A stretch of DNA of 64,000 nt. It comes from Siphonodentalium dalli. Its lineage: Eukaryota; Mollusca; Scaphopoda; Gadilida; Siphonodentaliidae. Shown piece after piece: positions 1 to 64,000 of this stretch (the stretch's first letter is position 1; every line of letters starts with the position of its first letter). The position numbers were made by a program, and so were the translations under genes. The stretch is from the NCBI GenBank assembly GCA_032622095.1, contig CP136063.1, positions 114,224,723 to 114,288,722 on the forward strand. Direction: 5' to 3'. The notes beneath the pieces are model-generated. The model ran no database searches, was not told the origin of the DNA, and saw only the letters and a program-made list of their open reading frames with translations.

Positions 1-777
1 GAACATCATAAACACATTAGTTCGATAAAAGATTATAATTGGGTTTTACATATTGAGATGTATCAATCAATCTAGTGGGTTGGACTAAGATCTCGAGGAC
101 ACCTGACTATCATATCTCCATGAAGATACAGATGTTTCAAAGAAATTTCCAGGTGCTCCTCTGTTCATGGTGCTATATATATTGGCTAAATATTCTTAGT
201 TTAAACGAAATGTTGCTGCCCACATATATCAGCTACATGTGACATGCACAGTGCGAGATTTTGAGTTGTTTATGTCAGTCGATGAGTCTGTTCTAAAACC
301 CTTGTCAGATGTCAGTATTGGTAGGATCCTGAAAAGTCTAGTGCTACTAACTGCATTTTCTTGTATATCAGAAGAAACTATATTTGACTGCACACTGTGA
401 CCACTATTTTTGAACAGGCCTTCCATATCTCTTGACAAATTGTAACTTTTTGTGGAAAGTGTATTGAATGGAACAGACTAAATTTTGTTATTATATATAT
501 GCAAACCTCTGACGGTTCGAGGTCTCTCAGTTTGCACGAATATATGTATCTCTTCAATAGAATGATAAATATACGTTTAATGCTTCTTCTAGTTATCTCT
601 TTTTGCTAGCTCATTGTGTGAATGCCTTGATTGCCATTCCCATCTAAATATGACTGTTAAGAAGATATAATTGTTCAAGTGACTTATGTGGGTCACCATA
701 TGTCGGGATTGTGAAATGTGAACGCCGAACTACTTAAAATGATATGGAGATGGCCTGGTGACTGTATATAACTGTAT
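1..777. other. AT-rich non-coding DNA, nothing recognised
   Basis: Only short chance reading frames occur here. I see no repeat boundary, RNA gene or protein motif. Confidence 0.5.
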
Positions 778-2400
778 ATGTGGATATCGGCGAATATCAA
801 TGATAGTGCATATCCGCTCGCCATCCGTGACGCAAACGACACCAAATGTGATTTAATTCATGGTATATCATTAGAGAAAAACGTGTATGAATTTGGTGGA
901 ATTTGGTTTATTAAATCAATTGTTGATGCAACGCTGACTCGAACAACGCCATATTGCGAAGGTGATTATGTATTCGTTTGGTGGAAATCAGCGACAATAT
1001 TTCACCATATTTTTTAAATTTCCCCTCCCACCAACAGCGTCATTTTAGAAAATTTTAACCCGCACCATTATCTTCCTTGTAAAAGGTTACCCCTCTTAGA
1101 ACGCCTTGGTGCCATCTCGATTGTACCGCGTGAAGTTATATATAGAACGCACACAGACAGACAAAAAGACAGACAGCACGATTTTATTTCTTGTATCATT
1201 TGAGAAGAACGTGTCTGAATTTGATGGTAATTGGTACTAAAAATATTTTGTATCAGTTTTGGTGACCCTCCCGTCCCTATTTCGGACTCAAGCTGCACAC
1301 ACTAAGACTCATTAGAGATTATAGATGCATATATATGAAATTGGTGAAAATTGGCGAGTATACAAATTCGTATCAAATTTAAGGTCCCCATATATCTCAC
1401 CCATAGGGCACCAATTTGGTGTATCTAAACCACACGATAAGATTCCTCGTATCACGGAGAAGAATATGTATCAATCTGGTGGAAATCGGCACTAAACATA
1501 TAGATATAATTTTTTGTGCCCCTCTCATCTCTATACACCACTGACTCGAATGGCCCCACTTGTGACTTCCTTAAACCACACGATTACACTCCTCATATCA
1601 TGGAGATTATTGTTTATAAGTTTGGTAATAATCGGCGACTAAACAATTTTTTTTATCAAATTTGGTGCCAATCCCTCCCCTCTCCATCTCTCACCCAAAC
1701 AGCACCACTATGGCGTCTTTAAATCACGATTAGATTCCTCGTATCATGGATAAGAACGTGTATCAATTTGGTGGAAATTGGCGCTAAAAAAATTGTGCAT
1801 CAATTTTGGTGCCCCTGTCCCTTTCAATGCAACCCTGACTCGAATGAGGCCACATTTGACAGATAAAAGTCACACCATCAGACTCCTCATACTATGGGGA
1901 TGATTTTGTATAAGTGTGGTGGCAATCGGCGACTTATTATCAAATTTAGTGCCCACCCCTCCCAATCTCTCATCCAAAAACAACAATTTGGCGTTGTTAA
2001 ATCGCACAATTAGATTCCTTATATCATGAAGAAGAATATATATCAATTTGGTGGAAATTGGCGCTAAAATTAGTTTTATCAATTTTGGTGCCCCTCTCCC
2101 CTTCCGTTCATCCCTGACTCAAACGACGCCACTTTTGACATATTTAAACCACACCGTTGGATTCTTCATATCATGGGAATGATTATATGTAAGTTTCGTG
2201 GCAATCGGCGACAGAAAAAAAATCTACCCTCCCCCCTTCCGGGCACCCCTGACGCGAATGATGCGACTTTTGCCATATTTAAACCCCGCCATTAGATTCC
2301 TCATATTATGGGGATGATTATATATAAGTTTGGTGGCAATCGGCGACAAATTTTTTTTCTGCCCCTCCCCCTTTTCTGCCCCTGACAACAACGGCGTCAC
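778..2400 (+). repeat. Degenerate ~140-bp tandem array with alternating A/B units
   Basis: The phrase (T)GGTGGMAATYGGCG recurs near 891, 1214, 1337, 1470, 1618, 1766, 1913, 2041, 2190 and 2328, about 125-150 bp apart after the first gap. From 1470 on, two unit types alternate. Type A reads TCAATTTGGTGGAAATTGGCG. Type B reads AGTTTGGTGGCAATCGGCG. The order is A-B-A-B-A-B-B, so the higher-order period is near 290 bp. Each unit also carries a TCATATCATGG box and a CCCCTCYC tract. The array ends in a GACA microsatellite, an arrangement known from 3' tails of RTE-like LINEs and related SINEs. No protein is supported. Confidence 0.75.
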
Positions 2401-2502
2401 TTTAGAAAATTCTAACCCCGACCATTATCTTTCTCGTAAAAAGCTACTCCTAGTAGACCCCTTTGGCATCATTTAGATGGTCCCCTGCGAATTTCTATAG
2501 AA

Positions 2503-2533
2503 CACAGACAGACAGACAGACAGACAGACATTC
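2503..2533. repeat. (GACA)n microsatellite tail
   Basis: A run of CAGACAGACAGACAGACAGA closes the tandem array, followed by ATAGATATAGATATA. Other tails of this type occur near 1150, 10725, 14090 and 26230. Confidence 0.85.
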
Positions 2534-2570
2534 GCAAATATAGATATAGATATACTATACCAGTGGCAAG

Positions 2571-3019
2571 GTTCACAAGTCCTATTTTTGGAATAAACAC
2601 CATCTACAATATGCCTCATAGATGCTCAGAATCGTTCATCTCGGTCACAATATATTTCAATATGTCTTATTGGCCATGGAATGTCCTTTCTTTTGATGTA
2701 TAATTCGATAATATCAAACGTAGGTAATTCGAGATATCGTACCGATATCATTTGAAAAAATCTACTGAAATTTGGGAGAAAAACGGGTCGTCAGTTTCTC
2801 TGTCCGCCTAATATCCTCAATAACAATACCTTCAATGTGCAACATATTGTTGCTGGAGAGTTATTCATAATGAAAATTATAACAATGTCGGTCTATTTGT
2901 GTATGTACTTGTTGATGATATATCTTTTCTACCCAGAACTATTATTAGATAGCACGGATTCTATAAATTAAATTATGGAAGTTAAAGGTACTCAATCCGA
3001 TAAAACTCCTCTCAATTAC
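2571..3019. other. Non-coding, nothing recognised
   Basis: No repeat or coding signal is visible by eye. Confidence 0.4.
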
Positions 3020-3545
3020 TATTTCAATGGCTTCGGGGGTCAAAAATATTTGAATCGAGTCGAGGAAGCCACCCATCAAAGCTCAGATTTTTTAGATATC
3101 GATTTTAGAAATCTATTATTTTTCATTATCGGGAATACTTTCTGTCCCAGAACACAGTCAAAATTGCGTTATTATTACCACTTGATTTTAGATATCCATC
3201 CTTGTCTGTTTGAATAGTGTTTTGGTGTACACATCTCGAGCCGATTACGAAGTTGAAGGCAATTATTAGTACTCATCTCGAGAAAATAACAAATTTCAAA
3301 AATCAATATCTAATAACTCTGAGCTTTGTTTGATGGGTTCCTCGACTCGAATCAAATATTGTTTACCCTAAAAGCCAAAGAAATAGTAATATAGGACCCT
3401 CTGATCGGATTGTTGTTGTTGGAATCTGTTGAGATGGGGACCCTCTGATCGGATTGAGTACCTTTAAATACAATATTATTTCGTTAGATAAGGGGTTGAA
3501 GTGTAGGGTAGGGTGATCAATAGTAATGGAGAATATCTTACTCAA
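3020..3545. repeat. Dispersed repeat with internal inverted arms (copy 1)
   Basis: Two blocks are shared with 13265-13590. One contains TCGAGTCGAGGAAGCCACCC followed by ATCAAAGCTCA. The other contains GGGACCCTCTGATCGGATTG. A reversed partial copy of the first block lies at about 3285-3372 (TGGGTTCCTCGACTCGAATC), so the copy can fold on itself. The GGGACC block also appears near 20075 and 21890. Superfamily unknown. Confidence 0.65.
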
Positions 3546-3870
3546 AGTAGTTATTTATACAATTATCATATCCAAATTGACAACACACACTATCTTTCTT
3601 ATATATTAATTAAATGCAGTGACTCTTGGTGGCGAAATCGTTTTCGTTAGTTTATCACCGATAGTAAATGGACCTATCCGTACTTACCGCCCATCCATAT
3701 GCTACATGGTTACTGTTACCAAGCACCACAGGCCATCTCAATCTCGCTACATATTCATTACTTAAATGGCTTCCGGTGAGAACGTACTGTGTTGTGAAAC
3801 GCCATGTAACACAGGGGGGGGGGTGGTCAGGAAAACAATTACGGATACAACGGGATACAATGTGGAAATT
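3546..3870. other. Non-coding, nothing recognised
   Basis: No structure was seen apart from a short G run near 3818. Confidence 0.35.
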
Positions 3871-3879
3871 TTGTGTTTT

Positions 3880-3995
3880 CAGTTTTGATGACCCACCACC
3901 CAGGGAGCGTTAGTTTTTTCCACCCAGGTCTGGGACACCCACACAGGACCGTAAGTTTTTTCCACCCAGGTCTGGGACACCCACCCCCAAAATTG
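3880..3995. repeat. GGGACACCCACC repeat, two tandem units
   Basis: Two units of about 48 bp each contain GTWAGTTTTTTCCACCCAGG followed by TCTGGGACACCCAC. Related pieces occur at 5105-5215, 6850-7062, 10830-10995 and 11285-11390, often beside G or C homopolymers. The family is unassigned. Confidence 0.65.
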
Positions 3996-4691
3996 AGGAA
4001 AATCTTGTAAATTCTACTAAATAATGTGTTGTTGGCAGGGAAAGGGTCTCTCATTGTGTCTGCACCGGAACTGAGAGAACGCTGATCAAGTACACCCACA
4101 AAAAATAAACAAACAAAGCACATGGCTGAAAAACTTATGCCAACAAAACCAGTGACAAAACCTTTAAAAACCCAAATATTTATGGTTATAAAGGTAAACT
4201 ACCCACTTTAACGGGATAGTTGTGTCCCTTATTAGCAATAGGTTAAAATATGTGCATGTGTAAAGTAAAAACACCATCAATTTGATAAAATAAACACAGT
4301 TCCAGTCCTCTCCATGTGGGAAATCACTGGTGAGCAATGAGGAGCTCCCCTTAAAATCATTCTAGGCGAGTGGCGAGTAGCTCGAGATCTCCTACAAAAT
4401 GTCGAGGCGAGTAGTATCTCCCGAAGGCCTGATGGGGCGAGTATGGGAGGGGGTCAGGGGGCCTCCCCCGGAAAATTTCCAGTGGGATTTCAAGGAATGA
4501 GGGAACCAAGAACTTTTAAGCAATATGAATTTTTATGTTAGTTACTATTTATGTATTTTGTTGTATTTATGTTACATTATTTATGTTGTATGCAGTTGTA
4601 TACAGTTTTCTGTGAATCGGAAGCAGTTCGATTTTGAATTATTTCCTCGATCTATTTTAGTAAATAGCGCATATAATAAAAAGAAAACTTT
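3996..4691. other. Non-coding, nothing recognised
   Basis: AT-rich; a locally G-rich stretch (about 4420-4480) has no recognisable motif. Confidence 0.4.
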
Positions 4692-4837
4692 CGTGTTTTG
4701 AGTGAATACCGGAATTACCTCATTCGTGGTCACAGTGAGATACTGGAATCACCACTCGTGGCCTTTAGCACTCGTGATGATTCCAGTATCTCACTGTGAC
4801 CACTCATGATATACTTCCGGTATTCACTCAAAACACG
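4692..4837. mobile_element. 146-bp foldback (hairpin) element
   Basis: The left end CGTGTTTTGAGTGAATACCG is matched in inverted orientation by CGGTATTCACTCAAAACACG at the right end. The arms continue inward (GTCACAGTGAGATACTGGAA against its complement) to a short loop near 4770. Almost the whole element is self-complementary. No coding capacity and no clear target duplication. Confidence 0.8.
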
Positions 4838-5104
4838 CAGGTATCCTCTATGTATAATACGTTTAAAAAGCCATGATAAACTATGAGAAAAGATGAGAAT
4901 GGATTTTTTTTCATTGCAATTTCTTTCCTCGACCAAAACCGGACCCAACCCATGGTTTCAACTGTTAAAGGGAGAAATTGTGGACAAAACAATTAAATAT
5001 AGAGTCTTGTATAAGGCTATAGCATGCACTACTATATGAATCTGATTGTTTCAATTCATTTTTAAGCTGTAATTTGTCTTAGAAATGATTTTGGAAACAA
5101 ATTG

Positions 5105-5215
5105 CATGACATCAGAAAAAGATCTGCATCCCGGGCTCGGGGACACCCACCCACCGGTCCTTGTATCCTGTATTTTTTTCCGACCCCCCCCCCCCCCCTC
5201 CTCCCTGTGTAACAC
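5105..5215. repeat. GGGACACCC-family fragment with poly-C tract
   Basis: Contains GGGGACACCCACCCACCGG and TTTTTTTCCGACCCCC followed by a long C run, like the copy at 10830-10995 in arrangement. Confidence 0.55.
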
Positions 5216-6849
5216 GATAATATAGCTTCTTTCTGAGTTTCACGATTTTCAAGATACCTATGTGTGTATATATGCATATTGTATAAGTGACTGTCGTTAG
5301 ATATAAACAAAAATAAGAACCAGATTTAAACAAAAAACCAGGTGTGGTTGTTAGGCCATTTCCGATAACCAACAAAGATCGATGTTTACGTTGAATCAAA
5401 CTGTCTAAATGAAGCCATTATATAACTTCAATATAAAATAGCAAATTTAATATCGAAGCTAAGCTAATAAATCACACCTTGATGAAATAAACCAAAACCG
5501 AGGTGTACATGTGGTAATTAATCTATAATCCCTCTTTTGTCGAAATAAATATAACGATATCAGTTTCCCATACCTCGAGCGTCCTGCATGAGCCCCGGTG
5601 ACATCAGATGTACGGACAACTTTGCGACCGAATGCAAAGGATTATCAAGTAATGGTCTATTTAAATTCCACATCCTATTTTGCCGTCACTAAAGTACATT
5701 AAAGAAAACGCCGACTATCATGGAGTCAGTTACATGTTGCCAACATGTGGCAACAATGACACAAAGTGAACTCGTTCGGTGAAGGTTGCGTGTATACACC
5801 GCGAAGCACGTGCAATGTATGAAATTTCGTATAATTCTCTTGGAAAACATTTGTTGATTCTCATTTACACGTACATTGTCGCATTAATATGGAGGAAGCT
5901 TTAGGTTCTCAAATGGATTAAGTAAAACGTTCGCAGGAGATCCTACAGGTTAGTGTGAATAGCAGACATTTTAACTCAATATTACCACGGTGTTATAACA
6001 GCAACACTTGTATACATTTATAACGAAAAACACTTCACATAAAACAAATACTCGCGGCAAAATTAATATTCATTATTATAATCATATTAATATTGGAATT
6101 TAAATAACATTAGGATCCGAGTGTGGTCGTTGGCATTGTTTAATCCAGCGTAAACAGATGTCTTAGTTACGTTTTGATTTAGGAAACCGAACTAAAACAT
6201 GTGTATAAATATCGCTCGTCAACCGGACATGTTCCCCATGCATATTTCAACACCTTTATAGCTAAATAACAGATATTTTGCTCTCGTGTTTGTAAACCAC
6301 CCACTGCTTATACTGGTTGTTAGGGAGTCGCTTGTTGTGTTTTCCATATCGCTAGGCAGACACATGTCGTATCGACGATTAAGCTATCGGCTCATTGTCT
6401 ATAATTGAATATGGGGCGGTACCTACGGATAGGTCCATTGCGTCCCCAATCGAGAAGTAAATATTTACCATTGAGCGTAGTTCGGACGATGTTTTCTATA
6501 TATGGAGTGGTTCGGTCGATTTGCTTGAAATTTTCGGCGATGTTAGTAGAATGTTACATTCCTCAAGTTGGCTTATAGCTCCTGAATATACTAACTGATC
6601 AGTTTCACGCACCCGAACAACTTGAAGACCATGTCTTTAACATAAGCTGCTCGTTATGTGTCCGGTACACCGCAGGCAACTACGCATTCGGGAGTCTCTT
6701 TCAGCTAGTCTATCTATAATAGGCCTACATATTCAACAGTATGATCTGTCTGTCCATTTTCCTTCCAGGCCCAGGACCTATTGCAACAAAATGTTTGTTT
6801 TTTTGTCTCATTTTGTTTGTTTTTTGTTTTTGTTTTTGTGTTTGGTTTT
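5216..6849. other. Non-coding, nothing recognised
   Basis: No repeat family or coding signal was identified in 1.6 kb. Small cryptic exons cannot be excluded by eye. Confidence 0.35.
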
Positions 6850-7062
6850 GGACCCCACCTCCCCTGGAACGCAAGTTTTTTCCTCTCCGATCTCGGACAC
6901 CCACCCTCCAACGTAAGTTTTTTCCCAATGGCAATTGGGGACCCATGCACTACCAAAGATTGATGAAAAACTGAAAATAGAAGGATAGGCGGACAAAGGG
7001 TGTGAAGTGTTTTAAATAACCATCGGAATGAAATACCAATTAAAATAACCAGAAAATCACTC
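6850..7062. repeat. GGACACCC-family copy with longer 3' part
   Basis: The left half carries GCAAGTTTTTTCCTCTCCGA and CTCGGACACCCACC. The right half (TGATGAAAAACTGAAAATAG, AAGGGTGTGAAGTG) recurs in inverted form at about 48005-48150, showing a larger dispersed family. Confidence 0.6.
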
Positions 7063-8439
7063 AACACTCAAGGTTCACCATCCATACACACAGGTTATCA
7101 GCATCATCAGTATACATGCGACACAGATGTATACGCACAACATGGCGTATATAGTCCTTTGCAGTGGCAGAAACGGGAATCCCGAAATCAAAAGTTGTTA
7201 TCCTCACAAAGACGAGTACTTAATTTGTAATAATGAGTAAGTCAAGTTCAATTACTCAGCTTCTTGTTTTATGAGTCTAGGTCCCAGAAATTCCATACCT
7301 ATCTATACCCAAGATGAATATCATAACATAATACAGGATATCAAATTATCAATATTCATACCATTTTCAGTGCTATTTTTTCTCATCAGAAGCCGGACCC
7401 ATTGCACCACGTTATATCGCGTTTTAAAACGAAAAACAGATAGTAAATACTGAAACTGTGAGCCCCTTTCTCTTTGATTAATGCTGTATTGTGGTAGCCT
7501 GGATTTGTTCATGACACCCCCCCCCCCTCATGGCGGCTGGTGCATGTGCGTGTGTGTGAATTTATATTGCGCGTGTATATAAATTTGGTTTCAAACAGAA
7601 ATGTCCGCAGTAGTTGACAAATTGTATTTTCTTCGAGCGCACACGCCTGCGCCTTGTCCTGCATGGATATATAGTTAGCGACAATCGAATCTCTTCGGAA
7701 TCAACAAATCAGGTATGGACCCATTGTCTGATCCAAGACGGGCCAATACCCTCACATAAAGCCGATGATTAGATCTGGATTAGCTTTTGATTACAAACAA
7801 AATTAATTATCATGCCCTGTATTAGATGATCGAATAAGTGTTTCATCGGCTGACTCCGAGGAAAATCTTGTCGATTTTATCGTATTTGATGGACTAAACT
7901 TTGACATAACGGTTTTAAGGCGGGGGCTTCTATTGGCTACCGGATTAATTTAGTTAGCGTTTGCTTTGGATGTTCGATAGGGATTTTCTCCAGAGATTGC
8001 TCTGCTCAGTCGGATAATTAAATTAATGAAGTCCCCAAGAGCTTATGTTTGACGTGCTGGCATCAGACTGAAATGGCCTGACGTTTTGCGTTCGACTTCC
8101 AATCACATGGAAAGTGGCAAACTTATGTCAAACTGTGTCGCCGATCAAGTCTGGCTCAGAGACGCTCCGTCGGGTTGCAGATTTAGATACATTTTGCTAA
8201 TAGGAAACTTGAGTTTTACGTCGCTAATAATTGGGTCGTAAGAGTGGGAGATTTGTGGTACTTTCACACTCTGGGAATTTGTCCTGCAGGCAATTCCATG
8301 TAGAGGGCTGCAGTGTGCTAGGGTCGATATGAACAACAAACTATAATATAATTGTAAAATGCACATGCATATCAGTTTACTATATGTACAATGTACACGA
8401 ACAGTGAGATCTACCCTACTTGTATGTATACAATTCCTT
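7063..8439. other. Non-coding, nothing recognised
   Basis: Holds a short C run near 7517. Otherwise featureless to inspection. Confidence 0.35.
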
Positions 8440-8500
8440 AATCTTCCTGAAATTTTGCGAAAACCCTGTGTCAATGCATTCTCTTATTGGAGACTCGCAT
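8440..8500. mobile_element. Fragment of TTAA-type MITE
   Basis: CCTGAAATTTTGCGAAAACC followed by CTGTGTCAATGCATTCTCTTAT and ACTCGCATATATA matches the interior of the TTAA-flanked MITEs at 20197, 24676 and 52849. Both termini are missing. Confidence 0.55.
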
Positions 8501-8505
8501 ATATA

Positions 8506-8657
8506 GAGGATCTTCAACCCGTTATGTTGGGATATAAGATTTTATGAAACTGGTTTGATAAATTTGATTCACACCGAGTCGTAGACGAGTGTGAATCAAA
8601 TTTATCAAACGAGTTTCATAAAATCTTATATCCCAACATAACGGGTTGAAGATCTTG
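8506..8657. mobile_element. 152-bp foldback element
   Basis: Arms run from GATCTTCAACCCGTTATGTT through ATAAGATTTTATGAAACT to a short loop at about 8575-8595, then back in near-perfect reverse complement. TATA lies immediately outside both ends, compatible with a TA target duplication. Confidence 0.8.
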
Positions 8658-8892
8658 TATATCACATGCAAAAAAAAAATTCGTTTTTGTAACGAAGTTG
8701 GACAAGAATTAACGTTAATGACAAAGCAATCATTTTTGCACTGTCTGTATTGGTGTCATGCGCGGTGTTTCGAAATAGTATTAATCTGCCTGTATCAATG
8801 TAAAGACGCGGCGCGGTCATTTTGTTGACGCGATGCCAAGTGATATGTAGCGTGCACCTATTCATAACTAGTGAGAGATATATACTATACTA

Positions 8893-9005
8893 GCATAGTG
8901 TGTTTTGAGATGGACGATATCTCAATGAGTTGAAAGTGGAACATATCGCGAGGCTCTTACACTTTCAACGAGTTGAGATATCGTTCATCTCAAAACACAC
9001 TATGC
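8893..9005. mobile_element. 113-bp TA-flanked foldback element
   Basis: Ends GCATAGTGTGTTTTGAGATG and CATCTCAAAACACACTATGC are exact reverse complements, each bordered by TA (8891-8892 and 9006-9007). The arms extend through ATATCTCAA and AGTTGAAAGTG. It shares GTGTTTTGAG with the foldback at 4692. Confidence 0.8.
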
Positions 9006-9179
9006 TATTGTTGTATTTATATTATACCGACCATATTTATTTATTTATGGATTTTTTTGGCACTTTTTTCTGAGTGAAACTCTACGTTTTCGCATTTATT
9101 AATTCAGTGGGTGGCCCACCCTACCACACTGTTTATTTGGTCAAAATCGGTCCATAGATACCGAAACGGCAATGTTTTA

Positions 9180-9610
9180 TCAATAATTCATTTTGTGATA
9201 TCACAAAATGAATATATGATATCACAAAATCGAATATATGATATAATAAAATTGTAAGCATTAAATGATATAACATATTCGATTTTATGATATCATAAAT
9301 TAATTTTGTGATATCAATTATTCGAATTTGTGACATCATATTTTCATTTTGCGATATCAATAATTCGGATGAAAAGACTATCTATTGATATCAATCACTA
9401 AATGCATTTAGTGATATCATAAAATATTTAGTGATAACATAAAATTAATTTATGATTTCACAAAATCGAATTGTTGATATCACTAAATGCTTTCAATTTT
9501 GTGATATCATATATTCGATTTAATGATATCTTAAATAGTTAGTGATATCACTAAATGCTTACTATTTTGTGATATCCACAATTCGATTTGTGATATCTAA
9601 ACATTATTAT
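9180..9610. repeat. GATATC-rich degenerate repeat block
   Basis: TTTTGTGATATCACAAAAT-like units recur in both orientations, interspersed with TTTAGTGATATCACTAAATG. The palindromic hexamer GATATC or a one-base variant appears roughly every 20-40 bp. Each unit is itself a small palindrome, so the block could extrude many short hairpins. Confidence 0.75.
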
Positions 9611-9861
9611 GATTAGGATTAAGTATTATTGCGGTGTGGTAATTTTTTTGTTCGATCAGCCGTGAAGTCCGTCACATTCATGCCATATTCCCGTTTAACG
9701 AGAGGCAGATCACGATCGGCAGATGTTAACCCATCCCTTGGCGATAGTAAATTACTATGATCGGAATCATAAATGAGAGTTTTGATGTTGAACTATAGAG
9801 TATACTGTTAAGTACTATTATAGACAAATGTACATAGCACAAATTATTGGAATTTATGGGT
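9611..9861. other. Non-coding with a short shared segment
   Basis: GAGAGGCAGATCACGATCGG followed by CAGATGTTAACCCATCCC (about 9701-9740) is matched at about 16830-16870. Otherwise nothing. Confidence 0.4.
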
Positions 9862-9940
9862 CACTCGCATATATATAAGAGAATGCACTGATACAGGATA
9901 TGTAATGCTGCATACCACCACAGCCTTGGGTTAAATGTGA
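9862..9940. mobile_element. Fragment of TTAA-type MITE
   Basis: ACTCGCATATATATAAGAGA, ATGCACTGATACAGGAT and a terminal CTTGGGTTAA match the right half of the MITE family at 20197-20450. Confidence 0.5.
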
Positions 9941-10299
9941 AAAAGGTGACCTGGACATGGAATACTTGGGTTAAGAGAGTCAAATTTAAGTTTACAAGGA
10001 TAGTGTATCAAATTCTACCAACACCCATCAAGATAAAGACACCTCACTGCTGACCCATTAATATCAATTATATAGCAGAGCTGTCAACAAATCACAGACA
10101 TTGTTTATATTGATGCTGGCATCTCTGTTAAACCAATAACATTTATAATGACCACAGGCCATCTGTCCAGTAATATACTCAGTGATATACATAGCTTTAT
10201 TTATTTGCACATTGGCATAAGAGATATCAGAAAATAAAATCGCCTTATCAATAGCTAAGTAGTCCAAAGGCATGCGATGTAATTGGTGAATTGGGTTTA
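9941..10299. other. Non-coding, nothing recognised
   Basis: No repeat or coding motif seen. Confidence 0.4.
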
Positions 10300-10760
10300 A
10301 AGTCGCTCCAAACAAATTTACCAGTACATAACACAAGATTATGGGCCGATTTAAACCAAATTTGGTGTGGTGACTCGGGGTACCCTTGGCAGAGTTATAA
10401 TGGTGTTAGTTTTTCAAATTTGATTAACTTAAAATTTTATTTTTCTTTAATTATTTTAAAAAAAAATATTTTATTGTATATTTTTTTTATTTATTTATTC
10501 ATATTCATTTTTTTTTAAATTGAGCAAGGAATTCAATCTATTCAAATTTTTTTTGAGTGAATATATTTTTTCGAAAAAGGGCCATAACTCAGTTAAATAT
10601 AGTCGAATCAAACCCATATTCGAACCCGATCTGTATGTTGGGCTGAGAAACTCACATACCAAATTTGGTTGCGATCAGAAAATATTTGAGTTATCGCATC
10701 ATGTGTAAAGTGTCTACGCACATGCAGACAGACAAACAGACGGACGGACGCACGACGAGT
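10300..10760 (+). repeat. RTE-like repeat tail with GACA/GACG end
   Basis: Two ACCAAATTTGGT boxes (about 10355 and 10660) and GTTGCGATCAGAAAATATTT are followed by CAGACAGACAAACAGACGGA. The motif 'caaattt...gatcgg' before a GACA tail is typical of RTE-class 3' ends in invertebrates. No reverse transcriptase is present. Confidence 0.55.
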
Positions 10761-10829
10761 GTCAATAAGGACAACGACACTATGTTTACCATACTATGGT
10801 ATGGGTAAACATAAAAATTTATCAAAGTT

Positions 10830-10995
10830 TGGTGGTAAATCAGGGGGGGGGTCGGAAAAAAAATTCAGGCACGTATGGCATTTTTTCCCTTTCGATCATT
10901 TTTTGTACCCACCCACCCCCACCGCCAAATTTGTTTCCGTTTACGGCAGTTTTTTCCGACCATTTTTTGACACCCACCCCCCCCCTTTTAACACT
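10830..10995. repeat. GGACACCC-family copy with poly-G and poly-C tracts
   Basis: A GGGGGGGG tract is followed by GTCGGAAAAAAAATTCAGGC, then TTTTTTCCGACCATTTTTTG and ACACCCACCCCCCCCC. Copy of the family at 3880 and 5105. Confidence 0.6.
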
Positions 10996-11284
10996 AAAAC
11001 AGAGATTTGCGGGGGGAAATTCACTGTAAACAGCTGTATATGAATTTCTGTGCATACTATTTATCATGGATGTTAACATGGACATGTAAATAGGAATGAG
11101 TCATTTTGAGGTCATTCGGCCAAAAAAAACATGGCTGCCAGCTGCCATCTTGGATTTAAAAATTTGCAACAAAATACAACACGATAACTGCCTGCAGTCA
11201 GTTTACCAGTTAGAATTACATTATTTCTCTCATTCAAAGTGGTTTTGAAGCCCAACTCATTGCCAAAACACTAAAAAAACAAGC

Positions 11285-11390
11285 AGAATTTTTTTTTTTA
11301 GTTGCGGAAAAAATTGCTTGTTGGTGGCTTTGACCACCCACCCACCCCGGCATACGTGCCGGAAAAAAAAATTCACCCCCCCTGGGTAAA
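11285..11390. repeat. GGACACCC-family fragment, opposite orientation
   Basis: GCGGAAAAAATTGCTTGTTG, CCACCCACCCACCCCGGCAT and CCGGAAAAAAAAATTCACCC resemble the 10.8-kb copy read in mixed orientation. ACGTGCCGGAAAAAAAAATTC is the closest shared part. Confidence 0.45.
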
Positions 11391-12480
11391 TTGCTTTTAA
11401 ACACTCTATTCTCGCACTAAAACACGACGCGCTTGCTTTAAAATGCACTTTCTAAAACACCGAAGCACCATTTTCTCTTTGAAAACGTATTTTGCATATT
11501 CTATAGTATTCCATTGAAATGATGATATATATAAAGATTTTTAGCATTTTTCCAAAAAACTTTCCCGAAATTCAGCCCGAATTTCTGAGCGTGGTGCACG
11601 ATAGAAATTGAGCGGTTATATCTTGTTATCACTCTCCATCAAAGCAAAATGCCACTTCGATGCAGGTATTTGGCAGGAAAAAAACACTTTATTATGCCTT
11701 TATAAACAAATAATATACCTTAACTTCAGTTTTTCTTGTGTTCTATATATACACAGAAAAGGGTATATTTGTAAATTGTAGTATTTGTACAAAAAAGTAT
11801 GTTGAAATATTATGTTGAAAGTTAATGCAAATGCATAAGGAGTTCTATTCCTTGGTGGGAAATGTTCAGATAACTTGTTATTATCTGAATATTTCCTATG
11901 GGGGCTACTCGATCATCAATGATTATTTAGTATAGAAAATAGAAAGGGCCAAAACAAAATTAGTGAGTGTCGATTTCAGGCCTAGCGGCACCGACGAGAT
12001 GCAAACATCAGTAGGGTCGGGTGACCTATAGCTGTAGGCTCTGTAGATCAAATCCGCTATCCCGTGGCTCATCGCGATATACACAGACATTTCTAAGCTA
12101 TAAAGATTCACCTGATGGTGTTGTGCAATACCTTATTCTTAAAATAGTCTTATGAATATGCTAATATAAATCGTAGAAGATCGATATCCGAACCTAACAT
12201 AGTAACACATACTATGACTTGTGTACAACATGAATGCGCGAGACTATCGAAGTTAAAGGTGTAATTTGTGATTAACATTGTTATAAGTCCGTGCTGTCTT
12301 CCCACATGTCTGTCCCAGCAGGATATAACTAAATACTTATAGAAGATCGTTGTAAATATGACATGTTGCAAGACATGTTTATCCCATGGAAGGCTAAATA
12401 CCTGAGTCATTGTCCTTTATTTGTATATGTTCATTTCAGTATGTATTCTGCGGCAGTTTAGAACCGCCACACCACTTTAT
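11391..12480. other. Non-coding with one dispersed-repeat piece
   Basis: At 11880-11945 the segment TCAATGATTATTTAGTATAG followed by AAA is shared with 27090-27120, where a hAT element has inserted directly beside it, and loosely with 14290-14320. The rest is featureless. Confidence 0.45.
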
Positions 12481-12865
12481 TTACTATCTTTATTAATCAA
12501 CTTACTATCTTGATTAATCAACTTAGCTGTCTTGATTAATCCACTTAGCTATCTTGGTTGATCAACTTATAGCTATCTTTATGATTCAACATGGCTATCA
12601 TGATTAATCAATTTAGCTACTTTGATTATTCAACCTAGCTATTTTGATTAATCTACTTATCTATCTTTATTAATGAACATAGCCATCTTTATTAATACAC
12701 TGACTATATATGTAGATTAATCAGCTTAGTTATCTTGATTAATCAGCATATATATCTTGATTAATCAACTCACTAGCATGATTAAACAACTTAGCTCTCT
12801 TGATTAATCAACGTACTATATTGATCAATCAAATTAGCTATCTTGATTAATGAACTTAGCAATCT
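12481..12865. repeat. ~22-bp minisatellite (GATTAATCAACTTAGCTATCTT)
   Basis: About 17 degenerate units of GATTAATCAACTTAGCTATC with period 22-24 bp. The core GATTAATC is palindromic. Units diverge by point changes and 1-3 bp indels, pointing to an old array. There are no non-repetitive spacers, so this is not CRISPR-like. Confidence 0.85.
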
Positions 12866-13264
12866 GACTATATCGTGCATGGGTATTAGAGCTGGTGAAA
12901 TAGCAACGGCATGTTCAAATTCAACCTGTAATTCATGCGAATCATCCATATATCTAAATAATTAATTATATACCAAAAATCGTTGGAATCTTGTCATTAA
13001 TTCACATGTGTAAATTGGCCCGAGGAGTGTCATCGGATATGTGCCGTTGACCTCAGACGACTTAAAGGGGCAATACTAAACAAATATGAGAAATAAAGAG
13101 CGTTCCTTATCAGCTTAGAGGATATGTACGACAATTGGAACGCATGGTCTATCATGGGGTAGGTGCCTTTGACCACAGCTGGTTAAAGGGGGGAGTAATA
13201 ATCAATTATATCAACCCAGGTGATTCAAGATGCATAATTAGAATTAACGCTCCCAAATTACTAT
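12866..13264. repeat. Two-copy ~120-bp duplication with TTAAAGGGG motif
   Basis: TGCCGTTGACCTCAGACGAC followed by TTAAAGGGGCAATAC (about 13043-13077) is repeated as TGCCTTTGACCACAGCTGG followed by TTAAAGGGGGGAGTAAT (about 13160-13194). AATAAAGAGCGTT lies between them at 13092. TTAAAGG-type ends suggest a decayed TTAA-type MITE, but no matching right end is seen. Confidence 0.45.
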
Positions 13265-13590
13265 ATCTTTCGCTTCGTGGGGGGTGGTAAAAATATTTGT
13301 TTCGAGTCGAGGAACCCACCCATCAAAGCTCATAGTGATCAGATATCGATTTTTGAAACTTATTATTTCTCGAGATATGTACTTATTTGTGTCCTGGAAA
13401 AAAATCGTCAAAGCGACGTTGTCAGACAAAATTGCGGATGAAAATGGATAACTCTAAAATAAAGTGGTAATACGGCCAAATCGATTCTGATAACTAAAGC
13501 GTGTTTTATAGAAATGTTGTTGTTATTGTTGCTGTAACTTGATGATATGGGGACCGTCTGATCGGATTGAGTACTTTTAATGACAAGCGT
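13265..13590. repeat. Dispersed repeat (copy 2 of the 3.0-kb family)
   Basis: TTTCGAGTCGAGGAACCCAC followed by CCATCAAAGCTCA, and GGGACCGTCTGATCGGATTG followed by AGTAC, repeat the two blocks seen at 3020-3545 in the same order. Confidence 0.65.
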
Positions 13591-13729
13591 TCATTATCAG
13601 CTCAGAAGCAATTTGGGGAAATTGCCACACAGACGTAATTTGAAACCGGGAGTGTCATGGGATAGATTCATGCATCGCTCATTCGGTTATTGGAATATTA
13701 TTATTCCTCTTTGCTACTATTCATGGAGG

Positions 13730-13885
13730 TTGCGATTGGGGTTGGGTGTGTCTCACCGCCACCCCCATTTGGTCAAAACGTTCATCAGTTGGAAATATCA
13801 TGCCCCACAGGACAGTATTTGGAAATCTCTACGCCAAATATAGGTTGAAATTGTTCTCAATGTTAGATTTTCTAACGAGTAATCA
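13730..13885. mobile_element. Fragment of the hAT-like CAGGGACGTGGC family
   Basis: GTGTGTCTCACCGCCACCCC, TTTGGTCAAAACGTTCATCA, GTTGGAAATATCATGCCCCA and ATATAGGTTGAAATTGTTCT follow the internal order of the intact element at 45018-45842 (read on its minus strand). Termini are absent. Confidence 0.55.
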
Positions 13886-14932
13886 GTATGGGGAAAATGT
13901 TGTTTTTAGACCATGCATACACGTCGTGAAGCGAAAACGTCATTAATTTCGAGTTCAGAGTCAGTGTGTAGCAGTTCGCATTCGATCTATAGTTGCATCT
14001 GGAATGCGGGTACGGAGGTTTCATCAAATTCTTTCGAATACTGTTCAAGTGATCATCTGGATAACAAACGTTTATGATCCATGGACGGACAGACGGCTGA
14101 CCAGACACGCAGCAAACGGGCGGCGGATCATTTTATAGTCCCCCGAAATTGGAAATTGGGAGAAAACAAAATAATGTGACGTGCATCACGAGGAACATTG
14201 TGTTTCCTTGATTCTCGTTAGCCGTTTGAATGGGAACTTGTAGTTCGCAACCTTCCTATTATTATCTGAACATTTCCTATAAATGATCTATACTTATCAA
14301 TCAATGAGTATTTAGTATATATGTATGTTTCCAATAGCAGAAAAAATTATTACATGGAACCTATGTATCCATTCATTCGAGTGTTGGGGTACACAATTGT
14401 AAACGTAATGAAATTGATTATTTTTAAGTCGATATCATTCTGTCAAGCAATAATACCTCCCGTGACATAGAGCGTTTTTGGTGTCCGTATCGGCGAAAAC
14501 TGAAGAGCGTTGTATAAAATATGCATTCATGCTCATTTTGTTAGTCTTATAGAATTTGATGTTCTTGTTGATCTGCGTGGTGGTTTACGAATGACGCTTA
14601 TTGCAGTTAAATGGGAAATGTGGGGTAAAATCTGATGGGGCAACTTTGTCAAAAACTCTCCAAACAAGTTAAATTATGCGGGTATAGTTTCAGAGCAGAT
14701 GCAAACATATTTTTAAATAAGTCCCCTAGCTATGCTCCTATTTGAGAGACAGACATTATTTGAAAAAAAAAATCAATTCTGTATTCCCTGGGTTAATTTC
14801 CTTCTGAGACACATTTGATCCAACTGGATCTCACATTTATATATAGAACTTAATAGTGATTGATAAACTTTTTCACTGGAAGGTAAAGTTTCTGATAAAA
14901 TTAAGACCAATAGTTAATTATGATAATATTTG

Positions 14933-14936
<4 letters not shown>
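13886..14936. other. Non-coding, nothing recognised
   Basis: A short GGACGGACAGACGG stretch at about 14083 resembles the GACA tails. Otherwise no structure. Confidence 0.35.

Positions 14937-14973
<37 letters not shown>
14937..14973. repeat. (CT)n microsatellite
   Basis: A nearly uninterrupted CT dinucleotide run of about 36 bp. Confidence 0.95.
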
Positions 14974-14977
<4 letters not shown>

Positions 14978-15894
14978 GAGCGAAAGCAGTAGATCGTTAG
15001 TTGGAGTTGGGCAGAGGTACCAAATTAACTCCAGTCCCGCGCGGGCAAGCTCGAAAGGACAACATAACTCTTGAATTAGCTAATCAACTAATAATTATAA
15101 TCTCGTTGCCCAGTTGCCATCTTGGATTCCATTATTAATACTTGTTCACCTGTTTCGTAGCGTTCAGGGACACAAAGGCAGTTCATATTAATTCAGGTGA
15201 AAAATTGAATTCAAAGTCACTAAGACTCAAGACATATTGTAATCTATCACAAATTTATATTTTAATCATGATTTTACGGTCGCCATTTTAACTACAAATA
15301 TTCATTTGCCAGCTTGCCAACATTGTTTTTTTTTATTCAGTGGAGAAAATAACTATAGAAACAACTCTCAAAATCTTTTGAAAGAGAAATATCCATATAA
15401 CTAATTTTTCTGGTTTTCAAATAATCTGACTAAAATAAAAATGAGCAATAAAGGGGAATAACTCGGTGAAAAACAATATCCATGTTGCACAACAACAATA
15501 TATTGGTATCAATATCCTAAAGTTTCATTTATCTACATTCAAAACTGTGGAAGGAATTGATTACACATTCAATGAAGTACCTACCAATAATGCGTGATGG
15601 AAACTTGGACAAAACAGATAAAGGTAATTTCTATGGATCCTCGACAAATAAACATCCCCGCAATTGTCATTGTGACTTCACAGTTCTTGGCTAGCAAGAC
15701 GTTACATTTCCACAGGTATTGTTTGACGACTCTTCATTTACGGAGTCGATTCTCTCAATCAGTTCAAAAAGTATAGATTTGAGATGGTGCATGTTTTATT
15801 TGTGGTGATGTACTCCTAAGTTACTAATGATTCATTGGCAGCCGGAGTAATATTCAGCTAATAAGTCCAACAAACAGCCTAATGTTTGTTTAAA
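14974..15894. other. Non-coding, nothing recognised
   Basis: Contains CAGTTGCCATCTTGGATTCC near 15110, a phrase also found in other repeats here. No coding or element boundary is seen. Confidence 0.35.
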
Positions 15895-16373
15895 AGGCCC
15901 ACTTAATTTTCGAACCCACAGATTACATTATTTAATATATATGTCATATTATATACCATTTGAAAGAGGAAGCTCCAAACATTGTATTATCAACTTATCC
16001 GGTGTAATAAACTGTGGACATGTTGTTTTTATTGAGTTGCCAACGTTTTGTCATCAAGATTGAAGTAAAAATCAGTATTATTTTCAATGCAGGGGGAATA
16101 ACTCTATATATTAAAGATAAGAGTTCTTCCCCTTCCATTGAAAAAGTTTGAATTCTGTTGCATTCTCGGTGCCAGAGGGGAGGGGGGGGGGGGGGTCATT
16201 CTAGGATTTCAGAAGTTTTCTGTTTCTCTGTGGGCATCTTCTGAGACACAGATGTTTCAAATAGTGATGAATTATAGTATTTTAATCATATTTTATGGCA
16301 TAGATTGTTATTAAAACCGTATATCAAGTCACTATAAAAAAAATAATCAGCGATTCGAAAATTAAGTGGGCCT
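15895..16373. mobile_element. 479-bp MITE with ~20-bp perfect TIRs, TTAAA-flanked
   Basis: The left end AGGCCCACTTAATTTTCGAA is exactly the reverse complement of TTCGAAAATTAAGTGGGCCT at the right end. TTAAA abuts both ends, consistent with a TTAA-type target duplication. The interior is AT-rich with a long G run at about 16180-16196 and no transposase, so it is non-autonomous. The AGG...CCT ends beside TTAA resemble the elements at 50183 and 55279. Confidence 0.85.
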
Positions 16374-17028
16374 TTAAATTATTAGTTAACAGCCCTACAG
16401 TTAAATTAATAGGAATCAAGTGACTACTCATTAGCGAATACTTAGTTATCAAAGGGTCAGGGTGGAAGGAATTGCTGAACAAGACAGTGTCAAGCTTTAA
16501 ACAATTTTATCTCAATGCATGAGGGGAGGCAACTCTATATTAAAATTTGCACAACCAACATACAAAGTAACAAAGATAAGTCATCAGAAATTAGATATCA
16601 CGATTATTATAACATACATTTAAGGGAATGAGCAGTACATTTCAAAATGACAGTCACTCTGACATACTGTACATGTAGATATTGAATATGCATGTAATAT
16701 TGTGACCTGACTGGATCATAGCCAGAGTTTAACACAGGTGTGTCCACATGAACATCATCGGATCAACTTGAATTCCCATTCTCTTGATAAAGTTCGCAAG
16801 AACGCCAGAAAGCTTGTGATATTAAAAGATGAGAGGCTGATCACGATCTTCGGATGTTTAACCCATACCTTTGGTCATACCGACAACAACAATTGAAACC
16901 GTTAATCTGGAACAGAATACATAACTATTCACAATGAGAGGTTAGTAGTGCCATCATCCACCGACTTAAAATCAGTGAATATACACCTTTACAAATAATG
17001 TGGAGATGATTAGAAAGATTATTAGTGG
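16374..17028. other. Non-coding, nothing recognised
   Basis: Apart from the segment near 16830 shared with 9701, nothing was identified. Confidence 0.35.
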
Positions 17029-17061
17029 TGGGGGGGGGGGGGGGTGGGGGGGGGGGGGGGT
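17029..17061. repeat. Interrupted poly-G tract
   Basis: Two G runs of roughly fifteen bases each, separated by a single T. This could form a G-quadruplex and is prone to slippage and sequencing error. Confidence 0.9.
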
Positions 17062-19607
17062 GCTTCCATTGTTAACTTGGATATGTATAAATATGAGACT
17101 AATCAGATAAGTATTGCTTCTGGCACATGTTCCTGTTATAATTAGAGGTTGGATTAATATTTTCAAAACCAATAAATCAATACCAAAAGATATACAGGTC
17201 AATAATCTGTCATGATTAATCTGGATGTGAACTACGAGAGTTCCGAGTGAAAGATATTTTGAGTTTTCAAATTGGATATCATGCGCCTAAGCAATGGGTG
17301 GATTGGTATATTTTTTAAGCAGATCAACCAAATTACCCTGACTGTACATATCAACACAATTGAATGACAAATATTTTAGTTATCAAATCACGTAGCTTAT
17401 GTCTATGGTTTGGTGCAAGGGGTTTATAAAATATTTCCCAAACTAATCAACTGGTCAACACAAAATACTTAATAACCATAATATACCCAGAGTGTGGATG
17501 TGTGTAAATCGGTCACGCTTTTGCTTTTCAACCATATGTCAAATGTTGCCAAAATTTGAACCATGGCCTACATTATGTAATGATTTCACACCGATTGGTC
17601 AAAGAAAACCTGAGATCAAACTTGGTCCCCAAATGCTGTATTTTCACTCAAGTAAACACTACTTCTTTCAATGTTTATCGAAATGAAGTCACGTGACGTC
17701 GAGCACAAACCCACACTTGCTTTGCTGTTGCATAGACGAAACTTCCATGTACATGACAACTTAAGAACAAATAACGGTATGTTTTCTTAACATCAGTTGC
17801 CCTACCACCATCATAGCAATTCAGCAGGACCCACCAACATCATACAAAATTAGTAAGACCACTTGACAAGAGGTGGTTATTTGATTGAATCAGATAGGAG
17901 CACAATGCTAGAGACAACATATATTGTAAACATCTCTGCAAAAATTGATTTATTGATAGCATGCGTCAACATGATAATGTAGTTATAATGTCGGATAGCA
18001 TCTGTCTACGAACAGATGCCTAGATGGACGGACGGACAAATGACGGATGGCTGATCTGGATATCGGCATTATGTGTACATAGTACAAAAGTTGTATCTCC
18101 TACATCCCCAGCAATAGGACATTATAAGGTCTGAAGGAGTCATTATACAAAAAATTGGTGTTTTGTGTACCCAGCAATGGGAATCAGTATTTTTTTCGGG
18201 TTCCTAACTTGACCTTAGCAGTTTTATTTGATACAAAATATAGCCATTTAAAAAAATGACTAGCCATGTGCCATTTGCTCGAATGTGAGATTTTGACAAG
18301 TGTGTGCACAAAACACCACAAAGATCAAGCTGTGTACCCTCATCACCTATTACCAAAACTGGGTACAAACACACCAAAGTATAGTGACAATGACTGCCTT
18401 CAAAATTAGTATTCCGCAATATATTATCATTCAGTGACCAGAATGAATCCTTCAGTTTTCTTTGGGCATTATTATTCATACCAGTAAAAAGATGAAGGAC
18501 TTAGCTTTCGAACAGTACTATGAAGACAGGAGCTTGTCATTACATGTATGAAAGTAAATACAAAACGAGTGTGCCACTTTACTACATATATCGAATGACA
18601 TTTGTGATTGGAGATATGTGTTAAATTAGTGCACTCTTTTTCAATTTATTTTTTAAACAACTTTTTCCTGGGAATATAAGAATATTTTTTCTTTTTTCAT
18701 TATTCATATATATCACATTTTGGTGGCAGTAAAAACTGAAGAGTAGTCTTGGAGAAGACCATACCATACCAGGACTGAAAACAATAGCAAATTATATATT
18801 TCAATGCTCAATTCAGCAAGCAAGAAAATTTCAAAGACATAAGTTATGACATTCAAGACAAAGAAGTGTACGGCCAAATCCAAGAAACCAGATCAAACTT
18901 ATAAAGTATCCGCAATATTGTAAAAACAAAGACAGCACATTAGTTTTAACTCTGTTACCCATATATATAAGAGTACAACCGTATAACAGATATACTTACA
19001 TCTATACTGTGGTTCCTTTATAGCAGACATGGATAAATTAAACATTACATACTGATATGCTACTCAGTGACCTCAGAGAGACAAGAATACCATATGTTGG
19101 AACCTGCATTGAGGTGAGAACCAATTTATCTCATATTTTTTTCAAAATAATATTGAATGATACGTAAGTTATACCGTTGAGCCTATGTTAATAGATGTCT
19201 ATCACTCACACACAACACAATTGACTAGTGATTCATTTACAGATGCCCTGTCCGATTTGAAGACTCTAAATTACAATTTCTTCAGCTTTGGGAGTAAAAA
19301 AAATAATTGTGTTTAGTCCAGGATGTCACATTCAAAAGCTCATCCCTACTAGATTTTGATTTTTTATATATATTTAATTTATCCACCTAAAATTTTTGTT
19401 GAGCAAAAAGTCCCCTGGCTTCTGTCTGGAAATATATATGGACATGCACAGATGCTGTCGTGAGATTTTGAAAGGTCACGCAGGGTCATGGTTCACTGTG
19501 CCTTCTGTGATCGGAAAATATTTTCAGAATAAAAGATAACGAAATGTTTTTGAAAATTTGACAGAAGCTATCTTACTATCTTGTGATAGTTAGTTTGTAG
19601 ATAGATA
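17062..19607. other. Non-coding, nothing recognised
   Basis: 2.5 kb with no confident gene or element. A small hairpin GCATCTGTCTACGAACAGATGC lies at about 17999-18020, ahead of a GGACGGACGG stretch. Confidence 0.35.
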
Positions 19608-19818
19608 CAGTAATGCCCTAAATAATCGACTCCTTAACCCCAGCAGAATTATGGGCAATTTTTCAGGATTTATTCAGAAATATGGCTTATTGCCATTCAA
19701 TGGAAAGCTCTCCCTGAGAGCTTTCCGATGAATGGAACAAGCCATATTTCCGACTAAATCCTGAAAAATTACCCATAATTCTGTTGTGGTAAGGAGTCGA
19801 TTATTTAGGGCATTACTA
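19608..19818. mobile_element. TA-flanked hairpin MITE, copy A
   Basis: Starts CAGTAATGCCCTAAATAATC and ends with its complement, with TA on both sides (19606-19607, 19819-19820). The TA duplication and CAGT terminus fit the Tc1/mariner-pogo superfamily. The element is one long hairpin with a small loop near CTCTCCCTGAGAG. The arms of this copy have drifted apart at several sites (CCCCAGC against its partner CTGTTGTGG), so it looks older. No transposase. Confidence 0.9.
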
Positions 19819-20196
19819 TACATATACATATTCCTGAATCAGAAATTATGTTTTATTCATGAAAATTGAGGAAGTGATAATACTACAATGACCACACGTG
19901 CAGTTACATGTAGATGTTTGTTTACATTTTTGGCAACATATTGTCAGGACATTTTGGGACTTAATTACCTGTTCGGTATGGAATTTGTCAATACTAACTC
20001 ACTGTTCAAATTGACATGTTGACATTATTTTTTGGCAACCATTCTGTACTTGCTGGTGATATCGTTGTCATAACTGGGACCCTCAAATCAGACTGGGCAT
20101 CTTTAATACCAAAACATAAATCACAAACGGTGGAGAGAATAACTCTTCTCTAGAGTCTTTTGTCAGACTGCTTTCATCATCTAGTATATAATTTAA

Positions 20197-20450
20197 CCCT
20201 ATCATGACGGGAGCTGAGCTGGTACAGCATTAAGTTCCTGTGCCAGTACATTCTATTATATATGAGTGTCTCCCACAGGGATCCACACATATATAAGAGA
20301 TTGCACTGGCTTACAAGCTAATGATAAATATTGTTATGCCAATGTATTCTCATATATATGCGAGGTTCCCTATGGGGGACACGCATATATAAGAGAATGC
20401 ATTGGCACAGGATTTTCGCAAAATTTCAGGAAGCTCCAGTCTTAGAAGGG
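20197..20450. mobile_element. TTAA-flanked MITE (CCCTWTCA family), 254 bp
   Basis: Flanked by TTAA at 20193-20196 and 20451-20454. Ends CCCTATCATGACGGGAGCT and, inverted, CCCTTCTAAGACTGGAGCTT. TTAA plus CCCTTT-like termini suggest a piggyBac-like origin, by inference. The interior holds TATATATGCGAG / CTCGCATATATAAGAGAATG inverted subrepeats, duplicated once relative to the short copy at 24676. Confidence 0.8.
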
Positions 20451-22623
20451 TTAATAACAATTGCATTGCAGTCTATATTCAACAATGTATGTTTTAAAGA
20501 GACTCAAAGTAATCGCAGTGGGTTGATGTGCAAAAGTCCTGAATGTGCTAACCAAGAACAACATTAAAAATTAGATAATTGTCCAACTAAAAGAATTTGC
20601 TTATTGCAACCATTGTTATGTAAACATTAACTGTTACAATCCTATTAATACACATTGGGTGGCAATTGTGATTGAAAATCAATGTTTTGCTGAATAGGTT
20701 TCCATTCTTTTATCTTTTCTAATTTTCACCTTCATAATTTGATCATTTTATTTTAAAGCACTCCTGATCTACGAATGAATCAACAATGTAACTGTAACAG
20801 TTTACATAACACTGCTTTCAATTCGCGAGATCTCTTATAGGAGGTTTATTGATAATGAAAATAAGAACAAAAACAATAAATGTTTACATGTTCTTGATAA
20901 TGATGGTTTTACGGACTTTTACGATTTTTCACCTGTACTAACTGCAAAGTCATTGTGTCCCTTTAAAACTGCAATGTAATTGTTTTGAAATTATATACTT
21001 GCCCTGCTTGCCCAAGAAAGCCAGTAAAAAGTGAAAACATTCTAGAGGGGAGCAATATATTTCTTTCCATTATTCACAAGACTCCCTGGCAACCCTCTTA
21101 ATTCAGATTGTTTGGCTTCGGCAATCCGCTATGGCAACACTTTTGCCGTTGCCCAGTTCGGCATTGCTGATTGCCATTGACAATTATGAGGGCTTCCCTG
21201 GATTCCAGATCTATTGACTAGACAATTCTCATTATGATTATTAAAGATACGTAATCCGATTTAACTTAGGCTTAAGCTCAAGAGTTAACAGATTTAGATT
21301 TTTTAAATAAGCTATTTTTCACCACCTCAAATATTTGGTGGCCTGCAAATATTTAGCCGACTTATTCCAGAAATTGTACAGAAATGCGTGGAAAACGTTA
21401 TGAGAGGTCACGACTTTCGCTCTACTTTCAGTGGCGATTGTACATTACATATTTAATTTCGGAATATGAGACAATGAAAAGTATCGCTATCAACAAGAAT
21501 ATGCTGTGATAGTTGTTATGTGGGTACATATATTATACTTATTTACAAATCGGTAATCAGGTTTTATTAGACATCAGGTTAAATAGACATGTTATGTGGC
21601 ACCACGCTGGTTACAGGTGGGAATACTACATGTATGTGTTTACATTTGAGATAACATGCGTTGGGGAATTCCAATTTGAACTAGGAATCACCATATATGG
21701 AAGCTGTAAACCACACTTGTGACTTGCCCATCCACCAAACTGCCAAGAAAAAGTTTTATTACAGGACTTTTTCGGCAAATATGATATCGTTATTGGTATT
21801 GTTGTGAGTATTTATTGGTAATAAACTAATGTTGATAACTAAATCGGCTTTTGGTGAAATTCCGTTGTTGATGTAAGTGGATGATACGGGGACCATAGAA
21901 TCAGATTGTGTATCTTTAAATAACAAATGATTCATTGTCAAATACTGGTAATACATATTTTATGGAATACATGTGCAACCAATTATTTTTCTTAGTATCT
22001 TCAACATTGTCAAAAAGAATAACTCAATTTATTGAATTTTTTATACTTATTAGTTTGTTAATGTAAAGAAAATAAATTAATTAAGACACATTGTCCAGTT
22101 ACCATAACTAAAGGCTATTAGAAACAAAGGCAATCTTTCACAGCTCATATGCACTTGCATGCTTGTTGCCATCCAGAATATGGAAATAGAAACAGCCTAG
22201 TTATAAATTTTCAGCATGAATGTCATAGGGAAAAACAAGCAAATTGTAAAATAAATAGCATTATTATATATATGTGTAGCTAGTAATTATGTTCATTCTC
22301 AGCCAATTAACTCTCCCATGTGGTCACCCCTCCCGACATCGCTCTCATCAGGCACAAGATGTTGATATCGGACTGACAAACTGGACTGATATCACCTGTC
22401 TGATATTACTCAATACATACCAGTTGTGACCGCATGGAGAATCCCAGGGAGATCACGCGTTAATTACGTCACCTTTGGTGTACGCCTTGTCGTTTTCATC
22501 TGCTCTCAATTCCTTAGCATGAAATTCCCAATGGGTTCAGGAATGGTAATAATTAATCGTGAAGATACCATCAACTAATCTGGCTATGTAATAATAACAT
22601 TTTACTGGTCCGTAGACTCCGTA
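20451..22623. other. Non-coding with one dispersed-repeat piece
   Basis: About 21780-21935 resembles the GGGACC...TCTGATCGGATTG block of the 3.0/13.3-kb family. The remainder shows no recognisable gene. Confidence 0.35.
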
Positions 22624-22742
22624 CCGGTGCATTTTTTTGGACTCAACTGCGTAATGTACAAAGTCAATATCGGATCTCGTCTTCGACTCGGTCCGATATT
22701 GACTTTGTACATTCTGCAGTCTCGTCCAAAAATACTCACTGG
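22624..22742. mobile_element. 119-bp TA-flanked foldback element
   Basis: Left CCGGTGCATTTTTTTGGAC pairs with GTCCAAAAATACTCACTGG. The inner arm AATGTACAAAGTCAATATCG is perfectly inverted on the other side of a short loop near 22675. TA borders both ends. Confidence 0.75.
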
Positions 22743-24036
22743 TATGGACAAGCAAAACGTTTAATAACCTCAAAATACAAAGGACGTAACTTGAAAAATT
22801 ATTGAATGTGTCCAGGCAATAGTTCATATGTTGACCTCACTATTGGTAGCAATATTTGAATATATCAGAGAAAGGATTCTATCCACACAGTTAGTATCGC
22901 AGAAAAGAAGAATCAGATCAATCTTCAAGAGCGATGGACTAAAAAGTCAAACAATTGGCTCGAGGCATATGAGGTATGATGAGAAGGAAGCCTGTAATAA
23001 AGTTGCCTAGTCTTTTCCAGCCTGCATTCAATATCGATGTTGTCAAAGATGAAGTGCACATACCATGTTTAACCCTTCGTTTACTAAATGGAATCTCCCA
23101 CCCAGTTATAATGGTATAGGTTGGAATGGTCTATTACTCATATGGAGGGATGTTTAGGAAATAAAAGCAGACAACAGACAGGTGAAATACGGTAATTATA
23201 CAAGCACAGAATGATTCCTATTAATTGGAGGGATATGTTCAGATATTCAGTTCAACAATCAGCCTATGGTCTAAGAGAACAACTCATCAATTAGTTAAGA
23301 ATGGGTTAAGGACTGTAAAGACAAATCCATTGCATCCGTACCATTCTGCGTTGTATTGAAATTGCATTGCAGCAACATAGGCAACACCACAAAGGCATTC
23401 AGATGACGATACTCTTGTTATATTGTATCTGTTAACGCACACAATGGAGGGATTCTATTTTCAACACAACGCAAGCCCAATGTATAGCTTGTATGGCATG
23501 AAATGTGCATCATGACATTTTTGTAGTAGTTCTTGTATTCAGTCAAGAAAATTTAACTACTCAAGTTCATCTGTGAGAATAAGGATTTGGATGTTGGATT
23601 AGACAGGTATAGTATTATCATATAATTCAACTGTAACAGATAGATTAATCTGAAATATTACAATTAGTCCAATTTCGAACTTGTCAGCTACAATCGGAAA
23701 CTCTGAATTGTAATTAACACATCCATGTGAACGGTAAAATGCAAGCAACGGATCGTAGCAACACAACGGACCAACACAACATAAGGATACAATGCGGCCA
23801 TCTGAACAATGCTTTACACCTAAATGTACATGTATGGAAGGTGTCTTGCCATTTCAAGATTAAATGACTATGTTTGTATTATTATTTAAGTGTGCAAACT
23901 ATTTATTTGAGCCGACTAAACACATTGCCCAATTATCGTATTCTCGGCGCTCAATGATATTACCTTTGTTCTATTTCAGCATCAAACTCAGAAATGACAT
24001 GACGCGCAACTCACAGCATCTGTAAAGGCCTAACTA
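22743..24036. other. Non-coding with one dispersed-repeat piece
   Basis: CAGTTATAATGGTATAGGTT, GGAATGGTCTATTACTCATA and TGGAGGGATG (about 23103-23160) match 26900-26960 loosely. Otherwise nothing. Confidence 0.35.
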
Positions 24037-24169
24037 CAGTAATGCCCTAAATAATCGCCTCCTTAACCACAGCAGAATTATGGGTAACAAGCCAAATTTC
24101 CGACTAAATCCTGAAAAGTTACCCATAATTCTGCTGTGGTTAAGGAGTCGATTATTTAGGGAATTACTG
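24037..24169. mobile_element. TA-flanked hairpin MITE, copy B (133 bp, centre deleted)
   Basis: Same termini as copy A with TA on both sides. The left arm jumps from ATTATGGGTAAC to AAGCCAAATTTCCGAC, so most of the left arm and the loop are missing while the right arm is complete. Confidence 0.88.
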
Positions 24170-24671
24170 TACTTCACTGCTGAATGACATGAGGTTGTGT
24201 GCTGGGCAGTCGAGATACACTGGTACCATTGCACCATATTCTGAATTATCTTTATGAATGACGGCCGAAAGATATGATAGTGTGCTGTCCGAGGTTAGTC
24301 ATATAGCATACCGCATGAAATTTTGACTTGAGGTTAACAAAAACTTCCTTCACAACTGTTACCATTGTTAATCTATCTCTTTTGATCATTGGTCTGCAAT
24401 ATGTGGTATAAATAAGTGGTAATAGTGAACAGAATCATATTCATAAAGAAAGTAAGAAAAAATACAAAATAGATACATGTATTGGGGGAATGCTAAATAA
24501 TTGGGTGTCATGGAGAAACAATCAAACAGAAAGAATAAAAAAAATGAATTTAACTAGTATTTTAGTTAGCTTCTAAAATGTCTTATAAGCATTCCATTTT
24601 GGCAGTCACTTTTCCAGAATCTGATTGATCTAGAATCGGAATTTGAGAACACCATGCTGGCTTGACCCTTT
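24170..24671. other. Non-coding, nothing recognised
   Basis: AT-rich with no motif identified. Confidence 0.35.
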
Positions 24672-24675
24672 TTAA

Positions 24676-24825
24676 CCCTTTCAAGACGGGAGCTACACTG
24701 GTGCAGCATTATCCTGTGCCAGTGCATTACCTATATATGTGTGTCTCCCAAAGGGAGCCTCGCACATATAAGAGAATGTATTGGCAGTTTTTACAAAATT
24801 TCAGGAAGTTCCAGCCATGAGAGGG
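24676..24825. mobile_element. TTAA-flanked MITE, short form (150 bp)
   Basis: TTAA at 24672-24675 and 24826-24829. TIRs CCCTTTCAAGACGGGAGCT and, inverted, CCCTCTCATGGCTGGAACT match at about 14 of 19 positions. The interior has TATATATGTGTGTCTCCC / GGGAGCCTCGCACATATA as an inner hairpin. This is the shortest complete copy in the window. Confidence 0.85.
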
Positions 24826-25080
24826 TTAAGATGTAGTTAAGATTCTTAAACAGTACTCCGGATATGCCCTAGGTAGTTTTAACCGGTATTCAAGATTCAA
24901 CTAAATGGCTGGTATGCAGCTTGTATAGTACCAAAACTGTTCAAATTTTGATTATCTCTTTCGCCAAATGACCAATTTTTATCAAATTCAGTCTCATATC
25001 TGATAGGTTAAAGTTATGGATAACATACTTGAACAAACGTGAGGTGAAATATATTATTCTATTAACTCTATATTATATAA

Positions 25081-25665
25081 TACTAGCAGGTTAGCCCGCC
25101 ACTGGCGGCATTCGTCCCATGGCTTTGTTCGAAATAGCTTTTTTAATTTTTTTAATTAATTAAACAAATTAAAAATCCGCCAGTTTTACCCAATTTGACC
25201 TTGAATTGATCATTTTGAAGGTCAAGGTCAGGTCGGGGTCACAATTTAACCCGCCCATGACACTTCCCGTAGGTAGCAAGTTTGAGCTCAATCGGTTCGA
25301 GTCTATAAAGGACACACATATATATATCATTTGTGGGTACCCGTTTCAAGGTGAAGATCCCCTCTTTATCAACTACACTGCGGATAGGAACGCTCTTTAA
25401 CTATCAACCCGATTAACCCCCACAGTGCCGTTTGCGGTGATTTTGATGATTGGGAGTGGAGAATGAGTGCTCAGAGCTTCTCTAAAACGCCGCGAAGACC
25501 ATTCCCGTGGGTTTTTACCCTTAGATAGGAAGTTTTAGCTCGATCTGACCAGCCGTGTTCGAGTCTATAGAGGACAAATATACACACACACATATATATA
25601 CGGAGTTCTCAAAATATATAGTAGACTAGCCGATGAGCCCGACGTTGTCCGGGCTATTCAAAAAC
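25081..25665 (+). repeat. RTE-like repeat remnants
   Basis: Two pieces end similarly. One has GTAGGTAGCAAGTTTGAGCT, CAATCGGTTCGAGTCTATAA and AGGACACACATATATATA (about 25271-25328). The other has GATAGGAAGTTTTAGCTCGA, CCGTGTTCGAGTCTATAGAG and GACAAATATACACACAC (about 25524-25595). A new start (ACTAGCCGATGAGCCCGACG) follows at about 25624. Serial 3' tails without coding sequence. Confidence 0.55.
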
Positions 25666-25701
25666 CAAATTTCAAGTCGATAGCTCTACCCAGCCCGACG
25701 A

Positions 25702-26150
25702 TTTCAAGTCGATAGCTCTACCCGTTTCCGAGATCTGGTCTGCGCATGTGCGAAGCTGGCGTTGCACGGGCTCAGCGACCCGATAAAATTCGTATCCGGG
25801 GCAAGATACATTCACATATCAAATTTCAAGTCGATAGCGCCACCCGTTTCCGAGATCTCGTCTGCGTATGCGCGAAGCTGGCGTCGCACGGGCTCGGCGA
25901 CCCGATAAAATTCGTATCCGGGGCAAGATACATTCACATACCAAATTTCAAGTCGATAGCTCCACCCGTTTCCGAGATCTCGTCTGCGCATGCGCGAAGC
26001 TGGCGTCGCACAGGCTCGGCGACCCGATAAAATTCGTATCCAGGGCAAGATACCTTCACATAGCAAATTTCAAGTCGATAGCTCCACCCGTTTCCGAGAT
26101 CTCGTCTGCGCATGCGCGAAGCGGGCGCCGCACGGGCTCGGCAATACGAC
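25702..26150 (+). repeat. Exact 122-bp tandem array, about 3.7 units
   Basis: TTTCAAGTCGATAGC starts at 25702, 25824, 25946 and 26068, exactly 122 bp apart with no indels. Each unit contains CCACCCGTTTCCGAGATCTC, GTCTGCGCATGCGCGAAGC, CGGGCTCGGCGACCCGATAA and ATTCGTATCCGGGGCAAGAT. It is visibly more GC-rich than its surroundings. Frames stay open on both strands across units, but the period is not a multiple of three, so the apparent proteins change frame from unit to unit and are not credible. Confidence 0.9.
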
Positions 26151-26275
26151 AACGTCCACCGCCTGGTCAAACCACACACACGTACCAAGTTTCGTCCCGA
26201 TCGGTCGAGAATCGTAGATTTGTATAAATGACAGACATACAGACAGGCAGGCAGACAGACAGACAAACAGAGGTC
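26151..26275 (+). repeat. 3' tail of the 122-bp array with GACA repeat
   Basis: CCAAGTTTCGTCCCGATCGG followed by TCGAGAATCGTAG leads into GACAGACATACAGACAGGCA and further GACA units. Same layout as the ends at 2400-2565 and 10660-10760. Confidence 0.65.
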
Positions 26276-26290
26276 TTCAAAATATATATG

Positions 26291-27112
26291 AGATATTCTA
26301 TTATTCAACAAGGAAAGGCACTTTGTTTTTCACAAAAGCATATGACATATTTATCCCCTGCATACCGTAATATTACGTAAAAGCTGCTATTGAAGAGATA
26401 CTGGCCAGTCTGGAGATGGGTAGTATGGTTTTTAGAATTCTAATTACAGGAAGAATGAGAACAACCTTGATTATATATATAAAAATGTCCAAGACCATTT
26501 TAGAAGCTTACCAATATAATAAAATAGGAGAAATGAGTTGAGAGGATTCTGTGTAACACATGTAATAAAGATAGAAAGACTGTATGATCACAAAGCAAAG
26601 TTATCTGCCTACTGATAGCATGTCAAGAAACTCAAAGCTTACCACACATATACTAGTATGTAACCAATGGTTATTGTGGGGGGGACAATGCAAATGCTAG
26701 GGGAACAAAGCCTCAGGTATATTTGAGCGCAATTTCATTTCTCCATTGTTTTACCAATGGAATTGGCATAACTCGAGCTTAGTTTGTTTAAGGGGATGAT
26801 ATGACAATTTTGTTATCAATTGGTGGACACTACTAGGCCACAGATGTTCCGTATTGTGGTGGAATATACAATACCTCCAGTATATTGTTGGCCTTATTTT
26901 AACCCTCTACAGTTATAAATGTATACATTGGAGTGGTCTATTATTCATTTGGAGGGATGAGCAGATGACAGCCCGAAAAAAGGATAACACATGTTCAGAA
27001 GAATACATACTCATTCGTGGGAATTGTTTAGATAATAAGTTTAACAAGTCATTTGTTGAACTTTTATATCTTAATATTTCCTCCGGGAACTACTCATCAA
27101 TGATTATTTAGT
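26291..27112. other. Non-coding; dispersed repeat at its right end
   Basis: About 26895-27112 resembles 23100-23245 and, at its end, 11880-11945 (TCAATGATTATTTAGTATAG). The hAT element at 27121 interrupts this repeat. Confidence 0.45.
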
Positions 27113-27120
27113 ATAGAAAG

Positions 27121-28191
27121 TAGTGCTGGGCGGTTTCCCGATTAATCAACAATACCCGGTTAAAATTTCAATATCGTCAGTAATATCGTCTAAACTAAAA
27201 TAATCGTAATATCGTCAGCAATCAGTGGGTGCCAGCCAATCATAAGCGTGTACAAACAAATAATTTAACTCAAGCCTAAATTGAGTTATTTAAGTTTTAA
27301 AATCCCATCGTAACATCCAGGCGTGCAATCAAAACGCACAGAATAGAAAACAGGGTCAGATCTGGAGGGAGGCTCCGGCAGCATTGGGCTTGAATCAAGT
27401 ACTAGTAAGTATGGTCCACATTTTGTGTGTTGATTGAGAATTGGAGAACACAGTTTATTCAGTACCGCGTGGTACTATGATTACGCAACCATGAGAAATG
27501 AATATCAGTTATGTCACGCCTCTTCACTTCAGCACAAAGATGCACATGCACCAATCAAAATAATCAATGGGCGAAGATACCGCTCTCTTCTCGTCTAGAA
27601 GAAACCACTCACTGCGATTGGTTAAAACCAATTGTATAGAATTAGAGCTTGAAACCCGTCCAAAAATATATGGTGTCCTCCTTGCTTGGCCGAATTCCAA
27701 AGATTATGTACATTTGTACTACGTGTGTTTGGACTTCGCTGAAAGACTGAACCTCATTGTCAAATTTGTCTTGCCGGTAACCAAATTTCCATTTGTCAAG
27801 TGACTCAAGTGTCATCGGGTAAAAACATATATATATTTACTCAACTTAGTTGAACAAACTGAGTTAGATAAGGATACTATAGAACACTTTTAGTTTTGGC
27901 ATAGACGACATAATAATTACTAATTACCAGTATAAACCAGAAATTGTCAAGTCACCAGAACAAAATTGTCCGAATAACGGAATTTAACCTGTGCATTTAA
28001 TTTTTCATTCCGAGGTTGTCACTGGTTGAGTGGTTGTGTGTGTTATTCCCGATGTCAACTAGTCAAAATTAATGCCAATGATGTGATTCTATCAAGCAGT
28101 AAGAAATGGTTTTCAGTCTCTAGTATCGTTAACCGCGGTTTTAATTTAAAAAAATCAAGGTTTTTATTTTCGTTAATATCGTCCAGCCCTA
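27121..28191. mobile_element. 1071-bp non-autonomous hAT element
   Basis: Bordered by an exact 8-bp direct repeat ATAGAAAG (27113-27120 and 28192-28199). Ends are TAGTGCTGGGCGGTTTCCCG and, inverted, TAGGGCTGGACGATATTAAC. The 8-bp duplication and TAG.GCTGG.CG termini are hallmarks of the hAT superfamily. The longest internal frame (27567-27803) shows no transposase motif, so the element depends on a partner in trans. It ends 188 bp from the fem1 stop codon and supplies AATAAA-like signals on the gene's strand. Confidence 0.85.
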
Positions 28192-28379
28192 ATAGAAAGG
28201 GTTAAGAGCCTCAGTTAACTTGTATCGGTAAATTAATACATGTAGCTTTATGTATAAATAAATGGGAGCACAATCATCTGGGCCTTCAAAGGAAAAAAAA
28301 CATTTTAGCTTTGAGATCTATGACATGCAAAAAGTGGTGACAGCAATTTTTTACGTTTACCACTTAAACTAATCCTGTG
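28192..28379 (-). other. Presumed start of the fem1 3' UTR
   Basis: It lies directly downstream of the fem1 stop codon on the minus strand. No AATAAA or ATTAAA on that strand is present before the hAT border at 28191. The first canonical signal downstream is AATAAA at about 28163-28168, within the hAT element. The true transcript end is unknown. Confidence 0.45.
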
Positions 28380-29704
28380 TCAATGCAATTCAATGAAAGG
28401 CTCTAGTGATTTTGGCACAGTGCCTTTGTATTCTAACTCATTCTTAATAATAGCACAAGCAGCAAGACACTGCAGACTGAGGTGCTTCATCGGGGAAATG
28501 GCATCGAGGACGAGGTTTCCTCGCACCATCTCAAGTGCCGTCTTCCTCTCATTGTTACAGATATCCAGATGAGCATCGCTGTCAAGCAATGTCTTGATGA
28601 CTTCGTACCTACAAGGTCGATTGGATGCTGCAACGTGTAGAGGTGTGTTTCCATCAAGATCAACAGCATCGAGATCAGCATCAACTTCAACCAGCAGCTT
28701 GATTACATCAATGGAAGGAAAACTACAGACTGGGTACCGACCGACATTAGTTGTTTCTCTACTACATGCCAGGTGGAGTGGAGTAGAGCCTTTGTTACCT
28801 CTTAAATTCAAATGAACTAGTCGATAAGCACACTCTTTGAACTCATCTTCCTCCTCGCTGGATAAATTCTTTTGAAGACGACATATCAAACAGAGAAAGT
28901 GCATAATAATTGTCAACAAACGGTTGAAAAAGGTCGGATCTCGATCAGCTAATGGTGTATTCAATAAGCGTTCACGTCCTCTCTCAAGCTCATCAACCGC
29001 TTTCACTAAAACTCTTTTTATGTCTTCGAATTCAAGTCTGACGTTGAGTTTCTTGCGCGATTCATTAGTCATGAAAGAAAACAGCTCTGCAAAAGATAGG
29101 AAGCTACTCTGTGCCATTGGGTTTAAGGGTTCTAAAACTTTCTGTTGCATATCTAAAGCATACATCCACAATGCGATGCAGCGATCAAAATTACCCATAT
29201 CAGCATACAGCGCACCTCGATACCTGATGTAATATGTTGTATCAGGATGAGTGGGACCGAGAATCCTTTCGCGAACAAGGAGGGCTTGCATCCTGATATC
29301 GTCAGGTTCCCCGATCATTTCATCTAAATCCTCCATACTACAGGCTTCTGCCACATTTTCATAGGCTGCTATCACAGATGTTTCAGGAGGCTTTGGAAGA
29401 CAATAGGAACTATCAGAGAAACGGTCACCCATTGCCTGTCGCCAATAGGTCAAAGCACCAGACATGTCTTTTTTCTTGTCAACATAAGTTGCACCAAGTA
29501 ATTCCAGAGAATCTATTTTCTCCTGTTTTGTATGATGATCAGTTTTAATAAGGAATTCCACAATGTTTGCCCATCCAGCGACACTTGCCGCCAGCAGTGG
29601 TGTTGTACCATATGAATCTTTCTCCATAGTTGCTCCATACCTGAGTAGCATCTTCATGATTTCCAGACTACCAGATTCTGCGCAATCATGGAGAGCAGTG
29701 TTAC
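28380..29704 (-). CDS. fem1: fem-1 homologue (FEM1A/C type), coding exon 2
   Basis: Encodes residues 184-624 of a FEM1 protein. FEM1 proteins are substrate receptors of CUL2-Elongin B/C ubiquitin ligases that read C-terminal degrons; the nematode founder acts in sex determination. Visible parts are ankyrin repeats 6-7 (about 183-244, starting GNTALHDCAESGSL), a TPR-like helical region (about 250-470, with LLGATYVDKK, RMQALLVRERILGPTHPDT and YYIRYRGALYADMGNFDRC), and ankyrin repeats 8-9 (about 486-528 and 534-564). At the C-terminus lie a BC-box-like LQCLAACAI (594-602) and a Cul2-box-like VPKSLEPFI (613-621), so the ligase-docking end looks intact. The acceptor is TCTTCAG before GTAACACTGCT. 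Total length 624 residues compares with about 617-669 in human FEM1 proteins. No frameshift or stop was seen. Confidence 0.95.
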
Positions 29705-30479
29705 CTGAAGAGACAACAAGAGGGAGTAAAGGTAACGGTATCATTGACATACACAATAATACATCTCATAAAAAATATCATCTACATGGTATTATGTGCC
29801 TGAAATGGGGGAAGTCATCTTGCACTCTGGGGTACTGAATATTTACTTCTCTGCTGCATTTGTTCAGTCCTTCGATTTTGAGACACACAATTGCCCTTGT
29901 GAGTCTGGAATTGAAAAGAAGCGAGAAAAAAGTTGCGTGCCCCATGATCTTGGTTCAGTTTACTAATAAAGTGTAGCACAGTAAGGGCTGTGTTACTAAC
30001 AATCGTCCAAGAAATCATAGCATCCAAGGTTATACAACGAAGTGTTTTTTTAACCAATCTCGGTCAGTGCGTACTGTGGGTCATAGACAATCAAAGCAAT
30101 AAAAAAGATGACGATGTCAAAACAATTATTGCGGCATCATCAATCACTACTAGTGAGATATTCTGACTCAAGAGTCAAAATGGAACAGACACCAGTCCAT
30201 TCCACTCACAAAGTGAGTCGGCGCTGTGAGGAACTTTATGGTGAATAATGAATACTTAGTTTTTTTATTAGTTTTTTTATTAACATACATGTAGTGCAAA
30301 TCCATGTTATATGAGTGTATTATTTACCTGTTTACATGGACATGCATCGACTCACCAGTTATACAGGTACTAGTATTTCCCATTAGATGCGCCATTTGAG
30401 CAAAACTGTGCAACTGAATCCAAAATCGCACTTACAATAAACTGTGTGCCTGCGTTTTTTTCAAAATTGAAGGACTGAT

Positions 30480-31015
30480 TATTGCATGGCTCTCCAAAGG
30501 TTACCCAACATCTCCATAATGAGGAAAAGGTTACCCAGGATATAAAAATCTTATCCATTCATTACATGACCTCTCACATCTCAAAACAAATTTAACAACA
30601 ATGTCAACAAACACAGGGGTGTACTCAAATTGTTTTCGACAACTGCTATACCAGTTATAAAACCTGGATTGAGGTTTTGGCTGATCAAGATTAAATTGCT
30701 TCAATTATTTGATGGTCGTTAGCAGTTGTCTAAAACAAAATTGAAATTGTATTAAGTGTTTGAAAGTGTTGGATATTTTTTACCAAACATTTCCAAAATG
30801 AGGAAATGGTTAACCAGGATATAAAAATCTTGTCCATTCATTATGCAACCTCTCACGGCTCACATCTCATGACAAATTTAACAACATTGTAAACAAATAC
30901 AAGGGCGTAATAATTTTTTATTTCAACAACTGCTAACGACCATCAAACAATTGAAACAATTTACGCTTGATCTGCCAAAACCTCAATCCAGGTTTTGTAA
31001 CTGGTACTAGCATGT
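30480..31015. repeat. Intronic direct plus inverted duplication
   Basis: TCTCCATAATGAGGAAAAGG, TTACCCAGGATATAAAAATC and CCATTCATTACATGACCTCT (30508-30575) recur as a direct copy at about 30790-30850. The sequence between (AACTGCTATACCAGTTATAA, AACCTGGATTGAGGTTTTGG; about 30640-30735) recurs inverted at about 30915-31010. This suggests a mobile repeat with ~95-bp inverted arms plus a duplicated flank. Confidence 0.7.
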
Positions 31016-31195
31016 CATTTTAATCATCTAATTATTAGTAAATGGTCCAACATTTCCTGCTGTTGAACAAATTATAAATAAAAAATTAGCATGAACCAAG
31101 AAATATTATATTCCCTGTGTTATTATTTTTTGACTGAGTATGGTGAATAAGATCCTGGATTTTGAACTAATGGAATTTTATTTCTATGGGTGCAG

Positions 31196-32458
31196 GGTTA
31201 CGTAGCGATTCTCCGAAGACCCATAACTCCGAAGGTCCGATTCTCCGAAGGTCCGATTCTCCGACGCCCCGATTCTCCGAAAGCCCATAACTCCGAAGTC
31301 CCGATTCTCCGAAATCCCATAATTCCGAAGACCCATAACTCCGAAAGCCCATAACTCCGAAGGCCTATAACTCCGAACGCCCATAACTCCGAAGGTCTAT
31401 AACTGCGAAGTGCCGATTCTCTGAAGGTCCAATTCTCCGAAGATCATGTTTTATCGCTTATTAAATAGTGTACAGTCCAGTGGCGGCGTCAATGGGGCCC
31501 TAGGGAAGACCGCCCCCCAAAAAACATGTCAAATGTCATGTAAACGTCCGGAAATCCCTCCTATGCATACGGGTCCAAAATGGGTGGAATCCGGCGTACG
31601 AAAAGGGGGGAAGGGGCCCTCATATATTGGAAACGTTAACTATGTATTATAATAAGGTGATATCTACACCATCAGTAGTGTGCGACAAGCCTTAATTTTC
31701 CACAGAATGCTTAAATTTATGTAAGAAATACAATTATTTTGCCACAATGTACGTCTTAATACAATTAATATGATTAAACTGTGCACATCCGACTGCATTG
31801 GGGTGATTTGATACAATCAAGTTCATTTTATATATGAAAAAGGACAAGTTCTTCCCCGTTCACCCCTGTACATTTTACTCTGGCATATCATGAGCCAACG
31901 TAACGTTATAGTATCTGGTGTATAGTCAGTGGCGGGCCAGGATTCCCATTTAGGTGGGGGCAGTAGGAAAAGATTGAATATTTTGATGCCCCATGAACGA
32001 TTTCCGGGCGTTTACATGACATTGGACATGTTTTGGTAGGGGCCCATATTGTCTGAAATAGCAAGTAGAGATTTAATGGGGGCAGTAGGAATTTTGGGAC
32101 CCCTTGGCTTCGCCACTGGACTGTACACTATTTAGTAAACGATAATACCCCGATAAAACAAAATCTTCGGAGAATCGACCTTCGGAGAATCAGACCTTCG
32201 GAGTTATGGGCCGTCGGAGAATCGGGCCTTCGGAGTTATAGGTCTTCGGAGAATCGGCCAATTCGGAGTTATAGGTCTTCGGAGTTATAGGTCTTCGGAG
32301 AATCAGCCCTTCGGAGTTATGGGCTTTCGGAGAATCGGATCTTCGCAGTTATGGGCCGTCGGAGAATCGGGTCTTCGGAGTTGTGGGCCGTCGGAGAATC
32401 GGGTCTTCGGAGTTGTGGGCCTTCGTAGTAATAGGTCTTCGGAGAATCGGTCTGACAC
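31196..32458. mobile_element. 1.26-kb foldback transposon with inverted satellite arms
   Basis: The left arm is an array of CGATTCTCCGAAG and CCATAACTCCGAAG units (14-15 bp, 31206-31446). The right arm is the same array inverted (CTTCGGAGAATCGG and CTTCGGAGTTATGG, 32163-32450). Inside them a second inverted segment pairs TAAATAGTGTACAGTCCAGT at 31463 with its complement at 32115-32134. A 9-bp direct repeat TGGGTGCAG lies just outside (31187-31195 and 32459-32467). Inverted arrays of short tandem repeats plus a 9-bp target duplication match Drosophila FB/MULE-like foldback elements. The centre carries no transposase, and CAGTGGCGG-like hAT-style ends occur inside (31478, 31931 and 32118). Confidence 0.82.
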
Positions 32459-32469
32459 TGGGTGCAGCT

Positions 32470-32700
32470 TGTGCAGTGATTTATTTACATCATTTACTGC
32501 GAATGACCCCAAAATGACTTGTTCCCATCTACATGTCAATGTCAACAGCTATGATCCGACCAAAGGTACAACCTGTAGCCCGTGCTAAAGGAAATTGTTG
32601 ACGGATGACACATTCACACACCAATACACACACACGGATGATGGATACCAAGCCATGGCAATAGCTCAAACTGTACAAAGTAAAGTTGAGCTAATAATTC
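32470..32700 (+). repeat. SINE-like/RTE-like tail, single copy
   Basis: GAATGACCCCAAAATGACTT, GTTCCCATCTACATGTCAAT, GTACAACCTGTAGCCCGTGC and GATGGATACCAAGCCATGGC followed by AATAGCTCAAACTGTACAAAG repeat the right end of the array at 58446-59470. Confidence 0.75.
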
Positions 32701-34552
32701 TTGAGTCCTTTTTAAATAGAATTCTAGTCTGGTTGTTGAAAACCTACATAATACTGTTTATTAAAGAGTATGGATATGTAGTCCACCATTCTCATGAAAA
32801 TGAAATAGGCACTGCACGGGCACAGGGTGTGTCGTTAAAACGAGTAAAATATAAATTAAAAAAATATATCAGTTTTAATAAAACAAACGCGCCACTTTTT
32901 AAAAATGCATCGCTAAACAATACATACGAAACTAGGAAGTTTTCCTTTTCAGATACCTCCTCACTTCTAACAGCCATAGTTCACAAACGCATGAACTGAT
33001 TCTTAAAATTTCAACGCCCATTGATCGAGTGGAAGCTTATTTTTCCAATTATAATAGACAATTCTAGGATAAACTGTTCCAAAACTTCAAAAACAGATGC
33101 TGAACACAAAAATAACAGAGAGCACCAGCTAAATGGTCCCTCGTTGGCACACTCGGCAGGAGAAAATATATATCGTCCATTTCAAAGTCAATAATATCGA
33201 TAAAAACTCCACCTTTTGTTAAAAAAATCTAATCTAATGTTAATCTCCCCAAATCAATCACAAATTTTAATCCAAGTCGATAGTTGAATCTTGTAAAAAC
33301 TGGTGTTGGGACAGCGTCGATGACTTGACAGAGGTTAGCGACGCTGGTGGAGCTGGTGATGCTTTTGCAAAGGTTGACCTCACTTCCCTGGAAGCAATGC
33401 AGGTGTGATTGGTTTCAGTATTTCCATGGTTTCGTGCTCAGAACACTTTGGGTGTACCGTGTACATATATTGAATTTGATTGTCAGATTGGATGATAGTA
33501 ACATTCAAATGATCATGATATCCATTCAGTATATGAATACAATAGGGAATGGGAGAATGACTCGTATAGTGTATTGAACATGCGACGAAATGGATTGTGA
33601 ATCGAATCGCAAAGCATCAAAATTAAGATGTATCGTTACAGGCATATACTAGGCAGTGTAGGCACATGTAATTCCACCCTGCACTATTATTAATTTTTTC
33701 AGAAATTCCACCCTGTATTAATATCCGCCCTTAACTTCTATTTCGCAGAGAGAATAAATAAATATAAGCAGTAGTATGTTCCTTATAGTACACACTACTG
33801 TTTATATCTATTTTTAATGGCCAAAGACTGTGCTGGAAAGTAGCTATTTACTTGCTAATGAGATAATCAGAAAGCAAACAAAAGCTATGTAAATAATGCT
33901 ATTTGAACCTGAAATCCTTTTCTTTTTGGCTTTTCCTTGATTCATCCCATATTCATGGGTGCAATAATTTTATGATATCACATGGAATATTTTTCATCAT
34001 CTTCATTGTGTCAAAGACTTTGCAAAAGTAATTACATGAGATTGCACATTTAAGTCTTCCGCACAATTTAAGTTAACTGGAAAATATATAAACAATATGG
34101 TAAATATCTGTATAAATATATCTGTATAAATATATAAATTGGCATCTTTCTTCTCTACTAGTAAGGCATTGCTTTAGAATTGATGAAATTATATATTCAA
34201 TATTAGGCCTAAAAAAAAAGATGTTTGTTTCCACTAACGAGCTGGAAAAAAAATAGGGACGGTAGGCAGGCAAAACTCTTTTTTTTTTACTAAATATTTT
34301 TATTTTTCTATATTTTTAACAATATGTGCATAATACTTTATATGAGCCCACATTATGGGCTTCTTAGTCTCAAGGTGGTCAACCCATGGGATATAGAAAC
34401 AAGAAACTCAGATTCAAAGTTACAGATGATATATATTTCTTTCTTCAAAAGAATATCAAATGCATTCCGCTGTGTGGTGATTTGCATAGTGTCATGTTCG
34501 ATCTGTTGTTCCACGATCTCTCTATCACCGCAAACAAACTCGATATGATTTA
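32701..34552. other. Intronic DNA, nothing recognised
   Basis: Within the fem1 intron. An ORF running to 32999 begins inside the repeat tail and has no recognisable domain. Confidence 0.4.
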
Positions 34553-34681
34553 CAGTAATGCCCAAAGTAATCCCCCGAGAGCTTTCCGATGAATGGCAAC
34601 AAGCCATATTTCCGACTAAATCCTGAAAAATTACCCATAATTCTGCTGTGATTAAGTGGGCAATTACTTTGGGCATTACTG
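34553..34681. mobile_element. TA-flanked hairpin MITE, copy C (left arm shortened)
   Basis: CAGTAATGCCCAAAGTAATC at the left is mirrored by ATTACTTTGGGCATTACTG at the right, with TA on both sides. The private CAAAG variant (family consensus CTAAA) is present in both arms. Most of the left arm between the terminus and the loop is deleted. Lies in the fem1 intron. Confidence 0.88.
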
Positions 34682-34683
34682 TA

Positions 34684-36074
34684 TGTTGAATGCTGAAAAC
34701 TCCTTAACTTTCATTTCAACATTTATGTCGAATGGCGCTGACTCAGCCGATGCACGGCACCTCACTTTAACCTTACTGAAGTCAGTCTTATGTATCCGGG
34801 TGGATTAAAAAGAAGAGTTCTTCAATTTTGGCTTCGTTGTCTATCGATCTGATCTCTATTTTGCTTCCGCAGTGGACACATTCGTCCAGATAGATAGCCA
34901 CAACAACATGCTGGCCTACGGAGGTAGCTAGCCATTGTTGCTGTTGTTGTGGTATGAATTCTGTTTACTTTCCAAAGCACCGGCTGTTTTCAATGGGAGA
35001 TACGTATCTATTTATAGTATGTGGGTATTTCCACTGGAAGCAACCGCCGTGCTTTTATCTCTGTTAAATGAGAGAAACATTCACAGGTTACGAGGTACCA
35101 TTATTTTTGTTAAATCAGTTTTTCGATCGCAATAAAAAGTTTAGACTCGGCGCTTTTAAAAAGGGTCGGTCGGGTTAGCGGTCACCAACCCCATATTGAA
35201 AGCCCCAGGGGGTATGTATTTGGGGTCGATAGACGACATCTAATTTTTTCTTGGAACTCTGCTGCCTCAGGCATATTTACGGTATAATATGGTGCCAAGA
35301 ACAGGATATTTATCGCAAATCATTTTCTACTAAAACCTGCATGATACTTTTGACGAATTCTAAAGATGATTAAATTAACTGTCAAACTCAATTTGTTACC
35401 ATACTTATTAGCATGGTGATAAGTCATTGACTGAGTGCGTTGACATTCTACCTGTATGTCCATCGAGTATCACTGTGACATTAATGGTACCATACATAAT
35501 TTAGAATCCAAGATGCTGAGACAGGACATTTAGCTTTAAAAAATCTGATGGGTTCTATAACTTCGTAACGATAATTTAAATTACCATCTGAAAAGCATGA
35601 TAAAAATGTTACAGAAACTCTATTGCCGGCTACTGTGTACTAGTATGCATGTGAGGCTCAGCGAGATTAATATCAGGCTTGTCTAGCACCTCATCCAATA
35701 TTAATCTCACTTCGCTAACTCAACTGAAATATCAGACAACTTTCACAAAAATTTCGACGACCGACATCATATATTTGATGCCTGGCCCGGAAATGTACTT
35801 GATGACACCATGCCTGGCTGACTATGCATGTAACAGCATATAATTTATGTTGCGAATAGTTGAATACAACATAGAACACAAAGTTAACGAGCAACTAGTT
35901 AATTATGGCGTCATGGTTGTGAATTCTCTTTATAAATTTATATAATAATCGTCAATATTGCATCACTCTTTATACTATATATAGTATCATCGGTGATGGC
36001 ATTGGCATCGGCCGATTACTTAATTTTAACAACTAGATATCGGCCGATGGTGGTTTCCGAATATCGGTTCATCA
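34684..36074. other. Intronic DNA, nothing firm
   Basis: A small inverted repeat (GCGAGATTAATATCAGG / CCAATATTAATCTCACTTCGC) spans about 35658-35718. ATCGGCCGAT palindromes lie at about 36008-36050, reminiscent of hAT-like debris. No exon candidate. Confidence 0.4.
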
Positions 36075-36184
36075 TTATTCTACACCAAAATATAATGTTG
36101 CCTTTGCCCTTTTGCCATACCCAGTAGCTAATTTTGATGGCTCCAATCTCTGAATATTGGCAAAAAATAACATGAAATATGCAC

Positions 36185-36734
36185 CTTTGACACTTTTCCT
36201 GTTGAACTTAGCACCAAGTTTAAGGAGATACTCTGCAATATCAATGTGTCCTTTGTAACAAGATATCATTAAGCAGGTATGACCATGGCGATTTGCAATC
36301 TCTGGATCCGCTCCTTCGGCAATAAGATACTTCACAATACTAAGATGACCATCAAAACAAGCAGCACGGAGGGGTGTGGAGTTTGTCAATGTTGTCTTGT
36401 TGACATCAGATCCCTTCTCGACTAAGTACTTCACAATCGAAAGATGACCGGCAGCAGCGGCACACCAAATGGGTGGGGCTCCTTCTATTGTTTCACCATC
36501 AAATGTCACCGATCCAGGTTGTTCGAAGTCCACAAAGCAGTTTTCGGACAGATACTTAACTACATCAAAGTGGCCGTTTCTGCAAGACATTATCAGTGGT
36601 GTCGCGCCATTGGTTTTTGCGTGAATAAGTTTGAAGATGTCATCCTTCGATTTGTTTTCTAAAAATAATTTCAATCTGCCAACTTTTCCGTCTCGGGCTG
36701 CATTGTAAATCACACTTTTGGTTGTGGTATCCAT
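36185..36734 (-). CDS. fem1: fem-1 homologue (FEM1A/C type), coding exon 1
   Basis: Encodes residues 1-183 plus the first base of codon 184. The start MDTTTKSVIYNAARDGK aligns with the conserved N-terminus of FEM1A/FEM1C, and an in-frame TAG lies directly before the ATG, fixing the start. Five ankyrin repeats are visible: about 2-31, 41-70 (TNGATPLIMSCRNGHFDVV), 83-112 (EGAPPIWCAAAAGHLSIV), 117-146 (NSTPLRAACFDGHLSIV) and 150-179 (HGHTCLMISCYKGHIDIA). Asp79 (in FDGETIEG) and Asp128 (in CFDGH) correspond to Asp77 and Asp126 of human FEM1C, acidic pocket residues reported to bind C-terminal arginine degrons; this correspondence is by my alignment. The frame remains open past the splice donor for about 36 codons, but that extension does not resemble the family. 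Confidence 0.95.
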
Positions 36735-37190
36735 CTAAGTCGGTCTGTTCTATATATCCCAGATTAATCATTAAATTTTCGTTGTATATGCAGGGAAATG
36801 TGACAAGATTTTATGTTTTTATTATTCAATTGCGAAGAAATGTCATTGGATATAGGGGGCACTACTAAACAAAGTCCGATAATTTCCGGAAGTTCGTGTT
36901 TATGCAAATTTCGGAATCTGAAGAAACATCGAAACGGGAGACTATTATCCGGTAAAGATAAACTGCGTCACCATAAGTTTGTGACTGTTATTGTTGCAAA
37001 GGAGCTTGGAACATGATCAATAACTGCCTTGAACTTATTCAGCGCCGGCGATGAGATATCTCGTCGCCCGAAAGACGCCATCTGAACGCCGGTGGCGAGA
37101 TAACTCGTCGCCCAACAGTCCAACACACCAGGTTTATATAACGTAGGCCCCCTAGATGCTGCGTTCTGGGCGAAACTCACAATTTCAATC
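36735..37190 (-). promoter_or_regulatory. Upstream flank / probable 5' UTR and promoter of fem1
   Basis: No TATA box or initiator can be assigned. TATATATAG-like and AT-rich sequence lies within 40 bp of the ATG. The segment ends at the LINE fragment, which begins about 460-520 bp upstream of the start codon. A 5' non-coding exon further upstream is possible. Confidence 0.35.
37047..37112. promoter_or_regulatory. Two direct copies of a GGCGA...TCGCC quasi-palindrome
   Basis: GGCGATGAGATATCTCGTCGCC (22 bp, one mismatch from a perfect palindrome) at 37047-37068 is repeated as GGCGAGATAACTCGTCGCC at 37094-37112. Both lie 310-380 bp upstream of the fem1 start codon. They could be paired dimer-binding sites or repeat debris; function is unproven. 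Confidence 0.4.
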
Positions 37191-37193
37191 TGG

Positions 37194-37937
37194 TTGCACA
37201 TGATTAGAACCCTGAATACTACAAGGTCACCTTTTTTAATTTTCAACGTGTTCACCCTGGTAAACCATTTATGCTATGCTGATGACATGTGTCTACTTGC
37301 ACCCTCTCTAGAGGGACTTCGTCGTCTCGTGAGAATATGTGAAGCCGAAGCTTTACCCATAAATTTGGTATATAATTGCACAAAAACAGTAGGGATGGCG
37401 TTCATACCAAAATCCCTACCCCTCACGACCTTTCCAAAACTTGTTCTCATGGGTAGAGAACTTAAGTTTGTTCCCGCCTATAAATACCTTGGACATATTC
37501 TCAGAGACGATCTTATTGATGATGATGATATTATGAGGCAATATAGATCAATTTGTTCCCGTTCCAATATCCTCATGAAAAAGTTTTACAAGTGTTCATT
37601 TGATGTAAAACGCCATCTTTTTCATGCTTATATTTCATCATTATATTGTTGTACTCTGTGGGAAAATTTCACCCAGCGCAGTTACCGCAAATTAATTGTA
37701 TGTTATAACAATGCCTATAGGAAGTTTATGGGGTATGAATGGAGATGTAGTGCAAGTGGGATGTATGCCAGGGATGTTGTGAGTTCTGTTCCTATGTTGA
37801 TAAGAAAGAGTGTGTATGGTCTGAGAGAACGTGTGACTGAATCTGAAAATACAATTTTGCATGCAATCATTAATTCCGATTTATTTTATGAATCTTATCT
37901 TTTCAAACATTGGAAAGAAATTCTGTATTACATATAA
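37194..37937 (+). pseudogene. 5'-truncated LINE (non-LTR) reverse transcriptase fragment
   Basis: A 247-codon open frame whose similarity begins near residue 22 (VNHLCYADD). YADD at residues 28-31 is the catalytic motif C of the reverse-transcriptase palm. It is followed by AYKYLGHILRD, DDDDIMRQYRSICSRSNILM, KRHLFHAYISSLYCCTLW and YNNAYRKFMG, the order seen after the palm in animal non-LTR elements. The fingers, the rest of the palm and the endonuclease are missing, as expected of a 5'-truncated insertion. The first ~20 codons are probably flanking DNA. The clade (CR1/L2/Rex-like or RTE-like) cannot be fixed from this piece. It lies just upstream of fem1, on the opposite strand. Confidence 0.85.
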
Positions 37938-37995
37938 TTGATATTTCTATCATATGGGCCATTTGAGCCTGAATTAAATAAACTATATATATAGC
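37938..37995 (+). repeat. LINE 3' UTR tail
   Basis: ATGGGCCATTTGAGCCTGAA followed by TTAAATAAACTATATATATAG directly follows the stop codon and has the A-rich short tail expected at a LINE 3' end. Confidence 0.6.
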
Positions 37996-38099
37996 CGAGC
38001 ATATCTCCGTTCAAATGACGCATCAGGCAGCTCCGCACCAAACTCCATGCAGGGTTCACCTCCCTTGATGACTCGGTAAGAAAGGAAGTTACCCTTACC

Positions 38100-38482
38100 C
38101 ATAGACGTGGCGATAGGGGGAGGGTTTGGTCGAATTTTTCAACGGTTGGAAATTTCATACCTGCCAAAACATTAGTTGAAAATTTCACACCAAAAATAGG
38201 TTGAAAATGATCTTGTATAGTTTGATTTTCAAACAATTTATTGGGGGAATTAATTGTTTTTGGACCAATATTTAAATTTGCATATTTTCCTATTTTTGGT
38301 CAAAATTTTTGATTGAAATGGTCATCAGTTGGAAATTTCCAACCTTATGAGGGGGGGGGGGGGTGACAGGTTGGAAATTTCCAACACTTGAAATGCTTGT
38401 GCCCTGGTCCCTCCATCGTGGCCAGTCAAACATTGCTAGTTAATTTAAGAAAACAATATTGTCATTCATTTGGTCAACATTG
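38100..38482 (-). mobile_element. hAT-like CAGGGACGTGGC element, first half (split copy)
   Basis: CATAGACGTGGCGATAGGGG is the degenerate terminus. The order then follows the minus strand of the intact copy at 45018-45842: TTTGGTCGAATTTTTCAACG, TTGGAAATTTCATACCTGCC, TTGATTTTCAAACAATTTAT, TTTTGGTCAAAATTTT, a G tract, and GCTAGTTAATTTAAGAAAAC. Two perfect 16-bp palindromes GTTGGAAATTTCCAAC lie at 38328 and 38370. The copy breaks at CAACATTG and resumes at 43387. Confidence 0.8.
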
Positions 38483-39800
38483 TCATTTAGTCCGGGAGCT
38501 AATAGGGGTACCCTTGCACCCCCCCCCCCCCCTGGGACTTAACTTCACCCCACTCATTTTGTTCCTTATTATGTCCTTCAACTTTTAAGCAATGTTAACA
38601 AGAAAACAAAGTGGCCGTGTAGACTCCAGACAAAATGGCGTCCATCATGGCCGCCGTTTTTCAGCCCAGACCCTAAGTCAGTTTATGCAAATTATAGCGG
38701 GAAAATCTTGTAAAATGTATACAAATGTATATATTTTCGTGAAGCTGAGACATAATGACACATTTTCTAGCCAAAATTTAAACTCACCATCCAAGATGGC
38801 CACCAAAATGGCCACCGGAAGTTGAAAATATAACATTTTTTCACAAATGTCTTCTAGATCAATTCATACTGTTTGGAACTGGTTGAGTAATGCAACTTTA
38901 TTTTGTGTTTTGTATATTAACTGATCATTGGAGCAACGAAATGTGCAATTATTGGGGTCCTAACCCCTTCTGATCCCTCAATAATTCGATTTTACAGAAT
39001 GCGGTATAAAATTTCACAAAAAAATCACAATTGGGATTCTAGTCATATTTCAACAAGAAATGAACAGAACTTTGTAATGTAAGTGAGGCATATCATTAAC
39101 TATTAATATTCCAAATCACGGGAACCAAAATTCTTACTTTGGCTCAAAATGGTTGCCAATATGGCCGCCAAAATATGGAAAATGGTAAATATTACACCAG
39201 CGTGTCCTGCAATCGCTTACAAGTTGTGGTTGATGTATAAAATTGGCTATTCTGCATTTTATACATTGAATACTAACATGTCTGATGCACCATGGTTAAT
39301 TGTTACTATTGTCACCCCTGACATCGTCAAAAATATTGGACTTTTCTCTAAAAAACTTGACATAAATATGGGCAAAAATTAACTTTTCAGGTTTGGACCA
39401 TTTTTTCAGGTAAAATATAACTATCTTTGGATTGAAAGGTGTTTATTGTTTTGGTCTATTTTAAATGTATCACACTACAGTGTTTATAGACTGAATTGCT
39501 CAAGATGGCTTCCAAAATGGCAACCAAATTTGTAGAATGTTAAATTTTTACATATATCCCGAACATTCTCTGCATTATCCGAAAAGGTAGCATATTGTGA
39601 CTCACTTGGTTATTATACATGTTATTTAATTAACTGACAACTACATGTTCTATTCTGGTTGTCTCAGTTCCTTTTGGCGCATGACAAATTCATTTTAAAG
39701 TATGCAATTTTGCTGAGAACCTCTTTTGTAATTTTGGCCACATTTATTGAAAGGAAATGGGCAGAACTTTGATACAGAACTGAGATGGATCATAATCTTT
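38483..39800. repeat. Left long terminal inverted repeat of the 4.9-kb element
   Basis: Contains a C tract, CAAAATGGCGTCCATCATGG, CCGCCGTTTTTCAGCCCAGA, CCAAGATGGCCACCAAAATG, GAATGCGGTATAAAATTTCA and CAGAACTTTGTAATGTAAGT, all recurring inverted in the right arm. A block of about 410 bp (39168-39578) is absent from the right arm, so the right arm has a deletion or the left arm an insertion. Confidence 0.85.
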
Positions 39801-39834
39801 GGCTATTCTGGTCCATTAAATGTCAACATGATAC

Positions 39835-40820
39835 AGTGTGGATGCCAAGATCATAGCCAGGGAGTTACTCTATGATCATATGTGAGGTGAATAGGTATAC
39901 AGGGAGTTATTGTATGTCATGACTGATGTGAGTAGGTATACACTGAGTGACTATATGGTTATTAGTGGGTTGTCCATGGTAAGATGCATCTAGGTATACA
40001 GTGAGAGGTCATGGTCAGGTGTGAGGTCAATCGGTATGCATGGAGTGACTCTATGGTGTATGATTGTGTATATTCAGTACGTGTGCAACCGGTGTACCTG
40101 TATGGCCATTGGTGTGGTGTATGGATATAGCTACATGGTCATCTATGTGTTGATTATGTATATATGGAGTGACTGTAAGGTCCTGGGAGGTATGTGCATG
40201 TATTGTCTGTATGATCATGGATGGGGTGTGTGGATAAATAGGGAGTGATTTTATGGTTACGGGCAATGTGTACAGGTATACATGGAATAACTGTACGGTC
40301 ATGATTGAATATGAATACCTGGAGTAAGCTGGGTGGACATTATCGAGGGTGTGGTTATATAGGGAGTGTCCGTGTGGTAATGGTGGGATGTATATTTATA
40401 TATCTCGTGGATGTATTATCATTTGTGGGTGTATAAGGCTTAGCTGTATTATCACGGATGGCTATATGCAAGTATGGAGTGTTTGAGTGGTCGTGTGTGC
40501 GTTTTTTTGTATATCTGGAAGGGCTGAATGGCAATTAGTGAGGTTTACATGTATACCTGGAGTAAATCTATAGTCTAGGGTGAGCTGCATATGTATATCG
40601 AGTGGTTATATGACTATTGGTGTCAAATAGGTATACAAGTAGTGACTGTATGGTTAATAGTGAGATGAGAACATGAAGGTATACAAGACAGTAGTGACTG
40701 TATGGTCACACATGTAATGAACATCTATACAGGGGGTGACTAAATGGTCATGTGTCAGGCGTATGAGTATACCTGGTGCTCATGTTTGGTGACTCGTGGC
40801 GGTATGGTCATGTGTAGGTT
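39835..40820 (+). repeat. ~60-bp minisatellite, GGTATACA-GGAGTGACTATATGGTCAT
   Basis: Degenerate units of the form AGGTATACATGGAGTGACTA followed by TATGGTCATGGGTGAGGTG recur with roughly 55-65 bp spacing. Short frames such as 40021-40248 are by-products of the repeat. Confidence 0.8.
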
Positions 40821-40985
40821 ATATAAGGATTAACTGTCATGTGGACTGTTTTTATGGAGATGTAACGGTGAGGTAAGTGGACATAACTTGTGTAAAACCC
40901 GAAGGGTTTTACATACAAGTTATGTCCACTTACCTCACCGTTACATCTCCATAAAAATAGTCCACATGACAGTTAATCCTTATAT
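40821..40985. mobile_element. 165-bp foldback element inside the minisatellite
   Basis: ATATAAGGATTAACTGTCAT, GTGGACTGTTTTTATGGAGA, TGTAACGGTGAGGTAAGTGG and ACATAACTTGTGTAAAACCC are followed, after GAAG, by their near-perfect complement. It interrupts the tandem units. Confidence 0.88.
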
Positions 40986-41345
40986 TTATATACATTTAGC
41001 GAAAAAGCCACTTTTGTAAATATATTTAAATCGAAAAGTGTATCGTGACAAGATCAGCCCAAAATACCCAATAGCACCCTTGGCAAAAGTTAATAGGAAC
41101 AATTTCTCTTCATGTTGAAACCCGATGATGTATTAAGTCAATCCTGCGCGAGTCAAAATGCGCCAAAAGCATTACGCATTCGTCTTTCCAAACCTAATGA
41201 CGTATCGATGGTGTTATTAGCTTGGTGTTATTAGGCTTTGCGCATTCACCGAGAAATACCTGCAACTAGCCACGTGGGCGCCGACCAATCAGAATGCTGG
41301 ATTTAGTGATGACAACACTTATAGTGTGTAAATATACCAGTATAA
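40986..41345. other. Non-repetitive spacer inside the 4.9-kb element
   Basis: Interrupts the minisatellite. No coding motif was recognised. Confidence 0.45.
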
Positions 41346-42005
41346 CACGTGTTGCTTTATTGTCATGGGTGAGGGATATGTGTATATAGCGAGTGGCTAT
41401 ATGGCCATGGATGAGGTGCACATGCATACATGGAGTGACTATAGTGACATGGATGGGTGTATTAGTATATCTTGAGTGGCTATTCGGCTATGGTGTGACA
41501 AATAGGGATACAAGGAGTGACATGGCCAATGTTGAGGCGAATATGTATACAAGGATTGACCATGATCATGTATGAATGTTTTGAATAGGTACACACGGGG
41601 TGACTATATGGCCATAGGTCAGATGAAGGAGTATACCAGGTGACATGGGTGAGGGTATGAAGCGAGTGGCTATATGGCCATTGGTGAGGTGCATATGTAT
41701 ACCGGAATGACTTTATGGCCATTGTTGTGGTGTTGATGTAGATATTGATTGTCTATTTGACCATGCGTTTGGAGAATAGGTATACAGGGGGTGACCTTAT
41801 GGCCAATGGTGAGATGAATGGGTATACAGGGAGTGACTATATGGTTATGGGTCATGTTTAGGAGTATACCCGGTGTGCCTGCATTGTGACGCATGGCTGT
41901 ATGGTCATCCGTGGTCATGGATCAGGTGTACATGTATACAGAGGGTCACTATATTGTTATGTCTGTGGTGTTTATGTATATATGTAATGACTGTGTGCTA
42001 ATGGG
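41346..42005 (+). repeat. Minisatellite, second block (same orientation)
   Basis: Units with GAGTGGCTATATGGCCATGG and GAGGTGCATATGTATACCGG continue the 39.8-40.8 kb array. Confidence 0.8.
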
Positions 42006-42130
42006 TGGCTATCGCTTTCCACGCTTAACACACCCATATACATAAACATCATCAAGATGGAGAACTCTCTGACATGACCTCATTATTGATTAACATACCC
42101 TTGAGTTATTGTAGAAAGCGATAGCCACCC
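42006..42130. repeat. Inverted repeat at the orientation switch
   Basis: GGTGGCTATCGCTTTC at 42005-42020 is the exact complement of GAAAGCGATAGCCACC at 42114-42129. The minisatellite changes strand across this stretch. Confidence 0.75.
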
Positions 42131-42500
42131 AAGATACAACCCACCCATTACCACCAAGATATAACCCACCCATTACCCAAGTCACTCCATATGTACATAA
42201 ACACCACAAAAATGACAACATAGTAACCCACTTTATACACGTACACCTGAGCATGCAGCCATACTTGGTTATACCCGTACATACCACAAATGACGATACA
42301 GCCACGAGTCACCATGCATGAACACCAGGTATACACCTACACCCGACGCATGACAAAAAGTCACTCTATGTATACATATTCACTACATTCACGAGCATAC
42401 AGTCACTCATTGTATACATATTCACCTTACCATGGACCATACAGCCGCTACATGTATACCTATTCGCCATACACATGACCATAGAGTCAATCCAGGTAAA
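42131..42500 (-). repeat. Minisatellite, third block (inverted orientation)
   Basis: ACCCATTACCCAAGTCACTC, TATGTATACATATTCACTAC and TGACCATAGAGTCAATCCAG are complements of the earlier units. Confidence 0.8.
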
Positions 42501-42504
42501 CATA

Positions 42505-43386
42505 TTAATCTCAGTTCCATCTCAAAGTTCTGCTCATTTCCTTTATGGCCAGAATCACAAAAGAGGTTCTTCGCAAAATTCCATACTGCAACTCTAAAAT
42601 GAATTTGTCATGCCCCATACGGAACTGGAACAAATATAATAGAACGTATTTGTCAGTTAATTAACTAATACGTAAAATAACCAAGTGAGTCACAATTTGC
42701 TATCTTTTTCGGATATTGGCAGCCATTTTGAGCCAAAGTAAGAATTTTGGTCCCAGTGATTTGGAACATTAATAGTTAATGATATGCCTCACTTACATTA
42801 CAAAGTTCTGTTCATTTCTTGTTGAAATATGACTAGAATCCCAATTGTGATTTTTTGTGAAATTTTATACCGCATTCTGTAAATTCGAATTTTTGAGGGA
42901 TCGGAAGGGGTTAGGACCCCAATAATTGCATATTTCGTTGCTCCAATGATCAGTTAATATACAAAACACAAAATAAAGTTGCATTAATCAACCAGTTCCA
43001 AACAGCATGAATTGATCTAGAAGATATTTGTGAAAAAAAATTATATTTTCAACTTCCGGTGGCCATTTTGGCGGCCATCTTGGATAGTGAGTTTCAATTT
43101 TGGCTCAAAAATGTGTCATTATGTCTCAGCTTCACGAAAATATATACCGTTGTATACATTTTACAAGATTTTCCCGCTATAATTTGCATAAAACTGACTT
43201 AGGGTCTGGGCTGAAAAAACGGCGGCCATGATGGACGCCATCTTGTCTGGAGTCTACACGGCCACTTTTTTTCTTGTTAACATTGCTTAAAAGTTGAAGG
43301 ACATAATAAGGAACAAAATGAGTGGGGTGAAGTTAAGTCCCAGGGGGGGGGGGGGTGCAAGGGTAACCCTATTAGCTCCCGGACTA
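42505..43386. repeat. Right long terminal inverted repeat of the 4.9-kb element
   Basis: Complement of the left arm from CATCTCAAAGTTCTGCTCAT to GTTAGCTCCCGGACTA-like end. It jumps directly from ATATTGGCAGCCATTTTGAG to CTTTTTCGGAT relative to the left arm. A G run at about 43343-43354 is the partner of the C run at 38519. Confidence 0.85.
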
Positions 43387-43560
43387 ATTGGAATTGTCAT
43401 CAGTTGGAAATTGTCTAATCTAAGTGGGGGTGTCAGTTTTGAAATTTCCAACTCTATGAAGGCTTGAGGCTAGTCTAGATGCTAGGATTTTGCGATTTTC
43501 TTGTTCAGATTTCAAAATTTTCGCACACAAGGCCGAACCATGGTCCGCCCGGTGTGTCGT
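43387..43560 (-). mobile_element. hAT-like CAGGGACGTGGC element, second half (split copy)
   Basis: GGAATTGTCATCAGTTGGAA, TTTGAAATTTCCAACTCTAT, AAGGCTTGAGGCTAGTCTAG, ATGCTAGGATTTTGCGATTT and TCTTGTTCAGATTTCAAAAT match the complement of 45310-45475 and continue the half at 38100-38482. The terminal part is missing. From 43556 a further partial copy (GTGGCCAATACAAAACTGCT) begins. Confidence 0.8.
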
Positions 43561-44399
43561 CCCTCCCCCGTGGCCAATACAAAACTGCTAGTTAGTTTAA
43601 CATAACAATATTTTACTACATTTGGTCAAACTTGTGGACTGAAATGGTCATCAACCTGAATGAACAGAGGCCACATGCAGAAGTGCCGTTTTATCGAAAC
43701 ATGCACTCTATAGATCACAATTAACTCGGAATTAGCGAGTTAACGCGTAAATATCAACATGTTATCACTGAAAACCAAGCCACGTGAACGTAAATCCTTT
43801 TGTTTTGGGTGGCGTATAACGTATATGTATACCCGTGTTATTCTTTTGTAAAATAGCTGAGAAAATATCCTGGTATAGGCCTAGCGGTTGATAATTTGGA
43901 ACAGTAGCCGTGTAATTAACACGGGTGCGTGTTACCGTTCTATTTCAAGTCGATCATGGCTGTGACGGTTCTATACATGAGATTTATTCGAACGATTTCT
44001 GCACTTTGGGCGGAATATCGTCTTGTGTATCTACATTTTAAAGCAGATAACGACTGTAGCTTATGTGATTTACATAATACAACATGTATATTAAGAAATA
44101 ATACAATCAATACCTACGGGAGATTAAGTGACATTAATTGGCAGAAACAAAATATGGAAAGTCCCGATGGGTATAATATCATAATCATGCCCGCCTATAT
44201 AATGCCCAATGGTAATAGAAATCTACTCTCAGGAGATTATGAGATGTTATATTCATTTAATTAATACAGGGCCATTGTTGAAGGTCCAGGTGGGACAATG
44301 TTTCGATTCCAGCACCAACATATTCCTCCTCCAAAGTCCCGCCTAAGTACATATCTTATGAAATCACGTTCAACTGAATCATTGATGGGTTATGGACTG
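43561..44399. other. Non-coding; partial repeat then unassigned DNA
   Basis: 43561-43665 is another piece of the hAT-like repeat (TTTAACATAACAATATTTTA, CATTTGGTCAAACTTGTGG). A 111-codon frame at 43929-44264 has no recognisable domain and is not called as a gene. Confidence 0.4.
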
Positions 44400-44600
44400 G
44401 TCGGATGGTGTGGGGGGGGGGGGGGGGGGATTGGACAAGGAGGGGGTGCTTAATTGGTATCTGCCCCCAACTTTGGTCAAATTATTCAATAGTTACAAAT
44501 TTCATACCTTACACAAGATTGGTTGGAAATTTCACACCAACAATATGTTGAAATTGTTCTCTTAGTTTGATTTTACAACAATGACTGAGGAAAGTCACAC
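44400..44600 (-). mobile_element. hAT-like family fragment with poly-G tract
   Basis: A run of about 18 G (44411-44429) is followed by CCCCCAACTTTGGTCAAATT, ACAAATTTCATACCTTACAC and GGTTGGAAATTTCACACCAA, the subterminal order of the 45.0-kb copy on its minus strand. Confidence 0.65.
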
Positions 44601-45009
44601 CGTGTTCGTTTAAAGTCTAATTGTCCGCCGCGCTCCTTTAAATTGGAATTCTCTCAGGTTGATTTCGCGTGGGTCGTCTTCGTATTGGGTCATCTTCACA
44701 TGGGCCCGGCGACTTCACTTGTACTCTTTTGACCAATGGTCACATGCTTTTGTAAAATTTCCATTGGCTGATTGAGTCAATTTTAAAGGTTTAGTATTAG
44801 TACCTGTATTTACATTCCGGAATATCGCCGAGGATGCGTGACTATACTCATGCCCAAAACCAGTTGCCCCGGGGGTGATCTTGCATGTTCGGGGCGACAA
44901 CAATTAAGTCAAAGGCGGGTGACTAAATAAGTTTTGATTTCTCTTAATCCAATTTTTATGTTATTTTATATTACAAAAGATAGCCTTTTCTAGTATAAAC
45001 AATTATTCC
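44601..45009. other. Non-coding, nothing recognised
   Basis: No motif identified. Confidence 0.4.
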
Positions 45010-45017
45010 CTCTCACA

Positions 45018-45842
45018 CAGGGACGTGGCTAGAGGGGGTCTCTGTTATGTGGTGTCCACTTTAGGGAATTCCAACTGCACCCCCCCCCCCCCCTCCCCCT
45101 TGAATCTGACCAAACACAAGTTTTGCATAATTACACTTGCACCTCAGTGCTCAGGCCTAATAGCCTATATATTCATAAACCATGGTTCTATATACCCGGT
45201 ATGAGAACATTCAAATATTTGCACCTGAAAATTGCATAAATCCTAACATCTAGTGGTCCAACTCCAGACAAATGCACACGGGTACGGACAAGAGACCAGG
45301 ACACACCGGGCCAACCATGGTTGTTCGACCAGGTGTGTGAAATTTTTGAAATCTGAACAAGAAAATCTCAAAATCCTAGCATCTAGACTTGCCTCAAGCC
45401 TTCCTATAGAGTTGGAAATTTCAAACCTGATACCCCCACTTAGGTTGGAAAATTTCCAACTGATGACAATTCCAATGTTGACCAAATGTAGGACAATATT
45501 GTTTTCTTAAATTAACTAGCAATTTTTGACTGACCACAGGGGGAGGGACCAGGACACTGTAAGCTTTCCAAGTGTTGGAAATTTCCAACCTGACACCCCC
45601 CAAAATTTTGACCAAAAAGTATGAAAATATGCAAATATTGGACCAAACACAATAAATCCCCCCCCCCCCCAAATAAATTGTTTGAAAATAAAACTACAAG
45701 AAAATTTACAACCTATTGTCGGTGTGAAATTTCCAACTGATGTTGTCAGGTATTAAATTCCCAACTGTTGAAAATTGTGACCAAAGTTGGGGGGGGGGGG
45801 GGGGGGGGGTGAGACACACAAGCCCCTTGTCGCACGTCCCTG
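45018..45842. mobile_element. Intact 825-bp non-autonomous hAT-like element
   Basis: Exact 8-bp direct repeats CTCTCACA at 45010-45017 and 45843-45850 bracket inverted ends CAGGGACGTGGCTAG and CAGGGACGTGCGACA. Inside are a C run (45077), palindrome GTTGGAAATTTCCAAC (45574), a second C run (45658) and a long G run (45790-45809). No transposase. It provides the uninterrupted reference for the split copy at 38100/43387. Fragments lie at 13730, 44400 and 46830. Confidence 0.88.
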
Positions 45843-45850
45843 CTCTCACA

Positions 45851-46829
45851 GGCGAGTGGATACAACTAATTGCGTGATTGGTTGTAATCAGGTATCTCAT
45901 AACAGGAATCTGACTTGTATGGATTCACTGTTCACTGTTAAGAGCAAACCCTGGGTGATGGCCGGTCAGATTGTCGTGAACAGCAGAACAAGTGTCATAC
46001 ATAAATACGAAATCTAGCACCTAACCTATATAATCAGCATCCATGCAGCAAGCAGATGCCCAACATAAACTTCACAAATTGCGTAATCAGCACATTGTAT
46101 GGGTGTCTGCGAACTTTTAACGTCTAATTTTTTGGCTTTTTGCTGATTAAAATTTGTCTAAGAAAATATACAACATAAAATACAAGACAGATAACTCTAT
46201 ATTATATATCCCGTCTACGCTCACGCTTTCCGAAGTCCGTTAACCGGCTGTTGACTCATGGAAATGTTGGGCCCGCAACATGAGTTATTTCTCAAACCAG
46301 TTGGCGACTTTGCGAACTTTGATAGGCATAACACAGGCTATTGAATTAACAAAGGAAGGCAGTGTAATTCATCGAAATTGATGACAAGTGCTGCAAATTT
46401 CAACTTAATGCATATTTTGTTGTGTTTATATTTGGTTTATTTCACGACAAGGTCAATTTGAACAATGTATCCTGCCAAATATTAGCCATAGAATTACCTG
46501 TATAGAACCGATCAAATGTGGAGAGAACCGACTCAATCAGGAGAGAACCCAAACAAATATCAAAATTCGCTGTTTTCATCGTTGTTATAACACGCACAAT
46601 GAAATTTTCGTTCGTTATTATTACGCTCACTGTGGCCACCGATTGTAAGGAGAATGGAAAAATTAATCGAATTATCAGCTATATGGCTCAAAAATTGCGT
46701 TTTAACTGTCAAAAACTCGCGAAAATGTATCATTTCGATCATAAGGAATCGTCACAACTCACAAATCAGTCAAGAACCATCACAAACTGGCGATAGAACG
46801 ACTTCCGATGTATCAGTTCCAACACAGTG
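45851..46829. other. Non-coding, nothing recognised
   Basis: Short overlapping frames on both strands near 46440-46860 show no known domain. Confidence 0.4.
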
Positions 46830-47121
46830 GTCAGCCCGGTGTGTCCTGGTCTCTTGCCCGTAGCCGTGTGCATTTATCTGGAGTTAGACCACTAGATGTT
46901 AGGATTTATGCAAGTTTTCAGGTTACAATATCTGAATGATGTTCTCATACCGGGAATATAGAACCATGGTTTATGAATATATAGGGTACTGAGGTACAAG
47001 GGGGTGCAAATTGAATTATGCAAAACTTATGTTTGGTCTGATTATGATTCAAGGAGGGGGGTGCAGTTGGAATTTCCCCAAGGTGGACACCCCCAACAGA
47101 GACCCTCTAGCCACGTCCCTG
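46830..47121 (-). mobile_element. hAT-like family fragment with one intact terminus
   Basis: Complement of 45018-45300: CAGCCCGGTGTGTCCTGGTC, TGGAGTTAGACCACTAGATG, CTCATACCGGGAATATAGAA and CCTCTAGCCACGTCCCTG, the last being the terminus. The other end is lost. Confidence 0.75.
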
Positions 47122-48004
47122 TCTCAAAGGAGCAATGTCATCTTGAAAGTTCCAGTGCCATGTTAAGTTTTTTCCAAATCCATGTTTAAAGATAAATTAT
47201 GACATTACTAAAATTATTTTAAATGTTGAGGCTTATAAAATGGACCAAAACATAGCATTAATCAAGTGAAGGGGGTTCCTATAGTTTCAATATCAATATC
47301 AGCTCAATTAATTATTTTAGTGCTTTGAATGGTATGAATATTGAAAGATATACAGATTTACTGTATCGTTGTATGATTGTTAAGCATTGGGTAGATAGGA
47401 GCTTGAAGTTCTCAGGCCTATACCGATATAATGAAAAGCTGAGTAATTTAACATAACATGCTGATTGTTATAAAACAAGTTTTCATTTCTGTGATAACAT
47501 TTTATTCCCGGGATTATTGTTTCTGCCATAGGGGCTTGAAATGCGCATCAATGCACCCCCCCTCCCTTCCAATCATGCACTCCCCTAATGCGTGGTCTTT
47601 ATATATATCACAATTATATCCTGGTAGTATACATTGGCCTCATATATACTAGTAGGAACGGCGCATAACGAAAGTGCAGGTTGGGGGTGTGGCGGAGCAA
47701 CGAGCGTGCTAAAAGCCCATGTGTTTCTGCCATTTGCAAAGAATACATGTATTTTGTCAGTGTGTTCTTCAATTTCTTGTTATTGGTTAATGGAACAGAC
47801 TGCATGCAGATGGAAAATTATATGATTAAAATATCAAACATAAACTGGGCTACTATTTGCCATTTTGGTCATCTAGCTGGGTGAGAGAATACGTTCCTCT
47901 CAACACTTCTTTGATGCATATATATATTTACACATGTACTGATGCGGGTAACCTATGGGCATGTATGCTGAACCATATTTGACGAATTAATAATTGTTTT
48001 GTGA
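47122..48004. other. Non-coding, nothing recognised
   Basis: No repeat family or coding signal identified. Confidence 0.35.
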
Positions 48005-48150
48005 TTTTCTGACATTTCTGGTGCTTTTCGTTGAGCTTACATGATTGGCATTTCATCCGGATGATTATTTAAAAATATTTCACACCCTGTGTCTGCCTTA
48101 TCCTGCTATTTTCACCGTTTTTCATCAAACTTTGGGGGTGGGTCCACTAT
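48005..48150. repeat. Inverted copy of the right part of the 6.85-kb repeat
   Basis: GGCATTTCATCCGGATGATT, ATTTCACACCCTGTGTCTGC and CTATTTTCACCGTTTTTCAT followed by CAAACTTTGGGGGTGGGTCC are the complement of about 6940-7035. Confidence 0.6.
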
Positions 48151-48289
48151 TGCCCTTTGTTGGTGAAGCATCCTTTGCACTTTTAGAACTCTCAAAAATG
48201 TTGAAAGCAATAAAGCTTATGTGCTTGTTACAGTTATTGTCACCAAGACATTCCGCCTGAGGACTATAGTAATGACCCTCGTCCGTGTG

Positions 48290-48610
48290 TGTGTCGTACC
48301 GTCCATCCGGAACTTTGTCCGAGTCTGTATTCTGTCATTTTCTTGTCAATTAAAAAAAAAATGGAACAAAAAATCAACCAGCATGGAAAACTGCACACCT
48401 GCGATTTTGAGTTCAGTCGGATTCATTTTGGTTGAGTTAATGCCCTTTTTCGACATATGGTACACATTTTTTCCGAGCCTGTATTCCTTCATTTTTCAGT
48501 CAATTTTTTATAAACTTCAGTCAGAGTCATTTTGGCGGAGTTATTGCCATTTTTTTGACAAAGAAATGTTTTATGTTTTTTATTTTATAGTTATTGACCC
48601 TTTCTCGACA
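48290..48610. repeat. Two-unit ~163-bp tandem repeat
   Basis: TTGTCCGAGTCTGTATTCTG followed by TCATTTTCTTGTCAATT (48315) recurs as TTTTCCGAGCCTGTATTCCT followed by TCATTTTTCAGTCAATTTT (48468). TCGGATTCATTTTGGTTGAG recurs as AGAGTCATTTTGGCGGAG. The 131-codon frame across it (48221-48616) is judged a by-product. Confidence 0.55.
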
Positions 48611-49995
48611 CATTGAAGATGTACCGGTACAACATATTTAGTGAATATGCACTTTGTATAATATTGGTGTAATCAATTCCTCCTACATAAAGTTTGTAGA
48701 AAAGGAATCTGAAACCCATAAATCCTTCAAACCTGCCACCTTCGTCATTTTGGTCAGCAACCTTTCATTGTAGTTAATTTCTATTACAGGATACAATGTA
48801 AACAAACATATTTTTTCAACATTTAATATGAATAATGACAGTTATTCATTTTGATTTTACTACAATTTTTTTTCTCTGACTAACATTATACAAACATCTG
48901 CTTAAACAAAGAAATCAACAAAATATTATCAGGTCTGTTAAACAAAGAAATCAACAATGTATTGCCAGGTCTGTTAGTGACATTAGACCTTGATAGGCAG
49001 TTACTGAATTCTGAATAAATTTCTCATTGAGTTACCATTCACCAACTTACACCTAATGTTTTGTTAGCCAATTCCAATTGTTCTCATAAATGATCTTAGT
49101 TGGATTTTTTCAACTAGCCTCAAGTTCTGATGAAAGGTGCATATATAATTTTCTAAATATTTATCTGAACAAGTTGGATAATCTATAAAACTTCCATCAG
49201 ACAACTTGAAATATTCAAGAAATTTAGATTACTGGTAGTTCCAGCTGAATATTTGCAGCTTTTATGATCTAAAACAATCTATTAAATTTAATTTAAACTG
49301 AAAAAGATAATTTATTATGACTTGAGTTTTTCATGGAACAGCACTGTTTTTCACACCAGTCACTGTTCTCTGTGGTAATTAAATCACATTACAGGCAAAT
49401 CAGGGTAAACACTAGCTCAATTTTTGACAGATTCCTACAAGATATTTTCTTGTCAAATGGAATTCCCTTTCACCAATTAATATGTGAATTAACAACATTT
49501 CTTGGTAGAATCAAAAGCACAATTCTGCTTGAAGATAAAACTGAGTAATAATTATTGGCAAATGACACAACATGAGAAATGTATTTAAAGAGAACAGTGT
49601 GGGAAGTGTGATATTATTTGTGGCAATGTCAATCTCTTATAAAAATCACTACAATTGTGTTTAAGAAGCCTGAAATGTGCAGCATAATTAATTACTCAAG
49701 ACAGCAGTAAAAAGACAGGCCGGAAGAGCTGATGAAACAAACCATATATTCTTCACATCATTTTGGTACGAGATATGAGATCAGTCAGAAGATTTGCTTT
49801 AACATATATTTTTTTGGTTCCGTTTTTGGTTTGCTCTCTAATAAGAGCCTTATAATCTGGTTAGTCAATGAGGGTCATTTCCCTCTCCAAGGTTAGACTT
49901 ACATGTAGCACACTCATTAGGTCCTATACAGAAAGTCATTTTTGATAGTACTAAAAAGCTTGTTCAATATATCACTATGAAGAGTTCTACTCATA
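48611..49995. other. Non-coding, nothing recognised
   Basis: AT-rich. Apart from a short local duplication (AACAAAGAAATCAACAA, about 48905 and 48941) nothing is seen. Confidence 0.35.
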
Positions 49996-50706
49996 CAGTA
50001 ATGCCCTAAGTAATCGACTCCTTAAACACAGCAGAATTATGGGTAACTTTTCAGGATTTAGTCGGAAATATGGCTTGTTGCCATTCATCGGAAAGCTCTC
50101 AGGGAGAGCTTTCCGATGAATGGCAACAAGCCATATTTCCGACTAAATCCTGAAAAGTTACCCATAATTCTGCTGTGTTTAAAGGTATGGTTGGCCTTGG
50201 CGGTGGGTATCCTGTGAAAATATTTCCACCCGTCAAAAACCGCCACAAACAGAAAGAACATCAAAATGTAGACAGACTTTGTCCGTATATAAATAAGAAA
50301 TATCGCATAAACAGTATGTTATTCTCATATGTTTAACCATTGTTATGTAAACAAAAGCATAAAAAGTTACTTTTCTGGTGTTTGTTTATATTATGATGGT
50401 AAACATAAAGAGCGTTCTTTGTTGGTGAATTCCTGATATGGAACTAATAAAGAGCGTTTATGCCATTTGTGTGTGATTAGCCAGTAGCATTGTGCTGTCC
50501 TCTGTAACCCAATCAGGCTCTTGCTTAAGTAAAATATAGTAGGTATTTATGATAACATGCTGTTTACGCGATGGTCATGGTATATATGAACGAAACTGTA
50601 TGCGTTTTAATGTTTTTCTGTTTACGGTGTTTGGAACAAATATGAATATTTTCGACAATTAAGGCCTCACGTGCCTTTAAGGGGTCGATTACTTAGGGCA
50701 TTACTG
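49996..50706. mobile_element. TA-flanked hairpin MITE, copy D (split by an insertion)
   Basis: Termini CAGTAATGCCC / GGGCATTACTG with TA on both sides. The private variants CTAAGTAATC and TTAAACACAGC occur in both arms (GATTACTTAG, GCTGTGTTTAA). The right arm is interrupted at TTAA by the 494-bp element at 50183-50676. Confidence 0.9.
50183..50676. mobile_element. 494-bp TTAA-flanked MITE inserted in hairpin copy D
   Basis: TTAA lies on each side (50179-50182, 50677-50680). Removing the insert plus one TTAA restores the expected MITE arm GCTGTGTTTAAGG. TIRs AGGTATGGTTGGCCTT and AGGCACGTGAGGCCTT match at 12 of 16. It contains two AATAAAGAGCGTT-type motifs about 41 bp apart (50405, 50446), as the Kolobok-like element at 55279 does. 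No coding capacity. Confidence 0.88.
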
Positions 50707-50744
50707 TATGTTTCTGACGTTTTGATATTTCTAATGTATTTCAC

Positions 50745-50835
50745 CCTCGGGCCCTGCAAATCGGGGGTTTGCAGTAAAATAAAATCGTGAATTGAATCAG
50801 GGGTGAAATTCACAAATCGAATCAAATATATGCAT
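50745..50835. mobile_element. Fragment of the GGGCCCTG...GAATC hAT-like family
   Basis: TCGGGCCCTGCAAATCGGGG and GTGAATTGAATCAGGGGTGA followed by ATCGAATCAAAT resemble the left end of the element at 63051-63668. Confidence 0.55.
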
Positions 50836-50837
50836 AG

Positions 50838-50978
50838 GTCACTGGTGCAGCATTAAATATCCTGTGACAATGCATTCCCTTATATATGCGAGTCTTCCAT
50901 AGGGAGCCTCGTATATATAAGAGAATGCATTGACACAGGGTTTTCACAAAAGTTCAGGAAACTGCTTTCATCGAAGGG
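50838..50978. mobile_element. TTAA-type MITE, left end missing
   Basis: GGTCACTGGTGCAGCATTAA through GCATTCCCTTATATATGCGA, GAGCCTCGTATATATAAGAG and CATCGAAGGGTTAA. Matches 24676-24825 but lacks the left TIR. Confidence 0.7.
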
Positions 50979-51054
50979 TTAAATGACAAGAATGCAAAGA
51001 TGATGATTCGAAAATATATGATCGAATCAATCAAAATCTGCAAGGTTGTCTGTA

Positions 51055-51198
51055 GTCCAACAAATTAGACTTTCGGATTAATAGGAATTTTAATATTTGG
51101 ACATTTATGGACCTTTTAATCCTTCAGAAGGATTAATACAATCGTAAATGTCCAAATATTAAAATATGTATTAATCCGAATAGTCTAATTTGTTGGAC
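51055..51198. mobile_element. 144-bp TA-flanked foldback element
   Basis: GTCCAACAAATTAGACT is mirrored by AGTCTAATTTGTTGGAC. The arms continue with TTTTAATATTTGGACATTTA and its complement around a small loop near 51125. TA lies on both sides. Confidence 0.85.
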
Positions 51199-51419
51199 TA
51201 AGTTGTCTGCTGAACTTATCAGCTGAAATCCATACAAACAAATGAATGGGAATCTACAGGAGATTTCACCACCTGTGATCTCCTTACATTACCCATCCCA
51301 GCAAATGAAGAATACACCATGCCAATTTATTTGTTTAAAACTGCATGGATGAATCCATTCTGGAGTGAAGTGTTACAAGTCGACAAAGGTACACACTCCA
51401 TGGCCACATGAATATATAC

Positions 51420-51905
51420 GAACTGTAAGTAAGAGTTCAGTCCCCTCACTACGCTGGTCTGACCACTGCCATCACTTATACAGAATGTATTAAATACTAA
51501 CAATTGTTATTTAAGACTTTTATCAGTTACAATTCATTCTGATTTGAGCTACAGTAATGCCCTAAATAATTGACTCCTTAAGCACAGCATAATTATGGGT
51601 AATTTCTCCGGATTTAATCGGAAATATGGCTTGTTGCCATGAATGGCAATAAGCCATATTTCCGACTAAATCCTGAAAAATTACCCATAATTCTGCTGTG
51701 CTTAAGGAGTCGATTATTTAGGGCATTACTGTAGCAAATTCTGAATGAATACTGACAGTTCAGTTTCTCAGAATAATGCAAAAAATGAATTGTAACCAAC
51801 AAAAGTCTTAAATAAAAAATGTAAGGTTTCCTTACATTCTGTATTCGTGATGGCAGCGTTCAGACCAGCATAGCGAAGTCAATGAACTCTGCCTTGCAGT
51901 TTGGA
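51420..51905. repeat. Imperfect ~485-bp palindrome centred on MITE copy E
   Basis: Outer arms pair TACGCTGGTCTGACCACTGC and ATACAGAATGTA (about 51450-51490) with ATGCTGGTCTGAACGCTGCC and its ATACAGAATGTAAGG partner (complement of about 51830-51880). Inner arms pair TATTTAAGACTTTT and GTTACAATTCATT with the complement of 51785-51815. Even the bases next to the MITE (TTCATTCTGATTTGAGCTA and the complement TTCATTCAGAATTTGCTA) are inverted. The palindrome is thus centred on the MITE. Confidence 0.75.
51552..51731. mobile_element. TA-flanked hairpin MITE, copy E (180 bp)
   Basis: Family termini and TA borders. The private variant TTAAGCACAGCA is mirrored by TGCTGTGCTTAA. The loop region is shortened (TTGCCATGAATGGCAA). 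Confidence 0.9.
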
Positions 51906-52844
51906 ATATATAATCCAAGTACAATCTCATGGGGAAAAGTCACTAGCCAGCAGAGTATTGCACCCTTTGTTTCAAAATACAAATATTTTTACATTGCAAA
52001 TGGCACTATATTGACCATTCACATTAGCTACAGTGTATAGCATACAGTTTGACAATGGACGTCCAACCATTTAAAGTGATGTGCAGGGCATGTGATAAAA
52101 GCCCTTGACATCCTCTCAGCATTTAAATTATTGAATGAAGTACTGTCATGATTCAATAAGTCTTGGTTTGAGTGCCATTTTCATGTTTATGCAAAAAAAA
52201 AAGTATTTAATCGGTATGATCTGATTCAACTACCCTGCAATTTGAGTCACAATATCCCTTTTACTTCACGTGTCATTCTTAGTTGATTCAGAATGTCATG
52301 ACCTAAAGCAGCATAAATACTGAAGTTTTTTTTTTCAGATGAAAACTGATGAAAATGCATGGAAAGACATCTGAATAATAATGAATTGATCAAATTTACA
52401 TGGCTCGATCCATGTACCCACGAATTTCAAATAATGTCTGCTGAGCATCCAAGAAAATTAACAATGGGAAATTTGCCGTACATGTTTTCAACAATAGGTC
52501 ATAAATGATATTATAAAAGATTAAGTGCAATTCAAATTAAAATATGTATCCTATTAACTAAATATCACAGGAAGAACCTTTGGAAATAATCAACTTATTC
52601 CTTCAAAAACCATATACAAGAAAATTAGTGAAAAATAATTCAGGCCTCTGGATTTAGGAGGACATTTGAAAAACATGAACTATGACATTTGATGTGACAA
52701 ACTGTCTTTAATTTTCACATACTATTGACTCAAAACAGACAGCTGTAAGGTGTCGCAGCCACAAGATCCATGTTCAAGGCTCAACTCGCTGGCCTGAAAG
52801 ATTAGTGACAGAAATACTATTGCAGTACATGTATCTTATCTTCA
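51906..52844. other. Non-coding, nothing recognised
   Basis: AT-rich; no element boundary or coding motif. Confidence 0.35.
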
Positions 52845-52848
52845 TTAA

Positions 52849-53099
52849 ACCTTCAATGACTGGAGCTTCCTGAATTTTTGCGAAAACTCTGTGCCAGCAT
52901 TCTCTTATATATGATAGTCTCCCATAGGAAGCCTTGCATATATAAAAGAATACATTGGCCTAACAATATTTTCCTTGACCTTGTAAGCCATGCATTCTCT
53001 TATATACCTTGAAAGGACCTGTATAATTTCTATATACAAGAGATTGCAGTGGCACAGGATCTTTAATGCTGCACCAGCACAGCTCCCATCATGAAAGGG
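52849..53099. mobile_element. TTAA-flanked MITE (CCCTWTCA family), 251 bp
   Basis: TTAA at 52845-52848 and 53100-53103. ACCTTCAATGACTGGAGCTT at the left, CAGCTCCCATCATGAAAGGG at the right. Same family as 20197-20450 but in the opposite orientation. Confidence 0.78.
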
Positions 53100-53135
53100 T
53101 TAAATAACACAGGCTCCAGTGACTGGCTCAGTATG

Positions 53136-53563
53136 GCTGAATAGGTCATTGTCGCATGGTTTCGAGCAAAAAGACACCCAGGATCTCTCAAACGGGCAAA
53201 AAGACACCCAGGGTGTCTCAAACAAGCAAAATGACACCCAGGATCTCAAAGTCTCGCCAAACAACGGGAATTTTGTTTAGTCGTCTGCTATTAATATTAT
53301 GATAATTATTTGTTTGTGATCGGAGTGAAATATCAACGAAATTTAAAATGGGCTTTGAGTCTGACTGGCAGAGCAGTTCCGCATCCTTGATAGTTGGACC
53401 AATATTAATAGCAGACGACTAATCAAAATTCCCGTTGTTTGGTGAGACTTCGAGATCCTGGGTGTCATTTTGCTTGTTTGGGACACCCTGGGTGTCTTTT
53501 TGCCAGATTGAGAGATCCTGGGTGTCTTTTTGCTCGAAACCATGCGACAATGACCTATTCAGC
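53136..53563. mobile_element. 428-bp long-TIR element with 9-bp target duplication
   Basis: Direct repeats CTCAGTATG at 53127-53135 and 53564-53572 bracket arms of about 165 bp that start GCTGAATAGGTCATTGTCGC and end with the exact complement. Each arm contains about three tandem copies of GCAAAAAGACACCCAGGATC. The unpaired centre is about 95 bp. A 9-bp duplication with long TIRs fits a MULE-like element; there is no transposase. Confidence 0.88.
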
Positions 53564-53670
53564 CTCAGTATGACGTCTTCATTGTTTTGTATGTACTTGA
53601 ACAAATTATCATTTCTTATTGAAATGGCCATATTATGATCAGAATGGCACATTGATATGTCCCTCATCTA

Positions 53671-53865
53671 CAGTAATGCCCTAATTAATCGACTCCTTAA
53701 CCACAGCAGAATTATGGGTAACTTTTCAGGATTTAGTCGGAAATATGGCTTGTTGCCATTCATCGGAAAGCTCTCCAAGGCAACAAGCCATATTTCCGAC
53801 TAAATCCTGAAAAGTTACCCATAATTCTGCTGTGGTTAAGCAGTCGATTAATTCGGGCATTACTG
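53671..53865. mobile_element. TA-flanked hairpin MITE, copy F (195 bp)
   Basis: Family termini with TA borders. Private CTAATTAATCGAC is mirrored by GTCGATTAATT. The loop is reduced to GGAAAGCTCTCCAAGG. Confidence 0.9.
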
Positions 53866-54694
53866 TATGGAGATGCTTGAAAATTTGTTTCGATTTTCAC
53901 CTATGTCGAGGTTCAAACACATGACATCCAAATTTTCTACAGGAACATCCTTAAAAATGAAGGTTTTTTACTGGGAGCAGAACTGTGTATCTATACATTT
54001 GTACACCAATAGACTGTCACGCTGTCAGTTTAAATATAGTCAAGCAAATCACATTGGTTGTCAGTAAATTTTAGGGTTCTTGTAACTGCATCACCCGCCA
54101 AATCGGGGCTTTTTACAATTGAGGAGATACAGTCCTATGACCAGTATAATTTTCTTTATCATCATGACAACTTCAACCCTCTCCTTCAAGGTTAACGCTC
54201 TACAAAAAATCTAATAATCTTGCACTTATTAAATTTATCGTCATGGCACCTTGTGAAGGCAACCTCCTACAGCCAAATCAACAACAGAAAATCAACTAAC
54301 AATATGTAAATATAAAAATAAATCTTATATATTTTCATGAAATAACACATAAATAGAAAACATGCAAATAGGCATGAGCTGTCAAAAAAGGACGTAGTGG
54401 ATAAATACTGGAAGCGTGATTAGAATGACTCAGAAATGGGCAGGCTACAAATGCTGCAATATTTGTTGTGCAATTTTTATTGCAGGCGCCTGCGATATCA
54501 GACCCATGCATGTGGTGTAAATAATCTGATTTTAGTTGTACGGCATTACCTCTGTGATCGAGTTATGATACAAAAATATGTTGCGTCCTTGTGTTGCGTA
54601 TGTCCATTGCGATGGCAATGTTTGTGTTTCATAGTGCTCACGTTGTGTCAAAGACACATGGAAACATGGTGCATGCCTCAATCAATTATTCATA
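53866..54694. other. Non-coding, nothing recognised
   Basis: Nothing identified between two MITE copies. Confidence 0.35.
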
Positions 54695-54907
54695 CAGTAA
54701 TGCTCTAAATAATCGACTCCTTAACCACAGCAGAATTATGGGTAACTTTTCAGGATTTAGTCAGAAATATGGCGTGTTGCCATTCATCAGAAAGCTCTCA
54801 GTGAGAGCTTTCTGATGAATGGCAACACGCCATATTTCTGACTAAATCCTGAAAAGTTACCCATAATTCTGCTATGGTTAAGGAGTCGATTATTTAGGGC
54901 ATTACTG
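54695..54907. mobile_element. TA-flanked hairpin MITE, copy G (213 bp)
   Basis: Family termini (CAGTAATGCTC variant at left) with TA borders. AGTCAGAAATATGGCGTG and CATCAGAAAGCTC carry three private changes, all mirrored in CACGCCATATTTCTGACT and GAGCTTTCTGATG. Confidence 0.9.
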
Positions 54908-55278
54908 TACATGATCATGTTCATATGTGACCCTATTGGCTACTTCACATTAATCAACTGGCACCATCTTAGGAAATTAAAATTATTTGCTATCTTAAGA
55001 TACAGATCGTGCAATGAAATGTCGTACAGTTTCATACTGAACACGCTACAATTTCAACCGGCACTGAACATCATTATAAATCACACGACAAATATTGCAT
55101 TGTGTGCTTCCCTCTTCAGAAATAGTCATTCAACTAACAACTATAATATACATATAGGTGGGATGAAATATACATATAATGTGATGAAAAACAACTCTCA
55201 AAGTTAATATTATGATAAAGTTACCAGAGGTAATTTCATACTTAGATATACTTAAGATGTATAAAATCTGTTTGTTAA
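54908..55278. other. Non-coding, nothing recognised
   Basis: Only short frames without recognisable motifs. Confidence 0.35.
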
Positions 55279-55849
55279 AGGATTACAATGCTCATGAAAC
55301 AACAAAACTCCATCGGAAAGCCACCCCTATTGTGATCACAATAATCCAAGTCCCATAAAAATCGGTTAATAAATAAGCAGAGAAATAAATAAATAATACC
55401 GCCACCGGCTGTCGGCTATCTCCGTCGCAAAACCTCGCATGACGTCAAGCGAGGTAAACTAATTAAAAACACGGAATCGGATTCGGAGTTAATTGTGTCT
55501 ACCTATATGACGATGGAATATCCGGAACAGACATCAGCGCGTGAGCGTGATGGAATTTCTGCGGGGCATATCAATAGCATTGTGTACACATGGTTAATTG
55601 TCATCGCGCGGTGAGTTATATTCACTTGTGATTTGTCTTAAGCGCTGTTTGGAAAGTGATTATTTTGACAAAAAAAACTATAGAAGGCCGATTGAGCGGG
55701 GTAGGTCACACTTTTGTGTCAAAACTAAAGCTTATACAAAAACACGAGCAGGCATGTGAACTCTATTCGGGCGCGTGTTCACGATGTTGTTTTAATTTTC
55801 CGTATATATGCCCCGGGTGTCCCGTAGTTACAATCATTCATTCGTAACA

Positions 55850-56029
55850 ATGCCATATAAATGCAATGTTTTCGGTTGTGGCCGGTCTAGTGACTCTCAG
55901 TTAGGTATATTAACGCTGTATTCATTTCCAAAGGATGTTCGTTTACGTGACATTTGGCGGGATTTCTGTGGGGAAACCCGTTGCGCAAAATCAGAAACCG
56001 ATTACATATACCAAATAAAGAGCGTTTAG
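55850..56029 (+). CDS. N-terminal THAP zinc-finger fragment
   Basis: A 59-codon frame starting MPYKCNVFGCGRSS from ATG at 55850, with a good context (AACAATG). Cys5, Cys10, Pro27 (in FPKD), Arg33 and Trp36 sit where THAP domains such as THAP1 have Cys5, Cys10, Pro26 and Trp36. THAP domains are C2CH zinc fingers binding DNA in transcription factors and in P- and Kolobok-type transposases. The frame stops after DYIYQIKSV, just where the second ligand pair (ICSxHF) is expected. Lys57 stands at the expected Cys, and the break coincides with an AATAAAGAGCGTT motif at 56014. Either an intron starts here or the gene is broken. An upstream in-frame ATG at 55808 is less likely. Confidence 0.6.
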   Translation: MPYKCNVFGCGRSSDSQLGILTLYSFPKDVRLRDIWRDFCGETRCAKSETDYIYQIKSV

Positions 56030-56109
56030 CGTTAAGTCAGTCATGGTTAAGAATACATACTATTACAGTTAAAGTGGAGAGTATGTTGAATAATCCACGA
56101 TAACAACTA

Positions 56110-56395
56110 TTCTAAGTCGATTCCCCATTTCCTTCACCATGGTTCAATAAAGAGCGTTCCATGTTAAGAGTTTTCCTAATATGGTACGAATAAAAAGAGT
56201 TTAATAAAGCGAAATTGCTATGACTTGGAAGGATATATAAAGCATGCGTATCGGAAGATCGTGTACATGTATTGACCTGTATTGGTGTAATCATTAACAA
56301 AATCACGATGACAACTGTTCTAAGTCCAGTCTCTTTACCTTGACGCAATAAAGAGCGTTCACTATTACGATATATTGCGAATAAAGAACGCTTGT
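56110..56395 (+). repeat. ~200-bp duplication carrying AATAAAGAGCGTT motifs
   Basis: ACGATAACAACTATTCTAAG at 56098 and ACGATGACAACTGTTCTAAG at 56304 each lead to CAATAAAGAGCGTTC (56146, 56347) and then a second, weaker motif about 35-45 bp later (GAATAAAAAGAG, GAATAAAGAACG). Confidence 0.65.
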
Positions 56396-57196
56396 ATATG
56401 TGCTTACATATTAAACCCGATTATTATCCCTCCTTCAAAAAGTGTTATATATGATTGGATGTTTAAACGAACCACGGCGAACGTTTATATATTTTATAAT
56501 CCTATTGTTATGCGTAATTGACACATAGAGGTTGAGTTATGACCTGCATATTCAATAGACCGCATCGCTAGAGTGTTAATTTTATAGGCCAATAACCACG
56601 CTTAAACGCAGTGATTTCATCAGTGACAGTCGGCAAGATAGTTTGGGGGTAGGGGAAGCAATATTCTGAAATATATATAAACACCATACTGCCCTAATAT
56701 ATACATGATTCATAACCAAGAAAAATGAACTTATCATATCATATTGGTAATGAATGACTTGATTATAATTAAAACGAAACGCTCTTTATTGACACAAGAC
56801 AAAGGTCATCTGGAAATTGGAATGTTTACGAGATGATAATTGCCTAATAATAGTCTTCGCATATATATATATATATATGCAATCTTTATATGAATATATA
56901 ATATAACTTGGGACTATTCCGGTAACGAGAAAAAATATATAAACACGAGCACGTGTTTATATAGATAAATGGGCGCAAAACTGAATAATATACGGGCATG
57001 GCTTTATAGTAACAACACATCGCGATACATATAATAATAATAACACGATAAAAACATTTAATTACGAGAACCGTGATGTTTTCGGCAAAGTTTTGCATTC
57101 GTAGTGTGATAACGCGACAATCTTCAAAGGCCGCGATCGACTACATGCAAACTTAAAATACTGCCGTAGCGTATCTATGCGTTGTCGATGGGTTAC

Positions 57197-57266
57197 CACG
57201 TGATCGATCACGTGCTATGCTTCTGTTTACATGTGACAAACACGTGATCGGGCCGATGATCACGTG
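57197..57266. promoter_or_regulatory. Four CACGTG sites in two inverted pairs
   Basis: CACGTGATCGATCACGTG (57197-57214) is a perfect 18-bp palindrome. CACGTGATCGGG and CGATGATCACGTG (57241-57266) form a second, looser pair. A further CACGTG lies at 56950. The cluster is 175-245 bp from the right end of the Kolobok-like element, where subterminal transposase sites would be expected. CACGTG is also the canonical E-box, so the binder is uncertain. Confidence 0.5.
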
Positions 57267-57444
57267 GCTTCGTCTGCAACAAAATCTTCGGCTAACTTCG
57301 GAATTTTTTATAATCGTTATAAAAATAACGAATGGCGGCCGAATATTAGATTATATGCGCCCAATGGACATTATATACATGTATATATATTATCGGTATA
57401 TTGAAAGAAAATATTATTGTTTTTTCAGCACCATATTCCTTTAA

Positions 57445-58445
57445 GTCTGTGCTTAAAATTGTAGCTCTAAGAGTATACCATGATCAGGCATATTAATCTA
57501 CATATGTTGAAGTCTGATCAGATGTTCATGTATGCCATAACCATTTCTAGAGGTATATTTCCTACAATCGAATCATATTACCTTCTTTGTATTTAAATTA
57601 ACACAGTACTATTTTTCGAACACCAAATGGCGAGAAAATATAAAACATGGCGAAAAATAATACTGCGTGTACAATAACATTCATTATAATTAATATGACG
57701 TTGACCTGAACCAGCACAATAATTTATGCAAGCTGATCACTCTACTGAGAGTCAAATAATAAATTTAATGTTAACTAGTTTTGTTGAGTAAAAGGCTTGA
57801 GTAAGACATATATTTATTCATCATGACTTATAAACTTGTATGTCTTGCCTGTCAATCTTGTCTACACAACTTGTAGTAGATACTTTGAGAGTTGGAATTT
57901 TTTTCCAAAAGGTAGCAGTTTGATGGAGAAATAATTTTGTTGAACTTGAGAGCAAAATCAACAATTTTCGTAAATACAGCAATAGGCTTTGTACTATCAT
58001 TCACTGATGATAATTAATTGCTATTGGAACATATAAATATAATTAATGTTCAGTAAAATAGCAAATGTAATTGCTAATTTTATTTGATGCCATCTCCCAG
58101 TGTGATCATAGGCCTACTAACTATGACTAGATGTGGTTCATCTCAAGACATATTATTTAAGTATATAAGCAATGCTGTGGCAACATGTGGAATCTATAAT
58201 GCCACAGCATTAAATTTGTCATAAGACATTTTACCTAATTTTGAGGGTTGTATATGTTTTTTTGTTCAATTGTGAAACAAACCGCTACATCAAACCTTGC
58301 ATTTAACGAAAGTGTCAATGACACTGTAGCTCAACTTGGAAAGAGAATAATTTCATGTGTTACTGTCAATGGAGCGATTAGGAATGCGGAAAGTTGAAAG
58401 GTCTAAGTAACACTTGATTAATATCAACATGAAGAGATATATAAA
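57445..58445. other. Non-coding, nothing recognised
   Basis: AT-rich, with a small inverted repeat around 58166-58208 (AATGCTGTGGCAACATG / ATGCCACAGCATT). Confidence 0.35.
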
Positions 58446-59470
58446 GTAAAATCTAAGATGGTTGCTGATGGCTATGTTTTCCAATGAAATTCAAAAACAT
58501 TTGATAGCTGCCATCTAGTAGATCAATATCAAGATTAATATGAAGTTTGCTGATGATCGGATGAGGGAAGTGGACTGTAGGGTGTGCCAAAGGATTTTAA
58601 TAGTCATGCAAAGAGTAAAATCCAAGATGGTTGCTGGCGGCCATGTTTTTAGGCCGAATGACCCCAAAATGACTTGTTTCCATCTACATGTCATTGTCAA
58701 CATCTTTGACAAATTTCATGATGATCCAATTAAAGGTACGACCTGTAGCCCGTGCCAAAGGATTTAGTCATGCAAAGAGTAAAATCCAAGATGGCTGCTG
58801 GCGGCCATGTTTTTTGGCCGATTGACCCCAAACTGACTCGTTCCCATCTACATCTCAATATTAACATCCATGACAAATTTCATGATGATCGGACAAACAG
58901 TATGGCCTCTAGACCGTGCTAATGGATTGAATTTTGAAGCGGCCATGTTTTTTTGGCCGAATGACCCCAAAATGACTCGTTCCCATCTACATGTCAATGT
59001 CAACAGTCATGACAAATTTCATAATGATCCGGCCAAAGGTACGACCTGTAGCCCATGCCAAAGGATTGAGTCATGCAAAGAGTAAAATCCAAGATGGCTG
59101 CTGGCGGCCATGTTTTTTAGCTGAACTCGTTTCCCATCTACATGTCAATATTAACTTCCACGACAAATTTCATGATGATCAGACGAACAGTCCGGCCTGT
59201 AACCAGTGCTAATGGATTGTATTTTTAAATCCAAGATCGACGCTGGCGGCCACGTTTTTTTGACGAATGACCCCAAAATGAATCGTGCCCATAAAAAAAA
59301 TCATAATGATCTGGCCAAAGGGACGACCTGTAGCCCGTGCTAAAGGAAATTGTTGATGAATCACGCACACACACACACCCTCACACACGTACGCACACAC
59401 ACAGACGATGGATACCAAGCCATGGCAATAGCTCAAACTTTACAAAGTAAAGTTGAGCTAAAAAGTGCAT
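58446..59470 (+). repeat. ~150-167-bp tandem array with SINE-like tail
   Basis: About six units begin near 58446, 58611, 58778, 58928, 59081 and 59226. Each has GTAAAATCCAAGATGGCTGC, TGGCGGCCATGTTTTTT, GAATGACCCCAAAATGACTC, CCCATCTACATGTCAATGTC and ACAAATTTCATGATGATC. The tail GATGGATACCAAGCCATGGC, AATAGCTCAAACTTTACAAA ends the array, as it does for the single unit in the fem1 intron (32470-32700). Confidence 0.85.
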
Positions 59471-60453
59471 TTCATGTTTATATTTTATTCCAAATGCAAG
59501 TACTTTATGCTATTTGCTGCAGTGTGACCATAGACTACAAACTATGCAGCTATGCAGGCCTGAAAACATGTTGCCGGACATATGCAGAATGTGGTCACCA
59601 CAAGGCAAATTTAGTGACGCTACCCTGCACAGCTGGCTGGCATCACTAAATTCACCTTCTGGGGACCTCATTCTGCTTTGGCTTCATCTCTGGAAAGTAT
59701 CCTTATTATCATATTAAATTGTTTTTAGTTTCTTTAGAAAGTTTCTCTTCATTTTGTAGTTTAGTTTCTAAATTTGCAAATGACATAATGCATTATTGAG
59801 GTGCCCAATATGTGCACATCACCATCTTCACCATCCAGGTCTACCATAGCAGATGAGGCCATGCAGAGTGAGGTCCCAAGAGGATGATATTAGCCCGCTG
59901 TGCGGTTAGCGCAATAAATTCACCTCCGGGAACCTCATTCTGAAAATGTCTGGCACCATATTTTCAGGCCTGACACTATGAGTGGATGCGAAGCTCCTCA
60001 AGACGTCATATTTATAAAATAGTAACCTAAATATATATGTCATCCAGGGGTCGATCATCCGAGTCTATGACAATATGATACAAAGTTGGTTAACAGCCGT
60101 CCTGTTTTAGGATGTGCAATTCTCAAGTCAGTATCATTTTATTGGATTACAACTTCATGGAGTAGACGACTTGGCGTAGGAATTTTGTTTTGAGTGCGGC
60201 ATGTAAATTGAACACTTCAGTTTGAATCCAGGTTATGATGTAGTGTACTGTTTCACAATTGAATAAATTATTATCAACAGCCAGGTTCAGCTACATGTAT
60301 GTGTAACTTGTGTTGCCATTGCTAACCTGATTCACGTGGCCATTCCCCCTAAACGTACATGGTCAAACGGTTTAGATGTTTTGTGTCAAATGTGTAGCAT
60401 TATGAAACTGGTAGCAAAGAGGAATAATTCAATATCCTGATAACCGTTGCCTA
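59471..60453. other. Non-coding, nothing recognised
   Basis: A frame reaching 59649 starts inside the repeat and is not credible. No gene identified. Confidence 0.35.
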
Positions 60454-60668
60454 CAGTAATGCCCTAAATAAACGACTCCTTAACCACAGCAGAATTATGG
60501 GTAATTTTTCAGGATTTAGTCGGAAATATGGCTTGTTGCCATTCATCAGAAAGAGCCCTCGGTGAGAGCTTTCCGATGAAAGGCAACAAGCCATATTTCC
60601 GACTAAATCCTGAAAAATTACCCATAATTCTGCTGTGGTTAAGGAGTCGTTTATTTTGGGCATTACTG
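60454..60668. mobile_element. TA-flanked hairpin MITE, copy H (215 bp)
   Basis: Family termini with TA borders. Private AATAAACGACTCC is mirrored by GGAGTCGTTTATT. The loop is CCCTCGGTGAGAG. Confidence 0.9.
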
Positions 60669-61008
60669 TATGTGTGAATGTAAGATCTTCTATAGTGAGC
60701 CGCCAACAATATTCAGGCAGTAGGAGAATAGAATGTCTGTGCAGAAAAGATTATGTTTTGATTGAAGCCAATTTGGCATATCGGCAGTCACGCTGTGGAC
60801 ATCTTTCTCTACCATCGGATTAATTATTGTTTACAGGTTCTGCTACAAGTTGGGCCGATATCTCAAAACATGTAGCTTTGGTGCTGTAAAATCACATGAT
60901 TATTCCCGCCAAGTGCATATCCATAGCAATACCATAGTAACACACATTACAAGTTATATATACATGTGGCTGATCCTGGCTAACACCAGCAAGAAGGAAG
61001 CTCAAATA
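60669..61008. other. Non-coding, nothing recognised
   Basis: Spacer between two MITE copies. Confidence 0.35.
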
Positions 61009-61255
61009 CAGTAATGCCCTAAATAATCGAATCCTTAACAACATCAGAATTATGGGTAATTTTTCAGGATTTAGTCGGAAATATGGCTTGTTGTCATTCA
61101 TCGGAAAGCCCTCACTGAGAGCTTTCCGATGAATGGCAACAAGCCATACTGAGAGCTTTCCGATGAATGGCAACAAGCCATATTTCCGACTAAATCCTGA
61201 AAAATTACCCATAATTCTGCTGTGGTTAAGGAGTTGATTATTTAGGCCATTACTG
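61009..61255. mobile_element. TA-flanked hairpin MITE, copy I (247 bp, inner duplication)
   Basis: Family termini with TA borders. The segment ACTGAGAGCTTTCCGATGAA followed by TGGCAACAAGCCAT is tandemly duplicated in the right arm, making this the longest copy. Confidence 0.9.
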
Positions 61256-63042
61256 TAAGCACAAGTGGAATGGAAGCTCAGATAAGCACAAATGATATCA
61301 GGATATTTATGATAACATTAAACAGAGTTGTTAAAAATTAAGAAAGGACAACAACGCTATCTATTAATTTTGTTGCCAACTTCATGAACAATGCCTAATA
61401 TAATGATCATCAAATGGTATGTACATGGATGTCCATTATATAGTTCGAACATCTCTAAACCAACACAAAATACATAGTAAAAACACAACATGCATTGGAA
61501 ACATTTCAGGATAGATTGGGATTGGTGGGATATATCAAAATCATTTCACCAGAACTAGAAAACCTTCAACATATTTTGTACAAAGTTGACTAAGTGCTAC
61601 AGTGTTCTAAGTCCATTTTGGCAGAAAACTGAGTTATTGTTATCGTTCAATTAAGCGGAGGATTTCATGTTAAAAAAAATCATCGGTATATCGTGCCTAG
61701 AAGATACATGTACCAAATTTGACTGAGGAAATATGTTCCATCTCCAAAACTACCAAATTTTTTTCATTGCTATATTGTTGTATCTCCAATGCGGACTAAT
61801 GAATTAATTTATTTTCTACTGCATGATCAAATATATTTCATTGCTATAATGTTGTATTGCCAACCTTCAATAATAAGCAATGGAAACCTGAATTGTGCCA
61901 GTGAAGTGACTGGTTAGAAAGAGTGCTAGGTGTGAACATCTGATTTCTAAGGAAATTCTTTGGGTTAAAATAACACAGAAAGTGGCATGATGTGGGATTT
62001 TTGTACTTTTATATTAAAAATTCAAAAACAATTATAGCATTGAATGGAAAAACTTAAAAAATTTGTTCCATCTCCAAAAACGTTTCAGAAATTAGCAAGC
62101 AGAGTACTAGCATTCAAGGCAAGAAAAATCAAACTGATTAGTTTTTCGGTACAATGGATAAAATAAAAACAACAAAAGACAAAAATAAGGATGGTAAAAT
62201 TTTCACAGAAATTTTCCCACAAAAACAGAACTGAGACATAGAAGAAAACTATAGCACTCAGCTGACGATAAGGCTGCTGGTTATCTATAGTGCCTGTTTA
62301 CATATTATATTTATTCACCAATTTTGATTTCTCATCTTATTGGTGTCCTATTTGTGTTACCTAATCTATAAGGTAAATCAAAGCTATTGCCACATTTGAA
62401 TTCAATTATACATGAATATAGAACACATGTAAATTCTGAGAGTGTATCTCTACGAACTTGTAGACACTTTTTGAGTTTCTGGACTAACAAAACTGAAGTA
62501 CATATATTTTTCTTTATCATAAACATGATTTATATGGTTTAAAAATACTAAGGGCCTTTAAGATTTATAATTCAAATTTTTAGTTAAATATCTATGCTTT
62601 GAGAAATATTAACAAAGGACGAAATAAAAGCAATTTAACGCAGTCTACCAGTATGTTATTTATAGGGTCAACTTGACCTTAATAGTCTTGTTGCACCTGC
62701 GACTCCTGCCAGAATAGATCCTTGTGACCTCAAGTGGATCCTTGTGGCTGCAAGTGGATCTTTATCCAACAGTGTGATGATTTTGTTAAAGATGTCTCAT
62801 CTGATTTAACAATGAAAACTCCCTAAGCCTATAGAAATATAAAACTAACAATCAATCATAGTCATTCGTAACATAGCGATGTCACGGGGACACACAATAT
62901 AATATATAACTTGTTCAATGAGGTTATGTATAATATACAATATACCTGTAATTAAGAATGATCATTGATGAGCAATAGCAGCAAAAACCTATTTATCAAA
63001 CGTGATTGTTTTACTTTTTGGGCTCTTAAAACCGCCTCTTCA
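61256..63042. other. Non-coding, nothing recognised
   Basis: 1.8 kb of AT-rich DNA without an identifiable gene, repeat boundary or RNA. Confidence 0.35.
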
Positions 63043-63050
63043 GAAAGTTG

Positions 63051-63668
63051 TTGGGCCCTGCGAATCAGGCATTTTCATTTCGAATTGAATCTCGAATCGA
63101 ATCAGCCAAGTGATTCCGAATCAAATCAAATCTCGAATCAAATCATTGCATCAGTGGTATCAAGAGTGAAGATATAGATATCACTGGACTGAGTGGCCAT
63201 ACCGGAACCAATTTGCTCACTTGGTAACGACGGGAAGTGATTGTCAGTATATAATGTAAATATTATCCATTAATGGATCAAACTCGCATTTAACCAATTA
63301 AGTGCGGATTTGTTGTGTCCATCTCTGCTATAAAATAATGAAACAGTATCTTAAGCAATAATTAAGTCAGTAAGCAATCACATGCAGCTGAAGTTCGACA
63401 TATATGAAATTTTGCTAGATCAGTTACATCAGTCATGCATTGCTTCGGAGGTCTATATATTATAGCTCAGTTTACAACAGTGTTTGTGTATATAGTCTTT
63501 CGTTGGTATCATAATCAATCTTCGCGAAAAAGCAAAGTTGTCCATTGAGAATGCAACTGGTGCCAATGATTCGATATAATTCAAATCAGGACAGCTGATT
63601 TTGAATCAAATCAAATCAGACGAAAAGATTCCGAATCGCAACGAATCAAATCGATTCACAGGGCCCTA
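63051..63668. mobile_element. 618-bp hAT-like MITE (GGGCCCTG ends)
   Basis: Near-identical 8-bp flanks GAAAGTTG (63043-63050) and GAAAGCTG (63669-63676) bracket inverted ends TTGGGCCCTGCGAATC and TAGGGCCCTGTGAATC (14 of 16). Subterminal runs of AATCRAATCRAATC occur near both ends (63085-63145 and 63600-63655). No coding capacity. Confidence 0.8.
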
Positions 63669-63676
63669 GAAAGCTG

Positions 63677-64000
63677 ATACCTGACCTTCAAAATTTCCAA
63701 CGAATGGGGGCCAAAAACTCAAATCTCATCATTTTCAGATATCGAAAACAGTTTCTTTATGATGTCAAATAAGACAGGATAACTTTAAGTGCAAATTTTT
63801 TTGAAAATAACAAAATATGTTTATACAGGTTTCAAATTGGGAGAAGTCACTTCTCTCTGTTTGTTTATTAGGGAGAAGTGGACTGTTATCAGAGAGAAGT
63901 AACAATTGGCTGAAGTTCAATTTACACCCCAACAATACCCTTCTAAGATTCAATAAGTATTATAGATCACAAGAGCCCATTTATAAAACCATTTTTGAGA
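63677..64000. other. Non-coding, nothing recognised
   Basis: GGGAGAAGTCACTTCTCTC and GAGAGAAGTAACAATTG (about 63838-63908) form a loose local inverted repeat. No gene seen. Confidence 0.35.

Follow-up and report, generated by a model that had tools for sequence, protein, structure and literature searches.

When palindromes are revised through breakage at the centre, the resulting central or one-sided deletions abolish perfect symmetry. The Angel MITE of zebrafish (Izsvak et al., 1999) is described as replicating via a stem-loop, with the nascent strand serving as the template (PMC12628747). Quasipalindrome correction by template switching, which turns imperfect into perfect inverted repeats, is reported from short yeast reporter repeats (PMC3820800), and in nematomorph mitochondria inverted-repeat arms are reported to carry paired substitutions, attributed to template switching or conversion, with most of the long repeats remaining identical (PMC6649704). 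What keeps the two ends of a DNA transposon similar has long been asked. A search of titles and abstract openings, with subscription papers outside its scope, found no study applying an arm test of the kind used here.

The window, a 64,000-nucleotide stretch of the Siphonodentalium dalli genome (contig CP136063.1), was originally predicted to hold nine TA-flanked copies of a hairpin element, and all nine are present where they had been placed (Table 1). The consensus is 213 bp long (106 + 1 + 106), with two 106-bp arms head to head and one central base between them. One 22-base arm word has 68,137 matches, and both 13-base ends occur together at 7,557 places; the family is a short inverted-repeat element with thousands of copies, as is definitive of a MITE, and at 213 bp it lacks the length to encode a transposase. 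It is characterized by TA target duplications and CAGT... ends. TA follows the free end in 45 of the 53 well-aligned copies of sample 1, as in the Tc1/mariner superfamily, TA being built into the anchor pattern used for picking copies. The CAGT end, which we take to be a mark of the same superfamily, makes the hairpin family a candidate member, which would be mobilized by a DDE/D transposase sharing its ends; no autonomous partner was found in this analysis.

Sample 1 was collected from the opening 21 Mb of contig C1 by means of a single exact 28-base outer end, and the outer sites of the arm anchored in this way are therefore invariant there. A set of 124 independent copies, drawn wholly from contig C1 with 11 fixed element bases required per end, was obtained from 130 loci with both ends intact by dropping six (L019, L094, L095, L098, L133, and L141). 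Arms were shuffled among copies (2,000 shuffles), which preserves subfamily allele frequencies but not relatedness. "Inner sites" denotes sites 35-105 without site 52. From one list of 100 places, 82 were read.

Table 1. Hairpin copies, and the insertion within one of them, in the window.
Feature	Position	Description
Copy A	19608..19817	Full hairpin; 52T mirrored; arms unlike at 9 sites
Copy B	24037..24169	Left arm 1-52 fused to right arm 1-87; tip deleted
Copy C	34553..34681	One-sided tip deletion: left arm ~1-21 plus complete right arm; 12A and 15G mirrored (subfamily alleles)
Copy D	49996..50706	Left arm complete; foreign insertion of ~498 bp splits right arm; 15G and 31A mirrored (subfamily alleles)
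Insertion within copy D right arm	50183..50680	TTTAA at each junction
Copy E	51552..51731	Tip deleted, leaving arms 1-89 and 1-93; mirrored 31G and 52T
Copy F	53671..53865	One-sided tip deletion: complete left arm plus right arm 1-87; mirrored 15T; C/G at site 25
Copy G	54695..54907	Full 213-bp hairpin; 69A, 80G, and 95A mirrored, triple apparently private; 2 unlike sites
Copy H	60454..60668	Full hairpin, AG inserted near tip; 19A mirrored, apparently private; 52T
Copy I	61009..61255	Hairpin with 34-bp direct duplication beginning at tip; 52T

The mirrored variants originally named in copies C to H are all present, and the C/T site proposed as diagnostic, which is arm position 52, agrees between the arms of copies A, D, E, F, G, H, and I. 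Mirroring in the window is real, but it is the minority pattern (14 mirrored vs. 37 unmirrored sites), and copy A is not the sole exception with unlike arms, as had been thought: it has 9 unlike sites, but copies E, H, and I have 6, 5, and 7, respectively. Nor are the variants mostly private to their copies, since the alleles mirrored in C, D, E, and F are found in both arms of other elements, the outcome that the original prediction had itself set against arm homogenization. In the 124-copy genomic set, mirrored 15G occurs in 39 copies, 52T in 34, 15T in 17, 12A in six, and 31A in three; mirrored 31G is absent from the set but present at four other loci. Site 52 has T in just one arm in 10 of the 124. 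The apparently private changes are the triple of copy G, searched as a single exact 36-base word, and 19A of copy H, with no mirrored pair among the first 100 of 290 places; 80G, one of the three alleles of copy G, is mirrored in another copy (L098).

Across the 124 copies there are 184 mirrored sites, vs. 51.6 after arm shuffling, and 170 of these lie within sites 12-34 plus 52, for which shuffles give 43.9 (maximum 66). Fourteen alleles are mirrored in at least three copies each, and a one-base insertion (+T) is mirrored in four. Thirteen of the 14 recurrent alleles fall in sites 12-34 (P = 1.2e-7 under uniform placement), and, site 52 aside, no inner allele is mirrored in at least three of the 124 copies; unmirrored changes are evenly spread (7.3 per site at 12-34 and 6.8 at 35-105). 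For 20T and 21A, two of the 14 that arise by transition at a CpG site, the mirroring may be partly coincidence. Alleles confined to a single copy are unmirrored in 73 cases vs. two mirrored.

A one-arm change carried by a founder is expected in every member of its class. Across non-CpG sites 12-105 outside the tip, 13 overlapping classes contained no one-arm change near fixation, as under an Angel-type model without inherited one-arm alleles; the largest shared one-arm changes outside CpG sites were in 6/34 members (15G class, site 105), 3/8 (27A), 2/5 (15T+25G), and 1/2 (31A). Site 52 is the only inner site with a source-lineage change on record, so the rule that inner-arm changes are inherited solely in mirrored form rests on one event. 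Allele 39T, suspected from sample 1 of being an inherited one-arm founder mark, was rejected: its 16 unlike copies divide 8 vs. 5 by side of the centre, with three unoriented. At site 31, the listing for each allele was taken as far as its 100th arm, and pairs of hits in the two arms of a single element numbered 24 for C and 20 for A (chance 1.4), two for T (chance 0.49), and four for G (chance 0.066). These four elements with 31G differ in their other mirrored alleles (15G; 20T+52T+83C; none; 15T), which indicates that arm matching happened repeatedly. Single-arm mutation alone cannot yield this combination of 14 recurrent alleles and one insertion in mirrored form with no near-fixed one-arm allele in the 13 classes, as was originally argued; thus, at some point in the lineage the two arms came to match. 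The recurrent mirrored alleles mark subfamilies, and copies inherited them from a founder with already matched arms.

After insertion, the arms mutate independently. At inner sites, the two arms of a copy diverge by 5.57% and arms of different copies by 5.73%, so that own arms are not closer than those of other copies as palindrome conversion would have them, and ongoing conversion between resident arms, one of the two options originally proposed, is not seen at a high rate. Of 247 arms, 1.3 had their own partner as nearest arm, where chance gives 1.0, and the pairing of arms by copy expected in an arm tree (FastTree) was found in only 9 of 81 cherries. Mirrored inner sites (70 sites) number 14 vs. 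7.5 in shuffles (maximum 17), an excess of ~6.5 in 124 copies. Quasipalindrome correction would predict private mirrored changes above chance; the counts that bear on this are the inner sites, the triple of copy G, the pairs at 31G and at 31T, and 19A, with no pair among the 100 places listed. A simple model of the inner sites would put per-site conversion in resident copies at ~2 times, and at most ~5 times, the point mutation rate. The one informative pair among ten supposed segmental duplicates (L009/L015) has three later changes within the element, none of them mirrored; six pairs are unchanged within the element, truncation leaves L004/L011 and L006/L013 with little to offer, and L098/L099 was rejected as a duplicate pair. 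A tandem array lies near C1:0.71-0.92 Mb. Continuing conversion in resident copies is weak.

Breaks fall preferentially at the hairpin tip, and what remains is a single arm or a complete arm with a trimmed partner. Breaks lie at most 5.5 bases from the tip in 30 of 60 rearranged elements (drawn from 85, with six duplicate loci removed beforehand), compared with a random mean of 6.4 and a maximum of 16 in 5,000. This count takes one event per element; five elements had two, of which one was chosen, all five touching the tip. Tip breaks number 25 of 55 without these five elements (random mean 5.8, maximum 16) and 31 of 65 with both events counted (random mean 6.9, maximum 18). A longer element with one arm as its terminal repeat was rejected on the basis of nine arm-only loci, each followed out to 4 kb: by eye, the 45 bases right after the arm differ in all nine, no facing arm was found in the remaining ~3.8 kb at six (L216-L219, L221, and L223), the sole facing arm at L222 and L224 belongs to a separate complete hairpin, and L220, the last of the nine, looks like a one-sided deletion plus another insertion. 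L216 and L217 contain a further arm in the same direction.

We consider it probable that mirrored changes stem mostly from lineages founded by matched hairpins, after which the arms of resident copies mutate independently and the tip often breaks. In the source lineage, a one-arm change would have been copied into the other arm, the hairpin acting as its own template, and the matched copy would then have been amplified through transposition; possible routes are template switching, while the element is replicated or a gap repaired, and fill-in primed by fold-back once the tip has broken. The clustering of recurrent mirrored alleles at the outer sites counts against this reading, since a pure copying mechanism does not predict it. 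That a tip-broken hairpin (complete arm plus stub) folds back and resynthesizes the missing arm, founding each new amplifying lineage, seems unlikely to us; tip breakage with fold-back copying is a putative mechanism, and its connection to arm matching is conjectural. If true, breakage would destroy many copies yet make matched sources, writing source-lineage mutations into both arms. Founding by matched hairpins and rebuilding at birth, in which every transposition remakes the element from one arm (the second option of the original prediction, and the Angel model) and copies are born perfect and then decay, lead to almost identical expectations when sources are young. Rebuilding agrees with shared alleles being mirrored and single-copy alleles not, and with the lack of founder-level one-arm alleles at non-CpG sites 12-105, but it sits poorly with copies that combine two subfamilies' alleles across their arms (for instance L106, with 15T+52T / 15G+52C; L164, L144, and L151), and rebuilding from aged resident copies would often mirror inner changes, of which the excess is small. 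Such copies are among the 23 of 124 with at least two diagnostic sites unlike between the arms, many of these probably through plain mutation, and recombination after insertion is a possible alternative source of the two-subfamily copies. We hold rebuilding at birth to be possible, if on the doubtful side.

The outer clustering is instead what would be expected if the transposase reads sites 12-34, such that only copies with matched ends amplify, or if ends are acquired from putative autonomous relatives, hairpin copying being minor; the scarcity of recurrent mirrored inner alleles other than 52T points the same way. Unless arms or ends are copied, an exact double mutation is still required, and end recognition alone leaves unexplained mirrored 31G on four backgrounds, 52T, and the inner changes in copy G, L131, L172, and L186; this account is a tentative one. 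The slight excess of mirrored inner sites and the triple of copy G would suit conversion that still goes on between resident arms, a process that is nevertheless very unlikely given the equal inner divergence within and between copies, the unmirrored changes in L009/L015, and the presence of the triple in one arm only at L210/L211. Independent mutations coinciding by chance or at mutational hot spots could supply the ~7.5 of the 14 mirrored inner sites that shuffles reproduce, but the shuffles reject chance for the outer sites (170 mirrored cells at 12-34 plus 52 against the shuffled maximum), as do the pair counts for 31G, and we give this explanation almost no credence.

The preferred reading, founding by matched hairpins, draws on a family large enough to separate source-lineage changes, which are mirrored, from resident-copy changes, which are not; the family is also a natural record of long-hairpin break positions in a germ line. 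Like Angel, it is a short hairpin MITE, but its matching shows up among subfamily founders, and its resident arms drift apart. In contrast to quasipalindrome correction in yeast, the signal lies in transposon lineages and is weak in resident copies. Paired substitutions in both arms are shared with the nematomorph mitochondrial repeats, whereas these hairpins decay after insertion. The one-sided or central deletions that remove symmetry resemble palindrome centre-break revision, but are recorded here in many independent copies of one element, single arms included.

The window (G000:C3:114224723-114288722) belongs to a genome of 2.2 Gb in nine contigs, and the consensus of its hairpin MITE comprises 213 bases (a 106-base arm, one central base and a second 106-base arm), with a TA flanking each side. 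The nine hairpin copies in the window (A to I) lie where the original prediction placed them, and the mirrored variants (same allele in both arms) that it described are present as reported. Mirrored sites are a minority even within the window, since 14 are mirrored and 37 unmirrored across the nine copies. Arm divergence was 34/774 within copies versus 435/6019 between copies, a gap mostly due to arm sites 12–34 plus 52 (13/201 within versus 248/1609 between); at sites 35–105 without 52, the corresponding values were 18/475 and 163/3626. Copy D also contains an insertion of ~498 bases (window 50183–50680), with TTTAA at each junction.

Other features of the window (positions within the window)
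Feature	Position	Strand	Details
Additional inverted repeat	53135–53564		164-base arms, 96% complementary, 102 bases between; beside copy F
Several overlapping long inverted repeats	31206–32450
Open frame with ankyrin repeats	28380–29756	-
Open frame with ankyrin repeats	36075–36734	-
Reverse-transcriptase-like fragment	37194–37937	+	RVT_1, under its curated cut-off

Across the genome, there are 8,777 + 8,958 exact matches to a 28-base outer end, and the first 100 of these places to be listed yielded the 91 elements of sample 1 (L001–L091); a pattern with 13 bases per end, target TA included, matches 7,557 places. After six were dropped, a set of 124 independent copies with both ends intact (124/124 on contig C1) was drawn from 50 listed elements of the 13-base pattern, 82 of 100 listed places and one sample 1 element. 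Fourteen alleles (named by arm site and base) are mirrored in at least three of these copies: 12A, 15G, 15T, 20T, 21A, 24C, 25A, 25G, 25T, 26T, 27A, 31A, 34A and 52T. L105, L134, L136 and L147 likewise share a mirrored insertion of a single base following site 26. The mirrored alleles are subfamily alleles, and copies C, D and F carry recurrent alleles of this type.

Site 31 served as a control, with arms counted by the same 22-base word (C, 68,137; A, 3,952; T, 1,377; G, 188). Among the 100 matches listed per allele, both-arm pairs numbered 24 for C, 20 for A (1.4 expected by chance), two for T (0.49) and four for G (0.066), the calibration from C being approximate because the listed C arms include a tandem array. 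The pattern of 31A is that of a subfamily allele, and that of 31T is of a mutation that mostly lacks a mirrored partner (two pairs, P 0.086); 31G, the allele of copy E, has become mirrored on more than one occasion, since its four other both-arm elements differ in other mirrored alleles. In the later part of G000:C1 ~713033–922995, matches to a MITE arm word are spaced ~11,175 bases apart, so a copy sits within a tandem array, which could provide an after-duplication test of arm changes.

The exact 36-base word with the triple of copy G (69A, 80G and 95A) was found in four arms. Two are the arms of G; the others are single arms at L210 and L211. These two appear to be a single locus in duplicate, and their opposite arm has the consensus base at all three sites. 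Taken by itself, 80G is present in 343 arms, and the 100 matches listed include one both-arm pair (L098); the 19A of copy H occurs in 290 arms, with no both-arm pair among the 100 matches listed. Thus, the mirrored changes of G and H remain copy-level events or very small lineages. The variants had been predicted to be private to each copy: this fails for C, D and F (recurrent alleles) and for E (31G paired in four others), and is possible for the triple of G and for 19A of H.

Changes after insertion speak against strong continuing conversion between arms, one of the two routes originally proposed. Single-copy alleles in the 124-copy set are one-armed in 73 cases and in both arms in two. At sites 35–105 without 52, a copy's own arms diverge by 5.57% versus 5.73% for arms of other copies, and 1.3 of 247 arms have their own partner as the nearest arm (1.0 expected by chance); at sites 12–34 plus 52, the values are 6.1% versus 14.3%, and 23.2 of 248 arms. 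Only 9 of 81 cherries in a FastTree phylogeny of the 248 arms pair the two arms of a copy. In the sole informative segmental duplicate (L009/L015), 0/3 later within-element changes are mirrored. Our own simple, rough model places inner-site conversion, per site, at ~1.9 times mutation (at most ~4.6 times), which disfavours the strong form. Separately, arm site 39, which is not a CpG site, shows an excess of one-armed G>T changes: the two arms disagree there in 16 of 124 copies, and no copy has the change in both.

A founder carrying a one-arm change would be expected to leave it in all members of its subfamily. No such change was common to all members in any of 13 overlapping classes (sites 12–105, CpG sites excluded); the most widely shared reached 6/34 in a large class and 3/8, 2/5 and 1/2 in small classes. 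Recurrent changes, from source lineages, are therefore mirrored, and post-insertion changes mostly unmirrored. The tip (site 106 plus the central base) is unlike in many copies. The sources appear young, as 52T is the only inner source-lineage allele seen; the model and allele data consequently fit rebuilding at each birth and rarer matching before amplification alike. Four elements (L106, L144, L151 and L164) carry diagnostic alleles of different subfamilies in their two arms, suggesting element-to-element exchange.

Thirteen of the 14 recurrent mirrored alleles fall within 23 of 94 sites (12–34; P 1.2e-7), and unmirrored changes are evenly spread along the arm. This clustering would be better explained by selection that favours matching ends for transposase binding, or by ends imported from autonomous relatives, than by neutral hairpin copying, and this alternative is therefore retained as a strong rival.

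The 85 independent elements of sample 1 include 25 intact, 37 with deletions of at least 8 bases, 17 truncated and six with insertions. A break lies at most 5.5 bases from the tip in 30 of 60 rearranged elements (random placement: mean 6.4, maximum 16, 5,000 trials), and in 25 of 55 when five two-event elements are excluded (mean 5.8, maximum 16). One-sided deletions from the tip include those of L035, L038, L046, L076, L090 and window copies C and F, and copy I has a direct duplication of 34 bases beginning at the tip. At eight loci, a single arm ends at or at most two bases from arm site 106; no facing arm lies within ~3.8 kb at six single-arm loci (L216–L219, L221 and L223), and the only facing arm at L222 and L224 is part of a separate complete hairpin. 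These breaks are most naturally read as cleavage of a cruciform or hairpin, and such cleavage may feed arm resynthesis. Fold-back priming has been described at resected breaks (PMC7999016), and Angel is the known source of the fold-back amplification idea for MITEs, as described in PMC12628747. Template switching turns imperfect inverted repeats perfect in yeast (PMC3820800), and inverted-repeat arms are concerted in nematomorph mitochondria (PMC6649704).
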